Of a stretch of DNA of 54,481 bases, positions 1 through 54,481 are shown in pieces. The notes beneath the pieces are model-generated. The model was not told the origin of the DNA. It saw nothing but the letters and a program-made list of their open reading frames with translations, and made no database searches. The DNA comes from Nocardia sp. BSTN01 (GTDB lineage: Bacteria > Actinomycetota > Actinomycetes > Mycobacteriales > Mycobacteriaceae), in contig NZ_JADKYP010000047.1 of the NCBI RefSeq assembly GCF_015354405.1, forward strand, positions 1 through 54,481, read 5' to 3'. Positions within the stretch are counted from its first letter, which is position 1, and every line of letters starts with the position of its first letter. A program made the translations under genes and the position numbers.

Positions 1-278
1 GTGGAGGCGGGACTCCATGACCCGGATGCGGACGACGTGCTCGAGTGCTCCGGCACTCCCGAACTCTGCGGCGAGGACGTGCCGCGCTGATCCGTCCACG
101 GAGAAGTATTCGGCACCGCGGCTCGGGTACCGCTCGAATCCTGTTGCCGCCGAGGCGCTGTCCAGGGCGTGATAGGTGCCGCGGCGTCCGCGTCGGGGCG
201 GGTGTCCGCGTGGGGATCGGTGGTGGGATCCGCCGAGCCGTCGCCAACCACCGGTGCCGTGCTCTCGATACTGGTCAC
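1..278 (-). pseudogene. partial minus-strand gene at left edge, possibly frameshifted
   Basis: Reading leftwards from a GTG at 278, about 35 codons (beginning V/M-T-S-I-E-S-T-A-P) have strongly G/C-ending codons. Past about position 175 the coding signal moves to another frame, which encodes a normal-looking stretch containing YHALDSASAATGF and FSVDGSARHVLAAEFG and runs off the edge. Either the gene is frameshifted or the first 35 codons are not its start. A plus-strand reading of bases 1-90 (ending GTPELCGEDVPR, stop at 90) is also open and cannot be excluded. The product is unrecognised. The divergent position across an inverted repeat at 453-470 resembles the 14817/15018 divergon. Low confidence. 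Confidence 0.3.
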
Positions 279-352
279 TCGCCGCTCCTCGGGCGGACGA
301 GGGCGACCGTGCCCCAGCGGTGGAAGGCGGTGAGCGACCGCAGGAGGGGCAT
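275..352 (-). CDS. short upstream ORF, 25 codons
   Basis: This ORF starts with ATG at 352 preceded by a strong ribosome site (GGAAGGAG, about 5 bases away). It encodes MPLLRSLTAFHRWGTVALVR and five more residues, all with G/C at the third position, and ends in a TGA that overlaps the GTG at 278 (GAGTGA). It could be a leader ORF translationally coupled to the gene at the left edge, or the true 5' end of that gene separated by a frameshift. The good ribosome site and codon bias argue for translation. Function unknown. Confidence 0.3.
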   Translation of the reverse strand: MPLLRSLTAFHRWGTVALVRPRSGE

Positions 353-452
353 CGGCACTCCTTCCGCATCGATCCCGGCCGGTTCGCCGCGGCGCACCGA
401 TTCGTCTGTGCGCGAGCTCCTCTCAATCCTCGCCGGTCCGGCTCCGTATCGA

Positions 453-470
453 ATTCCCAACAGTGGGAAT
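453..470. promoter_or_regulatory. inverted repeat TTCCC-N6-GGGAA, site 1
   Basis: Perfect inverted repeat with 6-base arms ATTCCC and GGGAAT around AACAGT. It lies 88 bases before the ATG at 558 and about 100 bases from the divergent minus-strand ATG at 352. The same arrangement recurs upstream of other secretion genes in this window. Its role as an operator is inferred from recurrence and position. Confidence 0.6.
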
Positions 471-557
471 CCCCGAGAATGAGGGGGAGATCGGACCCAC
501 GGCAGGACGGGGATCGCGGGATGACTGGCACCTACTGCTGGCCGGGCAGGTGATCGC

Positions 558-1097
558 ATGGGCCTCGGTAACTTTTTCAAAGGTGTCGGGAACTTCGTTT
601 CCGACCACATCGGCGATATCGCCGTCGGTGTCGCGACCGGGGTCGGTTTCGCGCTGGGTGGGCCCATCGGCGCCGGGCTGGTCGGGGCTGCTGCCGGGGC
701 GCTGCAGTCAGGCTTCGATGACGGGTGGAGTTGGAAGAACGTCGGAGCCGGTGCTGCTTTCGGTGCGGTCGGGGGCCTGCTGGGTGGCGGGGTGAGCGGT
801 GGTGCGGGTGTGAAGGGGCTGTTGTTCGCCGGCAAGTCGTTGGTGAAGGCGAATGCGCTGGGGGATGCCGAGAAGGCGGCGCTGGCCGTCGGTAAGAAGG
901 GGCTGTTCAGAAATACGATCCCGACCCAGCTCGGCGGCGCCCACCTGAAATCGTCCCGAACCTATATGGGGATTCTGGGTGCAGCGACCGGTCCGTCGAC
1001 CGCGCGGCAGATGTGGGATCAAGCCCACCCGAAGAAGTTCGGCGACGTGCCCACCATCGACATAATGAGCAAAAACGAGCTCGCGGCCAATGCCTGA
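558..1097 (+). CDS. Gly-rich (glycine-zipper) ESX-associated protein, first copy
   Basis: 179-residue protein of unknown function. Residues about 15-95 are a glycine/alanine-rich stretch with many GxxxG spacings (GVATGVGFALGGPIGAGLVG), typical of membrane-inserting or tightly packing helices, followed by a charged C-terminal half ending SKNELAANA. No signal peptide is obvious. It is the first gene of a tightly packed operon that continues to about 11321, and its stop overlaps the next start by 8 bases. The pair it forms with the next gene recurs at 2803-5389, where the first gene is also Gly-rich and begins with a similar zipper segment. Its place upstream of ESX accessory genes suggests a secreted or membrane accessory protein. 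A pore-forming or pre-toxin-like role is possible but unproven. Confidence 0.75.
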   Translation: MGLGNFFKGVGNFVSDHIGDIAVGVATGVGFALGGPIGAGLVGAAAGALQSGFDDGWSWKNVGAGAAFGAVGGLLGGGVSGGAGVKGLLFAGKSLVKANALGDAEKAALAVGKKGLFRNTIPTQLGGAHLKSSRTYMGILGAATGPSTARQMWDQAHPKKFGDVPTIDIMSKNELAANA

Positions 1098-2793
1098 CAT
1101 GCCGCATATTCTGATGCCCGACCCGCGGAACCTGCCTGACGGGCTGGTTCTCAACAAGGCTGTCGAAATGCGGTACCGCGCCCTCGTCAAGATGTATCAA
1201 ATGAGTTGGGACAGCCTCGGAAACGGGAAGGCATCCGAGGTGCCCGAAACGCTTCCGGTAGGGAAGATCACGGGTGCGGAAAAAGCGCGGATCGCGAACT
1301 ATCAGGAGTGGGTGGATACCCTCGACGCCTACTATGAAGGACTGTCGGACAACGATCGCATCATCGTGGGTATTCCGGATAAGGCAGGGGGCTTGTGTGA
1401 CGAGGGCCGCGCGGGTCTGCGGACATTGATCGGAAAGCTGAACGAACTGGCAAAGGTCAATCCGAAAGATGTCGAATATCTTGGCCAATTGCTGCAAGAC
1501 CGGGAGTTGGACGCGAGCATCGCATCCGATGGAGGAGAAATCACCGAAGACAAATACGTCATGACAGTCGTTCTCACCACGACCACGATGGCGACTGCGG
1601 CGATGCAGGATCTGAGTAATCAATTTCAGGCGCTCGCCGGGGAGATCCCGCCACCGGCCCAGCAAACGCCTGCGCCGAAAGACGCGCCGTCTACGAAGCA
1701 GGCGCCCACGAATACAACCGGTACGGACGGAGTTTCGCCTTACTCCGGTCCATATGTGGGATCTGTCGGTGACTCCACGTCCGCGGATTCGCCGGCGGCT
1801 CCGCCGGTGTGGAATTGGGACTCCGGTAGTGCCCCGAGTTCGTCCTTCGTCACCTCGGCGGGGTCGCCGAGCGGTCTCGCCGCGCGGTCGAGCGACAGTG
1901 CTGCTACGGAGGACCCATCCAGCGACAGGCAGGCCGACAACCCGACCTCGACCGTCGGAACCGCCGCCCCGGCCGGAACCTCGCCGGCGACTGCGACACC
2001 CGGTTTCTCGCCCGCCAATTACGCGTTGCCGCTGGCGATGCGGGGACTGGCCGATATGGCCGACGCCCGCCGAGCCGCCGGGAATGCGATGCCGGAGAAC
2101 CGAGGCCCGACGTCGACCCGAGCGGTGTCCGGCGCGGCGAGCGCGCCCGCCTCCGAGCTGCGCGCAGCGTCTGCCGGGACGCCGTCGACGGCTACCCGGA
2201 GTGGCCCGACGTCGCAGAATTCCACTTCGGCCACGTCGTCCCAGGCCGGTACACCACCTCCGTCCAACCAGGCCGGTTCGCCGTCGGCCCAGTCGAGACC
2301 GGGTCCGGCGGCGGTGACGCCGGTGTCCGCGTCACGGCCGGCCGACGGTGTGATGGTCTACACGTTCCCCGACGGACGAAGCCAGGTCGTATCGCCCGTG
2401 GTGGCCCAGGCGTTGGATGTCGCGTTCGGCAACGCCGCAGGAACGGATGCGCGGCACGCCTACGAGAAGACCGCGGCGAAACTGCCCGACGGCAAGGAGA
2501 TCGGCGATCCGGTGGATCCCAGCCGGTTGATCACCGGCGACATCGCCACGTGGGATCAGCGGACCGCGTTGGTGGTCGCTTTCGGTGATGACGGCAATAC
2601 ATCTCTGGAGGTGATCATCCAAGGTGAGTTGAAGCAGTTCGACGCTCACATGAGCGATAAGCAAGGTGACTTCGGCGGATTCGCCGGCTTTGCCCATCCC
2701 GCCGGCATAGAAGCGACCAGCGATTCGCAACCACCCGCACCGGCGATCCCCGTCGACTACTCGGCCGGCGGGCAGGTGTCGGTACCGGCATAG
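1090..2793 (+). CDS. Pro/Ser-rich ESX-associated protein with VSPVV...FAHPAGIE C-terminal domain, copy 1
   Basis: 567 residues in three parts. Residues about 1-190 form a mostly helical N-terminal region. About 190-415 is a Pro/Ser/Ala/Thr-rich, probably unstructured linker. About 419-545 is a compact C-terminal domain with the motifs VSPVVAQALD, DPSRLITGDIATWD, ALVVAFG, GELKQFDAHMSD and FAHPAGIE. The same domain ends the protein at 3671-5389, so the genes are paralogues. The TGD..W...VVAFG segment recalls the second half of an NlpC/P60 fold, but there is no DCSG catalytic cysteine, so any such relation would be to an inactive form. The start overlaps the previous stop; an ATG at 1099 is an alternative. 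Function unknown; probably an ESX substrate or accessory factor by context. Confidence 0.8.
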   Translation: MPDMPHILMPDPRNLPDGLVLNKAVEMRYRALVKMYQMSWDSLGNGKASEVPETLPVGKITGAEKARIANYQEWVDTLDAYYEGLSDNDRIIVGIPDKAGGLCDEGRAGLRTLIGKLNELAKVNPKDVEYLGQLLQDRELDASIASDGGEITEDKYVMTVVLTTTTMATAAMQDLSNQFQALAGEIPPPAQQTPAPKDAPSTKQAPTNTTGTDGVSPYSGPYVGSVGDSTSADSPAAPPVWNWDSGSAPSSSFVTSAGSPSGLAARSSDSAATEDPSSDRQADNPTSTVGTAAPAGTSPATATPGFSPANYALPLAMRGLADMADARRAAGNAMPENRGPTSTRAVSGAASAPASELRAASAGTPSTATRSGPTSQNSTSATSSQAGTPPPSNQAGSPSAQSRPGPAAVTPVSASRPADGVMVYTFPDGRSQVVSPVVAQALDVAFGNAAGTDARHAYEKTAAKLPDGKEIGDPVDPSRLITGDIATWDQRTALVVAFGDDGNTSLEVIIQGELKQFDAHMSDKQGDFGGFAGFAHPAGIEATSDSQPPAPAIPVDYSAGGQVSVPA

Positions 2794-2802
2794 GAGATTC
2801 GT

Positions 2803-3681
2803 ATGAGCTTGATGGGTCTGGCGGCAAACCTCGCCGTGACTGCCGTCGTGAGTCGAGTGGCTCCCGGCCTGGGTGGGTCGGTGGTCGCGGGCTTCGCCGG
2901 CGGAGCGACCGAGTCGTTGGTCGAGGGGGATACCAACGTGGGCGACGTGATGAAGTCGGGCGGCTACGGTGCCGCGGGCAGCCTGATCGGCGACGGGGTG
3001 GGGCGCGGTCTCGGAGCCGCGGCGCGGTTCGGCGCCAAGGGGACCGAGTCTGCTCTCGGGAAGGCGACGGCGTTGTCGGCCGACGCATCCAAGGCCGCCG
3101 GCGAGTGGAAGACTGCCGATGACGCACTCGAGGCAGCCAGAAACAAACTCGCCAATACGAACAGAGCGAATATTCCGGGCCGGCGGAGCGCTCAGAAAGC
3201 GGTGCAGACAGCGGAGACGGACGCAGCCGCTGCACAGAAGAAATGGGAGGACGCCCAGATAAAGGCCGACGACCCGGGATTCTCGGTCTCCAAAATGCAG
3301 CAGCGCAAGAAGATCCTGGACCGCGCGGGAAAGGAACTTCGGGGCGGCAAAGGGCGGGCCAAGCAGCCTGGATTCCGGCAAGGGGGTTGGGGCAACACCG
3401 GTTTGCGATCCCTGGGCGCGACGATCGGGTCCAACACTGCGGGAGGGCGGAGCGGGGGATCGTCCTCATCCGACAGCGGGGGCGGAGACAAGACCCCGAA
3501 ACCGAAACCGACGGCTCAGAATGTCGAACTCATGTGGGGCGGCAAGCAATATATGGACTCGCCCCCGAAAGAGCCTATCGTGCAGGATCCGAGCTATCAG
3601 GTGGCGATCGAAAGTCCCACCGGGTTTCTGCTCTATCCGAAGGGCTTGAACGACCAGATACGGCGCTGGTATGTCGGATGA
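2803..3681 (+). CDS. Gly-rich ESX-associated protein, second copy
   Basis: 292 residues. The N-terminal 100 residues are small-residue-rich (VAPGLGGSVVAGFAGGATES, then GYGAAGSLIGDGVGRGLGAA). Residues about 100-190 are Ala/Lys/Glu/Asp-rich, probably coiled coil (TALSADASKAAGEWKTADDA, AVQTAETDAAAAQKKWEDAQ). A basic Gly/Ser-rich stretch follows, and the C-terminus ends NDQIRRWYVG. It occupies the same place in its gene pair as the 558-1097 protein, although the sequences are only broadly alike. AGGAG at 2792-2796 precedes the ATG at a good distance. The stop overlaps the start of the following gene. No known family recognised. Confidence 0.75.
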   Translation: MSLMGLAANLAVTAVVSRVAPGLGGSVVAGFAGGATESLVEGDTNVGDVMKSGGYGAAGSLIGDGVGRGLGAAARFGAKGTESALGKATALSADASKAAGEWKTADDALEAARNKLANTNRANIPGRRSAQKAVQTAETDAAAAQKKWEDAQIKADDPGFSVSKMQQRKKILDRAGKELRGGKGRAKQPGFRQGGWGNTGLRSLGATIGSNTAGGRSGGSSSSDSGGGDKTPKPKPTAQNVELMWGGKQYMDSPPKEPIVQDPSYQVAIESPTGFLLYPKGLNDQIRRWYVG

Positions 3682-5389
3682 AACGAAAACCGCTCTGTCG
3701 CTGGCACAAGCGCTGGGCACGAACGCGAATCTCTTCGGTGAGCCCGAGAAGGGTAAGCCGGTGGCGGTGGTGAAAACACCGACGCTGAAGCCGCAGATGC
3801 TCCAAAAAATGCAGGGTCAGTCGGAATTGGCAACTCAATACCGTAACGCTGTGGGCAGCATGAATACGAAGGCTGCGAGCTGGGATGTTTCGCTGGCGAA
3901 GGTAGGTGCGAAGGTCGACGACGTAAAGAAGACGTCCGCGGACGGACTCGAACAGCTCGGGAACCTGGTCAAGGGCATCAATTACAACGTTGCGTCGATC
4001 TCCTCGCTCGAGGAAGGTCAGGTATTGGAGATCGAATTCATCGACATGATGGACCAGGCGTACTCCGAACTGACCGACTCGGTGGAGTCGGCTGCCGGAC
4101 AGAACGAGGCCGCCGCCGATGCCATCAAATCCTGGGCGGCGGATTTCGAGAAGGGGCAGCAGCAGCACGATGCCGCCATTCAGTCGCAACTGGACAGCGC
4201 ATTGGCGAAGCTCAATGCCGGTGGGAACGGCGGCGATGCGGGCAATGGCTCCGGCTTGAACCTCGGTGCCGACAGCGGGCTGGAGAACTTGGGCAAGGAC
4301 ACCACCATCGACCCCGATACCGGACTGCCGACCGACAACACCTCTACGGCCGACGACGCCAAATCGAAGATCGACGATGCGATTCAGCAGATCAAGGACT
4401 CGGCGATGTCACCGACCTCGTCGATGGCAAGTCCGGTCGAATCACCTTCGCTGGGTTCGGGTTTGGGGGGAATGATGGATCCGACGGGCATGGGGGGAAT
4501 GGGGATGAACCCGTACATGAATCCGTACGGGATGGGCATGGGCATGGATCCTTACGGATCGCTCACAGACTCGCTGCGCAACCGTGGCGACGATCTGGAT
4601 CCGAATCGGATCGATCGGGCGGTGCAGCCGCTGGCACAGGCGCAGCCACAGCAACCCGCGCCGTCGACGCCGTGGTCGAATCAGAACAACGCCGCGCCGG
4701 TGTCGAATACCGCCGGCGGTCCGCCTCCGAACGCGACGTCCTCGCAGCCGGGCGGGACCACGCCGCCGCCGCGGGTGCCGGGTTCGGACGGCATGATCGA
4801 ATACGCCTTCCCGCCCGACTTCCAGCGGAAGCAGAAGGTGTCGCCGGTCGTCGCCCAGGCGCTGGACGCGGCCTTCGCCAATACCAAGGGCACGGACGCC
4901 AAGGCGGCCTATTCCGGCACCACGGCGAAGTGGTCGGACAACAAGCAGGTCGGCGCGCGGATCGATCCGAGCCAGTTGATGACCGGCGATGTCGCGCTGT
5001 GGGACAAGGACCACGCGGCGATCGTCGTCGCCTTCGGATCCGGTGATCCGGCCACCGCCGCCGCCGCGAATTTCACCGGTGCCGCGAGTTTCACCGGTGT
5101 GTCGGGCGGTTCCGGTGATCCCTCGGCCGGCTCGGGCGACACCTCGGCCGGTTCGGGTGACGGCAGTGATGCGCTGCAGGTGGTCGTCTGCGGTGAGCTG
5201 AAGCGGTTCGATGCGCACATGTCCGATGTGGGTGGCGATTTCGGCGACTTCAGCGGGTTCGCGCATCCGGCCGGTATCGAGGGCACGGGCGCCGCGCACG
5301 GTGACGCCATGCCCGCGGTGCCCGCACCGGGTGATCCGTCCGCCGGCGGTCCGACGATGTCGGCACTGGCCGGCACTCAGACGATCTGA
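3671..5389 (+). CDS. linker-rich ESX-associated protein with VSPVV...FAHPAGIE C-terminal domain, copy 2
   Basis: 572 residues. Residues about 1-185 are an extended helical region (QSELATQYRNAVGSMNTKAA; QAYSELTDSVESAAGQNEAA), like the helical bundles of ESX substrates. A Gly/Met/Pro linker follows (GMGGMGMNPYMNPYGMGMGM). Residues about 372-538 are the same C-terminal domain as in the 1090-2793 protein: VSPVVAQALDAAF, DPSQLMTGDVALWD, GELKRFDAHMSD, FAHPAGIEG. Inside that domain this copy carries an extra stretch of about 37 residues with GSGDxSAGSGD repeats, just before the GELK strand. It overlaps the preceding gene by 11 bases, consistent with translational coupling. Function unknown. Confidence 0.8.
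   Translation: MSDETKTALSLAQALGTNANLFGEPEKGKPVAVVKTPTLKPQMLQKMQGQSELATQYRNAVGSMNTKAASWDVSLAKVGAKVDDVKKTSADGLEQLGNLVKGINYNVASISSLEEGQVLEIEFIDMMDQAYSELTDSVESAAGQNEAAADAIKSWAADFEKGQQQHDAAIQSQLDSALAKLNAGGNGGDAGNGSGLNLGADSGLENLGKDTTIDPDTGLPTDNTSTADDAKSKIDDAIQQIKDSAMSPTSSMASPVESPSLGSGLGGMMDPTGMGGMGMNPYMNPYGMGMGMDPYGSLTDSLRNRGDDLDPNRIDRAVQPLAQAQPQQPAPSTPWSNQNNAAPVSNTAGGPPPNATSSQPGGTTPPPRVPGSDGMIEYAFPPDFQRKQKVSPVVAQALDAAFANTKGTDAKAAYSGTTAKWSDNKQVGARIDPSQLMTGDVALWDKDHAAIVVAFGSGDPATAAAANFTGAASFTGVSGGSGDPSAGSGDTSAGSGDGSDALQVVVCGELKRFDAHMSDVGGDFGDFSGFAHPAGIEGTGAAHGDAMPAVPAPGDPSAGGPTMSALAGTQTI
5103..5170 (+). repeat. short in-frame GSGDxSAGSGD repeat inside the C-terminal domain
   Basis: Repeated ggttccggtgatccctcggc-like units encode GGSGDPSAGSGDTSAGSGDG. 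The paralogous domain ending at 2793 has no such insertion, so this is a low-complexity expansion in the second copy only, most likely a surface loop. Confidence 0.6.
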
Positions 5390-5418
5390 CGGCCGGAGGG
5401 TGAGAGGAGGTCGTAGCG

Positions 5419-6915
5419 TTGAATGTTGATCCGACGGAACTGATTTCGGCGGCATCGTCGCTGGCCGATATGGCGCAGAACAGTGGCGGCACCCTGCCCA
5501 GGGGCTGGGTGGTCCCCGCCGGAGCGGATCCGATTTCCGCGCAAGCGGTGCCGCAGCTGAACGGCAGTGCGCAGGATCTGTACAACGGTGTGCTCGGGGC
5601 GTTGAACGAGGTGCATCGCACCGCCTGGAACATCGGCGCCGCCGCGGTGGACTACACCGAGGCCGACGAACAGGCCGGGCGCGATATCGGCGGCGCGGGT
5701 TCGGACATGCTGACCAACCCGGTGGGCGAGACTCCGCCGCACACACCGCGGTTCGCGCCGACCTTCCGATTGCCGGCCGTCGGCGCGGAGGTCGATCCGC
5801 TGACCTTCGCCCAGCAGTTGCATACCGGCCCGGGGCCGGGAGGCGCGGCTCGCTTCGCCGAAAACGTGCGGAACTACCTGTCGACCACGCATGCCGATGC
5901 CACCAGCGGTCTGGATCAGGCCGCGCTGCGCATGCAGCACTGGACACCGGTGGGATCGGCGGCAGCACAGCAACTCTCGAAACACCGCAGCTGGCTCGAC
6001 CAGCTCGGATCCGCGCTGGGGGATCTGGCGGACAACGCCCAGAACTACGCCGACGCCTTCACCGCGGCGAAGGCCAAACATCCCACGCCCCAGGAGATCA
6101 TCGCCGCCCGCAAAGAACTGGTCTCGGCGATGCGCTCGAAGAACGAACTCGGCGTGCAGGATGCGCTGGCGAAGTTCCAGGAACAGAACGCGCGCTCGGC
6201 CCAGACGGTCACCGACTACTCCACGGCGGTGAACTCGAAGACTCCCTCGAAAGGGTCGGAAACCTCGGGCTCGCAGAGTGATTCGAGCGGTAGCGACATG
6301 AGCATGCTGGCCCAGATGCTGCCCACGATGATGAGCTCGCTGATGCAGGGCGGGATGATGTCGCAGCTGGGCCAGGGCGGCAGCACGGACTCGCTCGACG
6401 GGCTCGACGGCTCCGATTACGACTACGACTACGGCAGCTACCCCGACTACGGTTCCGCCGGTGGCGGTTACGGAGGCGGTGGCGCGATGCCGATCGGGGA
6501 CATCACCAGCGGGCTGGACAGCGGCTCCACGAGCACACCGACCGTCAGCGTCGGCCCGATGCCGATGGTGGCGTCCGCGTCCATGGCCGGGACCGCGGCG
6601 AGCAGTGCGTCGAATATGCCTCGCACACCGGTGATCGAGCCGCTGTCCTCCTCGGCGGCCGCGGCGGCCCGCGGCGCCGCCGGTGGGTCGCCGATGATGC
6701 CGTACATGCCGATGGCGCCCGGTATGGGCGGTGGCGGCGGCGGCAACGAACGCAACCGGGTCGTGGCATGGCATCCCGATCGGCTGATGTACGTCGACGA
6801 CACCCCGCACACCGAGCAGGTCATCGGTGAGAAGCCGACCATCGCACCGACCGTCACACCCCCGACGCCGTCACCCGCCAACCAGACCCCGAGTCAATCC
6901 GGAGGTAGCGCATGA
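5419..6915 (+). CDS. espB: EspB-like PE/PPE-fused ESX substrate
   Basis: 498 residues. Residues about 1-95 are PE-like (DPTELISAASSLADMAQ; PISAQAVPQLNGSAQDL) and end with the secretion signal Y79-T-E-A-D83 (YxxxD). Residues about 115-275 are PPE-like: FAENVRNYL, then W175-TPVG (the WxG-type turn), then KHRSWLDQL and a KHPTPQEIIAARKEL stretch matching the HPTYEDIV region of mycobacterial EspB as I remember it. The C-terminus is Gly/Met-rich and ends with a conserved tail (YVDDTPHTEQVIGEKP) like EspB's C-terminal TEDRAWTEAVIG. EspB is a secreted ESX-1 substrate cleaved by MycP1 that forms oligomeric rings. The start is a TTG after GAGAGGAGG; no better in-frame start exists. The espL-like gene follows directly, as in ESX-1. 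Confidence 0.85.
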   Translation: MNVDPTELISAASSLADMAQNSGGTLPRGWVVPAGADPISAQAVPQLNGSAQDLYNGVLGALNEVHRTAWNIGAAAVDYTEADEQAGRDIGGAGSDMLTNPVGETPPHTPRFAPTFRLPAVGAEVDPLTFAQQLHTGPGPGGAARFAENVRNYLSTTHADATSGLDQAALRMQHWTPVGSAAAQQLSKHRSWLDQLGSALGDLADNAQNYADAFTAAKAKHPTPQEIIAARKELVSAMRSKNELGVQDALAKFQEQNARSAQTVTDYSTAVNSKTPSKGSETSGSQSDSSGSDMSMLAQMLPTMMSSLMQGGMMSQLGQGGSTDSLDGLDGSDYDYDYGSYPDYGSAGGGYGGGGAMPIGDITSGLDSGSTSTPTVSVGPMPMVASASMAGTAASSASNMPRTPVIEPLSSSAAAAARGAAGGSPMMPYMPMAPGMGGGGGGNERNRVVAWHPDRLMYVDDTPHTEQVIGEKPTIAPTVTPPTPSPANQTPSQSGGSA

Positions 6916-7256
6916 GTGGAATCCATCCCGACGTCCAAGCGGCTTTGGACGCCGCCCGCGAATTACGCCACAAGATCGCCGATCTGCGGGAACGTATCGA
7001 CGCGATCCGAGCGCGGCGCCCGTCGCCGAGCGGTGCCGTCATACCCGAGGTGGATGCGATGGGGCGGCTGACCGACTTGTACCTGGCACCCGGCACGGTC
7101 GACCGGTTCGAGGCAGATGAACTGGTCGCCGAGATCATGTCCGCCATCCGCGAGAGTTCGGCCGACGCCGGACGCCAGTACCAGGTGATCATGGATGCCG
7201 AGCCGTCGCCCGAGACCGAGGGTGTCGGTGGGCAACCGGTGGAGCAGCTGTCGTGA
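6912..7256 (+). CDS. espL: EspL-like, YbaB/EbfC-type small protein
   Basis: 114 residues. An N-terminal helix (VQAALDAARELRHKIADLRE) is followed by a short beta segment containing GRLTDLYLAPGTVDR and a C-terminal helix (LVAEIMSAIRESSADAGRQY). That helix-strands-helix layout is that of the YbaB/EbfC nucleoid-associated family, to which EspL (Rv3880c, next to espB in ESX-1) belongs. EspL is thought to stabilise ESX-1 substrates and influence expression. The ATG overlaps the espB-like stop (ATGA), and the stop overlaps the next GTG, so the three genes are translationally coupled. Assignment rests on fold pattern and position; sequence identity to EspL looks low. Confidence 0.65.
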   Translation: MSGIHPDVQAALDAARELRHKIADLRERIDAIRARRPSPSGAVIPEVDAMGRLTDLYLAPGTVDRFEADELVAEIMSAIRESSADAGRQYQVIMDAEPSPETEGVGGQPVEQLS

Positions 7257-8020
7257 CCGAACCCGCGGCGGTCACCGTCGCCGACACCGTGCGCTGGCTG
7301 CACGAGGAGGGCCTCGTGCGGCTGGCGGGGGTGGGCGAGCGCAGTTTGCACCCGATCGCGGCGTTCACCATCGACGTGGCGACCGGAATGGTGGGAGCTC
7401 ATCCGGCTTCGGGCGCCAGCTCCGACGTGAGCACCTTCGCCGCCGACGATCTGCCCCATCCGGTCGGTTCGCCGAAGCGGCTCGTGATCGTCGGTGTCAC
7501 CACCTCCGAGGCGATGCTGGTGGTGGATCTCGCTGCGGCCCTGACTATTTCGATCAACGCCGATCAGCCCGAGGCGGCCGCCCGGTCGTGGGTTCTGCAA
7601 CTGCTGCTGAATCCGGAGATCACCATCTCCACCAACAGTGCCGAGGTGGCGATCGGTAACAGTCCACGCTGCCGCCGCTCGTTCATCCCGGGCGGCGGCG
7701 CGACGATCATCAATATCGACGATATGAATCCGCCGCTGACCACGGTGACGCTCAACGGAGCGGAGGGCCCGGACCATCTGGACGTCGAACCCGACGGGAC
7801 CGGGGAGATGTATCTGGGCTCGCGATTCTGGTCGCTGCGCCAGGTGATGACGGTCGGCGACGCGGCCTGGAGCGAGTTGGTCGACCGGATGTCGGGAACC
7901 GGAGAATCACCGGCGGGTTCGAACGAACCACCGCCGGCCGCGAGCGTCGCGCCACCCGTCGGCGCCGGCGCACCACCGCCGCGAGGAGCGCTCGCCCCTG
8001 AACTTTCGGAGGGCCGATGA
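7253..8020 (+). CDS. ESX-associated protein of unknown function
   Basis: 255 residues, unrecognised. The protein is mixed alpha/beta with alternating hydrophobic stretches (KRLVIVGVTTSEAMLVVDLA; ALTISINADQPEAAARSWVL), an EITISTNSAEVAIG segment and a Pro/Ala-rich tail after about residue 215. No transmembrane helix, signal peptide or catalytic motif is visible. It begins with a GTG overlapping the EspL-like stop (GTGA) and is followed by the EspH-like gene after a 76-base gap. Being wedged between EspL- and EspH-like genes suggests a cytosolic ESX partner or chaperone. It does not match EspJ or EspG as I remember them. Confidence 0.75.
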   Translation: MTEPAAVTVADTVRWLHEEGLVRLAGVGERSLHPIAAFTIDVATGMVGAHPASGASSDVSTFAADDLPHPVGSPKRLVIVGVTTSEAMLVVDLAAALTISINADQPEAAARSWVLQLLLNPEITISTNSAEVAIGNSPRCRRSFIPGGGATIINIDDMNPPLTTVTLNGAEGPDHLDVEPDGTGEMYLGSRFWSLRQVMTVGDAAWSELVDRMSGTGESPAGSNEPPPAASVAPPVGAGAPPPRGALAPELSEGR

Positions 8021-8096
8021 GACACACCGCGAAGCCTTCCCCTCGGCCCGACCGGGTGCGGGTGTCCCGCGAGTCCCGCAAGACACAGGAGAACGG

Positions 8097-8453
8097 ATGA
8101 ACGACGATCTGGAATTCGACGACTACGACACCGAATCCGATGCACCGGCGCCGGATTGGAAGTCGATGACCTACGAGGTCTTCAATCCCGACCACAGCGT
8201 CGGCGTCGCCTGCGACCGGGACGGCGAGGTGGTGGGTCTGCACCTGTCGGACGAGGCGCGCGACAACGGCGACAGCTGGCTCGCCAACGAGATCCTGCGA
8301 CTGGCGCGGCTCGCGCATATGAAATCTCGCGTCGGGCTGCGCGCGGAGATGGAGTACAACGGCGCGCGGCCCTACACGGTGGACTCGTTCGATCTGCCGA
8401 CCGAGGCGTCCTACCGGGCGATGGAGAGCGCCGAATTCGGCACCACGCTGTGA
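8097..8453 (+). CDS. espH: EspH-like ESX secretion-associated protein
   Basis: 118 residues. An acidic N-terminus (DDLEFDDYDTESDAP) is followed by YEVFNPDHSVGVACDRDGEV, VGLHLSDEARDNGDSWLANE and ILRLARLAHMKSRVG. This lines up with EspH (Rv3867), which also has an acidic start, a TVTNPQGSVSVSTLMDGRI strand pair and a LADEIFVIADLARQKAR helix. The fold is YbaB/EbfC-like. EspH and its paralogue EspD support the stability and secretion of EspE/EspF or EspA/EspC-type substrates, so a chaperone-like cytosolic role for neighbouring substrates is likely. The ribosome site AGGAG lies before the ATG. It is shorter than EspH, lacking the C-terminal extension. Confidence 0.7.
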   Translation: MNDDLEFDDYDTESDAPAPDWKSMTYEVFNPDHSVGVACDRDGEVVGLHLSDEARDNGDSWLANEILRLARLAHMKSRVGLRAEMEYNGARPYTVDSFDLPTEASYRAMESAEFGTTL

Positions 8454-8472
8454 CTACAGATAGGAGTCCGTC

Positions 8473-8778
8473 ATGCTGGAGATGGACGATCAACAAAGCT
8501 CCATAAACGCGTCGGATCAGTTCCACGTCGCCGTCACCGCGAACACCGGACGGGCGTCACAGCACGTCGAATATTCGCCTACGCACTATCGCGAGGGCAC
8601 GGGAGCGAAATTCGACGATCAGGCGACGCAGATCGGCAAACGAGTCGGTGAGTGGATCAGCGACTTCGTGACCGCGCGCAACGGCCACAGCGATGGCACG
8701 AACGTTGCCGTGCGCGATGCCGTGAACGCCCTCTACGACGCGGATATCGATACCGGCGCCGGCGTGCGATCGGTCTGA
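8473..8778 (+). CDS. small helical ESX-associated protein (WXG100-sized)
   Basis: 101 residues, no transmembrane segment or signal peptide. The size, predicted helices (FDDQATQIGKRVGEWISDFV; VAVRDAVNALYDADID) and place next to EspH- and EspK-like genes are what one expects of an EspC/EspF-type or Esx-type secreted protein. No WxG is seen, and the C-terminal Y88-DADID only approximates the YxxxD/E secretion signal (the residue at +4 is Ile, at +5 Asp). Start ATG at 8473 follows TAGGAG. Only 5 bases separate its stop from the next start. The family assignment is a guess. Confidence 0.6.
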   Translation: MLEMDDQQSSINASDQFHVAVTANTGRASQHVEYSPTHYREGTGAKFDDQATQIGKRVGEWISDFVTARNGHSDGTNVAVRDAVNALYDADIDTGAGVRSV

Positions 8779-8783
8779 CGCGC

Positions 8784-11321
8784 ATGGGTTCCGAGCACGG
8801 CAGCCCCTATTGGGAAACGATCGTCGGCAAGCATTGGCCCACGATTCCACCGTCGGATTGGTACAACCTCCAGACGATGGTTCGCGACGCCGCCGCGGCG
8901 ATGGACCCTGAGGAGGCCGATCGTGCCCGGCGCCTGTTTTCCGAACGCGTTCCGTCCAGCGAAGGATTGGAGCCGGCCAAACGCGACATGCTGAACCAGC
9001 AGGACAGCTTGCGCAAGCTGGTGGATGCCCTGGTCGCCGCGTCCGATACCTTCGGGCAGATCGGCGACATCGACTATCGCACCCGGCATCGGATCCTCGA
9101 CATCGTCGATCGTGCGGACGCCGATATCCAGCGGGTCCGGCAGCAGGAGACCGACAAGAACGGAAACGAGGACGAAGCCGCCGAACAGCGGCGGATCTCG
9201 GCGATCGTCCGAGAGGCTCGGGACGAGGTCGCCGACGTCGAGCGCAATGCGCTGAACATGTTGGGCCCCCAGGGGCTTCCGGAGCTCGCCTTGATCGCCG
9301 AATTGCTGGGCCGGCCGAATCCCTGGACGCGGGGCAACGGTCCGGGCGGCCCGGGACGGCGGCAGGACGGTGGGCCCGGGGCCGGCGGCCGCCCCCGGAA
9401 CCCCGGCGGCGGCTCGCACCAGCAGATGCCTGGTCCGATGCACGATCCGATGCCGCGCTTCCCGTTCCTCCCCGGGATGGTTCGGCTCGATCCGGGAATG
9501 TTCTCTCATGTTCCACCGCCGTTCGAGGACATCGCGGATCGGCTGCGGGATCGGCTGTTCGGCGACCCGCCGGCCACGGTCGATCACATGCCGTCCCCGT
9601 CGGCGGGCCCTCAGGACCAAGCGCCGAACGCGCCGGCTCCGACGGCACCGGCCGGTGGTGCGCCTGCCCCGGGGCAGAACTCCGGGTGGGCGCCCGCCGG
9701 ACCGAATCACGCCGGACCCGGCGACAGCGGTGACCATACCGTGGACGCCGCACCGATGGTCGATTCCGGTGCCTCGCACGAGCCGGACGCCCCGGTGTCC
9801 GGGACCGCCTCGGACACACATGTCGAGCCTGCCGCCGGGCACGGCTCCGAGTCCGGGCGTGGTCAGGACGAGAACGACTCCGGCGCAGCGCAATTCGCCC
9901 GCATGTCGAATCCGGACGACGATACCGAACACGACGAGGCGGGACATCGTGCCGAGCTGGGCCCGATCGCTCCGATCGGCGCGTCGAGCCTCGCGGCGGG
10001 TGGGCTGATGTCGGCGCCCCTGGTCGTACCCCAGCCTGGGGCGCTCGGTCCCGCCGTATCGGCCCCCATCGATCGGATGAACGCGCCCGCGGCGCAGGCG
10101 ACCCCGCCGCCGGCCGGTGCCGACACCCGCCCCGGATCGCCACCGGACTCGCGGATCTCCGCGCCCGGGGGGAAGGGGCCCATGGTCGGCAATCCACCCG
10201 GCCCACCCGGATCCCCGGTTGCGCCACCGGTGGCGAAAGCGATTCCCCCGCAGCGTATTCCGGGACAGCCCGGCAGCGACGAGGTCGTTCGGGATGCGGT
10301 CGGCGCGGCCATGGTGGCGGCGTCGGCCCCGGCCTTCGTACTCGGCGAACGTGTCGACGGCGATCTGGTGTTGGCCCGCAGCCTGCTGAGCAGTCTGCTC
10401 GCCGCGGCCGGGGATTCGGCGCTCGGTGTGGACTGGGCGGTGTCGGTGCTGCGTCATTCCGGCGGCGTGACCGCATTCGTCACGTCCAACGAAGGGCGCG
10501 GGTGGCTGCCGGCCGGACTGTATCTGCCGCGGGAATTGTCCACTCCGTGGGTATGGTCGGAGTCCGATGGCAGTGGCTGGGAGGGCGTCGGCGATCCGGC
10601 GCGCATCCTGGCCGAATTCGGAATCGCCTGGGGCGCGAAGATCGGGGCGCGGCTCTCGGCGCTGGTTTCCTCGCAGCCGATCGACGGCACGCTGAGTGCC
10701 CAGCTCGGTGCGGTTCCGACGGAGGGCTCGGTCGCGGCCGCGGCGGTGATGGATTTCGGTACGCCGGCCGCGGGTCTGGCCGACCGGCTCGAACTCGTGG
10801 GGTCGGCGCAGCTGGCCGATCGCGTTGCCGCGACTGCTCCGGATCGCATCGCCGAGCGGTGTGTGGAATTGGCGCGCGACGGCCACGCCCGGGCCGCCGC
10901 ACTGGGGCGGGCGCCGGATTCGTTGGGAGCCGGGGCGATTCGCGCCGGCATTCTGCAGGCGATCGCGCAGCGCAAGGCCGTGCCGGAACCGCTGTGGGAC
11001 GAACTGCGCGACGCCGACGCGCTGGTCGCCGCATCGATGTTGCCGCTGCGCGCGGATGTGTCCCGCGTAGCGCTCGGCGAGTTGCGGTCGGAGTCCGGCG
11101 CCCGGGGAGAGGCCGCGGTCCTGCGTGCGATGGTGTGCCAGCGACGCTGTGACGAACTGGTCCTGCTGCTCGCGGCCGAACCGACTCGCCAAACCTTGCG
11201 CGACGCCGTGTACGCACATGCGCAATTGGCGGAATTGGCCGCGGCCCCGCCGGGACCGGATCCGACGCCGCCGGGACCGCCTCGGACCTCGTCGGTCAGT
11301 GTCGGCCCCACGCGGCGGTGA
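8784..11321 (+). CDS. espK: EspK-like ESX protein, copy 1
   Basis: 845 residues. Residues about 1-175 are a helical N-terminal region (MLNQQDSLRKLVDALVAASD; RRISAIVREARDEVADVERN). About 175-515 is a Pro/Gly/Ala-rich linker. About 518-820 is a conserved C-terminal domain with DGDLVLARSLLSSLLAAAGD, TSNEGRGWLPAGLYLPRELS, TPWVW and FGIAWGAKI. The same domain ends the 11459-13390 protein. It resembles the C-terminal region of EspK (Rv3879c), which in ESX-1 interacts with EspB and the EccC ATPase. The start was set at ATG 8784, just after the previous stop; the frame is open further upstream but that part overlaps the preceding gene and has poor codon usage. Last gene of the left operon. Confidence 0.7.
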   Translation: MGSEHGSPYWETIVGKHWPTIPPSDWYNLQTMVRDAAAAMDPEEADRARRLFSERVPSSEGLEPAKRDMLNQQDSLRKLVDALVAASDTFGQIGDIDYRTRHRILDIVDRADADIQRVRQQETDKNGNEDEAAEQRRISAIVREARDEVADVERNALNMLGPQGLPELALIAELLGRPNPWTRGNGPGGPGRRQDGGPGAGGRPRNPGGGSHQQMPGPMHDPMPRFPFLPGMVRLDPGMFSHVPPPFEDIADRLRDRLFGDPPATVDHMPSPSAGPQDQAPNAPAPTAPAGGAPAPGQNSGWAPAGPNHAGPGDSGDHTVDAAPMVDSGASHEPDAPVSGTASDTHVEPAAGHGSESGRGQDENDSGAAQFARMSNPDDDTEHDEAGHRAELGPIAPIGASSLAAGGLMSAPLVVPQPGALGPAVSAPIDRMNAPAAQATPPPAGADTRPGSPPDSRISAPGGKGPMVGNPPGPPGSPVAPPVAKAIPPQRIPGQPGSDEVVRDAVGAAMVAASAPAFVLGERVDGDLVLARSLLSSLLAAAGDSALGVDWAVSVLRHSGGVTAFVTSNEGRGWLPAGLYLPRELSTPWVWSESDGSGWEGVGDPARILAEFGIAWGAKIGARLSALVSSQPIDGTLSAQLGAVPTEGSVAAAAVMDFGTPAAGLADRLELVGSAQLADRVAATAPDRIAERCVELARDGHARAAALGRAPDSLGAGAIRAGILQAIAQRKAVPEPLWDELRDADALVAASMLPLRADVSRVALGELRSESGARGEAAVLRAMVCQRRCDELVLLLAAEPTRQTLRDAVYAHAQLAELAAAPPGPDPTPPGPPRTSSVSVGPTRR

Positions 11322-11458
11322 GCGCCAGGGAGCGGTGGACCGTAGCCGGTCGAATGCCGTGCGCGCCCAGAACTTCCCTGCGCTGGGAACAGCGCCCGGC
11401 AGTGGGGATTGTCCAGCGCCGACAATGATCTCGTCAGTGGCGGAAAGGATTGTGCGGC
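11322..11458 (+). promoter_or_regulatory. intergenic leader of the second espK-like gene
   Basis: This region contains the inverted repeat at 11374-11389 and, at 11416-11458, a 43-base leader that differs at only four positions from the leader of the minus-strand gene starting at 14817. The leader carries GCCGACAATGAT and the ribosome site GGAAAGGA. Confidence 0.55.
11374..11389. promoter_or_regulatory. inverted repeat TTCCC-N6-GGGAA, site 2
   Basis: Arms TTCCC and GGGAA around TGCGCT, 70 bases before the ATG at 11459. Second member of the repeat family described at 453-470. A degenerate right half (CAGTGGGGA) follows about 15 bases later. Confidence 0.55.
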
Positions 11459-13390
11459 ATGCCGGAGATGGAGATCGACCCTGCGGTGCTGCGTCAACTG
11501 GCAGAGCAACACCGTCAGGTCGCGCGCGAAACCCGGGAATGGGCGCAACCGCCGTACGATTGGCTCGCCAGCTTCATCCCCACGTACGGCAAGATCGCCC
11601 AGCCGGTCAAGGATGCCCTCGACGACTACTACGACGCCCGCAAACGAGCGGGTGACAAGCTGGCGGACGACCACGACCACACCGCGGATCAGTTGATCGC
11701 CGCGGCCGAGTCCTATGAAAACGCCGACCACGGCATCGCATCGGATTTCCGCCGAGCGGGCGACGAGATCGGCGGGCACGGGTCACCGCAGGGAACACCG
11801 GCGCACGCTGCGCCGAACGGCCACACCTTCGGCCCCGGCGACGGCCGCACGCCGGCGGGTATCTCGCCCCTCGGCACGTCGCCGCTCGACGGCGGTCCTT
11901 CGGTCACCGGTCCGCAGACGCCGGGCGCCGGTCAGCAACACCCGGACGCGGCGGACCAATCGCCGGGCGCGACCGTCCCCGGCGTCGCCGCCGCCGCACC
12001 GGGAGCTGCCGCACCGATGGGCGCCGTGGACTCCACAGGCACCCAGGCCGGGTCCGGTTCCGGCGTCAACACCGGTGCGGCGGCCGCCGCCGCGGGTACC
12101 CCGGTCGGTGGAGTGGCGACGCCGGCCACCGTCGGCGCGGGCGTGGGTGCCGACGACCGATCGGCGCAGCAGCCGCCGACCGGCGCCACGGGACGCTACG
12201 ACATGCCGCCGGTACCGGTCGTCACGCCGTTCGCCGCCGCGGTGGCCGCGGCCAAGGACAAGGAGGCCGAGCCGGCCTACGTGGTGGGCGATGCGGTCGA
12301 CAACGACCTCCTGGTCGCGCGCACCTTGCTGGCGGCGGTGCTGGCCGCCGCGGATACGCCGGCGGTGGGAATGCACTGGGCGGTCGGCGTGATGCGCGGC
12401 CCGGCCGGGGCGGGGGTGTTCATCACCTCGAACGAGGGACGGGGCTGGTTGCCGGCGGGGATCTATCTCCCTCGGGAGGTGTCGACGCCGTGGCTGTGGG
12501 ACCAGATGCTCGACGACGGCTCAGGCCGTGCCGCCTCGCCCTGGGAGGGGATCTCGGACCCGGCCCGCGTGCTGGTCGAATTCGGGTTGGCATGGGGCCC
12601 GAAGGCGAACGCATCGCTGGTGGCCCTGGCCTCGTCCGCCTCGATCGACGGTGAGTTGCGGGCACGGTTCTCCGATATCGCGATGGCGGACCTGGTCGGC
12701 CCGGCCTACGACGTCGATCTCCGGGTACACACCCCGGACACGGTCGATCGCCTCGAACTGGCCGGATCGCCGGAAGCCGCCGGTCCCATTGCGGCAGTAT
12801 CGGATTCACGCGCGTACGCCCGCTGCCTCGAGTTGGTGACCGACGCCCACACCAAGCTGGTGCGCAGCGGGACGGCCGCGGCCGATTCCGCCGAGTCCCG
12901 TCGCATCCGCGATCGCATCCTCGCCGTTCTGGAGGCCGGGCAGGAGGTGTCGCCGCAATGGTGGGAACAACTACGCGAGGCCGACGACCTGCTCGCGGCG
13001 GCAATGCTTTCGCGGCGCGTGGACGTCGCCCGGGTGGCGCCGGGTGACCTTCGCATCGACGAGGAGGGAGCGACGTTACGTGCCATGGTCTTCGAACGTC
13101 GCTGCAACGAACTCCTGCTGGTGCTCGCCGGTGAACCCGGTCGGCAACAATTGCGCGACGCGGCTTACGCCTACGACCAGATCGTGAATCATCCGCAGTT
13201 CGTGGAGGTTCCGGCCGCGGTCACGGCCGCCGAGCCTACGACGGTGGACCGCCCGGTCACCGTGTCCGGGCCGGTATCGGCTCCGAGCGTCGCCGCCGGT
13301 CCGCCGCGCGGGGCGGCGGTCGTGCCGCCGGTGGTGGCGCCGCCGGTGGTGGCGCCGCCGGTGGTCACCCCACCGTCCGAGCAGTCGTAG
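11459..13390 (+). CDS. EspK-like ESX protein, copy 2, with EspC-like N-terminus
   Basis: 643 residues. Residues about 1-100 resemble EspC-type type VII targets: DPAVLRQLAEQHRQVA, a long helical hairpin, then Y86-E-N-A-D90, a textbook YxxxD signal. About 105-270 is an Ala/Pro/Gly/Thr linker. About 274-590 is the EspK-type domain shared with the 8784-11321 protein (TSNEGRGWLPAGIYLPREVS, TPWLW, FGLAWGPKA). The tail is a VVAPP repeat. ATG 11459 is preferred over the upstream TTG at 11450 because GGAAAGGA lies about 10 bases before it and the paralogous leader at 14817 supports it. It has its own promoter region. Likely a secreted or secretion-coupled protein; the combination of EspC-like signal and EspK-like domain is unusual. 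Confidence 0.75.
   Translation: MPEMEIDPAVLRQLAEQHRQVARETREWAQPPYDWLASFIPTYGKIAQPVKDALDDYYDARKRAGDKLADDHDHTADQLIAAAESYENADHGIASDFRRAGDEIGGHGSPQGTPAHAAPNGHTFGPGDGRTPAGISPLGTSPLDGGPSVTGPQTPGAGQQHPDAADQSPGATVPGVAAAAPGAAAPMGAVDSTGTQAGSGSGVNTGAAAAAAGTPVGGVATPATVGAGVGADDRSAQQPPTGATGRYDMPPVPVVTPFAAAVAAAKDKEAEPAYVVGDAVDNDLLVARTLLAAVLAAADTPAVGMHWAVGVMRGPAGAGVFITSNEGRGWLPAGIYLPREVSTPWLWDQMLDDGSGRAASPWEGISDPARVLVEFGLAWGPKANASLVALASSASIDGELRARFSDIAMADLVGPAYDVDLRVHTPDTVDRLELAGSPEAAGPIAAVSDSRAYARCLELVTDAHTKLVRSGTAAADSAESRRIRDRILAVLEAGQEVSPQWWEQLREADDLLAAAMLSRRVDVARVAPGDLRIDEEGATLRAMVFERRCNELLLVLAGEPGRQQLRDAAYAYDQIVNHPQFVEVPAAVTAAEPTTVDRPVTVSGPVSAPSVAAGPPRGAAVVPPVVAPPVVAPPVVTPPSEQS
13327..13372 (+). repeat. 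short coding tandem repeat (VVAPP units)
   Basis: Three consecutive 15-base units of the type gtggtggcgccgccg near the 3' end of the EspK-like gene encode VVAPPVVAPPVVTPP. Simple low-complexity coding repeat. Confidence 0.7.
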
Positions 13391-13506
13391 GCGCGGGCCG
13401 ATGAAAGAGATTGCGGCCCAGGTATTCCCGGAAGTTTCGGGTATGGGCACGCGCGCACGGCCGGACCGGTCGGTGAGCGCGCAGTTGTGTGCCGGGGATG
13501 CCCGGG

Positions 13507-14817
13507 TCAGGCGGGTGCGCCCGGAATACCGCCCCCCGAGGGGGCGGTAACGGCGGGCGCGGAGGTGCCTGGTGGTGTGGTCGCCGGCGCGACCGTGGCC
13601 GGTGCGGTGCCGTCGGCCGGCGGCGGAGTGATGACTGCCGGGTCGGCGGTGATACCGCCCGGCTGGGGAGCCGTCGCCGCCGGGGCCGCACCGGCGGGCG
13701 GCGCCGCATTCGGGTCGGCGGCGGGAGCCGCGGGCGCGGCTTGCGCGTTGGGTGCGGCGCCGTTCTGCTGCGTCTGCTCCGCCTCCCGCTCCTTGCGTTC
13801 CTCTTCTTCCCTGCGGTGCTGTTCGGCATTGTTCTGGATGAACTGCTGCACCATCGGCGCCAGGGACATCAGACCCATCGGCAAGATCATGGCCAGCGGA
13901 CCCAGCATCTGCGCGAGCCCGCCCAATCCACCGTCGCCGCCGGTGCCTGCCTGCGCGGCGCCGCCGGACGTTGCGGTACCGCTCGACGCCCCGGAACCGC
14001 TGCCGGAGCCGGAGCCCTGACCGGATCCGTTCTTGCTGTTGCCACCACCGGCCATGTTCGCGTTGTATTCGGCGACCGCGGAAACCTTCTGGCACACCGA
14101 GTCCAGGGTGTCGGCGATCTGCTCCATGAGTTTGAGCTCTTTGGCCGCCTTCAGCTTCTTGCTGAGCGGCCGCAGATCGACCTTGAGAGCATCCTTCAAC
14201 TTGTTCACGTCGGCCATGACAGCGGCCAGCGTCTGATCCTTGCCGTCTTTGACCTTGATAGACGTCTTGACGACCTCGGCGTCCATCTGCAGCAGGTAGC
14301 TCTGGCGGGCCCGGACCTTGGTCAGGGTCTGCTGGTAGACGTCGCTGGCCTCGCCCTTGCCGAGGTTTTGATAGACGGTGGTGGTGAGCAGATCGTTCAC
14401 ATTGGGCGGCGGCGTGGTCATGCCACGCCCCAGCAGATCCACAGTGGTCTGGATCGCGGTTTCCGCCAGCGCGACGAAACTCGTCAGCGCCGGCGACGCA
14501 CCCGGTGGCGGGGCGAGTTCGATCGGCTTGCCGTAGTGCTGACCGATGCCGTCCGCTTGCGGGGTGGGTTTCGGCGTGGGCCCACCGGTCGTGTGGTCGG
14601 TTCCGGGTTTGCCCCCGGGCTTCCCGTCGGTGGGCGGCTTGTCGCCGGGTTTGCCATCGGTAGGCGGCTTATGCCCGGGCTTACCATCCGTAGGCGGCTT
14701 CTCCCCGGGAGCGATGGCTGTGGCGGGGTCTGCCTGTACGAGGGTGACTCCCGCGACCTTGGTGTGTTGTTGTGCCAGTTGGCGCAGCCCCGCGGGGTCG
14801 ATATCCATCTCCGCCAT
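13507..14817 (-). CDS. secreted-type ESX-locus protein with PPTDGKPG repeats
   Basis: 436 residues on the minus strand, unrecognised as a whole. Residues 1-22 (MAEMDIDPAGLRQLAQQHTKVA) nearly repeat the start of the 11459 protein. Three exact-length decapeptide units of PPTDGKPGxK follow at about 41-70. Residues about 100-290 are helical (TSFVALAETAIQTTVDLLGR; LMEQIADTLDSVCQKVSAVA). Then come a Gly/Ser stretch, a hydrophobic segment (LGPLAMILPMGLMSLAPMVQ, about 335-355), a charged REEEERKEREAE helix and a Pro/Ala tail. ATG 14817 is chosen by analogy with 11459; a TTG at 14826 is also possible. It is convergent with the EspK-like gene and divergent from the peptidase gene. Probably an ESX substrate or envelope protein. 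Confidence 0.75.
   Translation of the reverse strand: MAEMDIDPAGLRQLAQQHTKVAGVTLVQADPATAIAPGEKPPTDGKPGHKPPTDGKPGDKPPTDGKPGGKPGTDHTTGGPTPKPTPQADGIGQHYGKPIELAPPPGASPALTSFVALAETAIQTTVDLLGRGMTTPPPNVNDLLTTTVYQNLGKGEASDVYQQTLTKVRARQSYLLQMDAEVVKTSIKVKDGKDQTLAAVMADVNKLKDALKVDLRPLSKKLKAAKELKLMEQIADTLDSVCQKVSAVAEYNANMAGGGNSKNGSGQGSGSGSGSGASSGTATSGGAAQAGTGGDGGLGGLAQMLGPLAMILPMGLMSLAPMVQQFIQNNAEQHRREEEERKEREAEQTQQNGAAPNAQAAPAAPAADPNAAPPAGAAPAATAPQPGGITADPAVITPPPADGTAPATVAPATTPPGTSAPAVTAPSGGGIPGAPA
14608..14697 (-). repeat. 30-base coding tandem repeats (PPTDGKPG)
   Basis: Three adjacent 30-base units encode PPTDGKPGHK, PPTDGKPGDK and PPTDGKPGGK, with a partial fourth after them. They lie between the EspC-like N-terminal remnant and the helical domain of the minus-strand protein. 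Confidence 0.8.
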
Positions 14818-14858
14818 GCCCGACAATCCTTTCCGCCACCGACGACATCATTGTCGGC

Positions 14859-14878
14859 GCTTCCCGCAAATGGGAAGC
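14859..14878. promoter_or_regulatory. inverted repeat GCTTCCC-N6-GGGAAGC, site 3
   Basis: Perfect 7-base arms GCTTCCC and GGGAAGC around GCAAAT. It lies between divergent genes, 42 bases from the minus-strand ATG at 14817 and 140 bases from the plus-strand ATG at 15018, so it could act on both. Confidence 0.6.
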
Positions 14879-15017
14879 TCGGTCGTTTCGCCATAACACG
14901 ATCGGTGTCGCATAGTCGGAAACCAGTCTTCCGAGTGCGGGAGATCTGGAATTCACGTCGGCCATCCAGCGGCGCCGGCACAGGAGGCGGGCGGATGAGT
15001 GAGGGCGGGGCGATTGC

Positions 15018-15989
15018 ATGGCGCCTGATCTGACCACCGATCTCAACGGGGTGCTGAACTCACTGCTCGGGCTGTACGGCCAGGGCAGTCCCGCACCGGG
15101 TACGGCCGGCACGGTCTCGACCACCGTCGCGAATATCGACAACAGCCACAACGGCTCCATCGCCCGCCACTACAGTGACGCCCGCGGCATGCAGGTATCG
15201 ATCGCCGAGTCCCAGGCAGGCAAGGACGCGGTCGTGCACAAGGCGGTCGCCGCCGCCGGCGACGGCACGGTCACCGGACGCAATGCGCTCAACAATCGGA
15301 TCGCCGACCTGCAATCGCGGCTGCAAGCCATCGCGGGGGTCGGCGATCTGCGGTTCAGCGGTCCGGCACTGTTGAACGCCGCGCACGCCACCATCGCCGA
15401 CGCGACCAAACAGGTGGATGCCGATGTGGCCGCGGCGCACCGCCACGCGGCGACGATCCAGCCGCCGTCCGCCCCGGCTCCGGTCCACCGGCGGATCACG
15501 CCCGCAGGCCGCAGCCGGCGTCGCTCCCGGATACGAACCCGGGCCGGTGGGGGCGGTGGTGGTGCACTCCCGAGCGCGGTGCGCAGTCGTCCGGTTCCGT
15601 CGGACGGCACCGCCGGCGGTAAGGCGGTGAGTGCGGCGAGCGCCTGGCTGGGCACGCCCTACGTATGGGGCGGTGGTGGCGCCGGCGGGCCGAGCGGCGG
15701 CGGCTTCGACTGTTCGGGGCTGACCCAGTACGCGGTCGCGGAAGCGACCGACGGCCGAGTTCACTTGCCGCGCACGACATATGAGCAGATCTACTGTGGG
15801 GAGCGGATTTCGCCTCGCGATGTGCGGCCGGGTGATCTGGTCTTCCCGGCCGATTCGTTCTCCGCGCGCGGGCCCGAGCACGTGCAGCTCGCCGCCGGGA
15901 ACGGGATGGTGATCGAGGCGCCGTACTCGGGTGCGACCGTACGGTGGGCGAAAATGCCCAGTGAAGCCGTCGTCGTCCGCGTCATGTGA
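15018..15989 (+). CDS. NlpC/P60-family peptidoglycan endopeptidase (C40)
   Basis: 323 residues. Residues about 1-150 are a helical N-terminal domain (NNRIADLQSRLQAIAGVGDL), possibly the DUF4226-type domain found in some mycobacterial C40 peptidases. A basic Arg-rich linker follows at about 155-185. Residues about 205-323 form an NlpC/P60 domain with catalytic Cys232 in GGGFDCSGLTQY and His288 in GPEHVQLAAG, plus WLGTPYVWGGGG and RPGDLVF motifs. Such enzymes cut D-Glu to meso-diaminopimelate bonds in peptidoglycan. No classical signal peptide is present, so export may be by the ESX system or indirect. It lies next to the secretion core and may open cell wall for the apparatus; that role is inference. 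A strong hairpin follows the stop. Confidence 0.85.
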   Translation: MAPDLTTDLNGVLNSLLGLYGQGSPAPGTAGTVSTTVANIDNSHNGSIARHYSDARGMQVSIAESQAGKDAVVHKAVAAAGDGTVTGRNALNNRIADLQSRLQAIAGVGDLRFSGPALLNAAHATIADATKQVDADVAAAHRHAATIQPPSAPAPVHRRITPAGRSRRRSRIRTRAGGGGGGALPSAVRSRPVPSDGTAGGKAVSAASAWLGTPYVWGGGGAGGPSGGGFDCSGLTQYAVAEATDGRVHLPRTTYEQIYCGERISPRDVRPGDLVFPADSFSARGPEHVQLAAGNGMVIEAPYSGATVRWAKMPSEAVVVRVM

Positions 15990-16007
15990 GTTGTCGTCGA
16001 GGTGGGA

Positions 16008-16039
16008 GCGGCCGGTGGTCTGCTGACACCACCGGCCGC
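16008..16039 (+). terminator. hairpin terminator after the peptidase gene
   Basis: Perfect 12-base-pair stem (GCGGCCGGTGGT pairing with ACCACCGGCCGC) with an 8-base loop, starting 19 bases after the stop codon. There is no U-tract, as is usual for actinobacterial terminators. Confidence 0.7.
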
Positions 16040-16191
16040 CGGGCGGGTGGCCGGCATCGGTGGGTGATACCGGCCCGTGCAGGGCTGCGGGCCTGCACCC
16101 CACGGCGGTCGGTTACCGGATCGCGGTTCATGGCCGCCGCCCCGAGGTTCGGGCCGTCAGGATGAGGACTGCCGACCCGCTACGCAATATA

Positions 16192-16205
16192 CCGTTGAAT
16201 GACGG
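16192..16205. promoter_or_regulatory. inverted repeat CCGTT-N4-RACGG, site 1
   Basis: CCGTTGAATGACGG, identical over 14 bases to the site at 42842-42855. It is about 240 bases before the eccA start, further than the other members of this family lie from their genes. The outer arm is conserved only on the right (GCACGT). Confidence 0.5.
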
Positions 16206-16355
16206 CACGTCTTACGACGGCTCATCAAATAAGTGCCGGCCTACGCCATGGGTCGCCGAGTCGTGTGGCGGCGGCGCCGGTGGGAAAATGTCTCGCTCCC
16301 AGGGGATTCGGCGAAACCGCTGGTGCTGTAGCGAACCGTGACGCGTCGCTCGTAT

Positions 16356-16371
16356 TTCCCAAGAATGGGAA
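16356..16371. promoter_or_regulatory. inverted repeat TTCCC-N6-GGGAA, site 4
   Basis: Arms TTCCC and GGGAA around AAGAAT, 71 bases before the eccA start. Its position relative to the start matches the other members of the family. Confidence 0.6.
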
Positions 16372-16442
16372 TAGCGCTCCCACGGCTGGCGGCCTGGGTG
16401 TCTATCGTTCGGGCAGGCGAGTGCGGCGGAAGGGATGTCCAG

Positions 16443-18197
16443 GTGTCAGCGGCCGAGGACGCGTTCTACACGGGTGTTCAATCACTGGGATTGGTTGCCG
16501 GCGGGGTTCGCAACGAAGACAATGCGTTGGCGGCGTTCCGGGCCGCCACCGATCTGGATCCGGATATGTGCGATGCCTGGCTGGGGCGCGCGATGGCGGG
16601 GGAGATCACCTCCGAAGTCATCTACGGCGCCTACCGGTCGGTGCACAACCTGTACCGGGATCAACAGCGCGCCGGATTGGTCGATCGCGCGCTGTGGTGT
16701 CAGGTGGAGCTCGGTATGTACGGGCTGCGGGTGGCGATGGCCGACCGCGATCAGATCGCGATCGCGCAGGCGTGCTCGTACGCCCAGGGCGGCGAATGGG
16801 AAGAGGCCGCGGCCATTCTCGATCAGGTGCCCAGCGACGACGTTTCCGATTTCGTTCGCATGTCGCTGTACTACCGCACCGATCGCTGGCCGGATCTGCT
16901 GGCCGCGCGCACGGCCAAACCGGTCCTCGAGGACGGCCTGCTCGATATCGCCGCCGAGTTGATGGCCGCCGAGTCCCTGGCGCGGATGGGACGATTCGGC
17001 GAGGCCATGCCGCGCGCCCAGCGCATCGTCGAGGACAGCGCCTCCGGAAGCCTGTCCTACATCTGGGCGGATGCGCACTTCCTGCTCGGAATGTTGTTGC
17101 GGCACAACGGTGACCACGATGCCGCCGAGAAGGTTCTGGCGGGGCTGCAGGGTTCCGCGTTGTGGTCCGAGCGGCCGCTGTGGCAGCGGGCCGTGCGCGA
17201 CAAGAGCTATCGCTTCGATGTGGTGACCCCCGAGGTGATCGGTTCCCGGACGAACGTCTGGGATCCGTCCTCGGGCGACGACCCGGCCGAGGTGGCCGCC
17301 ACCGCGGCCAAGGCCGAGCGCGACACCCTGCTGGCCGAGGCGTCGGATCTGCTGGCCGCGCAGATCGGCATGGACTCGGTCAAGGAACAGGTCGAGCGGC
17401 TCAAGTCCGGGGTCCTGATGGATCAGGTTCGCGCCAAACGCGGGCTGGCGGTGGAATCCAAGACCCAGCATCTGATCTTCTCCGGCCCGCCGGGTACCGG
17501 TAAGACGACCATCGCCCGAGTGATCGCCAAGATCTTCGCGGGCCTGGGTGTGGTGGAGAACGCCGACGTCATCGAGGTCTCGCGTAACGATATGGTCGGT
17601 ACTCACCTCGGCCACACCGCGCCGAAGACCAATGCGCTGATCGACTCGGCCCTCGGTGGTGTGCTGTTCATCGACGAGGCCTACACCCTGATTCAGGAGG
17701 GACTGTCCGGCGGCGACGCCTTCGGTAAGGAAGCCGTCGATACGCTGCTGGCCCGGATGGAGAACGACCGCGACAAACTCGTGGTGGTCATCGCCGGCTA
17801 CGAGGACCAGATCGACCGCTTCCTGGCGTCCAACGACGGTCTGGCCTCCCGCTTCACCAAGCGCATCCGGTTCGCCAGTTACGACGCCGACGAACTGGTC
17901 CAGATCGCCGATCACATTGCGCGCAAGAAGGATTCGATCCTGTCCGACCAGGCGCGCGAGGTGCTGCGGGACCGCTGCGCGGAATTGGCGCAGCAGACCC
18001 GCAACGGCCGCCGCCTGATCGATCTGGCCGGTAACGGCCGGTTCGTCCGCAATGTGGTGGAGGCGGCCGAGGCCGAACGCGACTACCGGTTCACGCGCGA
18101 CAACGCGGATATCGCGAATATGTCCAACGAGGAACTGATGACCGTCGACGCATTCGACATCACTGCCGCCCTGGCGGGGCTGGCGCCGACGAGCTGA
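16443..18197 (+). CDS. eccA: EccA, type VII secretion AAA+ ATPase
   Basis: 584 residues, close to mycobacterial EccA1 (573). Residues about 1-280 form a TPR-like helical N-terminal domain (AFRAATDLDPDMCDAWLGRA). Residues about 300-584 are a CbxX/CfqX-type AAA+ domain with Walker A G348-PPGTGKT and Walker B V407-LFIDEA, then the GYEDQIDRFL and SRFTKRIRF segments. EccA is a cytosolic ATPase thought to release PE/PPE and Esx substrates from chaperones such as EspG. GTG 16443 is chosen because it follows GGAAGGGA and removes a poorly coding N-terminal extension. It begins the secretion core operon; eccB follows 3 bases later. Confidence 0.95.
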   Translation: MSAAEDAFYTGVQSLGLVAGGVRNEDNALAAFRAATDLDPDMCDAWLGRAMAGEITSEVIYGAYRSVHNLYRDQQRAGLVDRALWCQVELGMYGLRVAMADRDQIAIAQACSYAQGGEWEEAAAILDQVPSDDVSDFVRMSLYYRTDRWPDLLAARTAKPVLEDGLLDIAAELMAAESLARMGRFGEAMPRAQRIVEDSASGSLSYIWADAHFLLGMLLRHNGDHDAAEKVLAGLQGSALWSERPLWQRAVRDKSYRFDVVTPEVIGSRTNVWDPSSGDDPAEVAATAAKAERDTLLAEASDLLAAQIGMDSVKEQVERLKSGVLMDQVRAKRGLAVESKTQHLIFSGPPGTGKTTIARVIAKIFAGLGVVENADVIEVSRNDMVGTHLGHTAPKTNALIDSALGGVLFIDEAYTLIQEGLSGGDAFGKEAVDTLLARMENDRDKLVVVIAGYEDQIDRFLASNDGLASRFTKRIRFASYDADELVQIADHIARKKDSILSDQAREVLRDRCAELAQQTRNGRRLIDLAGNGRFVRNVVEAAEAERDYRFTRDNADIANMSNEELMTVDAFDITAALAGLAPTS

Positions 18198-18200
18198 CCC

Positions 18201-19766
18201 ATGGCCCGCTTCCGGGTGGTGACCAAACACCAGATCTCGGGGTGGCGGTTCCTGTTGCGCCGGATCGAGCACGCGCTGGTCCGGCGCGATGCCTCCATGG
18301 TCGACGATCCGCAGCGGGGCCGTTCCACCGCCTTGTCCATCGGCATCGCCCTGGCCTGCGTGGTCGTTGCCGGTGCCGCGGTGATGGCGTTCTTCAAACC
18401 GGCCAAGCAGGTCGGACAGGCGAATATCGTGTCCGACAAGGATTCCGGCGCGCTGTTCGTCAAGGTCGACAACCGCCTGTATCCCACGCTGAATCTGTCT
18501 TCGGCGCGGCTGATCACCGGCATGGCGGCCAATCCGGTACCCGTCTCCCGCGACGAACTCGCGAAGTATCCGCGTGGTCCGTGGGTGGGGATTCCGGGTG
18601 CACCGGGCGTGATGAGCGATACGGGCGGCCGGGACTCCTCGTGGGCGGTGTGCGATACGGCGCGGATCGGCGCCGCCGCACCGGTCGACCAGCGAACCGG
18701 TTTGCCCACCGCCGGCGCGGGTGTGCGGACCACCGTGATCGGTGGCGAGCTGACCGTGCAACCGGAGGGTGACGGCGCGATCCGCGATCTGGGCGCCGAC
18801 GAGGCGCGTCTGCTGCGCCAGGACGACGACACGTGGCTGGTCTACAACAACGGCGATCACGGCGTCGTGCGAGCGGCGATCAACCTCGCCGATTCCGCGG
18901 TCACCCTGGCTCTCGGCATCGATGCCACCGCACCGGTGATCGAGGCTTCGAGGGGATTGATCGCCGCGATTCCGGAGGTACCGCCGTTGCGTGTGCCGGA
19001 GGTGCCCGGCGCCGGCGAGCCCGCCGTGCTGAGGGGCGGTATTTCCGCGCCCGTCGGTTCGGTGGTGACGGTGTCGAATCCCGGGCGGGGCGCGTCCTAC
19101 TATCTGGTCTCCCAGTCCGGGCTGGTCCAGGTCGGTTCCGTCCTGGCCGCGATGATTCGCAACTCGAATTCCCGTGGCGCCGTGGCGAGTATGACCGTCG
19201 GTCCCGACGCGGTGGCGCAGAATTTGCGTCCCGGTTCCTGGCCCGGCACCTCGACCTACCCGAGCCGGCCGGTCGCGCTGGCCGATCCGGAGAAGTTCGG
19301 CGTCACCTGCTTCCACTGGTCACGCGGAGCGACCGAGGCGAATGCCGTCACGCGCGCCCTGGTCGGACGGCAACTGCCGCTGCCGGGCGCCGAACAGAGC
19401 CAGGTCGTACCACTGGTCACCGCACCCACCTCGCACGGCGCCACCGCCGATGCCGCCTATCTACCGCGCAGTTCCGGCCGATTCGTCCAGCTGACCGGAA
19501 GCGATCCGAACTCCCCGCTGCGGGAATCGCTGTTCTGGATCTCCGACAGCGGTGTGCGGTACGGGATCAATGTCGGAACCGGTACGGGTGACCACACCGT
19601 CGCCGCCCTCGGCCTGCAGGCGCCGGTGCCCGCGCCCTGGAGCATCGTGTCCCTGTTCGCCGTCGGCCCGACCCTGTCGACCGCGGACGCCCGTATCCAG
19701 CACGACGGAATCGCACCCGACAAGGCCGCGGTCGGCCTACCGGAGAAAACCGGGGGAGGAGCCTAG
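18201..19766 (+). CDS. eccB: EccB, type VII secretion core membrane component
   Basis: 521 residues, normal family length. A cytosolic N-terminus with the characteristic TKHQISGWRFLLRRIEHALV is followed by one transmembrane helix at about 44-65 (ALSIGIALACVVVAGAAVMA) and a large periplasmic region. That region opens with the family pattern SGALFVKVDNRLYPTLNLSS, then ARLITG, and contains repeat-like segments. EccB is part of the hexameric EccBCDE inner-membrane complex and its periplasmic domain caps the central channel. The stop overlaps the eccC GTG. Confidence 0.95.
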   Translation: MARFRVVTKHQISGWRFLLRRIEHALVRRDASMVDDPQRGRSTALSIGIALACVVVAGAAVMAFFKPAKQVGQANIVSDKDSGALFVKVDNRLYPTLNLSSARLITGMAANPVPVSRDELAKYPRGPWVGIPGAPGVMSDTGGRDSSWAVCDTARIGAAAPVDQRTGLPTAGAGVRTTVIGGELTVQPEGDGAIRDLGADEARLLRQDDDTWLVYNNGDHGVVRAAINLADSAVTLALGIDATAPVIEASRGLIAAIPEVPPLRVPEVPGAGEPAVLRGGISAPVGSVVTVSNPGRGASYYLVSQSGLVQVGSVLAAMIRNSNSRGAVASMTVGPDAVAQNLRPGSWPGTSTYPSRPVALADPEKFGVTCFHWSRGATEANAVTRALVGRQLPLPGAEQSQVVPLVTAPTSHGATADAAYLPRSSGRFVQLTGSDPNSPLRESLFWISDSGVRYGINVGTGTGDHTVAALGLQAPVPAPWSIVSLFAVGPTLSTADARIQHDGIAPDKAAVGLPEKTGGGA

Positions 19767-22700
19767 TGACGACGACCCGGCGCTTCGTACGGCCCGCGCG
19801 CACGGTGAAAGGCCCCAAGGCGCCCGCGGTCACCGAGTTACGCCTGCAACCACCCACCGAACTGCCCAAACCCGTTCCGGCGTCGCGAATCCGGATGATC
19901 ATGCCGGTGGTCATGATGGCCGGTATGGGCGGGATGATGGTGATGATGTTCCGCAACGGCGGATCGTTCTCACCGACCATGCTGTTCTTCCCGATGATGA
20001 TGGTCGTGTCGATGTTCGGCATGATGGGCGGCGCGTTGAGCGGCAACGGCGGTGGCGGCGCGGCGGGACTGAACGAGGAACGCAAGGACTATCTGCGCTC
20101 GATCGCCGAGAACCGCAAGACCGTGCACGCCGCCGAGGCCGAACTCTACGACTATCTGCGCTACACGCACCCGGGTCCCGCCGAGCTGTCCCGCCTCGTC
20201 GGTGGCAAACGCATGTGGGAAGTGCAGGTGTCCAGCCCGCAGTTCCTGCGCGTGCGCATCGGGAGGGGGCGGATCGCGAACCAGGTGCGCGTCATCGTTC
20301 CCGAGGCGGCGCCGACCTCCGACCTGGACCCGGTCGGCGTGGTCGAGGTGACCCGTTTCGCCAAGGCGTACTCCACGGTCGGCGGCATGCCGGTGGCGAT
20401 CAATCTGCTGTCGGTTCCGCAGGTCGGATTCGACGGAGACCACGAAGCCATGGCCGCGTTGGTGCGTGCGATGGTCGCCGAGATCGTCGTCCTGCACGGG
20501 CCGGATCAGATCGCCATCGCGGCGGTGCTGTCCGATCCCGATGCGCCGGAATGGAATTGGCTCAAATGGCTGCCGCATACGCAGCACCCCAACGATACGG
20601 ACGCCATCGGATCCAGCCGGATGGTGTATCGGTCGGTAGGAGAATTGCGCTCCAAGGTGCTCGCCGGCCTCAACCGCGGGCCGTTCTCGGCCAACACCCA
20701 GCCGACCATGGATCGCACCCACTATCTGCTGCTCGTCGACACCGACGGGCCGACCAACGAACGAGACATCTCCGGCGTCGACGGCTGCACCTGGCTGCGG
20801 CTGGGTGTCGGGGAGCAGAATCTGCCGCGGGCGCTGAAGTTCGTCGTCGACGAGGACCGGCGCCTGCAGGAGGTCACCTCGCGAGGGTTGCGGGCGGTCG
20901 GGGTCGGCGACACCATGTCGGTCACCGCGATCACCGCATTGGCTCGCAGCATCTCGTCGTATCGGCTGTCGAGTGTGGTCGAGGCGGTCACCGCGGAACA
21001 GACCAGCGGCGGGACGTCGTGGGAGGAGATGGTCGGTGTTTCCGACCCCGGCGCGATCCGGGTGGAGCGGCAGTGGCCCCGCCGTCGTGACAGTGACCGC
21101 GGCCGGCTCAATATCCCGTTCGGCCACGATCCGACCGGCCAGGTGGTGTACCTCGACATCAAGGAATCCGCCGAAGAAGGTATGGGCCCCCACGGTATGT
21201 GCATCGGCGCCACCGGTTCCGGAAAGTCCGAATTCCTTCGCACCCTTGTTCTTTCGGCGATCGCCACGCACTCGCCGGATGTGCTGAACCTGCTGCTGGT
21301 CGACTTCAAGGGTGGTGCGACCTTCCTCGGTTTCGACCGGCTGCATCACGTCACCGCGGTTGTCACCAATATGGAGGAGGAAGCCGATCTCGTCACCCGT
21401 ATGGAGGACGTCATCAGCGGTGAAATGGCCCGGCGGCAACGTATTCTGCGTGACGCCGGAAATTTCGCCAGTGTGGCGGACTACGAGCGGGCCCGCGAAC
21501 AGGGCGCGCAACTGCCGCCGCTGCCGACGCTGCTGATCATCCTCGACGAATTCGCCGAACTGCTCGAACAGCATCCCAACTTCTCGAAACTGTTCGTCGC
21601 CATCGGCCGTCTGGGCCGGTCGCTGCGCATCCATCTGCTGCTGGCCTCACAGAAGGTGCCGGCCAACCGCATGGGTGAACTCGAGGCGCACCTGTCGTAT
21701 CGGGTCGCGTTGCGCACCAACCAGACCAGCGACTCCCGCGACGCCATCGGCACCGCCGACGCCTATCACCTGCCGAAGAAGCCCGGCGCCGGATATCTTC
21801 GGGTCGGATCCGGCGATCTGCAGCGCTTCCAAGCCGCCTACGTCGGTGCGCCGTACACACCGCCCGCCCAAGCCGCGGCGTTGGGGACACAGCGCGCGCG
21901 CCGCCCCGGTGGGGGATACCGTCCCCCGCAGGCCTTCACCGCCGGCTACATCGCACCGAGCCGCGTCGAACCGGTGGCCCCGGCTCCGGTCGTCACCCGC
22001 CCGGAAACTCCGGAGGCCGAACCGGTCACCCTGATGGAGACGGTCCTGCAGCAGTACGCCGGCCACGGACGCCGGGCGCACGCGATGTGGTTGCCGCCGT
22101 TGGGCGTTCCGGCCACCTTGGAGGGTCTGGTGCCGGCGGTTCAGCCCGGTACGTTGCAGCTGCCGCTGGCGATCGTCGACAAACCGCGGCAGCAGCGCCA
22201 GGACGTGTGGTCGGTGGACCTGTCCGCCGGTGGTGGACATATGGCGATCGTCGGTGGGCCGCAGTCGGGTAAGTCGACCGCGTTGCAAACCCTGGTCGTC
22301 TCCGCGGCCATGACACACAGCCCGGAGCAGGTGCAGTTCTACTGCCTGGATTTCAGCGGAGGTCTGTCCAGCCTTCGCACCATCCCGCACGTCGGGTCGG
22401 TGGCGTCGGCCCGGGATGTGGACCGCGTGCGCCGCACCTTCGCGCTGGTGACGAACCTACTGGCCTACCGGCAGTCGATGTTCACCGAACTCGGGATCGA
22501 CAGCATGCGCGAATTCCGCAGGCGGCGAGCCGATCCCGTCGAATCCGAGAAACTGACCGCGTACGGGGACGCGCACGGGGACGTTTTCCTCGTCATCGAC
22601 GGCTGGGATATCGGATTCGCGGTCAACGGACCGTTCTACGACGAATATTCACCGGTCATCGAATCCATTGCGCTGCAGGGCCTCAACTACGGCGTCCACC

Positions 22701-23776
22701 TGGTCCTGAGCAGTTCGCGCTGGGCGGCGATCCGGCCGGCGATCAAGGACCTGCTGCAGACTCGGCTGGAAATGCGTCTGGGTGACCTCACCGATACCGT
22801 ATTCGGCAGCCACCGCGCCATTGTCGCGTCCATTCCGCCGGACCGGCCGGGACGCTGTATTTCCAGCGAAGCGTTGCACATGTTGACGGCGCTGCCGCGT
22901 ATCGACGGCGTCGGAGATCCGGAGTCCGCCGCGGCCGGGCTGGCGGCGGCGGGCGAAGAACTCAACCGGCGCTACGAGGGCCGGCGCGCACCCGAGGTCC
23001 GGCTGCTGCCGTCGAAAATCGAATTGGATCGTATTTACGAAGTTGTGCCGGAACCGACGAGTCCGGCACAGCAACTGGTGACTCCGTTCGGTGTGCGCGA
23101 ATCCGATTTGGGCGTGGCGGCAGTGGATTTCGGCGTTTCCACGCACTTCATCGTGGTCGGATCACCCGGATGTGGAAAGTCCACGGTACTGGCGGATCTG
23201 ATGCGTTCGATCGACCGGCGTTTCGGCCCGGATCAGGCGCGTATCCTGCTGATCGACTACCGTCGCCAGCATATGGACGTGGTTCCCGACGAACGGTTGA
23301 TCGGCTATCTGACCAGCGAACGGGATCTGCAGGAAGGCCTGCCGGGATTCGCGGACAAGATTCGCAGTCGGCGGCCTCCGGACGGCGTGACCTCGCAGCA
23401 GCTCAAGGAACGCTCGTGGTGGAGCGGACCGGAGATATTCGTGGTGATCGACGATTACCACATGGTCGCGCAGCGCGGCATGCTCAATCCGCTCGACCCG
23501 CTGAAGGACATCATCGTCGACGGTCGCGACACGGGTCTGCACATCATCGTGGGACGCAATATCGCGCAAGCGGATTCGGCGATGTACGACAACATCATGG
23601 GTCAGATCAAGAACCTGAACTGCTCGGGTCTGATCATGGACGGCACCAAGCTCGACGGAATGCTCATCGGCGACGTGAAGGCAACGAAACAACCGCTCGG
23701 TCGCGGAATTCTGGTCGAGCCGCTGCATTCGCGGCGCGATCTCGTGCAAGCCGCGTGGACACCGGCCGAAGAGTGA
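19766..23776 (+). CDS. eccC: EccC, fused FtsK/SpoIIIE-type ATPase of the type VII system
   Basis: 1336 residues in one chain, the fused form found in ESX-2 to ESX-5, not split EccCa/EccCb as in ESX-1. Two transmembrane helices lie at about 43-61 and 70-90. A DUF/stalk domain precedes three FtsK/SpoIIIE ATPase domains with Walker A motifs G481-ATGSGKS, G830-GPQSGKS and G1132-SPGCGKS. Walker B of the first domain is complete (ILD594-E595). The second and third have VIDGWD and VIDDYH and lack the catalytic glutamate, as is usual when only the first ATPase hydrolyses ATP and the others bind substrate signals. The GTG start overlaps the eccB stop. This is the motor of secretion. Confidence 0.95.
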   Translation: MTTTRRFVRPARTVKGPKAPAVTELRLQPPTELPKPVPASRIRMIMPVVMMAGMGGMMVMMFRNGGSFSPTMLFFPMMMVVSMFGMMGGALSGNGGGGAAGLNEERKDYLRSIAENRKTVHAAEAELYDYLRYTHPGPAELSRLVGGKRMWEVQVSSPQFLRVRIGRGRIANQVRVIVPEAAPTSDLDPVGVVEVTRFAKAYSTVGGMPVAINLLSVPQVGFDGDHEAMAALVRAMVAEIVVLHGPDQIAIAAVLSDPDAPEWNWLKWLPHTQHPNDTDAIGSSRMVYRSVGELRSKVLAGLNRGPFSANTQPTMDRTHYLLLVDTDGPTNERDISGVDGCTWLRLGVGEQNLPRALKFVVDEDRRLQEVTSRGLRAVGVGDTMSVTAITALARSISSYRLSSVVEAVTAEQTSGGTSWEEMVGVSDPGAIRVERQWPRRRDSDRGRLNIPFGHDPTGQVVYLDIKESAEEGMGPHGMCIGATGSGKSEFLRTLVLSAIATHSPDVLNLLLVDFKGGATFLGFDRLHHVTAVVTNMEEEADLVTRMEDVISGEMARRQRILRDAGNFASVADYERAREQGAQLPPLPTLLIILDEFAELLEQHPNFSKLFVAIGRLGRSLRIHLLLASQKVPANRMGELEAHLSYRVALRTNQTSDSRDAIGTADAYHLPKKPGAGYLRVGSGDLQRFQAAYVGAPYTPPAQAAALGTQRARRPGGGYRPPQAFTAGYIAPSRVEPVAPAPVVTRPETPEAEPVTLMETVLQQYAGHGRRAHAMWLPPLGVPATLEGLVPAVQPGTLQLPLAIVDKPRQQRQDVWSVDLSAGGGHMAIVGGPQSGKSTALQTLVVSAAMTHSPEQVQFYCLDFSGGLSSLRTIPHVGSVASARDVDRVRRTFALVTNLLAYRQSMFTELGIDSMREFRRRRADPVESEKLTAYGDAHGDVFLVIDGWDIGFAVNGPFYDEYSPVIESIALQGLNYGVHLVLSSSRWAAIRPAIKDLLQTRLEMRLGDLTDTVFGSHRAIVASIPPDRPGRCISSEALHMLTALPRIDGVGDPESAAAGLAAAGEELNRRYEGRRAPEVRLLPSKIELDRIYEVVPEPTSPAQQLVTPFGVRESDLGVAAVDFGVSTHFIVVGSPGCGKSTVLADLMRSIDRRFGPDQARILLIDYRRQHMDVVPDERLIGYLTSERDLQEGLPGFADKIRSRRPPDGVTSQQLKERSWWSGPEIFVVIDDYHMVAQRGMLNPLDPLKDIIVDGRDTGLHIIVGRNIAQADSAMYDNIMGQIKNLNCSGLIMDGTKLDGMLIGDVKATKQPLGRGILVEPLHSRRDLVQAAWTPAEE

Positions 23777-23789
23777 GATCGCCGACATC

Positions 23790-23805
23790 TTCCCAACATT
23801 GGGGA
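23790..23805. promoter_or_regulatory. inverted repeat TTCCC-N6-GGGGA, site 5
   Basis: TTCCC and GGGGA around AACATT, one mismatch from the family. It lies in the only sizeable gap (88 bases) inside the first half of the secretion core, 60 bases before the PE start, so the PE-PPE-esx part may have its own promoter. Confidence 0.5.
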
Positions 23806-23864
23806 TGCCTTAGCGTTCATCCTGTACCGCTCGTCGGAGGCGGTATCGTCGTTAGGAGAGGTCG

Positions 23865-24182
23865 ATGTATCTCAATGTCACTCCTGAGAACTTCCCGGCT
23901 ATCGCCTCGCAAATCGAATTCACCGCCACAGGATTACAGGGCGCTCTCGGAGCCCACATGCCGGCCTGCCAACCGCTCCCGCCGGGCATCGATGATGTGA
24001 GCCTGATGATCCCGGAGGTGTTGAACCCTTGGGGCGAAGGCTTTTTCTCGACCACCGCGCACGGCGCCGTGCTGCAGACCCAGGCCTCGGCCGTGATGCC
24101 CGAGGTGGGCACCGCGTATTCGGGTAGCGACATCCTCGCCGGTGCCGATGTCGCCACGCACGGCCCGATATTCAACGTGTAG
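23865..24182 (+). CDS. PE-family protein
   Basis: 105 residues, the length of a bare PE domain. It starts MYLNVTPENFPAIASQIEFT and carries a C-terminal YxxxD secretion signal, Y85-S-G-S-D89. The canonical Pro-Glu pair appears as T-P-E at residues 6-8. PE proteins pair with a PPE partner and are escorted by EspG; the PPE gene follows 29 bases downstream and espG lies 2.3 kb further on. The ATG follows TAGGAG. Confidence 0.85.
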   Translation: MYLNVTPENFPAIASQIEFTATGLQGALGAHMPACQPLPPGIDDVSLMIPEVLNPWGEGFFSTTAHGAVLQTQASAVMPEVGTAYSGSDILAGADVATHGPIFNV

Positions 24183-24211
24183 CCAGAGATCGGCGAGCCG
24201 AGGTTGATGTC

Positions 24212-25642
24212 ATGGCGTTCCTTTTCGACTTCCATGCGCTGCCGCCGGAAATCAATACCTCTCGATTACTGAGCGGTCCGGGTGCGGCATCGACGTCCGC
24301 GACCTCCACCGCCTACGCGGACCTCGCGGCGCAACTGAATGCCGCGGCGGCCGATACCGAGGCGACGATGGCGACGATCTCGGGCTCGTGGCAGGGCATG
24401 TCGGCGGATAAGGCACGGGCTGCATTCCAGAAGCATGCGGCATGGCTGCAGGAACAGGCGGCAGTAGCCGGCGCCGCCGCCGCGCTCGTGGGCGAGGTGG
24501 CTGCCGCGGCGAACGGCGCGCGCGGTGCGATGACTCTGGTCAAGATCCATTTGGAGGCGAACAAGGCAGAACGCAAAGCGTTGCTCGCCAACCTGGCGGC
24601 GGCGAGTGCCATTTCCACCGCCGGTCCGGTGGGAGCCGCGGTGGGAGGTGCGATGCTGGCCGCGACCCTTCCGGCGTTGGCGGCCAACGAATTCGAGTAC
24701 TTCGGCGTGATCTGGCCCGAGGCGGCCTTGGTGATGGACGGTTATGCGGGGGCCGTCGTGCCCGCGCTGGCCGCCCTCCCGAAGCCGCTCACGGCACCAC
24801 CGATCGTCGGTGGTGGCGCACCGCCGCCGGATATGCAGTACAAGATGGCCCCGGACACGACGACGACGCCGCGGCCCACCGCCTATCAGCATTCGACTAT
24901 CACCGACACCGGCGGTAATTCGCACTCCACCACCGGGAATCAGAACACCTCGACGGGCAACTCTCATTCGGGCGGGGGTGACCAATCCTCGGGTGGCACC
25001 CACGACCCGTCGGGCCCGGGTGACGGGCCGCAAGGGACCGATCCCACGGGCACGGGACCGGACAGCGGGTTGTCCGATCCCACCGGGGCAACCGACGCGC
25101 TGTCGCCGATGTCGGAATACGGCCAGGGCGGCGAGGGATACGGTGACGATCCGCTGGCCGGGCAGGACGGCCTGTACGGCATGTCGGCGACATCGCCCAC
25201 CCTTGCCGGTCTGACCGGCGGAATCGGTAGCGCGGTGGCCTTTTCGATGATGCGCGGTGGTGTCGGCTCGATGCCGGGCGCCGCCACCGGATTCCGGATG
25301 CCCGGTAACTGGAATCCCGGGTCCTTCCGTGCCTTCGGGGCCGCGGACGGTCAGCCCACCACGACTGTGCCTCCGCGCCAGGGCCCTACGCGCGGGGCAA
25401 CGGCACCCAAGGCGCAGATGCGACGCCGCAAGGACGAGGAGCGCAAATCCAAGTCGGCGGTCTTCGTACCGGGTGAGCCGATGGACGTGCCCGTGCTGGA
25501 GAAGGTTCCGCTCGTCGGAGTTATCGAATACGCCGGCGACCGTGGAGAAGACCCGGTATTGGAACCCCAACTCGCGGTCGGTGTGATCGAGCGCATCAAT
25601 GACGATGCGGCGATTCCGGCCACCCCCGAACGTCCCCGGTGA
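24212..25642 (+). CDS. PPE-family protein
   Basis: 476 residues. The N-terminal PPE domain (about 1-185) has the Pro-Pro-Glu at 11-13 (ALPPEINTSRLLSG) and a WxG turn, W60-Q-G62, between long Ala-rich helices. The C-terminal part has a Ser/Thr/Gly/Asn-rich linker at about 225-300 (NSHSTTGNQNTSTGNSHSGG), a Gly/Met-rich segment and a basic-acidic tail from about 395 ending TPERPR. It forms a heterodimer with the preceding PE protein and is a probable ESX substrate, bound by EspG. It is longer than a bare PPE domain, so the tail may have its own function. Confidence 0.9.
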   Translation: MAFLFDFHALPPEINTSRLLSGPGAASTSATSTAYADLAAQLNAAAADTEATMATISGSWQGMSADKARAAFQKHAAWLQEQAAVAGAAAALVGEVAAAANGARGAMTLVKIHLEANKAERKALLANLAAASAISTAGPVGAAVGGAMLAATLPALAANEFEYFGVIWPEAALVMDGYAGAVVPALAALPKPLTAPPIVGGGAPPPDMQYKMAPDTTTTPRPTAYQHSTITDTGGNSHSTTGNQNTSTGNSHSGGGDQSSGGTHDPSGPGDGPQGTDPTGTGPDSGLSDPTGATDALSPMSEYGQGGEGYGDDPLAGQDGLYGMSATSPTLAGLTGGIGSAVAFSMMRGGVGSMPGAATGFRMPGNWNPGSFRAFGAADGQPTTTVPPRQGPTRGATAPKAQMRRRKDEERKSKSAVFVPGEPMDVPVLEKVPLVGVIEYAGDRGEDPVLEPQLAVGVIERINDDAAIPATPERPR

Positions 25643-25688
25643 ACAAGACCGAGGTCGCGTGTAATTCAACACCGGAAAGGAACCACAG

Positions 25689-26093
25689 ATGAGTTACGTC
25701 TTCAACGGCGATCCCCACGAGTTGATCCCCGCCGCTCAGAAGGGCATCGGACTGCAGGGTAACCACGAGGGATACCTCAAGGCCCTGCTCGCGGTCAAGG
25801 ACGAGTTGGAGGCCGCGGTGCGGAGCCCGCAGGCCACACCGGCGATCGCCTCGTCCATGCAGAATGCGCTGGACAAGGGCAACCGGCTGGGCAACGCGTT
25901 CCAGGACATTCTCAATGTTCTCGTCGATTCGGCACACAAATTCAGTGCCGCCGACATGGACGCATACGCCGATCTCATCCGGCAGCAGGAGCAGCTGCAC
26001 GGTGGTGCGCAGGCCCTCGGTACGGACATGGGCGCCGGTGCCGGCAACGTCGCGAGCAGCACCATGTCAGGAAAAGTCGATATCGGCTTCTAG
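25689..26093 (+). CDS. EsxB-position WXG100-like protein, non-canonical
   Basis: 134 residues, longer than the usual 100. The helical hairpin is plausible (YLKALLAVKDELEAAVRSPQ; SSMQNALDKGNRLGNAFQDI), but the WxG turn is missing. Where the C-terminal YxxxD signal would be there is F85-S-A-A-D89, with Phe in place of Tyr; a further tyrosine follows (DAYADLI). It sits between the PPE gene and the next Esx-like gene, as EsxB does. GAAAGGAACC precedes the ATG. It is the likely partner of the 104-residue protein encoded next. Confidence 0.75.
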   Translation: MSYVFNGDPHELIPAAQKGIGLQGNHEGYLKALLAVKDELEAAVRSPQATPAIASSMQNALDKGNRLGNAFQDILNVLVDSAHKFSAADMDAYADLIRQQEQLHGGAQALGTDMGAGAGNVASSTMSGKVDIGF

Positions 26094-26138
26094 GGCAACG
26101 CAGTAATTCACCTATCAATTATCCGAAAGGTTTTCGCC

Positions 26139-26453
26139 ATGGCCGGTGGAATGCAGTACAAGTTCGGTGAAGTCGACACTCACACTCTGACGTTCGACAA
26201 CATCGTCAAGAACATTCAGGAAAACAACGGTGCGCTGGATTCGCTGGCGAAGGGGCTGCAAAGCTCCTTCACGGGTGAAGCCGGTGATCAAGGTTGGGGC
26301 CCCAAGATCCACGAGCTCCTGAACAAGATCACCGACTACAACAACGCGCTCCAAGCCCTGAACGCGACCGTGAAGAAGCACTGCGCCAGCGGTGGCGCGA
26401 TGCAGGACACGGACAAGCAGCAGGGTGGCCGGTTCCTGGCGCTCGAGATCTAG
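26139..26453 (+). CDS. EsxA-position WXG100-like protein, non-canonical
   Basis: 104 residues, normal WXG100 length. Helix 1 is FDNIVKNIQENNGALDSLAK, and helix 2 is KIHELLNKITDYNNALQALN. At the turn the WxG is replaced by F44-T-G46, followed by a G-D-Q-G-W53-G stretch. There is no C-terminal YxxxD, which is normal for the EsxA-like partner. It probably forms a heterodimer with the preceding product and is exported by the same apparatus. The espG gene begins 4 bases after the stop. Confidence 0.8.
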   Translation: MAGGMQYKFGEVDTHTLTFDNIVKNIQENNGALDSLAKGLQSSFTGEAGDQGWGPKIHELLNKITDYNNALQALNATVKKHCASGGAMQDTDKQQGGRFLALEI

Positions 26454-26456
26454 GCA

Positions 26457-27326
26457 TTGCCTCTCGACGATCAGGTGGTCGACGATCCCGTCGCGGTCGA
26501 AATCAACGTCGATGCCGCCCTGCTGTTGAAAACACTGGTCGGCATCGACTCGTATCCGCCGGTGCTGGCACTGCTGCCGAACATCTACCGCATCGAGGAC
26601 CGGGATCGGGTCCACGAGGTGGTGGCCGCTCAACTCGCCGACGCGGGTGTACTCCTCGACGACGGACGAGTACATCCCGTGGTCGAGCGGTGGCTGCGAT
26701 GCCTGTACCGGCCGGATGTGGAGCTGGCCGCTCGCATCGTGGATACGGGGCTGGACGGGGAACCACGCGGCATGCTGCGGATGTCGCTGGTTCGTTCGGG
26801 CCCCGATCACGTGCTGGCGGTGCGTAACGACGACCATGTCGTTCTCCAGTCGGTGTTCCAGCAGGACGAGGATCTGGACATCCTTGCCGGGGCGATCGTC
26901 TCGGCACTGGGGTCGGCACTCGCGGCCTCGTTCGAACCATGGCAGGTGTCGTCCGCACAGGTCTCCGCCGTCGCAACCGAATTCGGCGAATCGGCCGAGC
27001 CGGCCGAATTGCGGCGCGCCTTCGCGGAACTCGGCGCCCCGCCGCGGACCGCGGCGGTACTCGAGCGAGCGCTGAACGAGGTGTTTCGGCGGGCGGAGGT
27101 GCTCGTGCTGGAGCACCACGACGGGGAATACCCGCGACCGGAGGTGTGTCTTTCCGTGCTGGACACCGTTTCCGGACGGCTCGTCGTGAGTCCGAGCGTG
27201 GCAATGGACGGTGAACTCCGGTCGACCTATCAACCGGGCGACGACGCGGCGATCCGGTCGGGGATCACCGCGCTGATCAACCTGTTACCCAGCCGGAGTT
27301 GGTTCGAAACCAGCCGAATCAGCTGA
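26457..27326 (+). CDS. espG: EspG, PE/PPE-specific secretion chaperone
   Basis: 289 residues, typical EspG length. Features fitting the family are an N-terminal INVDAALLLKTLVGIDSYPP, a central strand set with LRMSLVRSGPDHVLAVRNDD, and a C-terminal AIRSGITALINLLPSRSWFE. EspG binds the hydrophobic tip of the PPE protein in a PE-PPE dimer and keeps it soluble until EccA and EccC take over. The start is a TTG 4 bases after the upstream stop; an in-frame GTG at 26475 is an alternative. Position after the Esx pair is the same as in ESX-3. Confidence 0.88.
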   Translation: MPLDDQVVDDPVAVEINVDAALLLKTLVGIDSYPPVLALLPNIYRIEDRDRVHEVVAAQLADAGVLLDDGRVHPVVERWLRCLYRPDVELAARIVDTGLDGEPRGMLRMSLVRSGPDHVLAVRNDDHVVLQSVFQQDEDLDILAGAIVSALGSALAASFEPWQVSSAQVSAVATEFGESAEPAELRRAFAELGAPPRTAAVLERALNEVFRRAEVLVLEHHDGEYPRPEVCLSVLDTVSGRLVVSPSVAMDGELRSTYQPGDDAAIRSGITALINLLPSRSWFETSRIS

Positions 27327-27357
27327 ATTCGCAGCGGGTTTCGAGAAGGATGAGGAT

Positions 27358-29202
27358 ATGAACCGAGCACCGGATACGAACGGGCATACGGCCGAGTCCG
27401 TGCGGGCTCGGGGTGGTTACGACGCCTATTTCACGCCGATCCCCGAATCGGCGGAGCGGGCCGGAGCCGCCGGAATGACGAACGACGATATGCCGCGGTC
27501 GGCCTCGAGGCCGGATGCGGCGCCCACCTCCGCCGGATCGGCGGCGGCCGCCGCGCAACCGAATCCACCGGCGGCCGGCGGACCCCAGCCGGCTACCGGG
27601 CCGACGGGCACGCCCGCGCCCGGCGGCGTGGCGGTACCGCCCGCGGGAGCCGCGTTCGCGCGGGAGAGCTACGGCGGTTTCGGCGATCTGCGTGCGAGTG
27701 GTGAGCGGAATCCGGCGCCCGGCGGATCGAGCGATATCGGCGCGCCCAGGCCCGACAGCGGCACGACGAACACGACGGTGGGACAACAGAACACAACGTC
27801 CGGACCCGTCGCGAACCCGGCGCAGGCCGGGGCGGCCCAGGCGACGACCGCCGCGCCGCAGGGATCGACCACCGCCCCGCGCACGCCCACCGCCGCATCG
27901 CAGACTGCCGCCGCGCCGCAGACTGCCGCGCCGCAGACTGCTGCGGTGTCGCAGACAGGCGCACCGGCGACATCCACATCCGCGCCGTCACCGGCGTCCG
28001 CGTCCACCACCGGTGCCACGAACGCCGGCACCCCCGCGACTTACGCGGCGGTGCAGCCGGATTCACCGTCCGCCACCGGACAGGGCGCTACGACGGCATG
28101 GACCGCGAGCGCCGAGCAAACATCGTGGACGCCGCAGCCGGCAACCTCCGAGAGTCGTCCCGCGGCCTGGCAGCAACCGCAAGCGAGTGGATCCCAGCTT
28201 CCGGACCGGCTGAGCCAGGCCGAGGCCGCCGCCCGGGTCGAGGTGCTGCCGGCGACCCTGACCTCGATGGATCTGCTGGCCGATATCACCGCTGCCCGCC
28301 GGGCGCAGCTCAAGTCCACCAGCGGCATGCGGGGTGCGCTGAACAAGGTCGGTTTCAATCTGGGACTGTCGCCGGCCGAACAGCGCACCGAGGAGCGGCG
28401 CGCCCGGATCCGCCGGCAGTTGAACGCGCCCTATCAGATCGCGGTGATCAGTGTGAAGGGCGGCGTCGGCCGCACCACGATCGCGGCGACCCTCGGATCC
28501 ACGTTCGCCGGGCTGCGGCCCGACCGCGTGGTCGCTGTGGATGCCAACCCCGACTTCGGTGATCTGCCCTCGCGTACCGCGCCGCATCCCTACGGGCTGA
28601 CCCTGCGTGATATGGCGCAGGCCGCCAATCTCGACGCGTTCTCGGCGGTGCATTCGTTCACGTCCATCAACAACGCCGATCTGGCGGTGCTGGCCTCGCC
28701 GTGGAGTACCGAGTCGATCGAGGCGCTGTCCGGCCGGGAATTCGCTGTCGCCGTGGAGACGCTGCGGCGGCACTACAACCTACTGGTCGTCGATTGCGGC
28801 ACCGGCGTGCTCGATTCGATCACCCAGATGGTGCTGAAGACCAGTGATGCCATCGTGGTCGTCACACCCCCGACCGTCGGTGGCGTGAAGGGTGCCGTCG
28901 CGACCTTGAACTGGCTGAATTCCCATGGGCTGCAACATCTCATCGCCGGTTCGGTGGTGGCGATCGTGCATCAGCAACCGGTCAAGCCGACCGTCGAGGT
29001 CGAGCAGATCGAGAAGCTCTTCGCCACCGCGCAGCGCCCGACGCGGGTGGTGCCGTACGACGAGCATCTCGCCGAGGGCGGTGAGATCGATCTGCGCCTG
29101 ATCGACAAGACCACCCTGCTGGCCTTCGAGGAACTCGCGGCCGGCCTCGGTGACGGATTCCCCGGCTATCCGGGAGCGACGACGAGCGGGGCCCGCCGAT
29201 GA
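27358..29202 (+). CDS. espI: EspI-like protein, Pro/Ala-rich with MinD/ParA-like ATPase domain
   Basis: 614 residues. Residues about 1-290 are Pro/Ala/Thr/Gln-rich and disordered, with short QTAA repeats near 180-205. Residues about 355-605 are a MinD/ParA-type P-loop domain. Its deviant Walker A reads K367-GGVGRTT: the signature lysine is kept while the usual second lysine is Arg. Walker B-like LLVVDCGTGV and PPTVGGVKGAVATLNWLNS follow. EspI (Rv3876) has this layout and links ESX-1 secretion to ATP level. It lies between espG and eccD; the stop overlaps the eccD ATG (ATGA). Confidence 0.88.
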   Translation: MNRAPDTNGHTAESVRARGGYDAYFTPIPESAERAGAAGMTNDDMPRSASRPDAAPTSAGSAAAAAQPNPPAAGGPQPATGPTGTPAPGGVAVPPAGAAFARESYGGFGDLRASGERNPAPGGSSDIGAPRPDSGTTNTTVGQQNTTSGPVANPAQAGAAQATTAAPQGSTTAPRTPTAASQTAAAPQTAAPQTAAVSQTGAPATSTSAPSPASASTTGATNAGTPATYAAVQPDSPSATGQGATTAWTASAEQTSWTPQPATSESRPAAWQQPQASGSQLPDRLSQAEAAARVEVLPATLTSMDLLADITAARRAQLKSTSGMRGALNKVGFNLGLSPAEQRTEERRARIRRQLNAPYQIAVISVKGGVGRTTIAATLGSTFAGLRPDRVVAVDANPDFGDLPSRTAPHPYGLTLRDMAQAANLDAFSAVHSFTSINNADLAVLASPWSTESIEALSGREFAVAVETLRRHYNLLVVDCGTGVLDSITQMVLKTSDAIVVVTPPTVGGVKGAVATLNWLNSHGLQHLIAGSVVAIVHQQPVKPTVEVEQIEKLFATAQRPTRVVPYDEHLAEGGEIDLRLIDKTTLLAFEELAAGLGDGFPGYPGATTSGARR

Positions 29203-30731
29203 GCACGGCCGTCGCGGCGCCGGGCGCCGCCCCACGGGCGACGGCCCAACAGGCCGAGGTGGCGCGGGCACGGATCGCGGTCCTGGTCGCGACCTATCAG
29301 GTCGATGTGGTCGTTCCGACGAAGTTCGCCGTGGAGACCTTCATCGACGACCTGCTCGGGGTGCTCGACCGCGCGATCGACGACGAGACGGTGGATTTCA
29401 CGCCACCGGCGGGTCAGTGGAGCCTGGCCCGGCCGGGTGAACAGCCGATTCCGCGGTGGCGCAGCCTGGCCGACCACGACGTGGTCGACGGCACGGTGCT
29501 GATGCTGTCCGTGGTGGAGTCGGCCGAGGTGTTCACCCCGGTCGTCGAGGACATCACCGACGCACTCGCGGCGATCAACGAGCGCGAATTCGCGGAGTTC
29601 GATTCCGAAACCGTTGCCACGGTCGGTTCCGCGGCGCTGGGTGTCGGCGCGGTGGTGGCGACGGTCCTGTTGTCCTGGTCGTGGACCCGCAGCGGGTCGT
29701 TGTGGTGGTGCGGTCTGCCCGCTCTGCTGCTGGGCGCCGCCTGCTGGGGTGCCGCCGTGGTCGCGGGACGAGGCAGGACGCCCGCACGCGTCGTCCTGGG
29801 ATTGGAATTGTCCGCACTGCCATTGCTTTTCGCGGGCGGTGCGATGCTCGTGCCGCCGGCCTACGGACAGCCGGGTGGCTTCGCCGCAGCCAATATCGCA
29901 GCCGGCGCGGTGGTCGCCGCGGTCGCGGCGGTCACGATGTTGCGTGCGAGCGATTCCGGCACCTCGGCGCTGACCGCGGTCGCGACCCTCGGAGTGGTCC
30001 TGGCCTTCGCGGCACTGGTCCCGACCTACTTCGATGTCCCTCTCGAAAAGGTCGCGGGCGGAATCGTCTTCGCCGCTGTGGTGCTGCTGACCGCGGCACC
30101 GCGACTGGCGGTCGTCGCGGCGCGCATCCGGCCGCCGGATCTGCCGGACCCCGGCAACGAGGTGGCACCGGCCACGCTCACCGACATCTTCGACGCCGAA
30201 ACCGTGCGTGACGATCAGCTCGATCAAAGCGTCGACCCGGAGCGGGACCTGCGGCCCGACATCAGGATCGAAACTCGCGCCCGGCTGGCCGTGACCAGCC
30301 TGCGCGGTCTCATCGCGGCGGTGTCTGCGCTGCTTGCGGGAGGTGTGGTGGTGGCCGCCGAGCAGGCACCCGGTGGCATCCGGGAGATCGTGCTGGGCGC
30401 CGCCGTGGCGGGCATTCTCGTCATGCGGGCGCGCTGGTATCCGGATCGGGTGCAGGCGGTTTCGCTGTGCGCGGCCTCGGCGGTGGCGACGGTGGGGGTC
30501 GCGGCGGTCACCGTCGGCGCGTACGGCACCGACTACGCGCGACTGGCTGTCGTCGGGGTGCTGGTCGTCGCCGCGGTGGCGGCCTGTGTCGCCGCCTTGC
30601 GGCTGCCCGGCCGGCGCCTGTCTCCGGTGACGCGACGAGTCATCGACCTGGTGGAGTACGCGCTCATCCTGCTGATTCCGGTGATCGCCTTCTGGATCAT
30701 GGGCATATACACGGCGATGCGAGCGATCTGA
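29199..30731 (+). CDS. eccD: EccD, type VII secretion membrane channel component
   Basis: 510 residues. The N-terminal 120 or so residues form a ubiquitin-like domain (RIAVLVATYQVDVVVPTKFA; VDGTVLMLSV). From about residue 145 there are about eleven hydrophobic transmembrane segments, including GVGAVVATVLLSWSW and the last helix YALILLIPVIAFWIMGIY. Two EccD copies per protomer build the membrane barrel of the EccBCDE complex. ATG overlaps the espI stop and the stop overlaps the mycP ATG (TGATG). Confidence 0.95.
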   Translation: MSTAVAAPGAAPRATAQQAEVARARIAVLVATYQVDVVVPTKFAVETFIDDLLGVLDRAIDDETVDFTPPAGQWSLARPGEQPIPRWRSLADHDVVDGTVLMLSVVESAEVFTPVVEDITDALAAINEREFAEFDSETVATVGSAALGVGAVVATVLLSWSWTRSGSLWWCGLPALLLGAACWGAAVVAGRGRTPARVVLGLELSALPLLFAGGAMLVPPAYGQPGGFAAANIAAGAVVAAVAAVTMLRASDSGTSALTAVATLGVVLAFAALVPTYFDVPLEKVAGGIVFAAVVLLTAAPRLAVVAARIRPPDLPDPGNEVAPATLTDIFDAETVRDDQLDQSVDPERDLRPDIRIETRARLAVTSLRGLIAAVSALLAGGVVVAAEQAPGGIREIVLGAAVAGILVMRARWYPDRVQAVSLCAASAVATVGVAAVTVGAYGTDYARLAVVGVLVVAAVAACVAALRLPGRRLSPVTRRVIDLVEYALILLIPVIAFWIMGIYTAMRAI

Positions 30732-32107
30732 TGATCATGCGCAGACCGGTGAGCATGCTGCTCGCCGGATTGGTGGCGGCGCTGACGGTGGCGCCGGCGG
30801 CCGTCATCGCCCCGGCCGCGGCGGTGGATCCGCCCGAGGCGATCGTCGGGACCGCGCCGCCGGACGGGCCCCCGGGACCGGAACAACCGACCAAACAAGA
30901 CAAGGGCTGCCTGGCCGCCGGCGTACTGCCGGGCAGTGACCTGGCCCAGGTCCCGCCGTCCGACCGTGCGCTGGATCTGCGGCGAGTTCGTCCGCTCAGT
31001 CGTGGCACCGGGGTCACCGTCGCGGTGATCGACACCGGTGTCGCTCCTAATCCCCGGCTGCCGAATCTGGTCGGTGGTGGCGACTATGTCGCCGCCGGGG
31101 GCGACGGGCTGTCGGATTGCGATGCGCACGGCACCCTCGTCGCCGGGATCATCGCCGCGGCTCCGGATCAGGCCGATGGATTCGCCGGGGTAGCGCCCGA
31201 CGCCCACGTGATCTCCATTCGCTACCGGTCCGGTGCGTTCAGCCTGGAACGTCCGGACGCGGGCACTTCCGATGAGGAACCCGCCCGCCAGATCCGAACC
31301 CTGGCCCGGGCGATCACCCATGCCGCGAATCTGGGCGCCGGCGTGATCACCGTGGCGCTGCCGGTCTGCCTCGGTGCCAATGCGCGTATCGATCAATCGA
31401 TGCTCGCGGCCGCTGTCGGCTATGCCGTGCATGTGCGCGGTGCGCTCATCGTCGCCGGGGCGGGCAACACCGGCGAGGCCGGTTGTCAGCAGAACCCCGA
31501 TATCGACCCGAGCCGGCCGACCGATTCGCGCAATTGGAAAGGCGTTCAGACGATTTCGACGCCCGGATGGTATGCGCCCGATGTGCTGACGGTCGGCTTC
31601 ACCACCGCCACCGGCGCGCCGATGCCCGAATCACTGTGGGGCCCTTGGGTTTCGGTGGCAGCCCCCGGAACCGGAATCGAATCGCTCGGTCCCGGCGGTG
31701 GTGGGCTCATCAATGCGGTCGGAGCCGGCGACAAGATGGTTCCGGTGGGCGGCGCGTCCTTCGCCGCGGCCTACGTCAGCGGGGTGGCGGCGCTGTTGCG
31801 CTCGCGGTTCCCGAACGAGACGCCCGGCCAGATCGCCGCGCGACTGCAGGCCGGCGCCCATGCGCCGGCCCGCGGGGTCGACAACGTCGTCGGTGCCGGG
31901 GTGATCGATCCGGCCGCGTCGCTCGGCTATTCCGAACCGCCGCAGGCGCCGGGCGGGTTGTTCCGTACCTCGGCGCTGATCGTGCCGCCGCCCGGGCGTC
32001 CGGCCGACCGGCGTCCCGGAATCACGGCACTGGTCGTCGTGGCGGTGGCGCTGTTGCTCGGGGTGGGGGCCGGTTATGCCAACTCCATCGTCCGGAGGCG
32101 TGGGTGA
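30731..32107 (+). CDS. mycP: MycP, mycosin subtilisin-like protease
   Basis: 458 residues. An N-terminal signal peptide (LLAGLVAALTVAPAAVIAPA) precedes the S8 domain, whose catalytic triad is Asp101 (VAVIDTGV), His133 (DAHGTLVAGI) and Ser343 (GGASFAAAYVSGVAALL). A C-terminal transmembrane helix (LVVVAVALLLGVGAGY) ends in the basic tail SIVRRRG. Mycosins are anchored with the protease domain outside, are needed for complex stability and, in ESX-1, cleave EspB. An EspB-like protein is encoded at 5419. The stop overlaps the eccE GTG. Confidence 0.95.
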   Translation: MIMRRPVSMLLAGLVAALTVAPAAVIAPAAAVDPPEAIVGTAPPDGPPGPEQPTKQDKGCLAAGVLPGSDLAQVPPSDRALDLRRVRPLSRGTGVTVAVIDTGVAPNPRLPNLVGGGDYVAAGGDGLSDCDAHGTLVAGIIAAAPDQADGFAGVAPDAHVISIRYRSGAFSLERPDAGTSDEEPARQIRTLARAITHAANLGAGVITVALPVCLGANARIDQSMLAAAVGYAVHVRGALIVAGAGNTGEAGCQQNPDIDPSRPTDSRNWKGVQTISTPGWYAPDVLTVGFTTATGAPMPESLWGPWVSVAAPGTGIESLGPGGGGLINAVGAGDKMVPVGGASFAAAYVSGVAALLRSRFPNETPGQIAARLQAGAHAPARGVDNVVGAGVIDPAASLGYSEPPQAPGGLFRTSALIVPPPGRPADRRPGITALVVVAVALLLGVGAGYANSIVRRRG

Positions 32108-33852
32108 GTTTTCCCAGGATCGGAGCCGGCGCGCCCGAGCGCGGACCGCTGGCGGCGGTGGTGATCGTCGGAAGCGTCGCGGTGGCGGGCCTGTTGGGCC
32201 GGATGCCGTGGTGGGTCGCACCGGCGGCGGCGACGGTCGTGGCGATCACCCTCACGGTGCGTGTCGGCGAGCGAACCGCGGTGCGCTGGCTGCTCGACTG
32301 GTGTGACTATCGCTTCGGCCGGCAGGCCCGCCAGGAGCTGCTGCATCGGCGGGCACGATTACGCGACGTCGAGGTGGCTGCGGGCGTCTGCGGGGTCCGG
32401 GAGGACGGATCGTCGTATGTGGCGATGGTCCAGCTCGCGCCGAATCTGGATCTGCCGACCGTCATCGCCGAGCGGGAGCTCTATACCGAGGACACCGTCC
32501 CGGTGCAGGATCTGCTGCCGATGCTCGACCAGTTCGGGGTCCGGATCGAGATCGACATCGTCACGACCGGTCAGCGGGTGCGCCCGGCCGGCAGCTACAG
32601 CATGCTCTACGACCAGCTGATCGGCCCGCACCCGGTGGTCGGCGACCGCATGACCTGGCTGGTGCTGCGGTTGGATCCGGAGCACAACCTCGAGGCCCTC
32701 GTGCGGCGAGGGCCGGTGGCGGAGTCCGCTCCCCGGGCGCTGGCCTCGGCCGCCCATCGCATCGCCGGTCGCCTGCGGGAACGCGGGATGGCGGCGCACG
32801 CGCTGCCCGCCGAAGCGTTGGGTGATGCGATCCGCCTGCTACACGCCGGTGTGGAATTGACCGATCTGCGGGAGACGTGGCATCACCTCGAATCCTCGGT
32901 GCCGGGACGTAGTGTCACCAGTTACCTGATCGACTGGACCCGGCTCGGCGACGCAGGCCTGGACGACTGCTGGTCGTGGCACCGCGGGCGCACCACGGTG
33001 GTGGTCAGCCTGGCCGGTGGCGCGCTGGGCGCTCGCGGCCTGGTGCGTTACGTGGGCCCGGCATCCTCGGTCGCCCCGCCGGGATATCTGCGACCGCTGG
33101 GCGGGCGGCAGGCCGAGGCGTTGCGCGCGAGTCTGCCCACATCGACCTCGGTCCATCGCATTCCGCGCACCGAATCCGGAGGCGACTCGGCGACTCCCGA
33201 GCAACTGGACGCATTGACCATCGCGATCGGTCCGAGCGGTCAGATCCTCGGTTCGATCAGCGGCAGGCCCAAGCACACGCTGGCGTTGCCGCTGTTCGAC
33301 CCGGTGCGATACAACCCGCGTCACCGCACGATCGATGTCTACGCCGATCTTCCGGTCGCCCAGCAGATCGTGCTGCGAGCGATGGTCGTCGGCGCGGATG
33401 TGGAAGTGCACTCGGCCCGGCCGCAGCGCTGGCAGCAACTCGTCACAGCGGTGGGCGATCCGGATTCGCTACGGCTGGCGCCCGACGCCTCCGACGCCGA
33501 GCAGGCCCCGGCGGCTGCCGCACAGGCGACCATCGCGGTCTTCGACCAGATACCTCCGCGCGCCTCGGCCGCGCATACGACGGTGACCATCAGCGAACCC
33601 GGCGCACCCCGTCGGCGGTCTGCCGATCTGGCGATCGACCAGGTCAGCGAGACCGCCATCGACGTCAGCATTCCGATGCGGACGGTGCGCGTGGATCTGA
33701 TCGAGCCGCGAGGTGAAACCAGATATCTGGACTCCATGGGCAATCCACCGGCAGCCGGACCTCCGGCGATCACGGTGGCAGGTGGCGGATCGATGCCGCC
33801 GGCAGGTCCGGCTCATGTGGTCGACGCCGAATCGGACGAGGTGAGACGGTAG
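32104..33852 (+). CDS. eccE: EccE, type VII secretion membrane component
   Basis: 582 residues. Two adjacent N-terminal transmembrane helices (LAAVVIVGSVAVAGLLGRMP, then WWVAPAAATVVAITLTV) are followed by a cytosolic or peripheral domain with WLLDWCDYRFGR and YSMLYDQLIGPHPVVGDRMT, then a variable Ala/Pro/Ser tail after about residue 460. EccE sits on the outer edge of the EccBCDE complex. The GTG start overlaps the mycP stop (GTGA), and the stop overlaps the GTG of the following regulator gene, so the regulator may be co-translated with the secretion core. Confidence 0.9.
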   Translation: MSFPRIGAGAPERGPLAAVVIVGSVAVAGLLGRMPWWVAPAAATVVAITLTVRVGERTAVRWLLDWCDYRFGRQARQELLHRRARLRDVEVAAGVCGVREDGSSYVAMVQLAPNLDLPTVIAERELYTEDTVPVQDLLPMLDQFGVRIEIDIVTTGQRVRPAGSYSMLYDQLIGPHPVVGDRMTWLVLRLDPEHNLEALVRRGPVAESAPRALASAAHRIAGRLRERGMAAHALPAEALGDAIRLLHAGVELTDLRETWHHLESSVPGRSVTSYLIDWTRLGDAGLDDCWSWHRGRTTVVVSLAGGALGARGLVRYVGPASSVAPPGYLRPLGGRQAEALRASLPTSTSVHRIPRTESGGDSATPEQLDALTIAIGPSGQILGSISGRPKHTLALPLFDPVRYNPRHRTIDVYADLPVAQQIVLRAMVVGADVEVHSARPQRWQQLVTAVGDPDSLRLAPDASDAEQAPAAAAQATIAVFDQIPPRASAAHTTVTISEPGAPRRRSADLAIDQVSETAIDVSIPMRTVRVDLIEPRGETRYLDSMGNPPAAGPPAITVAGGGSMPPAGPAHVVDAESDEVRR

Positions 33853-34271
33853 TGTTGATCAACGTGGTAGCGGACTCCGCAGCGGACGGCAGGCAATCTT
33901 CTGATCGAGACCCACAGAGCAGACACCAGAATGGAGGCGAGTTCGGGGTGCTCGATCCCGAGCGTCGTGAGTCCGGCGCCGATGAGCAACTGACACCGCG
34001 GCAAGCGGCGGCGGCGATCTTCTCGGCCAGATTGTCGGAGCTGATCGCCGAATCGGTGGTATCCACCGAGGACGGCTCGACCCGTTCGCTGACGTTGTAT
34101 TCGCTGGCCCAGCATCTCGAGCTGGCCTATCCGGATGTTCCGGTGTCGCAGTCGGGTCTGTACCGGCTGGTGCACGGCGAAGCGATTCCCCGGCTCGATC
34201 TGATCATCGCCCTGGCCCGTGTCTTCGATGTGCCGCCGGAGTATTTCGTGGCGGCCGAATCCGGCCGCTGA
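33852..34271 (+). CDS. EspR-like/XRE-type DNA-binding regulator
   Basis: 139 residues. The first 50 are charged and probably flexible. Residues about 55-139 match the N-terminal half of EspR: FSARLSELI, a helix with LYSLAQHLEL, VSQSGLYRLVHGEA as recognition helix, then LDLIIALARVFDVPPEYF, equivalent to ALANFFRIKAAYF in EspR. EspR is a nucleoid-type regulator of ESX-1 accessory genes in M. tuberculosis. The GTG overlaps the eccE stop (TAGTG) after GAGGTGAG; a GTG at 33948 with GGAGG ten bases upstream is an alternative giving 107 residues. Being the last gene of the operon suggests autoregulation of the secretion locus. Confidence 0.75.
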   Translation: MLINVVADSAADGRQSSDRDPQSRHQNGGEFGVLDPERRESGADEQLTPRQAAAAIFSARLSELIAESVVSTEDGSTRSLTLYSLAQHLELAYPDVPVSQSGLYRLVHGEAIPRLDLIIALARVFDVPPEYFVAAESGR

Positions 34272-34348
34272 TTCCGCCGGACCGAACTTCTCTCCAGCGG
34301 GAATAGGCTTGGCGCGGACTGTATTCCGGTCCCGATACCATCGCACAC

Positions 34349-35425
34349 ATGTCCGACAAGGACCCCGCAGACGTCTTCGTGCGCCATCGTGGCGCGGTCC
34401 TGGACGCGTTGCTGTCGGAGCCGGGTTTGTCCACCGCCTCCGCAGCCGCCGACCGCCTCGGCGTCGCTGATCCGGTGTCGGTCGGAGTGTCCGTCCCGCC
34501 GGCGGAATCCGCCCCGGACCGATCGGACCGATCGTCTCGTCCTGCGGCCAACGGCGCCGCCCGGCCGCCGAGCGGACCCAAGGCCAGCGACCGGATCATG
34601 GCGCTGCTGAACGGCGAATCCCTGGACGGACCGTCGGGCCTGGAATTCACCTCCGATTTCGCCGATCGGGCCGGCGCCCGGCTCGATCGGACAGGCGCGG
34701 CCGAAGCGAAACCCGTTGCGGGCGAACCGGAGAAGCCGGCACAGCCGGAGAAGGCGGAGAAGGCGGCCCCGGCGGGCGCCGCCGCGCCGGCGCAGCAGCT
34801 GCTCGCTATGGTGCGCAAGCCGAAGGTGGCGATCGCGCTGGCCGGTGTGCTGGCGATCATCGTCGTGCTGGCGCTGGTCACCACCGGCGGTAAGAAGGAC
34901 GGCGGAGACCAGGTCAAGGTCGTGACGGCGGCCGCGGCGGCACCGCCTAGCGCCGCACCCAAACCGTCCGAATCGCTGACCGCCGGCACGGCGATCCAGG
35001 TGAAGGCGGCCGAATCCCATTGTCCCACCGGCAGTACGCCCGGTATGGACGCTTTCTCGGGTCAGGCGGACAAGGCGTGGTCGTGTGTGCGCGCCTATCG
35101 GGTGGACGGTCAGGTACTGACCATCGATCTGGGCAAGACCTATCGGATCGACTCCATCGGTATCGTGCCCGGCTGGGACAGCATAGGCTCCGACGGCGCC
35201 GACCAGTGGGCCAAGTTCCGGACCGTGAGCCGCGTGTCCTATCGGTTCAACGATCCGGGCGTGACCACCTACACCCAGCAGACGATGGATCAGCGGAGCC
35301 TCGTGGTAACCACGATCAGTCCACCGGTCACCGCGTCGAAGATCACGCTGACGATCCTGGAATCGAAGGGTGACGCCTCGATCAACACCACCGCCATCTC
35401 CTCGATTGTCGTCACCGGCCAATGA
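34349..35425 (+). CDS. membrane protein with discoidin/NADase-type C-terminal domain
   Basis: 358 residues. The cytosolic N-terminus is about 155 residues, charged and Pro/Ala-rich, with an ASDRIMALLNGE segment. One transmembrane helix lies at about 159-180 (VAIALAGVLAIIVVLALVTT). The extracytoplasmic part ends in a beta-rich domain (about 220-358) with DKAWSCVRAYRVDGQVLTID, YRIDSIGIVPGWD and KITLTILESKGD, the pattern of discoidin/F5-8C-like 'NADase-type glycan-binding' domains. Such proteins usually sit near zinc-ribbon membrane proteins, as here: the next gene overlaps it by 4 bases. A surface-binding role is inferred. A weak copy of the GGGAA repeat (TTCTC-N6-GGGAA at 34288-34303) precedes it. 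Confidence 0.75.
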   Translation: MSDKDPADVFVRHRGAVLDALLSEPGLSTASAAADRLGVADPVSVGVSVPPAESAPDRSDRSSRPAANGAARPPSGPKASDRIMALLNGESLDGPSGLEFTSDFADRAGARLDRTGAAEAKPVAGEPEKPAQPEKAEKAAPAGAAAPAQQLLAMVRKPKVAIALAGVLAIIVVLALVTTGGKKDGGDQVKVVTAAAAAPPSAAPKPSESLTAGTAIQVKAAESHCPTGSTPGMDAFSGQADKAWSCVRAYRVDGQVLTIDLGKTYRIDSIGIVPGWDSIGSDGADQWAKFRTVSRVSYRFNDPGVTTYTQQTMDQRSLVVTTISPPVTASKITLTILESKGDASINTTAISSIVVTGQ

Positions 35426-36141
35426 ATTCGACGCATCAGACCTGTGAGTACTGCTCGCATCGCAACAGTAGTGCGGACTCCCGCTGCGGACACTGCGGGG
35501 CGCCGCTGAAGGCGGTGGGCGATGTGCTGGGCGAACTGGGCCGGACCGCAGCGGGTATCGCACCGGTGATCATCGGTGCCGAGAAGCTCGCCAGTGGTTT
35601 GGAGAAGGCGGCGTCCGGCGGTGAACAAGCCGCCGCGGACGCGAAAAAGGAAGAAGCCAAGGTCTTTCCGGCCTGGCAGTGGAAGGCGGCGTTGGGTGGC
35701 GCGGTCGCCCTGGTGCTGCTGGCCGTACTGGTGCTGCGCTCCTGTTCGACGGTCGCGCCCGCCATCGGCGACCTGACACCGGTCGATACGCTGCCCGAAC
35801 TGATGCGCGCGGTGTCGACCTGTCAGCCGGCGTCGGACGGACAGGGCGATTCCTGTGTCGTCTCCGCGGACGATCCGCTGTTGTCGGGCGGGATCACGGG
35901 TGGGCGAGCGCTGACCTTCACCGTGCGCACCGATCCACCGGATCGTATCGGTGACACGATCGGGCGCTGGCGCACCTCGGGTGCGGCGATCGTCTCCGAC
36001 GGTACGGCCTTCGTGGCGATCGGCCCCGCGGTTACCGTCTGGTATGCCGACAGGCATTCGGGCCTGCATCTCGAGACGGGTAGTTTCGCGAATCGTGCAG
36101 GCGCGCAGACATTTCTGTTCCGATCCGGTTTGGTTCGCTGA
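35422..36141 (+). CDS. zinc-ribbon single-pass membrane protein
   Basis: 239 residues. The N-terminal zinc ribbon has C8-x2-C11 and C22-x2-C25 (CEYCSHRN ... CGHCGAP). A helical Ala/Glu/Lys segment follows, then one transmembrane helix at about 93-110 (ALGGAVALVLLAVLVLRSC) and an extracytoplasmic domain containing FTVRTDPPDRIGDTIGRWRT and a final GAQTFLFRSGLVR. The ATG overlaps the previous stop (ATGA), so the two proteins are probably made together and may interact. No known function. The same zinc-ribbon type recurs at the end of the SPFH protein encoded at 41454-42719. Confidence 0.75.
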   Translation: MNSTHQTCEYCSHRNSSADSRCGHCGAPLKAVGDVLGELGRTAAGIAPVIIGAEKLASGLEKAASGGEQAAADAKKEEAKVFPAWQWKAALGGAVALVLLAVLVLRSCSTVAPAIGDLTPVDTLPELMRAVSTCQPASDGQGDSCVVSADDPLLSGGITGGRALTFTVRTDPPDRIGDTIGRWRTSGAAIVSDGTAFVAIGPAVTVWYADRHSGLHLETGSFANRAGAQTFLFRSGLVR

Positions 36142-36179
36142 GAAACCGGGTACCGGCGCGCAATCCTTGTTACACTGAA

Positions 36180-36207
36180 TAACGTGCCGTTATTTAACGG
36201 CACGTTA
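36180..36207. promoter_or_regulatory. perfect inverted repeat upstream of the glutamate dehydrogenase gene
   Basis: 12-base arms, TAACGTGCCGTT on the left and its exact reverse complement on the right, around ATTT. It is the most perfect of four CCGTT-N4-RACGG sites and lies 55-82 bases before the ATG at 36262, where an operator or activator site is expected. A GTG inside the repeat (36184) is in frame but is not a likely start. Confidence 0.7.
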
Positions 36208-36261
36208 CAGACAGTCCGCAATACTGCGGTACCGATTCCGATCGCGGGAAGGCACGGGTCG

Positions 36262-39200
36262 ATGGTGGCAACTACCCAGCAGACGATTTCATGGAAGCGA
36301 TTCCGTGATGATCCGACCGATCTGGAGGCGGTGTACTTCCGCTGGATTCAGCCGGGAGCCGCGGCCCCGACGATCACCGACCGCGCCGAGCAGATCTTCC
36401 GGCATCATCTGGAGCTGGCCGCGGGGCGGCGCCCGGGAACCGCGGTGACCAGGCTCTATCGCGCCGGAGACGGCAGCGGTCTGGGACCGGCGCTGCAGAT
36501 CGTCAACGACGACATGCCGCTGCTGGTGGATTCGCTCACCGCGGCGCTGCAGCGCCTGGGCGCCACCGTGACCGAGGTGGTGCATCCGGTCTTCGACGTC
36601 CTGCGGGATCGGCGCGGCCGGTTGCGGGCGATCGCGCCCAGCGAGGGATTCGATGTGGCGCAGGCGAATTCGGCGAGCCGATCGGAGGGCAGCGGCAACG
36701 TCGTCACCGAGTCGTGGATCCATGTGCAGCTGGGTGCCGGGGATTCCGACGCGGTGCTGGACCGGATCGAGCGGGCGCTGCCACCCCTGCTCGGCGAGAT
36801 CCGCCAGGTCGCCCATGACACCGAGGCGATGACCCGCACGATGGGAACGCTGGCCGCGCGGCTGGATTCCGTACCGCAACCGCCCGCGACCGAGGCGGCC
36901 GAATGCGCGCAGTTGCTGCGCTGGCTGACCTCCGGGCACTTCACCCTGCTGGGATACGGCTACTACCGGGTTCATCCCGGCGCCGACGGCCCGGAGCCGC
37001 AACAGGTTTCGGGCACCGGACTCGGCGTCTTGCGCAGCGGTTCGGGTGTGGACGTGGGCGCTCCCGCACCCGGTTCGGAGCAGATCCTGCGGCTGTCCAA
37101 CGGATCTCTGGACTCGCTGCTGCCGGGCTCGCCGGATGTGTACGTGGTCAGCGTCGCCGACTACGCTGCCGAGACCACGCCCTCGGTCGCCGGTCAGGTG
37201 GTGGGCGAACACGTTTTCGTGGGCACCTTCACCGTCAGCGGCTTCCACGAGAACATCCTCGACATTCCGGTGATCTCCCGCCGCGTCCACCAGGTCATCG
37301 AATGGGCGGGCCTGGCGCTGAATTCGTTCTCCGGCCAGGCGCTGCTGGAGATGTTGCAGACCTTCCCGCGCGTCGAACTGTTCTCCACCGATGCGCGCCG
37401 CCTCTTCGAAACCGTTTCGGCCGTCATGAATCTCGGGCTGCGGCGCCAGATCCGGCTGTTCCTGCGCCGCGATCTGGGCAGCAACGCCGTGTACTGCCTG
37501 GTGTACCTGCCGCGCGACCGCTACTCGACCGAGGTGCGGTTGCGGATGCACGAGATCCTGCGCCGCGAATTCGACGCCGAGCAGATCGCCTACTCGGCGC
37601 GTGTCACCGAATCCGAGCTCGCCGTGGTCTATTTCACGGTGCATCGCGGCGCCGACGCGGAACCGGCGGATATCACCGAATCCAACCGCGAACGCATTCA
37701 GGACCTGCTGTTCGCGACCACCCGGAGCTGGAGCGACCGGCTGGTCAGCGAGGCCGCGAGTCTCGCCGAGATCGCCGCGCCGGTCGTCCAGGACTACGCG
37801 ACCGCGTTTCCGGCGACCTATCAGCAGGAATACGAGCCCGCGCGGGCGCTCGACGACCTCTGCCGGCTGCAGCGCCTGGCCGATGGGCAGATCGATACCG
37901 ATCTCTACCGCACCGCCGGCGCCCCCTCGGGGGAGTGGCGCTTCACGCTGTACGTCGCCGGAACCGAGGTGTCGCTGAGCCGGGTGCTGCCACTGCTGCA
38001 CAGCCTCGGCATCGAGGTCGTGGAGGAAAAGCCCTACCGGCTCGAACTGCCCGGCGACAGCACCCGATGGATCTACGACTTCGGCCTGCGGGTCGCGCCG
38101 AACACGCTGCGCGGCACCGGCGAGGGCGATCCGGAGGCCGATCTGGACCGCGCCGTGGCGCTGGAAACCCTGCCGGACACCAGTATTCGCAAACGCCTGC
38201 CGGAGGCCGTGTCGGCGATGTGGTTCGGCGACGGTGAGGTCGACGGACTCAACGAACTCGTCCTGCGCGCCGGATTGCACTGGCGTCAGATCGCGATGCT
38301 GCGGGCCTACGCGAAATATCTGCAGCAGGCGGGATTCGCCTACACCTTCGCCAATATCACCCGCGTGCTGCTGGCGCAGCCGAGCACCGCGCGCGCGTTC
38401 ACCGAATTGTTCGACGCCTATTTCGATCCCGAACACCTCGGGCCGGTCGCGACCGCGCGGGCCGCGGCCATCTCGTCGCGGCTGCAGGACGAAATCGATG
38501 CCGTGGTGAGCCTCGACACCGACCGGATTCTGCGGGCGATTCTCGGGCTGATCACGGCGACCCTGCGCACCAACTACTTCCGCCGCGACGAGGACGGAAA
38601 TCCGCCCGGACATCTGTCGTTCAAATTCGACCCGCACGCCATCGCCGAATTGCCCCGTCCGCGGCCGAAATTCGAGATCTTCGTGTATTCGCCGCGGGTC
38701 GAGGGTGTGCACCTGCGTTTCGGTGCGGTCGCGCGCGGTGGTCTGCGGTGGTCGGATCGCCTGGAGGATTTCCGGACCGAGATTCTGGGTCTGGTGAAGG
38801 CGCAGGCGGTGAAGAATGCGGTGATCGTGCCCGTGGGCGCCAAGGGCGGATTCGTGGTGAAACGCCCGCCGGCCGCGACCGGTGATGCGGCGGCCGACCG
38901 CCAGGCCATGCAGGCCGAGGGCATCGCCTGCTACCGCACCTTCATCTCGGGACTACTCGACCTGACCGACAATGTCGACCACGCCGGTGGTGAGGTGATC
39001 CCGCCGCAGCGGGTGGTGCGCCGCGACGGCGACGACACCTATCTGGTGGTGGCCGCCGACAAGGGCACCGCCACGTTCTCCGACATCGCGAACGAAGTCG
39101 CGCAGCAGTACGACTTCTGGTTGGGTGATGCGTTCGCGTCGGGTGGTTCGGCGGGGTATGACCACAAGGCGATGGGGATTACGGCGAAGGGTGCGTGGGA

Positions 39201-41178
39201 GAGTGTCAAGCGGCATTTCGCGGAGATGAATGTCGATATCCAGCGTGAGGAGTTCACGGTGGTGGGTGTCGGGGATATGTCGGGGGATGTGTTCGGTAAC
39301 GGGATGTTGTTGTCGGAGCATATTCGGTTGGTGGCGGCGTTCGATCATCGGCATATTTTCATCGATCCGGATCCGGTGGCGGGGTCGTCGTTCGCGGAGC
39401 GGAAGCGGTTGTTCGGGTTGGCGCGGTCGTCGTGGGCGGATTACGACACCTCGTTGATCAGCGAGGGCGGCGGTGTGTTCGATCGCTCCGCCAAGGCCAT
39501 CGCGATCACGCCGCAGATTCGCGCCGCACTCGATCTGGATCCGGGCGTGAGCACGCTCTCGCCGCCGGAAATGATCCGGGCGATCCTGCTGGCGCCGGTC
39601 GATCTGCTGTGGAACGGTGGTATCGGCACCTACATCAAGGCCAGCACCGAATCGCACGCCGACGTGGGTGACAAATCCAACGATGCCGTGCGGGTCGACG
39701 CGGATCTGTTGCGGGTCAAGGTGATCGGTGAAGGCGGCAATCTGGGCGCCACCGCGCTCGGGCGGATCGAGTTCTGCAAACACGGCGGCCGGATGAATAC
39801 CGACGCCCTCGACAACTCCGCCGGCGTGGACTGCTCCGACCACGAGGTGAACATCAAAGTCCTGCTGGGAGCGGCGATTTCCGCCGGTGAGCTGGCCGAG
39901 TCGGACCGTAACGCCCTGCTTGCCGTGATGACCGACGAGGTCTCGGCACTGGTGTTGCGCGACAACATCTCCCAGAACTTCCGGATGGGCCTGTCGCGGT
40001 CGAACGCGGCCGCCATGGTAGGGGTGCACCGGCGGCTGATCGCGGAACTGGAGACCCGGCGCGGCGTGGATCGCCAGCTCGAGGCATTGCCCTCGGATGC
40101 CGAACTGGACCGGCGTGCCGCCGCCGGTGCCGGACTGACCTCACCGGAGCTCGCCAATCTGCTGGCGCACGTGAAGCTTTCGCTCAAGTCGGATCTGCTC
40201 AGCGGTGATCTGCTGGACAGCAGCGCGTTCGAGGCGCTGCTGCCCGGTTACTTCCCGACACCGCTGCGGGAACGCTTCGGCGCCGCGATCGGCCGTCACC
40301 CGCTGCGCCGGGAGATCCTGGCCACCATGGTGGTCAACGATATGGTCGACTACGGCGGCATAACCTACGCCTTCCGGCTCGCCGAGGAGGCCGGGGCCAC
40401 CACCGACGACGCGGTGCGCGCCTTCACCGCGGCCGTGGAGATCTTCGATCTGCGGGCACTGTGGGAGCGCATCCGCACCACGCCGATGCCGGCGGCGGCC
40501 CGCAACGAGCTGGAGATGGAAACCAAGCGCACCCTGGATCGGGCGGCGCGCTGGCTGCTGACCAACCGGCCGCAGCCGATCGCGGTCGGCGCCGGTATCG
40601 CGCGCTACCGCGACGGAGTGCGCGCGCTGTCGGCGCGGGTGCCGGCCTGGCGGCCCGGTGCGCTCGCCGACGATCTGATGTCGCGCTCCGGCGGACCGAT
40701 CGGTCACGGCGCCCCGCGGGAGTTGGCGGAGGAGGTGTTCCTGCTGATCCACCGGTTCCCGCTGCTGGACGTGCTCGATATCGCCGACATCTGCGAACGC
40801 GATGCCGACGAGGTGGCCGCGCTCTACTACGCACTGGACGCCCACTTCGACATCCAGCGGCTGCTGTCCGCGGTGGCCGGACTGGACCGTGGCGATCGCT
40901 GGCAGACGTTGGCGCGCTTGGCCGTTCGCGAGGATCTCTACGATTCGCTGCGCTCGCTGACCGCCGACGTGCTGACCACCACCGAACCGGTCGACACCCC
41001 CGAGGAGAAGATCGCCTACTGGGAATCGACCAACCGTTCTCGCCTCAGCCGTGCCCGCGCGGCACTCGGGGAGATCTTCACCTCCGAAGCCCACGACTTG
41101 GCGACCCTGTCGGTGGCCGCACGCCAGGTCCGCAGCATGGTCGGCAGCGCCGAAACGACGGCGACGGTGCCCAGCTGA
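36262..41178 (+). CDS. gdh: NAD-specific glutamate dehydrogenase, large (about 180 kDa) class
   Basis: 1638 residues, the length of the L_180 class (M. smegmatis/Streptomyces type). It converts glutamate to 2-oxoglutarate and ammonia with NAD. The N-terminal 700 residues contain ACT-like regulatory modules. The catalytic core contains GGLRWSDRLEDFRTEILGLV, KAQAVKNAVIVPVGAKGGFV and the dinucleotide-fold region around VVGVGDMSGDVFGNGML. ATG 36262 follows GGGAAGGCACGG; an in-frame GTG at 36184 lies inside the inverted repeat and is rejected. In mycobacteria this enzyme is inhibited by unphosphorylated GarA, which PknG controls; a PknG gene lies at 44580. Bases about 39117-39480 have codon usage unlike the rest of the gene. 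Confidence 0.93.
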   Translation: MVATTQQTISWKRFRDDPTDLEAVYFRWIQPGAAAPTITDRAEQIFRHHLELAAGRRPGTAVTRLYRAGDGSGLGPALQIVNDDMPLLVDSLTAALQRLGATVTEVVHPVFDVLRDRRGRLRAIAPSEGFDVAQANSASRSEGSGNVVTESWIHVQLGAGDSDAVLDRIERALPPLLGEIRQVAHDTEAMTRTMGTLAARLDSVPQPPATEAAECAQLLRWLTSGHFTLLGYGYYRVHPGADGPEPQQVSGTGLGVLRSGSGVDVGAPAPGSEQILRLSNGSLDSLLPGSPDVYVVSVADYAAETTPSVAGQVVGEHVFVGTFTVSGFHENILDIPVISRRVHQVIEWAGLALNSFSGQALLEMLQTFPRVELFSTDARRLFETVSAVMNLGLRRQIRLFLRRDLGSNAVYCLVYLPRDRYSTEVRLRMHEILRREFDAEQIAYSARVTESELAVVYFTVHRGADAEPADITESNRERIQDLLFATTRSWSDRLVSEAASLAEIAAPVVQDYATAFPATYQQEYEPARALDDLCRLQRLADGQIDTDLYRTAGAPSGEWRFTLYVAGTEVSLSRVLPLLHSLGIEVVEEKPYRLELPGDSTRWIYDFGLRVAPNTLRGTGEGDPEADLDRAVALETLPDTSIRKRLPEAVSAMWFGDGEVDGLNELVLRAGLHWRQIAMLRAYAKYLQQAGFAYTFANITRVLLAQPSTARAFTELFDAYFDPEHLGPVATARAAAISSRLQDEIDAVVSLDTDRILRAILGLITATLRTNYFRRDEDGNPPGHLSFKFDPHAIAELPRPRPKFEIFVYSPRVEGVHLRFGAVARGGLRWSDRLEDFRTEILGLVKAQAVKNAVIVPVGAKGGFVVKRPPAATGDAAADRQAMQAEGIACYRTFISGLLDLTDNVDHAGGEVIPPQRVVRRDGDDTYLVVAADKGTATFSDIANEVAQQYDFWLGDAFASGGSAGYDHKAMGITAKGAWESVKRHFAEMNVDIQREEFTVVGVGDMSGDVFGNGMLLSEHIRLVAAFDHRHIFIDPDPVAGSSFAERKRLFGLARSSWADYDTSLISEGGGVFDRSAKAIAITPQIRAALDLDPGVSTLSPPEMIRAILLAPVDLLWNGGIGTYIKASTESHADVGDKSNDAVRVDADLLRVKVIGEGGNLGATALGRIEFCKHGGRMNTDALDNSAGVDCSDHEVNIKVLLGAAISAGELAESDRNALLAVMTDEVSALVLRDNISQNFRMGLSRSNAAAMVGVHRRLIAELETRRGVDRQLEALPSDAELDRRAAAGAGLTSPELANLLAHVKLSLKSDLLSGDLLDSSAFEALLPGYFPTPLRERFGAAIGRHPLRREILATMVVNDMVDYGGITYAFRLAEEAGATTDDAVRAFTAAVEIFDLRALWERIRTTPMPAAARNELEMETKRTLDRAARWLLTNRPQPIAVGAGIARYRDGVRALSARVPAWRPGALADDLMSRSGGPIGHGAPRELAEEVFLLIHRFPLLDVLDIADICERDADEVAALYYALDAHFDIQRLLSAVAGLDRGDRWQTLARLAVREDLYDSLRSLTADVLTTTEPVDTPEEKIAYWESTNRSRLSRARAALGEIFTSEAHDLATLSVAARQVRSMVGSAETTATVPS

Positions 41179-41185
41179 CCTGCCG

Positions 41186-41229
41186 GTGGGTTCGGGTGCG
41201 CCGCCTGGGACCGGCACACCCGAACCCAC
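41186..41229 (+). terminator. hairpin after the glutamate dehydrogenase gene
   Basis: 13-base-pair perfect stem (GTGGGTTCGGGTG with CACCCGAACCCAC) and an 18-base loop, starting 8 bases after the stop. A second, stronger hairpin follows at once. Confidence 0.65.
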
Positions 41230-41240
41230 TCCGGAAACCC

Positions 41241-41280
41241 GCCGACGCCGCCCACTCGAAACGGTGTGGGCGGCGTCGGC
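41241..41280. terminator. second hairpin, probably bidirectional
   Basis: 15-base-pair perfect stem (GCCGACGCCGCCCAC pairing with GTGGGCGGCGTCGGC) with a 10-base loop between convergent genes. The remaining 41281-41453 shows no convincing gene. Confidence 0.7.
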
Positions 41281-41453
41281 ATAAGCGAAACCCTTTGAGC
41301 ACGGCGCCGTCGAGACCTCAGCCGGGTGGCGGATGGGCCGACGGGTCGAGCCGCTCACCGGCCACAGCAGGCATGGCGTCGAACGACGCCCGAAGGTTCG
41401 GCAACGGAATCACTCGCGACTTGCCCGGTGCCGGGTATGAGCGACTCGGCGGC

Positions 41454-42719
41454 TCACGCCCCGGCGGGAGTTCCGCAGGCGCCGCAGAACCGCGCTGCCG
41501 CAGGGAGATCCGCACCGCATTCGGTGCAGTGGCGCGGGGCAGCGGGCAATCGGGTTCCGCAGTGCATGCAGAATCGCGCGGTGCGGGGATTACCGGTAGC
41601 GCAGGATGCGCAGATCACCTGCTCCGAGGCGGCGGATTCGTCACCCTGTGGCGCCGCGGACGGAGGCGGCGATTCGACACTCGCGGAGGCGGCGGGGGAG
41701 CCGGGCGTCGCGGATGCGCCGGCCGCGGGGGGAGTCGTCGTCGGCAGCGGATCCGAGGTCTGCGGCTCGGGAGCGGGTGCGGGCTGCAGGACCGGTGGGC
41801 CCGAGGGCTGGGGGAACGGTTGCGCGGGCGGCGGTGTGGATTGCTGCGTGGCCCAGGGCACTGTCGACTGCTGCTGCCCCATACCGGCTATCGCGTTGAG
41901 GCCCAACGCGGCGCCGAGGAATCCACCTTCGCCCCCGCCGCCGTGCGAATGCGCCATGCCCTGTCCCGCGCCCAATGCCATCTCCCCGGCGGCGTAACGC
42001 TGGAAATCTCCGGCGAGCCGGATGTAGGTGACGTCCTTGGCGAGTCGTTTGAGCCGCTCGGCGTCCTCGGGTGCCAGGGTGATGTCGAAATTCCCCATGC
42101 GGGAGATCCGCATCCCGTACTCGTACAGCGTGAGATTGGTCTGACGCACCACCGCCGACTCGATCGACTGCAGTTGCGCCGAGAGGCCGAGCACCTGCCA
42201 GTCGCCCTGCGAGATGCCGTGCGACACGGTCATCTTCATCGACTTGAGCAGCAAATCCGCGCACCAGGCCTGAATTCCGGCAGGATCGGTGAGATCGGTG
42301 GTGCCGACGAGGGAGGTGATCAGTTGCGCGGGATCGCGCACAGCCAGAGCGAATTCGCCGAAGACCCGCAGCGTCACGATCTGCTCGCTGGCCGGGTCGA
42401 CGATGTCGTCGAGCCGGCCGCCGAATCTGACGCCCGCGAATTCGCGCGTGGAAACGAAATACAGCTCCGCGCGGTAGAAGTTGTTGCCGGTGACGGAGTC
42501 CACCAGTGCGCCCAGCACCGGCAGTTCATCCGCGTCGACGCGATGGCGGCCCGGTCCCATCGTCGCGACGACCCGGCCGGACTTGACGAACAGCGCGATC
42601 TGATCGGCGTTGACGATCGTCCGGCTGTAGCGCCGGATGTTCAGATCGGGCCACTTGTAGACCAGCTGATCCTTGCGGCCGTCCGGGACGGCGATGAATT
42701 CCCGCTCGAACCAGGCCAT
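41454..42719 (-). CDS. SPFH-domain protein with C-terminal double zinc ribbon
   Basis: 421 residues. Residues about 1-270 are an SPFH/virion-core-like domain of the YdjI type: AWFEREFIAVPDGRKDQLVY, GPGRHRVDADELPV, LRVFGEFALAVRDPAQLI, EYGMRISRMGNFDITL. A Pro/Gly/Gln-rich linker follows, then two zinc ribbons (CASCATGNPRTARFCMHCGT; CTECGADLPAAARFCGACGT). Such proteins form membrane-associated scaffolds; the partner is unknown. It is divergent from the permease gene with a 182-base gap holding two inverted repeats, one of them (42757-42774) close to this gene's start. It lies between nitrogen-metabolism genes but has no known link to them. Confidence 0.85.
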   Translation of the reverse strand: MAWFEREFIAVPDGRKDQLVYKWPDLNIRRYSRTIVNADQIALFVKSGRVVATMGPGRHRVDADELPVLGALVDSVTGNNFYRAELYFVSTREFAGVRFGGRLDDIVDPASEQIVTLRVFGEFALAVRDPAQLITSLVGTTDLTDPAGIQAWCADLLLKSMKMTVSHGISQGDWQVLGLSAQLQSIESAVVRQTNLTLYEYGMRISRMGNFDITLAPEDAERLKRLAKDVTYIRLAGDFQRYAAGEMALGAGQGMAHSHGGGGEGGFLGAALGLNAIAGMGQQQSTVPWATQQSTPPPAQPFPQPSGPPVLQPAPAPEPQTSDPLPTTTPPAAGASATPGSPAASASVESPPPSAAPQGDESAASEQVICASCATGNPRTARFCMHCGTRLPAAPRHCTECGADLPAAARFCGACGTPAGA

Positions 42720-42756
42720 ATCCTCGCCCTTCCTCGGCCGTTGTCGTTATCCAGCG

Positions 42757-42774
42757 TACCGATACCTATCGGTA
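42757..42774. promoter_or_regulatory. perfect palindrome TACCGATA-CC-TATCGGTA
   Basis: 8-base perfect arms with a 2-base centre, 38 bases before the ATG of the minus-strand SPFH gene. The size and symmetry fit a dimeric repressor such as a TetR-type protein. No matching regulator gene is adjacent. Confidence 0.5.
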
Positions 42775-42835
42775 TGGTCTACCGCCGACCTCGGCGGAGG
42801 GATTTCCGTTGTGTTACAACCTATCCCACGTATTG

Positions 42836-42861
42836 AACGTGCCGTTGAATGACGGTACATT
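42836..42861. promoter_or_regulatory. inverted repeat CCGTT-N4-RACGG upstream of the permease gene
   Basis: AACGTGCCGTT, then GAAT, then an imperfect right arm GACGGTACATT. Core CCGTTGAATGACGG at 42842-42855. It is 41-66 bases before the ATG at 42902, the same type of position as at the glutamate dehydrogenase gene. Confidence 0.65.
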
Positions 42862-42901
42862 GCCCATAGATATGATCGCCGTCACGTGAAAGGTCCTCCC
42901 C

Positions 42902-47009
<4,108 letters not shown>

Positions 47010-47015
47010 ACCGGC

Positions 47016-47381
47016 TCAGGCGACTCCGCGCACACGCCAGAGCACGACGGCCACCGGCGCCGCGGCGATCAGCAACAGCCACAGCCAGTTTCCGGCCGCC
47101 CACGCCGACACCACCGCGAAGACCGTGATGGCACCGGCCAGAACGGCCAGGGAGGGGAGCGGATTGGCGGCTGCGGGCGCGGCGGGCGGATCGGGGGTGA
47201 CGACGGGCAGATCGGTGAACAGCGCCGCCAGCTCGACGCGGGTATCGGCCCGGGTGGCCAGTGCGGTGCGCTCGTCGAATTCGGGCAGGGTCAATCTGCC
47301 GGCGCCCAGTTGCTGTGACAATTCCTGCAGTGCGCGCTCTCGCTCGGCGGCGCTGGGGCGCGCGTCCGCCATATCGTCCAT
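47016..47381 (-). CDS. DUF1707-domain membrane protein
   Basis: 121 residues. The N-terminal DUF1707 pattern reads RPSAAERERALQELSQQLGA, then GRLTLPEFDERTALATRADT and ELAALFTDLP. A Pro/Ala linker and two hydrophobic segments follow (LAVLAGAITVFAVVSAWAAG; WLWLLLIAAAPVAVVLWRVR). The family is common in actinobacteria, mostly of unknown function, thought to be regulatory or envelope-linked. ATG 47381 is the best start; the frame stays open further upstream, but that region is the MerR gene on the other strand. Convergent with pknG, only 6 bases apart. A weak GGGAA half repeat at 47436 lies in the gap to the divergent MerR gene. Confidence 0.85.
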   Translation of the reverse strand: MDDMADARPSAAERERALQELSQQLGAGRLTLPEFDERTALATRADTRVELAALFTDLPVVTPDPPAAPAAANPLPSLAVLAGAITVFAVVSAWAAGNWLWLLLIAAAPVAVVLWRVRGVA

Positions 47382-47498
47382 GCACAGCAGAATAGGTCCG
47401 CTACCCCCGCGGATCGCAATCGAACCGCCAAAGATGGGAACCGGCATGCCGCCGCACGCTTTCGATCCGCGCATGTTTCGGTGTGGTTTCCTTGATGT

Positions 47499-48233
47499 AT
47501 GACGACCCGGACCGAGTACACCATCGACGAGCTCGCGCGTGAGGCGGGGACCACCGTGCGCAGCCTGCGGGTGTACCACGAGCGCGGTGTGCTGCCGCCG
47601 CCGCAGGTCAAGGGCCGTACCGGCTTCTACAGCGCCGAACACCTCAACCGGGTGCGGACGATCAGCCGGTTGCTCGACCGTGGCATCAAGCTCAACGGCA
47701 TCAAGGAACTGCTCAACGCCTGGGATCGTGGTGACGATCTCGGCGACATCCTCGGCGTCGCGGAGCCCGATGTGTCGTCGGGCGCCGAATCGCCGGCCGG
47801 TGCGACGATCGCCGCGACCGATCTGGCGCAGCGGCTGCACGAGGTGCCCAATGGGCTGGCCCGGGTAGTCGCGCTCGGCCTCTACGAACCGGTCGACGCC
47901 AGCACTTACCGCGCCGCCGATCCGATGCTGCTGCAGGCCGCCGACCGGCTGGCCGCCGCGGGCGTGCCGGAGCCGGAGATCATCGCCGAATTGGAGCGGC
48001 TCGCGACCGAATGCGACCGGATCGCGCGTCGCTTCGCGGACCTGTTCCAGCGCACGGTGTGGACCGGCTTCCAGGATTCCGCGGGCACACCCGCGGACGT
48101 GGCCGGGCTGGCCGCGGGTTCGGAGGTGATCCGGACCGTCCCGGCGCAGGCGGGCGCCGAACTGATCGGCCGTTTCGTGGCCCGATATCTCGATCAGGAC
48201 AGCGCGCTGAACGAAGCGCTCGCCGACTCCTGA
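47499..48233 (+). CDS. MerR-family transcriptional regulator
   Basis: 244 residues. The N-terminal winged-helix domain reads YTIDELAREAGTTVRSLRVY, then HERGVLPPPQVKGRTGFYSA, HLNRVRTISRLLDRGIKLNG and IKELLNAW. The C-terminal effector region (about 85-244) is helical and carries no cysteine pair or other metal-binding pattern, so an organic ligand or protein input is more likely than a metal. Divergent from the DUF1707 gene, which may be its target. MerR proteins usually twist an overlong promoter spacer; no clear operator was found in the 117-base gap. Confidence 0.88.
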   Translation: MTTRTEYTIDELAREAGTTVRSLRVYHERGVLPPPQVKGRTGFYSAEHLNRVRTISRLLDRGIKLNGIKELLNAWDRGDDLGDILGVAEPDVSSGAESPAGATIAATDLAQRLHEVPNGLARVVALGLYEPVDASTYRAADPMLLQAADRLAAAGVPEPEIIAELERLATECDRIARRFADLFQRTVWTGFQDSAGTPADVAGLAAGSEVIRTVPAQAGAELIGRFVARYLDQDSALNEALADS

Positions 48234-48256
48234 GCGTTCTTCGCGACAATCTCTTC

Positions 48257-48272
48257 CCCCCAACACTGGGAA
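48257..48272. promoter_or_regulatory. inverted repeat CCCCC-N6-GGGAA, site 7
   Basis: Right arm GGGAA and core CCCAACACTGGG are conserved; the left arm has two mismatches to TTCCC. 104 bases before the ATG at 48376 and only 12 bases before the CCGTT-N4-RACGG site, so both repeat families meet here. Confidence 0.45.
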
Positions 48273-48284
48273 GATTTCGCGGTA

Positions 48285-48312
48285 TAACGTGCCGTTGTCT
48301 AACGGTACATTA
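48285..48312. promoter_or_regulatory. inverted repeat CCGTT-N4-RACGG upstream of a secreted-protein gene
   Basis: Left arm TAACGTGCCGTT is identical to the glutamate dehydrogenase site. The spacer is GTCT and the right arm AACGGTACATTA has two mismatches to a perfect repeat. 64-91 bases before the ATG at 48376. Confidence 0.65.
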
Positions 48313-48375
48313 TCGGTGTGGCCGATACTTCTGACCGTCAGCGTCGGGAGTGCATGATTGAACGGAGACACACCG

Positions 48376-48885
48376 ATGACCGCAGCCACCTTTGCCCGCA
48401 CCACCCGAGCCCTGCTGCTGGCCGCGACCGTCGCCGGTGCCGCGGTCGTGGGCCTGTCCGCCGGTCCGGCCGCGGCGCAGGCGCCCGGACCGTACTGTCT
48501 GTGGGCCGGCGCCGCCTTCGCCCCCGGGGCCCAGGTGCATGCCGGCGGCTGGGCATTCAGTTGCCGCAGCGACCTTTTCGGCGCCGCCCGGTGGAACGCG
48601 GACGGTCAGTCCCGTCGCGCCGACACCGTGGCCAATCCGGGCGCGCTCGGTAACCCGGCCGGTCGCTTCAGTCCCGGCGCGCGTCAGCCGGGCACCTCCT
48701 ACAACGACTACTGCGTGGGCAACCAGCTGATCGAGGGAACCGAGGATGTCTACGAGGCGGTTCCGGCCTCGGGCGGTCTCTACTGGCGCGCGGCCGGGCC
48801 GATCTCCCAGTGGCGTTTCGAGGACGAAGGCCCGGCGCCGACCTGGCGCTCGTCGAGCCTGTGCCGCGACGGCGAACTGCTCTGA
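48376..48885 (+). CDS. secreted protein of unknown function
   Basis: 169 residues with a clear Sec signal peptide (ARTTRALLLAATVAGAAVVG, then LSAGPAAAQA, cleavage probably after AAAQA). The mature part is about 135 residues with five or more cysteines likely in disulfides (YCLWAGAAFA, AFSCRSDLF, NDYCVGNQL, SSSLCRDGELL) and several Trp/Tyr residues, suggesting a small compact extracellular fold. No known family recognised. ATG 48376 follows GGAG; a TTG at 48358 is in frame but weak. The region upstream carries both inverted-repeat types found in this window. Confidence 0.8.
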   Translation: MTAATFARTTRALLLAATVAGAAVVGLSAGPAAAQAPGPYCLWAGAAFAPGAQVHAGGWAFSCRSDLFGAARWNADGQSRRADTVANPGALGNPAGRFSPGARQPGTSYNDYCVGNQLIEGTEDVYEAVPASGGLYWRAAGPISQWRFEDEGPAPTWRSSSLCRDGELL

Positions 48886-48910
48886 TCCGCACCTCGAGGT
48901 ATCGGGCGTG

Positions 48911-48926
48911 ACCTACTTAAGTAGGT
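48911..48926. promoter_or_regulatory. perfect palindrome ACCTACTTAAGTAGGT
   Basis: 16-base perfect palindrome in the 122-base gap between the secreted-protein gene and the reductase gene, 82 bases before the ATG at 49008. Flanking GGGC and GCCC extend the symmetry loosely. Typical of a dimeric repressor site. Confidence 0.55.
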
Positions 48927-49007
48927 GCGCCCGAACATTACCGATGCGCGCCGCCCCCACCCGGGGGAACAATCACACGTCGGCAGGTAACGGCAGATGG
49001 GTGAGCG

Positions 49008-49592
49008 ATGGCAGGCGTGACACTGTGGATGCAGATGTCGCTCGACGGATACGCGGAGGGGCCCGACCAGGAAATTCACTGGCCGGTGGTGGACGAAGAG
49101 CTGTGTGAGTCCTTCCTGGACGAACTACGGGCGGCCGAGGTTTTCGTGTACGGCCGCAAGACATTCGAGATCATGGCCGCGTTCTGGCCCTATGCCGATG
49201 CCGACCCGGCCATCTCGCCGTTCTACGTCGAATTCGCGCGCTGCTGGAAACGCACCCCGAAACTGGTGTTCTCCCACACACTGCGCGATCCGGGCTGGAA
49301 CACCCGGGTGATCGGCGCCGATCCGATCGCCGAGATCGGCGCGCTGCGCGCGGCTTCCACCGGGCCCGTCGTGGTCTTCGGCGGCGCCCAGACCGCCTCG
49401 TACTTTCTGGAACACGATCTCGTCGACGAATACCGGCTGTTCGTACATCCGCTGCTGCTCGGCGGGGGCGTGCCGCTGTTCCCGAAACCGCTGGACACGG
49501 CGGGGTTGCAGCTGGTGGACATCATGACCTTCGACAGTGCGGTCGTGCAGATGCATTATCAGCAGGCCACGCCGGTCGCGCGAATGGGGTAG
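49008..49592 (+). CDS. dihydrofolate reductase/RibD C-terminal domain family protein
   Basis: 194 residues. The fold markers are the N-terminal strand LWMQMSLDGYAEGPDQEIHW, FVYGRKTFEIM (equivalent to the GRxT NADPH-binding segment), LVFSHTL, VVVFGGAQTASYFLEHDLVD and a final EYRLFVHPLLLGGGVPLF. The family comprises stand-alone NADPH-dependent reductases related to RibD and DHFR; the substrate is usually unknown. Single-gene unit with a 16-base palindrome upstream, so probably under control of a dedicated regulator not encoded here. Confidence 0.87.
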   Translation: MAGVTLWMQMSLDGYAEGPDQEIHWPVVDEELCESFLDELRAAEVFVYGRKTFEIMAAFWPYADADPAISPFYVEFARCWKRTPKLVFSHTLRDPGWNTRVIGADPIAEIGALRAASTGPVVVFGGAQTASYFLEHDLVDEYRLFVHPLLLGGGVPLFPKPLDTAGLQLVDIMTFDSAVVQMHYQQATPVARMG

Positions 49593-49656
49593 TCGCAGAT
49601 CGCGGTATCGAATCCGGACACGCGACGGGGGCATCGTGGGCTAACTTGTTCCTACT

Positions 49657-51030
49657 ATGTCCCAGCGTTCGCGTATCGGTGTACTGCCCGCCACCAGCAG
49701 TGAGTTCGTGGGCAGGTCCGCGCAGCGGGAGCGGATAACGGCGCTGATCGCCCGTGGCGCGCGGCTGATCACCCTGACCGGTCCCGGCGGCATCGGCAAG
49801 ACCAGGCTGGCCATCGAAACGCTGCGCCGCGATGTCGAACTACCCACGCGCTGGCTGGCGCTGGCGGAACTGGATGCCGAGACGGCGATCGCCGAACTCC
49901 GCGCTCTCGCGCCCCGGCCGGACGGCGCCCCGCACATCCTGGTCCTCGACAGCTGCGATCGCCTCGTGACCGCCCTCGCGACCGAGCTCGCGGACCTGCT
50001 CGAGGCCGACCCGGCACTGACCGTCGTGGCCACCAGTCGCGAGCCGATCGGCTGGATCGACGAACAACTCGTTCCGGTGCCGTCGCTGGATCCCGCACAG
50101 GCATTGCGGCTGTTGCACATTCGCATGGAGCTCACCGGCCGCACCGCCGACGGCGACGACGACGATATTCTCCGCCGGATCTGTGCCCATATGAGCCACA
50201 ATCCGTTCGGTCTGCGGCTCGCCGCGATCAGATTGCGGCACAATCCACCCACCATCGTCTTGCACGAGGTGAGCGGCGATGCCTACGACCGCCGTCTGCA
50301 GTGGTCCGACAGTGCGCGGGTGGGGGTCGAAGCGCGACACCGCGATATCGGCGCCAACATCGCGTGGTCCACGAGTCGTTGTACGCCGACGGAATCTCTG
50401 CTGCTGCAACGCCTCTCGGTATTTCCGGGCGGTTCCGCGGGCGGCGGAGCCGATCGGGAGACGATCGTGGCGATCTGTGCCGACGACGCATTGCCGGCGG
50501 CGTCGATCGAATCGGCACTGGATCGACTGGTGGAACGTTCGCTGGTGATCGTGCGGCTGACGGCCACCTCGGCGCGGTGGTACCTCACCGAATGTGTCCG
50601 CCTCGTCGCGCGCGCCGAGCTGCATCGGCGTGATCCGCTCGAGGCCAATCGGCTCGCCGCCCGGCATCTGCAGCTGCGCCGGCTCGAGGTGCGCCGCGCC
50701 GAGGGGTCGGCGCTGCCGCAGCAGCCGTGTGTCGCCACCACACAGCCGCCGGTCCCCGCGGTGACGGCGCCGCGACCCGAGTCGGATCGCTGGGAGAGCC
50801 TGTCGCGGGCGGAACGTGAGGTCGCGGTGCTGGCGGCCGCGGGCTGGCCCAACAGTGCCATCGCCGTGCGCCGCCACAGTTCGGTGCGCACGGTCGATGC
50901 GCAGGTGGCGATGGTCCGGCAGAAGTTGCAGATCACCTCCCGCGGGCAGATCGCCCGGCATCTGCCCGCCGAGGCTCGGGAGCGGATGCGATCCGAGGCC
51001 CGGGCCCGGCGCGAGACGGCCCGGTCGTGA
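49657..51030 (+). CDS. NB-ARC-like ATPase regulator with C-terminal LuxR HTH, short form
   Basis: 457 residues. The P-loop is at G42-PGGIGKT, with Walker B-like ILVLDSCD, the VVATSREPIGW sensor, a winged-helix region and a LuxR-type HTH at about 382-440 (LSRAEREVAVLAAAGWPNSA; SSVRTVDAQVAMVRQKLQ). It resembles the following 831-residue protein but lacks most of the helical repeat region between the winged domain and the HTH, and its ATPase region is more divergent (several deletions). Likely a signal-dependent activator. The stop overlaps the GTG of the next gene (GTGA), so the two paralogues are co-translated and may work together. Confidence 0.85.
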   Translation: MSQRSRIGVLPATSSEFVGRSAQRERITALIARGARLITLTGPGGIGKTRLAIETLRRDVELPTRWLALAELDAETAIAELRALAPRPDGAPHILVLDSCDRLVTALATELADLLEADPALTVVATSREPIGWIDEQLVPVPSLDPAQALRLLHIRMELTGRTADGDDDDILRRICAHMSHNPFGLRLAAIRLRHNPPTIVLHEVSGDAYDRRLQWSDSARVGVEARHRDIGANIAWSTSRCTPTESLLLQRLSVFPGGSAGGGADRETIVAICADDALPAASIESALDRLVERSLVIVRLTATSARWYLTECVRLVARAELHRRDPLEANRLAARHLQLRRLEVRRAEGSALPQQPCVATTQPPVPAVTAPRPESDRWESLSRAEREVAVLAAAGWPNSAIAVRRHSSVRTVDAQVAMVRQKLQITSRGQIARHLPAEARERMRSEARARRETARS

Positions 51031-53522
51031 CCACACCGTGGATATCCCAATTCGTCGGCCGCACCACGGAACTGCGCAGCATCGCCGAACTGCTCGACCC
51101 CGGCGGGCCCCGGTTGATCACCTTGCTCGGGCCGGGTGGCATCGGTAAGACGACGCTGGCCACCGAGGCGCTGCGCCGAGCCCAGCGGCCCGGTCGCGAT
51201 CAGGTGCTGTGGGTGCGGCTGGCGCGGCTGGAAACCGGCACCGGCATCGAGGCGGTCGCCGAGGAGATCGTGCGAACCGTAGCACCGACCGATCCCACCG
51301 GCCGCAGCGCCGAGGACTGCCTGCTCGACGCCTTCGCCTCGCTCGGCCCCGCTCGCACCATCCTGGTTCTCGACAACTGTGAACACGTCCTGCACCCGGT
51401 GGCGCGGCTGATCGTCGAATTGCTGAGTGTGAATCCGGATGTCACCGTCGTGGCCACCAGCCGGGAACCGATCGGCTGGACCGACGAGCGGCTGGTGCCG
51501 GTGCCGCCACTGACCAACGACCATGCCTTGGAACTGTTCCGGCGGCGCGCGGAACTGACCGGCCGGCCGATCGGCACCGAGCCCGCCACACTGGAACTGG
51601 CCGCCCGGATCTGCCGGCGCGTGGACAACAATCCGCTGTTCATCCGGCTCGCCGCGGCGCGGCTGCGCTATCGTCCGGTCGCCGAGGTGTTGCGCGATCT
51701 CACCGGCACCGACTCCGACGCCTGGATGCGCTGGTCGTCGGGCGTGCGGGCCGGCGCCGACGAGCGTCATCGCAACGTCGGCGACGTGATCGCCTGGTCC
51801 TACGGGCTGTGCACCGACGCCGAACGCCTGCTGCTGGACCGGATGTCGGTCTTCGCCGCGGGATTCGATCCCGGCGACGAGGAAACCCGCAGCGGCGGAA
51901 TCGAATACAGCGCGGTGGCGCAGGTCTGCGCCGACGAGGCGTTGCCCGAGCCGGTCATCGCCGCCACGCTGGAGCGACTGGTGGAACGGTCGCTGGTGTC
52001 GACCCGCATGACGGCCACTTCGGTGCGCTATTTCCTGCCCGAGAGCGTGCGGGCGTTCGCCCGCGCCCGGCTGCGGGAGCGGCCGGACGGTTCGGCCGCA
52101 CCGTCCGGCGTGCCCGCCCGTCATCGCCGCTACTTCCGGGACAAAGTCGTTGCCGGACAGGCGATGTGGTACGGCCCGGACGAGATGGAGTGGATCGACT
52201 GGGTCCGCGCGGCCTGGAACGACGTGCTGCTCGCGGTGGAGACCAGCCTCGCCGATCCGGGCGAGGCCGTGATCGGACTCGAGATCGCCACCGTGGTCAT
52301 GGCGTTGCGGGTGCCGTTCCTCACCGGCACCAATCGCGCGGTCACCAGGCTCACGGAGCGCGCTCTCGCGGTGATCGGCGACGATCCGGCGCTGTCGTCG
52401 CTGCGGATCTCGGCCAAGGCCCTGATCGGCTGGATCGCGGTGTGGCAGGGCCGGTTCGACTACACCTCCCGGCTCCTCGGCGAATGTGCCGCCGAATGTC
52501 TCACCGATCCGGTGCTGCGCGGGGAATGGCGGGAGCACACCGCCGACGACATCGGTCTGCCCGCCCAGGTCGAATTCACCTGGGGTCTGGAACTGTTTCT
52601 GGTTCGCCTGGACCTGCGTGCGATCGAGGTGTTGTCGCGCGCCCGCCGCAAGTTCGCGGCCGTCGGCGATCGCGGCGGCACCCAGCGCAGCGATCTGTTC
52701 ACCGTGCTCGCGGCCGCCAGCCTGGCGAGCCCGGAGGTCGCCGGGCGGGTGGTGCGCCGCCATCTGCACGATGCGGCGAAGACGGATGCGCCGTGGGCGG
52801 TGTCCTGGGCCGAGTTCGCGGAACTGGTCGCCACCATCCGCCACGGCGATGCCGCGGATGCCGTGCGCCGGGGCCGGGCGGCGGTTGCCGCGCATCTCGA
52901 TCGCGGGGATACCTGGACCGCGGGCTGGATCATCCACTTCTGCACCGTCGCGCTGGCCACGATCCTGTCGCGGCGGATCGAATCCGGCGCGCGCCCGGGC
53001 GAACTCGCCGCCGCCGCGCGGGAGATCGCCTACCTGCAGGGCGGTACCGCCGCATTGCATCGTTCGATGGGGATCGCCTCGGACCGGGTGCCGCTGGTGA
53101 TGGAGGGATCGCTGGCCGCGCGTACGGCCGCGACCGCGGTGCTGGGCGCCCAGCGCTACGCCGCCGCGGTGCGTCGCGGTGGGCGGATGCGGCCGCAGGA
53201 GAACGAGCTGCAGCGGTATTTCCTCGGACGGCTGGAGATCGTCGAGGACCTCGACGCCGACCCGGATGATGCAGGGTGGCAAGAACTTTCACCCGCCGAA
53301 CGCGAGATCGCGATTCTGGTGGCCGCCGGGTGGACCAACAGTGCGGTCGCCGTGCGCCGCGGGACGTCGGTCCGCACGGTCGACGCCCAGGTCGCGACCA
53401 TTCGCCGGAAACTCGCGGCCGCGGACCGCTCGGCGATCATCCACCGCATTCCGGGTGGATTGCGCGATCGCGTGCGTGCCGAATCACGGCAGCCACCGGG
53501 ACGCCTGCGCCGAACCCTCTGA
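51027..53522 (+). CDS. NB-ARC-like ATPase regulator with C-terminal LuxR HTH, long form
   Basis: 831 residues. Domains are P-loop G35-PGGIGKT, TILVLDNCEHVL Walker B, the VVATSREPIGWTDERLVPVP sensor, a winged-helix segment with RMSVFAAGFDP, an extended helical repeat region at about 370-735, and a LuxR HTH at about 752-815 (LSPAEREIAILVAAGWTNSA; TSVRTVDAQVATIRRKLA). This layout is the common actinobacterial LAL/AfsR-like regulator. The target is unknown. The first paralogue and this one share the same HTH style, so they could recognise related DNA sites. Only 12 bases separate it from the end of the convergent aminotransferase gene. Confidence 0.88.
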   Translation: MTTPWISQFVGRTTELRSIAELLDPGGPRLITLLGPGGIGKTTLATEALRRAQRPGRDQVLWVRLARLETGTGIEAVAEEIVRTVAPTDPTGRSAEDCLLDAFASLGPARTILVLDNCEHVLHPVARLIVELLSVNPDVTVVATSREPIGWTDERLVPVPPLTNDHALELFRRRAELTGRPIGTEPATLELAARICRRVDNNPLFIRLAAARLRYRPVAEVLRDLTGTDSDAWMRWSSGVRAGADERHRNVGDVIAWSYGLCTDAERLLLDRMSVFAAGFDPGDEETRSGGIEYSAVAQVCADEALPEPVIAATLERLVERSLVSTRMTATSVRYFLPESVRAFARARLRERPDGSAAPSGVPARHRRYFRDKVVAGQAMWYGPDEMEWIDWVRAAWNDVLLAVETSLADPGEAVIGLEIATVVMALRVPFLTGTNRAVTRLTERALAVIGDDPALSSLRISAKALIGWIAVWQGRFDYTSRLLGECAAECLTDPVLRGEWREHTADDIGLPAQVEFTWGLELFLVRLDLRAIEVLSRARRKFAAVGDRGGTQRSDLFTVLAAASLASPEVAGRVVRRHLHDAAKTDAPWAVSWAEFAELVATIRHGDAADAVRRGRAAVAAHLDRGDTWTAGWIIHFCTVALATILSRRIESGARPGELAAAAREIAYLQGGTAALHRSMGIASDRVPLVMEGSLAARTAATAVLGAQRYAAAVRRGGRMRPQENELQRYFLGRLEIVEDLDADPDDAGWQELSPAEREIAILVAAGWTNSAVAVRRGTSVRTVDAQVATIRRKLAAADRSAIIHRIPGGLRDRVRAESRQPPGRLRRTL

Positions 53523-53534
53523 GACCTCAGCCGA

Positions 53535-54481
53535 TCACCTTCGACTGTCGCCCAAGGCTTTCAGGGCGCGGTCGACATCGTCGGAGTCGTTGTGGACGTG
53601 GAACGACACCCGCAGCGCACCGGCTCGCGCCGTGGTCACCACCGCGGCCTCGGCGAGGGCGTCCGCGGCGGCCGCGGCGCCCGGAATCGACACGATCGGC
53701 GCTCGTCCGGGAACGGGTGTGAAGCCGAGGTCGGCCGAGCCGGCGCGGAAACGGTCGGCCAGTGCCAGATCGTGGGCCTGAATCGCCGGAACGGTCAACT
53801 CCTCCAGCAGTTCCGCGCCGGCCAGTGCACCCACCACGCCGAGCCAATCCGGCGTGGCGTCGAAGCGCCGCGCGGTATCGGCAAGCCGTTGCGGGGCATA
53901 CATTTCCGCCCAGCGGTCGGCGGCCGCATACCAGCCCGGCGCATGCGGGCGCACCCGGTCGGCGATCTCCGGCCGGATCGCCAGCAGTCCGACACTGCGG
54001 GCGCCGAGCAGCCATTTGAAACTCGCGCACACCCAGATGTCGGCGTCGGCGAACCGCAGCGGCAACCAGCCCGCGGCCTGCGAGACGTCGAACAGCAGCA
54101 GCGCGTCGTGCGCCGTGGTCGCCGCGCGCAACCGCGCCGCGTCGACCGTCCGGCCGTCCGCGGACTGGACGAGACTGCACGCCACCAGTGCGGTATCCGG
54201 CCGTACCTCGTCGGCGAGTCGCTCCAGTTCCACCGTGCGCACCCGCAGATCCCCGCGGTAGCGGAACGGATTGGGCACGGACGCGAAATCGCCTGCGGCG
54301 ACCAGTACTTCGGAGCCGGGGGCCAGTGCCGCCGCGGCCGGTCCGATGAGAGCGGCGGCCGAATTGCCGATCGCCACATCGGCTGCCGTCGCGCCGTCGA
54401 GGAGGCGGGCGTAGGCGGCGCGCAGCCGATCCACCCGATCGTCGTAGCGCGAGGGTGCGCGGTGTCCGCTCGCCCACCCGT
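53535..54481 (-). CDS. class V aminotransferase (cysteine-desulfurase-like), 5' end outside the window
   Basis: About 315 residues of a PLP enzyme, open to the right edge and lacking its N-terminus. Visible motifs are ADVAIGNSAAALIGPAAAAL near the start, LLLFDVSQAAGWLPL (PLP-contacting Asp) and CASFKWLLGARSVGLLAI with the Schiff-base lysine in FKW. The C-terminal domain contains LRVSFHVHNDSDDVDRALKA. Related enzymes include kynureninase/cysteine desulfurase-like aminotransferases; the substrate cannot be told. A GTG at 54434 could be read as a start, but the frame with good codon usage continues upstream (SGHRAPSRYDDRVDRLRAAY), so the gene is partial. Confidence 0.87.
   Translation of the reverse strand, partial: GWASGHRAPSRYDDRVDRLRAAYARLLDGATAADVAIGNSAAALIGPAAAALAPGSEVLVAAGDFASVPNPFRYRGDLRVRTVELERLADEVRPDTALVACSLVQSADGRTVDAARLRAATTAHDALLLFDVSQAAGWLPLRFADADIWVCASFKWLLGARSVGLLAIRPEIADRVRPHAPGWYAAADRWAEMYAPQRLADTARRFDATPDWLGVVGALAGAELLEELTVPAIQAHDLALADRFRAGSADLGFTPVPGRAPIVSIPGAAAAADALAEAAVVTTARAGALRVSFHVHNDSDDVDRALKALGDSRR

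Follow-up and report, generated by a model that had tools for sequence, protein, structure and literature searches.

EspR of Mycobacterium tuberculosis, a nucleoid-associated protein, is a small helix-turn-helix (HTH) protein tied to ESX-1 control, and in this respect it resembles the candidate factor of the present locus. Passages of the report on EspR give its consensus as TTTGC[TC][GA], describe one footprint with inverted copies 16 bp apart and place 59% of the motif occurrences within ORFs (PMC3315491). A second likeness is offered by EspM and WhiB6 of Mycobacterium marinum, where an ESX-1 system is under dedicated control, with binding placed at the espM-whiB6 gap in passages of the corresponding paper; a word search of that paper found palindrome, inverted repeat and motif all absent (PMC7002343). 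An ESX-1-like cluster named ESX-1AN is present in some Nocardia including N. cyriacigeorgica, according to passages of a text in which 'EspR' occurs 0 times and 'regulat' once (PMC4791881). Among the open-licence PMC papers searched, we found none on the control of type VII secretion in Nocardia and none describing a motif like the one reported here, in agreement with an earlier note on this DNA that recognised no described motif.

The window, the whole 54,481-nt stretch of Nocardia sp. BSTN01 analysed here, is a Nocardia ESX-1-like cluster: one locus holds eccA, eccB, eccC, PE, PPE, WXG100, espG, espI, eccD, mycP and eccE, which is the ESX-1AN content, and the relatives of its eccA include five N. 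cyriacigeorgica loci. The WXG100-like gene matches below the Pfam cut-off and gene 25689 was assigned no family in the domain search. The espI-like gene is presumably so named correctly, from its position and an AAA_31 domain, and we take the EspC-domain gene at 11450 to be EspK-like. The palindrome TTCCC-N6-GGGAA recurs before most gene groups of this cluster (Table 1) and, judging from its sequence and placement, very probably serves as the binding site through which a single regulatory protein controls the secretion gene groups and the linked kinase gene together. While the EspR motif is often found in ORFs in the passages of its report, the site in the window is a 16-bp palindrome located mostly 5' of starts.

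Table 1. Palindromes, -10-like hexamers and genes of the window
Feature	Position	Strand	Remarks
Palindrome, exact	454..469	+	88 bp 5' of accessory esp operon (558); in 4/4 scored regions
-10-like GAGAAT	475..480	+	5 bp past 454 palindrome, short class; 4/4 unique at 5 bp
Accessory esp operon incl. EspB/PPE-domain gene and YbaB-like gene	558..8020	+	
Palindrome, exact	11374..11389	+	5' of EspC-domain gene; <=1 mismatch in 54/56 orthologues
-10-like GACAAT	11421..11426	+	31 bp past 11374 palindrome, long class in this window
EspC-domain gene	11450..13390	+	
-10-like GACAAT	14850..14855	-	Leftward gene, 5 bp from 14861 palindrome; 5/5 unique at 5 bp
Palindrome, exact	14861..14876	.	Divergent gap 14826(-) / NlpC/P60 gene 15018(+); 7/7 and 86/87
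-10-like CATAGT	14911..14916	+	NlpC/P60 gene, 34 bp from 14861 palindrome
NlpC/P60 peptidase gene	15018..15989	+	
Palindrome, exact	16356..16371	+	5' of eccA
-10-like TATCGT	16403..16408	+	eccA, 31 bp past 16356 palindrome
eccA (EccA1 N-terminal domain + AAA)	16443..18197	+	Start inferred
eccB, eccC, PE, PPE, 25689, WXG100-like, espG, espI-like, eccD, mycP, eccE	18201..33852	+	
Palindrome, 1 mismatch	23790..23805	+	5' of PE; in 12/13
-10-like TAGCGT	23811..23816	+	PE, 5 bp past palindrome in 12/12 rows
XRE, 139-aa HTH protein, candidate factor	33852..34271	+	Overlaps eccE end; Pfam HTH_3
Palindrome, 1 mismatch (TTCTC arm)	34288..34303	+	~45 bp 5' of gene 34349; 21/21
-10-like TACCAT	34336..34341	+	7 bp 5' of ATG 34349; leaderless start predicted
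F5/8-type C domain protein	34349..35425	+	
Palindrome, exact	44490..44505	+	5' of pknG; in 15/16
-10-like GAGAAT	44537..44542	+	pknG, 31 bp past 44490 palindrome
pknG	44580..47009	+	ATG at 44580, start read from sequence
Degenerate palindrome, 2 mismatches, doubtful	48257..48272	+	5' of 48358

The palindrome and its sites

The window contains five exact copies of TTCCC-N6-GGGAA (454, 11374, 14861, 16356 and 44490), whereas 100 dinucleotide shuffles of it gave a mean of 0.06 and never more than 1. These five were among the seven sites listed in the earlier note; the other two, 23790-23805 (TTCCCAACATTGGGGA) and 48257-48272 (CCCCCAACACTGGGAA), depart from the motif by one and two mismatches, respectively. 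Allowing one mismatch, we found 8 matches against 1.46 expected, two of them absent from that list. The match at 19511, within eccB and with a CTCCC arm, is probably due to chance, whereas 34288-34303 is taken as a real site that had been overlooked because it is kept before its gene in 21/21 regions. When two mismatches are allowed, 24 matches occur in the window and chance alone would give 22.3, so the site at 48257 cannot stand alone. We rejected it as a full member: in the comparison of the 48358 gene (12 rows, two without upstream sequence), only G124 (no mismatch) and G142 (one) of the 10 scored rows reach the one-mismatch limit. A different inverted repeat is more constant in this region across the rows than the palindrome.

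The spacing between the arms is strict. In 78 loci, a spacer of 6 gave 187 exact sites compared with 0-7 at each of spacers 2-5 and 7-15, and in 21 regions it gave 110 compared with 0-3 at other spacers. Permuted arms in the same 21 regions yielded 0-5 per spacer except CTTCC-N8-GGAAG, which occurred 24 times and whose excess nests inside the TTCCC-N6-GGGAA sites themselves. Across sites the arms are fixed, the promoter-proximal GGGAA being the stricter of the two, and the centre is mostly free. Of the AACANT centre noted earlier, the 187 exact sites bear out the first position (A 112, G 56) and the sixth (T 143), while no other centre position is clearly favoured. Since the arms and their position are kept and the centre varies, the palindrome has the character of a protein operator, with a fixed-spacer motif far above chance that precedes genes and is kept at orthologous promoters. 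As an inverted repeat it could also be an element of the DNA or RNA that no dedicated protein reads, such as a terminator, an attenuator or a repeat family; however, it precedes promoter-like hexamers, has a variable centre, belongs to no longer repeat unit in common and can serve both sides of a divergent gap from one copy, which makes such an element extremely unlikely.

The distance from palindrome to start, previously put at 40-105 bases, ranges from ~34 to 141 bp: 34 bp on one side of the 14861 gap and 141 bp on the other, 45, 59, 60, 72 and 88 bp elsewhere, and ~74 bp for pknG. Two divergent gaps had been proposed, of which the one at 14861 is clearly divergent and no other site clearly so. 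The whole genome holds 19 exact sites, five of them within the window, which is 0.7% of the genome. An unlinked EspC-domain operon (L186:2484) is, from its upstream site, probably also a regulated unit. The other remote sites of this genome (G000) include 4 inside ORFs, and none is claimed as a target. In another genome (G149), 15 of 23 sites were fetched and a clear target is lacking for most of the remote ones; sites lie ~67 bp 5' of a gene (L215) whose WXG100_2 match falls short of the Pfam cut-off, ~50 bp 5' of an isochorismatase gene (L219) and ~480 bp 5' of kdpA (L221).

Conservation and spacing at orthologous promoters

The idea of one regulon, put forward in the earlier note, is supported both by the scarcity of sites inside genes and by their retention upstream of orthologues. 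Of the 110 exact sites that 21 regions contain, only 1 falls within a stretch matching a window protein, and crude ORF calls place 20 of the 110 inside, though these calls cover 79% of the sequence. With up to one mismatch allowed, the site is present upstream of eccA in 96/96 rows, gene 34349 in 21/21, nlpC in 86/87, the espC/K-like gene in 54/56, pknG in 15/16 and PE in 12/13, but of eccB in only 33/95; these rows are partly redundant, as some fetched genomes are also counted among the named loci. Other upstream regions gave 0/8 for espI, 0/9 for XRE's own upstream, 0/26 for g7253, 1/16 for gdh and 4/67 for PPE. Sites upstream of the MerR gene near pknG (9/20 at up to one mismatch, 1 exact) were excluded as unclear. 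All 75 Nocardia eccA loci carry the upstream site (62 exact, 13 with one mismatch), and three Mycobacterium loci have eccA without it. As a correction to the earlier note, the motif excess tracks the Nocardia genomes that carry this cluster.

In addition, the palindrome stands at a fixed spacing from a -10-like hexamer, a feature that the earlier note had overlooked. The distances fall into three classes of 4-6, 21-24 and 30-35 bp, with 67, 14 and 148 members, respectively, among the 232 of 253 unique promoters that were scored, although the histogram is partly post hoc because the hexamers were picked by eye from the same alignments. The remaining scored promoters are one at 17 bp and two at 0 that are regex artefacts. 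The 33 eccB promoters, tallied separately, comprise 15 at 22 bp, 10 at 30-31 bp and 8 unscored. The EspC-domain gene shows 4-5 bp in 46/54 rows and 31-33 bp in 6, N. nova relatives included. We found no consistent -35 element in the long class, where a 4/6 match was reached in 0-9% of linkers compared with 3-8% of shuffled ones. Many mycobacterial promoters have no -35 element, so this absence says little about activation. A dyad centred near -25, as is typical of MerR-type activation, in which the site occupies a long, 19-bp spacer between -35 and -10, is found in the short class only (67/232 scored promoters).

The candidate factor

From its position and distribution, the XRE protein at 33852 appears to be the best candidate factor for the palindromes. 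Exact sites average 15.4 in genomes with XRE (n=95) and 4.4 in the others (n=55), a comparison that ignores kinship and in which the 55 include three with weak XRE matches. XRE is present in all 94 genomes having this eccA, and the two co-occur completely apart from one genome; being almost inseparable in this way, they do not allow co-occurrence to single out XRE. G075 retains XRE flanked by three sites, one exact and two with one mismatch, but looks like a deletion remnant, and its total of 7 sites is close to background. Diverged XRE homologues lie beside palindromes of like geometry in three genomes and not in a fourth. In G012 and G129, three GTTCA-N6-TGAAC palindromes lie directly upstream of the homologue. 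G068 carries a second ESX cluster whose XRE is two-headed; this cluster has no exact TTCCC palindrome and two with one mismatch, and it contains five TCYCAC-N2-GTGGGA-like sites against 0.26 expected, the motif having been chosen from the same sequence. In the fourth genome, G302, 70 kb of the XRE-bearing ESX locus contain no exact site and one with one mismatch, and the core of this locus shows no significant substitute palindrome.

It is distinctly unlikely that the operator is real and another factor reads it, either unlinked or a regulator of the window such as the LuxR genes 49657 and 51027, with XRE active elsewhere. The near-inseparability of XRE and ESX makes their linkage a weak argument by itself, and 20 XRE-bearing genomes have 226 exact sites beyond the fetched regions, more per genome than the totals of genomes without XRE; against this stand the palindromes of like geometry beside diverged homologues, the few sites in genomes without XRE, and the failure of the MerR gene to track the sites. 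That gene, rejected as a candidate, occurs in 95/95 genomes with XRE but also in 18/55 others, which average 4.3 sites, and the candidate XRE is itself an HTH_3 protein rather than a MerR-family member. In 10 genomes without XRE, pknG adjoining the MerR gene has no site, compared with 15/16 in genomes with the cluster. More broadly, the fetched flanks of pknG homologues from 30 genomes (29 without a strong XRE match, and G075) hold 0 exact sites and 1 with one mismatch; 10 of the 30 homologues, with 68-75% identity, are neighbours of the MerR gene, while the other 20 may be paralogues.

Compared with EspR, XRE is without the C-terminal domain: of its 139 residues, the HTH_3 match extends to 132, leaving only 7 before the protein end. 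Because this domain, which serves dimerisation in EspR, is missing, dimerisation of XRE is an assumption. The window XRE gave no match in a direct PDB search or in NCBIfam, and the profile of its orthologs matched only 9sf2 (E 2e-4). A homologue, L208 (43% over 81 residues), matches the solved structures of EspR over residues 11-137 of 167 (E 2e-10).

Proposed mode of action

Regulation by HTH factors that bind palindromes is a known kind of arrangement. The best explanation for this locus, which we consider probable, is that one homodimeric HTH regulator, most likely XRE, uses TTCCCR-N4-TGGGAA as its operator and activates from -42/-52; here we infer the factor, its dimer binding, the transcription starts, the operon structure, and the sign and signal of control from sequence. 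The dimer would read both 5-base arms, which lie 11 bp, or one helical turn, apart from centre to centre. Its targets would be the accessory esp operon, the EspC-domain gene, the NlpC gap, eccA, gene 34349 and pknG, with PE and, in some species, eccB as re-entry promoters within the eccA series, and XRE, last in that series, would close a positive loop. The palindrome centre would lie ~42 or ~52 bp 5' of the predicted transcription start in most scored promoters, positions that differ by one helical turn, and ~25 bp 5' of it in others. Activation is favoured because the -42/-52 positions point to a factor that touches RNA polymerase directly. Class II activators of the CRP type sit at -41.5, and the 21-24 bp class, with its centre near -42, resembles them; in contrast, most sites of the window type are a further helical turn away from the start, and those of one class fall within the promoter.

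The same operator and the same XRE could instead serve repression, at -25 on the promoters and from -42/-52 through oligomers or loops. The class centred near -25 overlaps the promoter, which would suit repression, many HTH_3 proteins are repressors, and the two XRE homologues with palindromes just 5' of their own genes show a pattern of autorepression. However, in 162/232 scored promoters the palindrome lies upstream of the promoter, at either of two positions that differ by about one helical turn; such strict phasing suits polymerase contact better, making repression somewhat unlikely. Activation by the XRE homodimer remains the preferred reading. A fuller version of it, possible rather than probable, is that an EspR-related single-domain HTH protein is a dedicated activator of the ESX-1-like system, its substrates and PknG from -25/-42/-52, acting in a MerR-like manner within the promoter.

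If true, one dimer would be able to drive a given gene from sites that differ between species, as at the EspC-domain gene, and an EspR relative would be a palindrome-specific switch rather than a nucleoid protein. The natural variation in operator position is a ready promoter set for the distance dependence of one factor. For the ESX-1-like system of Nocardia, the operator would be defined, with a candidate factor and a list of targets, and the serine/threonine kinase PknG would belong to the same regulon as type VII secretion.

The palindrome and its geometry

The window is a Nocardia contig, with N. elegans, N. nova and N. vermiculata as its nearest named relatives, and its ESX-1-like cluster is complete (eccA, eccB, eccC, PE, PPE, WXG100-like, espG, espI-like, eccD, mycP and eccE) and is followed by the gene of a 139-aa HTH protein (XRE, at 33852), an F5/8-type C domain gene, glutamate dehydrogenase (gdh) and pknG. 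The exact inverted repeat TTCCC-N6-GGGAA occurs five times in the window versus 0.06 in shuffled sequence; these five, in 0.7% of the genome, are among 19 exact sites genome-wide. The contig that carries the second eccA of this genome (C1, 48% identical) has none. Of the seven sites listed in the earlier note, five are exact and one has a single mismatch, while the seventh has two mismatches and another one-mismatch site had been overlooked (table).

Across 78 eccA loci (75 Nocardia and 3 Mycobacterium; 1.50 Mb), we found 187 exact sites with a 6-base spacer and 0-7 for each spacer of 2-5 and 7-15; the three Mycobacterium loci contained no exact site. A second set, 20 regions of ≤60 kb and the window, gave 110 exact sites versus 0-3 for other spacers. 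Of the 110, a single one falls within sequence that matches a window protein, and 20 fall within crude ORF calls, which cover 79% of the sequence, in line with the earlier expectation of a motif preceding starts rather than lying within genes. The arms are invariant, and the six central bases vary largely without constraint, apart from a preference for A or G at the first and T at the sixth; when one mismatch is tolerated, the proximal GGG is nearly always retained and the distal arm is more variable. By these sequence features the palindrome is an operator-like element. Searches of open-licence papers, among them passages of PMC4791881, PMC3315491 and PMC7002343, brought up no such motif.

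Conservation and promoter position

All 75 Nocardia eccA loci have the upstream site (62 exact, 13 with one mismatch). Orthologous upstream regions of eccA, 34349 and nlpC retain it almost without exception, in contrast to those of espI and g7253 (table). Together with the fixed spacer, this conservation supports the single regulon proposed in the earlier note. Ten genomes without XRE have a pknG homologue (68-75% identical) next to the same MerR gene, and its fetched flanks contain no site.

Window features and upstream sites in orthologues (≤1 mismatch; the combined orthologue set is partly redundant, some fetched genomes being also among the named loci)
Feature	Coordinate	Upstream site	Remark
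Palindrome	23790		1 mismatch
Palindrome	34288		1 mismatch, absent from earlier list
Palindrome	48257		2 mismatches, seventh of earlier list
eccA		96/96	combined set
F5/8-type C domain gene	34349	21/21	combined set
nlpC (NlpC/P60)		86/87	combined set
espC/K-like		54/56	combined set
pknG		15/16	combined set
PE		12/13	combined set
Leftward gene of divergent gap	14826(-)	7/7	combined set
Accessory esp operon	558	4/4	combined set
eccB		33/95	combined set
espI		0/8	comparison
XRE itself	33852	0/9	comparison
g7253		0/26	comparison
gdh		1/16	comparison
PPE		4/67	comparison
g48358		2/7	comparison
merR		9/20	comparison
MerR gene	47499		beyond pknG, Pfam
LuxR genes	49657, 51027		beyond pknG, Pfam

Upstream of gene 48358, a second inverted repeat, GTGCCGTT-N4-AACGGTAC (48289-48309), is conserved and partly common to several relatives; another regulator probably uses it as its operator.

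The distance from the palindrome end to a conserved xAnnnT hexamer, scored in 232 of 253 unique promoters, falls into classes of 4-6 bp (n=67), 21-24 bp (n=14) and 30-35 bp (n=148), which are descriptive because the hexamers were first read off the alignments. One promoter lies at 17 bp, two at 0 are regex artefacts, and 18 of the 21 promoters without a hexamer match belong to nlpC. Counted separately, eccB has 15 promoters at 22 bp, 10 at 30-31 and 8 of 33 unscored. With the hexamer set at -12 to -7, the centres of the palindromes fall around -25, -42 and -52. We found no consistent -35 element in the long-class linkers. The hexamer of 34349 lies 7 bp upstream of the ATG, and a leaderless start is therefore predicted. 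Of 54 rows for the EspC-domain gene, 46 fall in the short class and 6 in the long, with a GACAAT-type element in both, which argues that the two operator positions would do one job.

The candidate regulator

XRE is the sole HTH protein up to pknG in a Pfam scan of 38 window ORFs. Of 150 congeners, 95 match XRE strongly, and exact sites in these average 15.4 per genome (range 7-29) versus 4.4 (0-11) in the other 55, three of which have weak matches (Mann-Whitney P ~1e-23, kinship among genomes ignored). The MerR gene beyond pknG is present in all 95, yet 18 of the other 55 carry it too, and these 18 average 4.3 sites; MerR therefore does not track the motif.

All 94 genomes with this eccA type belong to the 95. 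In the remaining one, G075, XRE is flanked by PE-type and 34349-type promoters, both with the palindrome retained (L184:9495-10196). Matches in the 19.9 kb fetched were limited to merR, ribD and luxR genes, without any further cluster gene of the window; the best pknG match (55% identical) is located elsewhere. This one-contig genome appears to hold a deletion remnant, the ESX cluster having been lost around XRE.

G075 is one of three hints that link the XRE family to such palindromes. The second comes from G012 and G129, whose XRE homologues are 40-44% identical: directly before the homologue in G012, an EspR-like gene, stand three GTTCA-N6-TGAAC palindromes (L208:8913-9096), present also in G129 and of the same 5-6-5 geometry, the arm having been chosen by scan and then met again in the second genome. 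The third concerns G068, which has another, diverged ESX cluster, its second; eccE is followed there by the gene of a 239-aa protein (L207:9952-10668) in which the XRE-type HTH is present twice. Here five TCYCAC-N2-GTGGGA-like sites (≤1 mismatch) stand against 0.26 expected, an enrichment weaker than it appears because the motif came from the sequence tested; an espC-like gene has one of them 13 bp upstream of its first ATG, and a PE-like ORF has another 56 bp upstream.

Against XRE as the factor counts G302, of another genus in the same family, whose ESX locus carries an XRE homologue with no exact TTCCC-N6-GGGAA and no clear substitute palindrome. EspR is tied to XRE through the L208 homologue; unlike EspR, however, XRE lacks the C-terminal domain, and the EspR motif, TTTGC[TC][GA] (PMC3315491), does not resemble the candidate XRE palindrome. 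The EspR-like protein at 33852, suggested in the earlier note as a possible controller, is the favoured candidate.

A possible regulon beyond the cluster

In the window's own genome, an unlinked exact site (L186:2484) precedes an operon (site and operon, L186:2484-7047). The operon contains an EspC-domain gene and a YbaB-like gene whose match is under the Pfam cut-off; CACAAT lies 31 bp downstream of the palindrome. In 20 XRE-carrying genomes, 226 exact sites (331 minus 105) fall beyond the fetched ESX regions, 11.3 each, versus 4.4 per whole XRE-less genome, and a regulon dispersed beyond these regions is possible. In summary, the regulon behind the palindromes is well supported, XRE is its likely candidate factor, and activation is the better guess for the putative sign of control.
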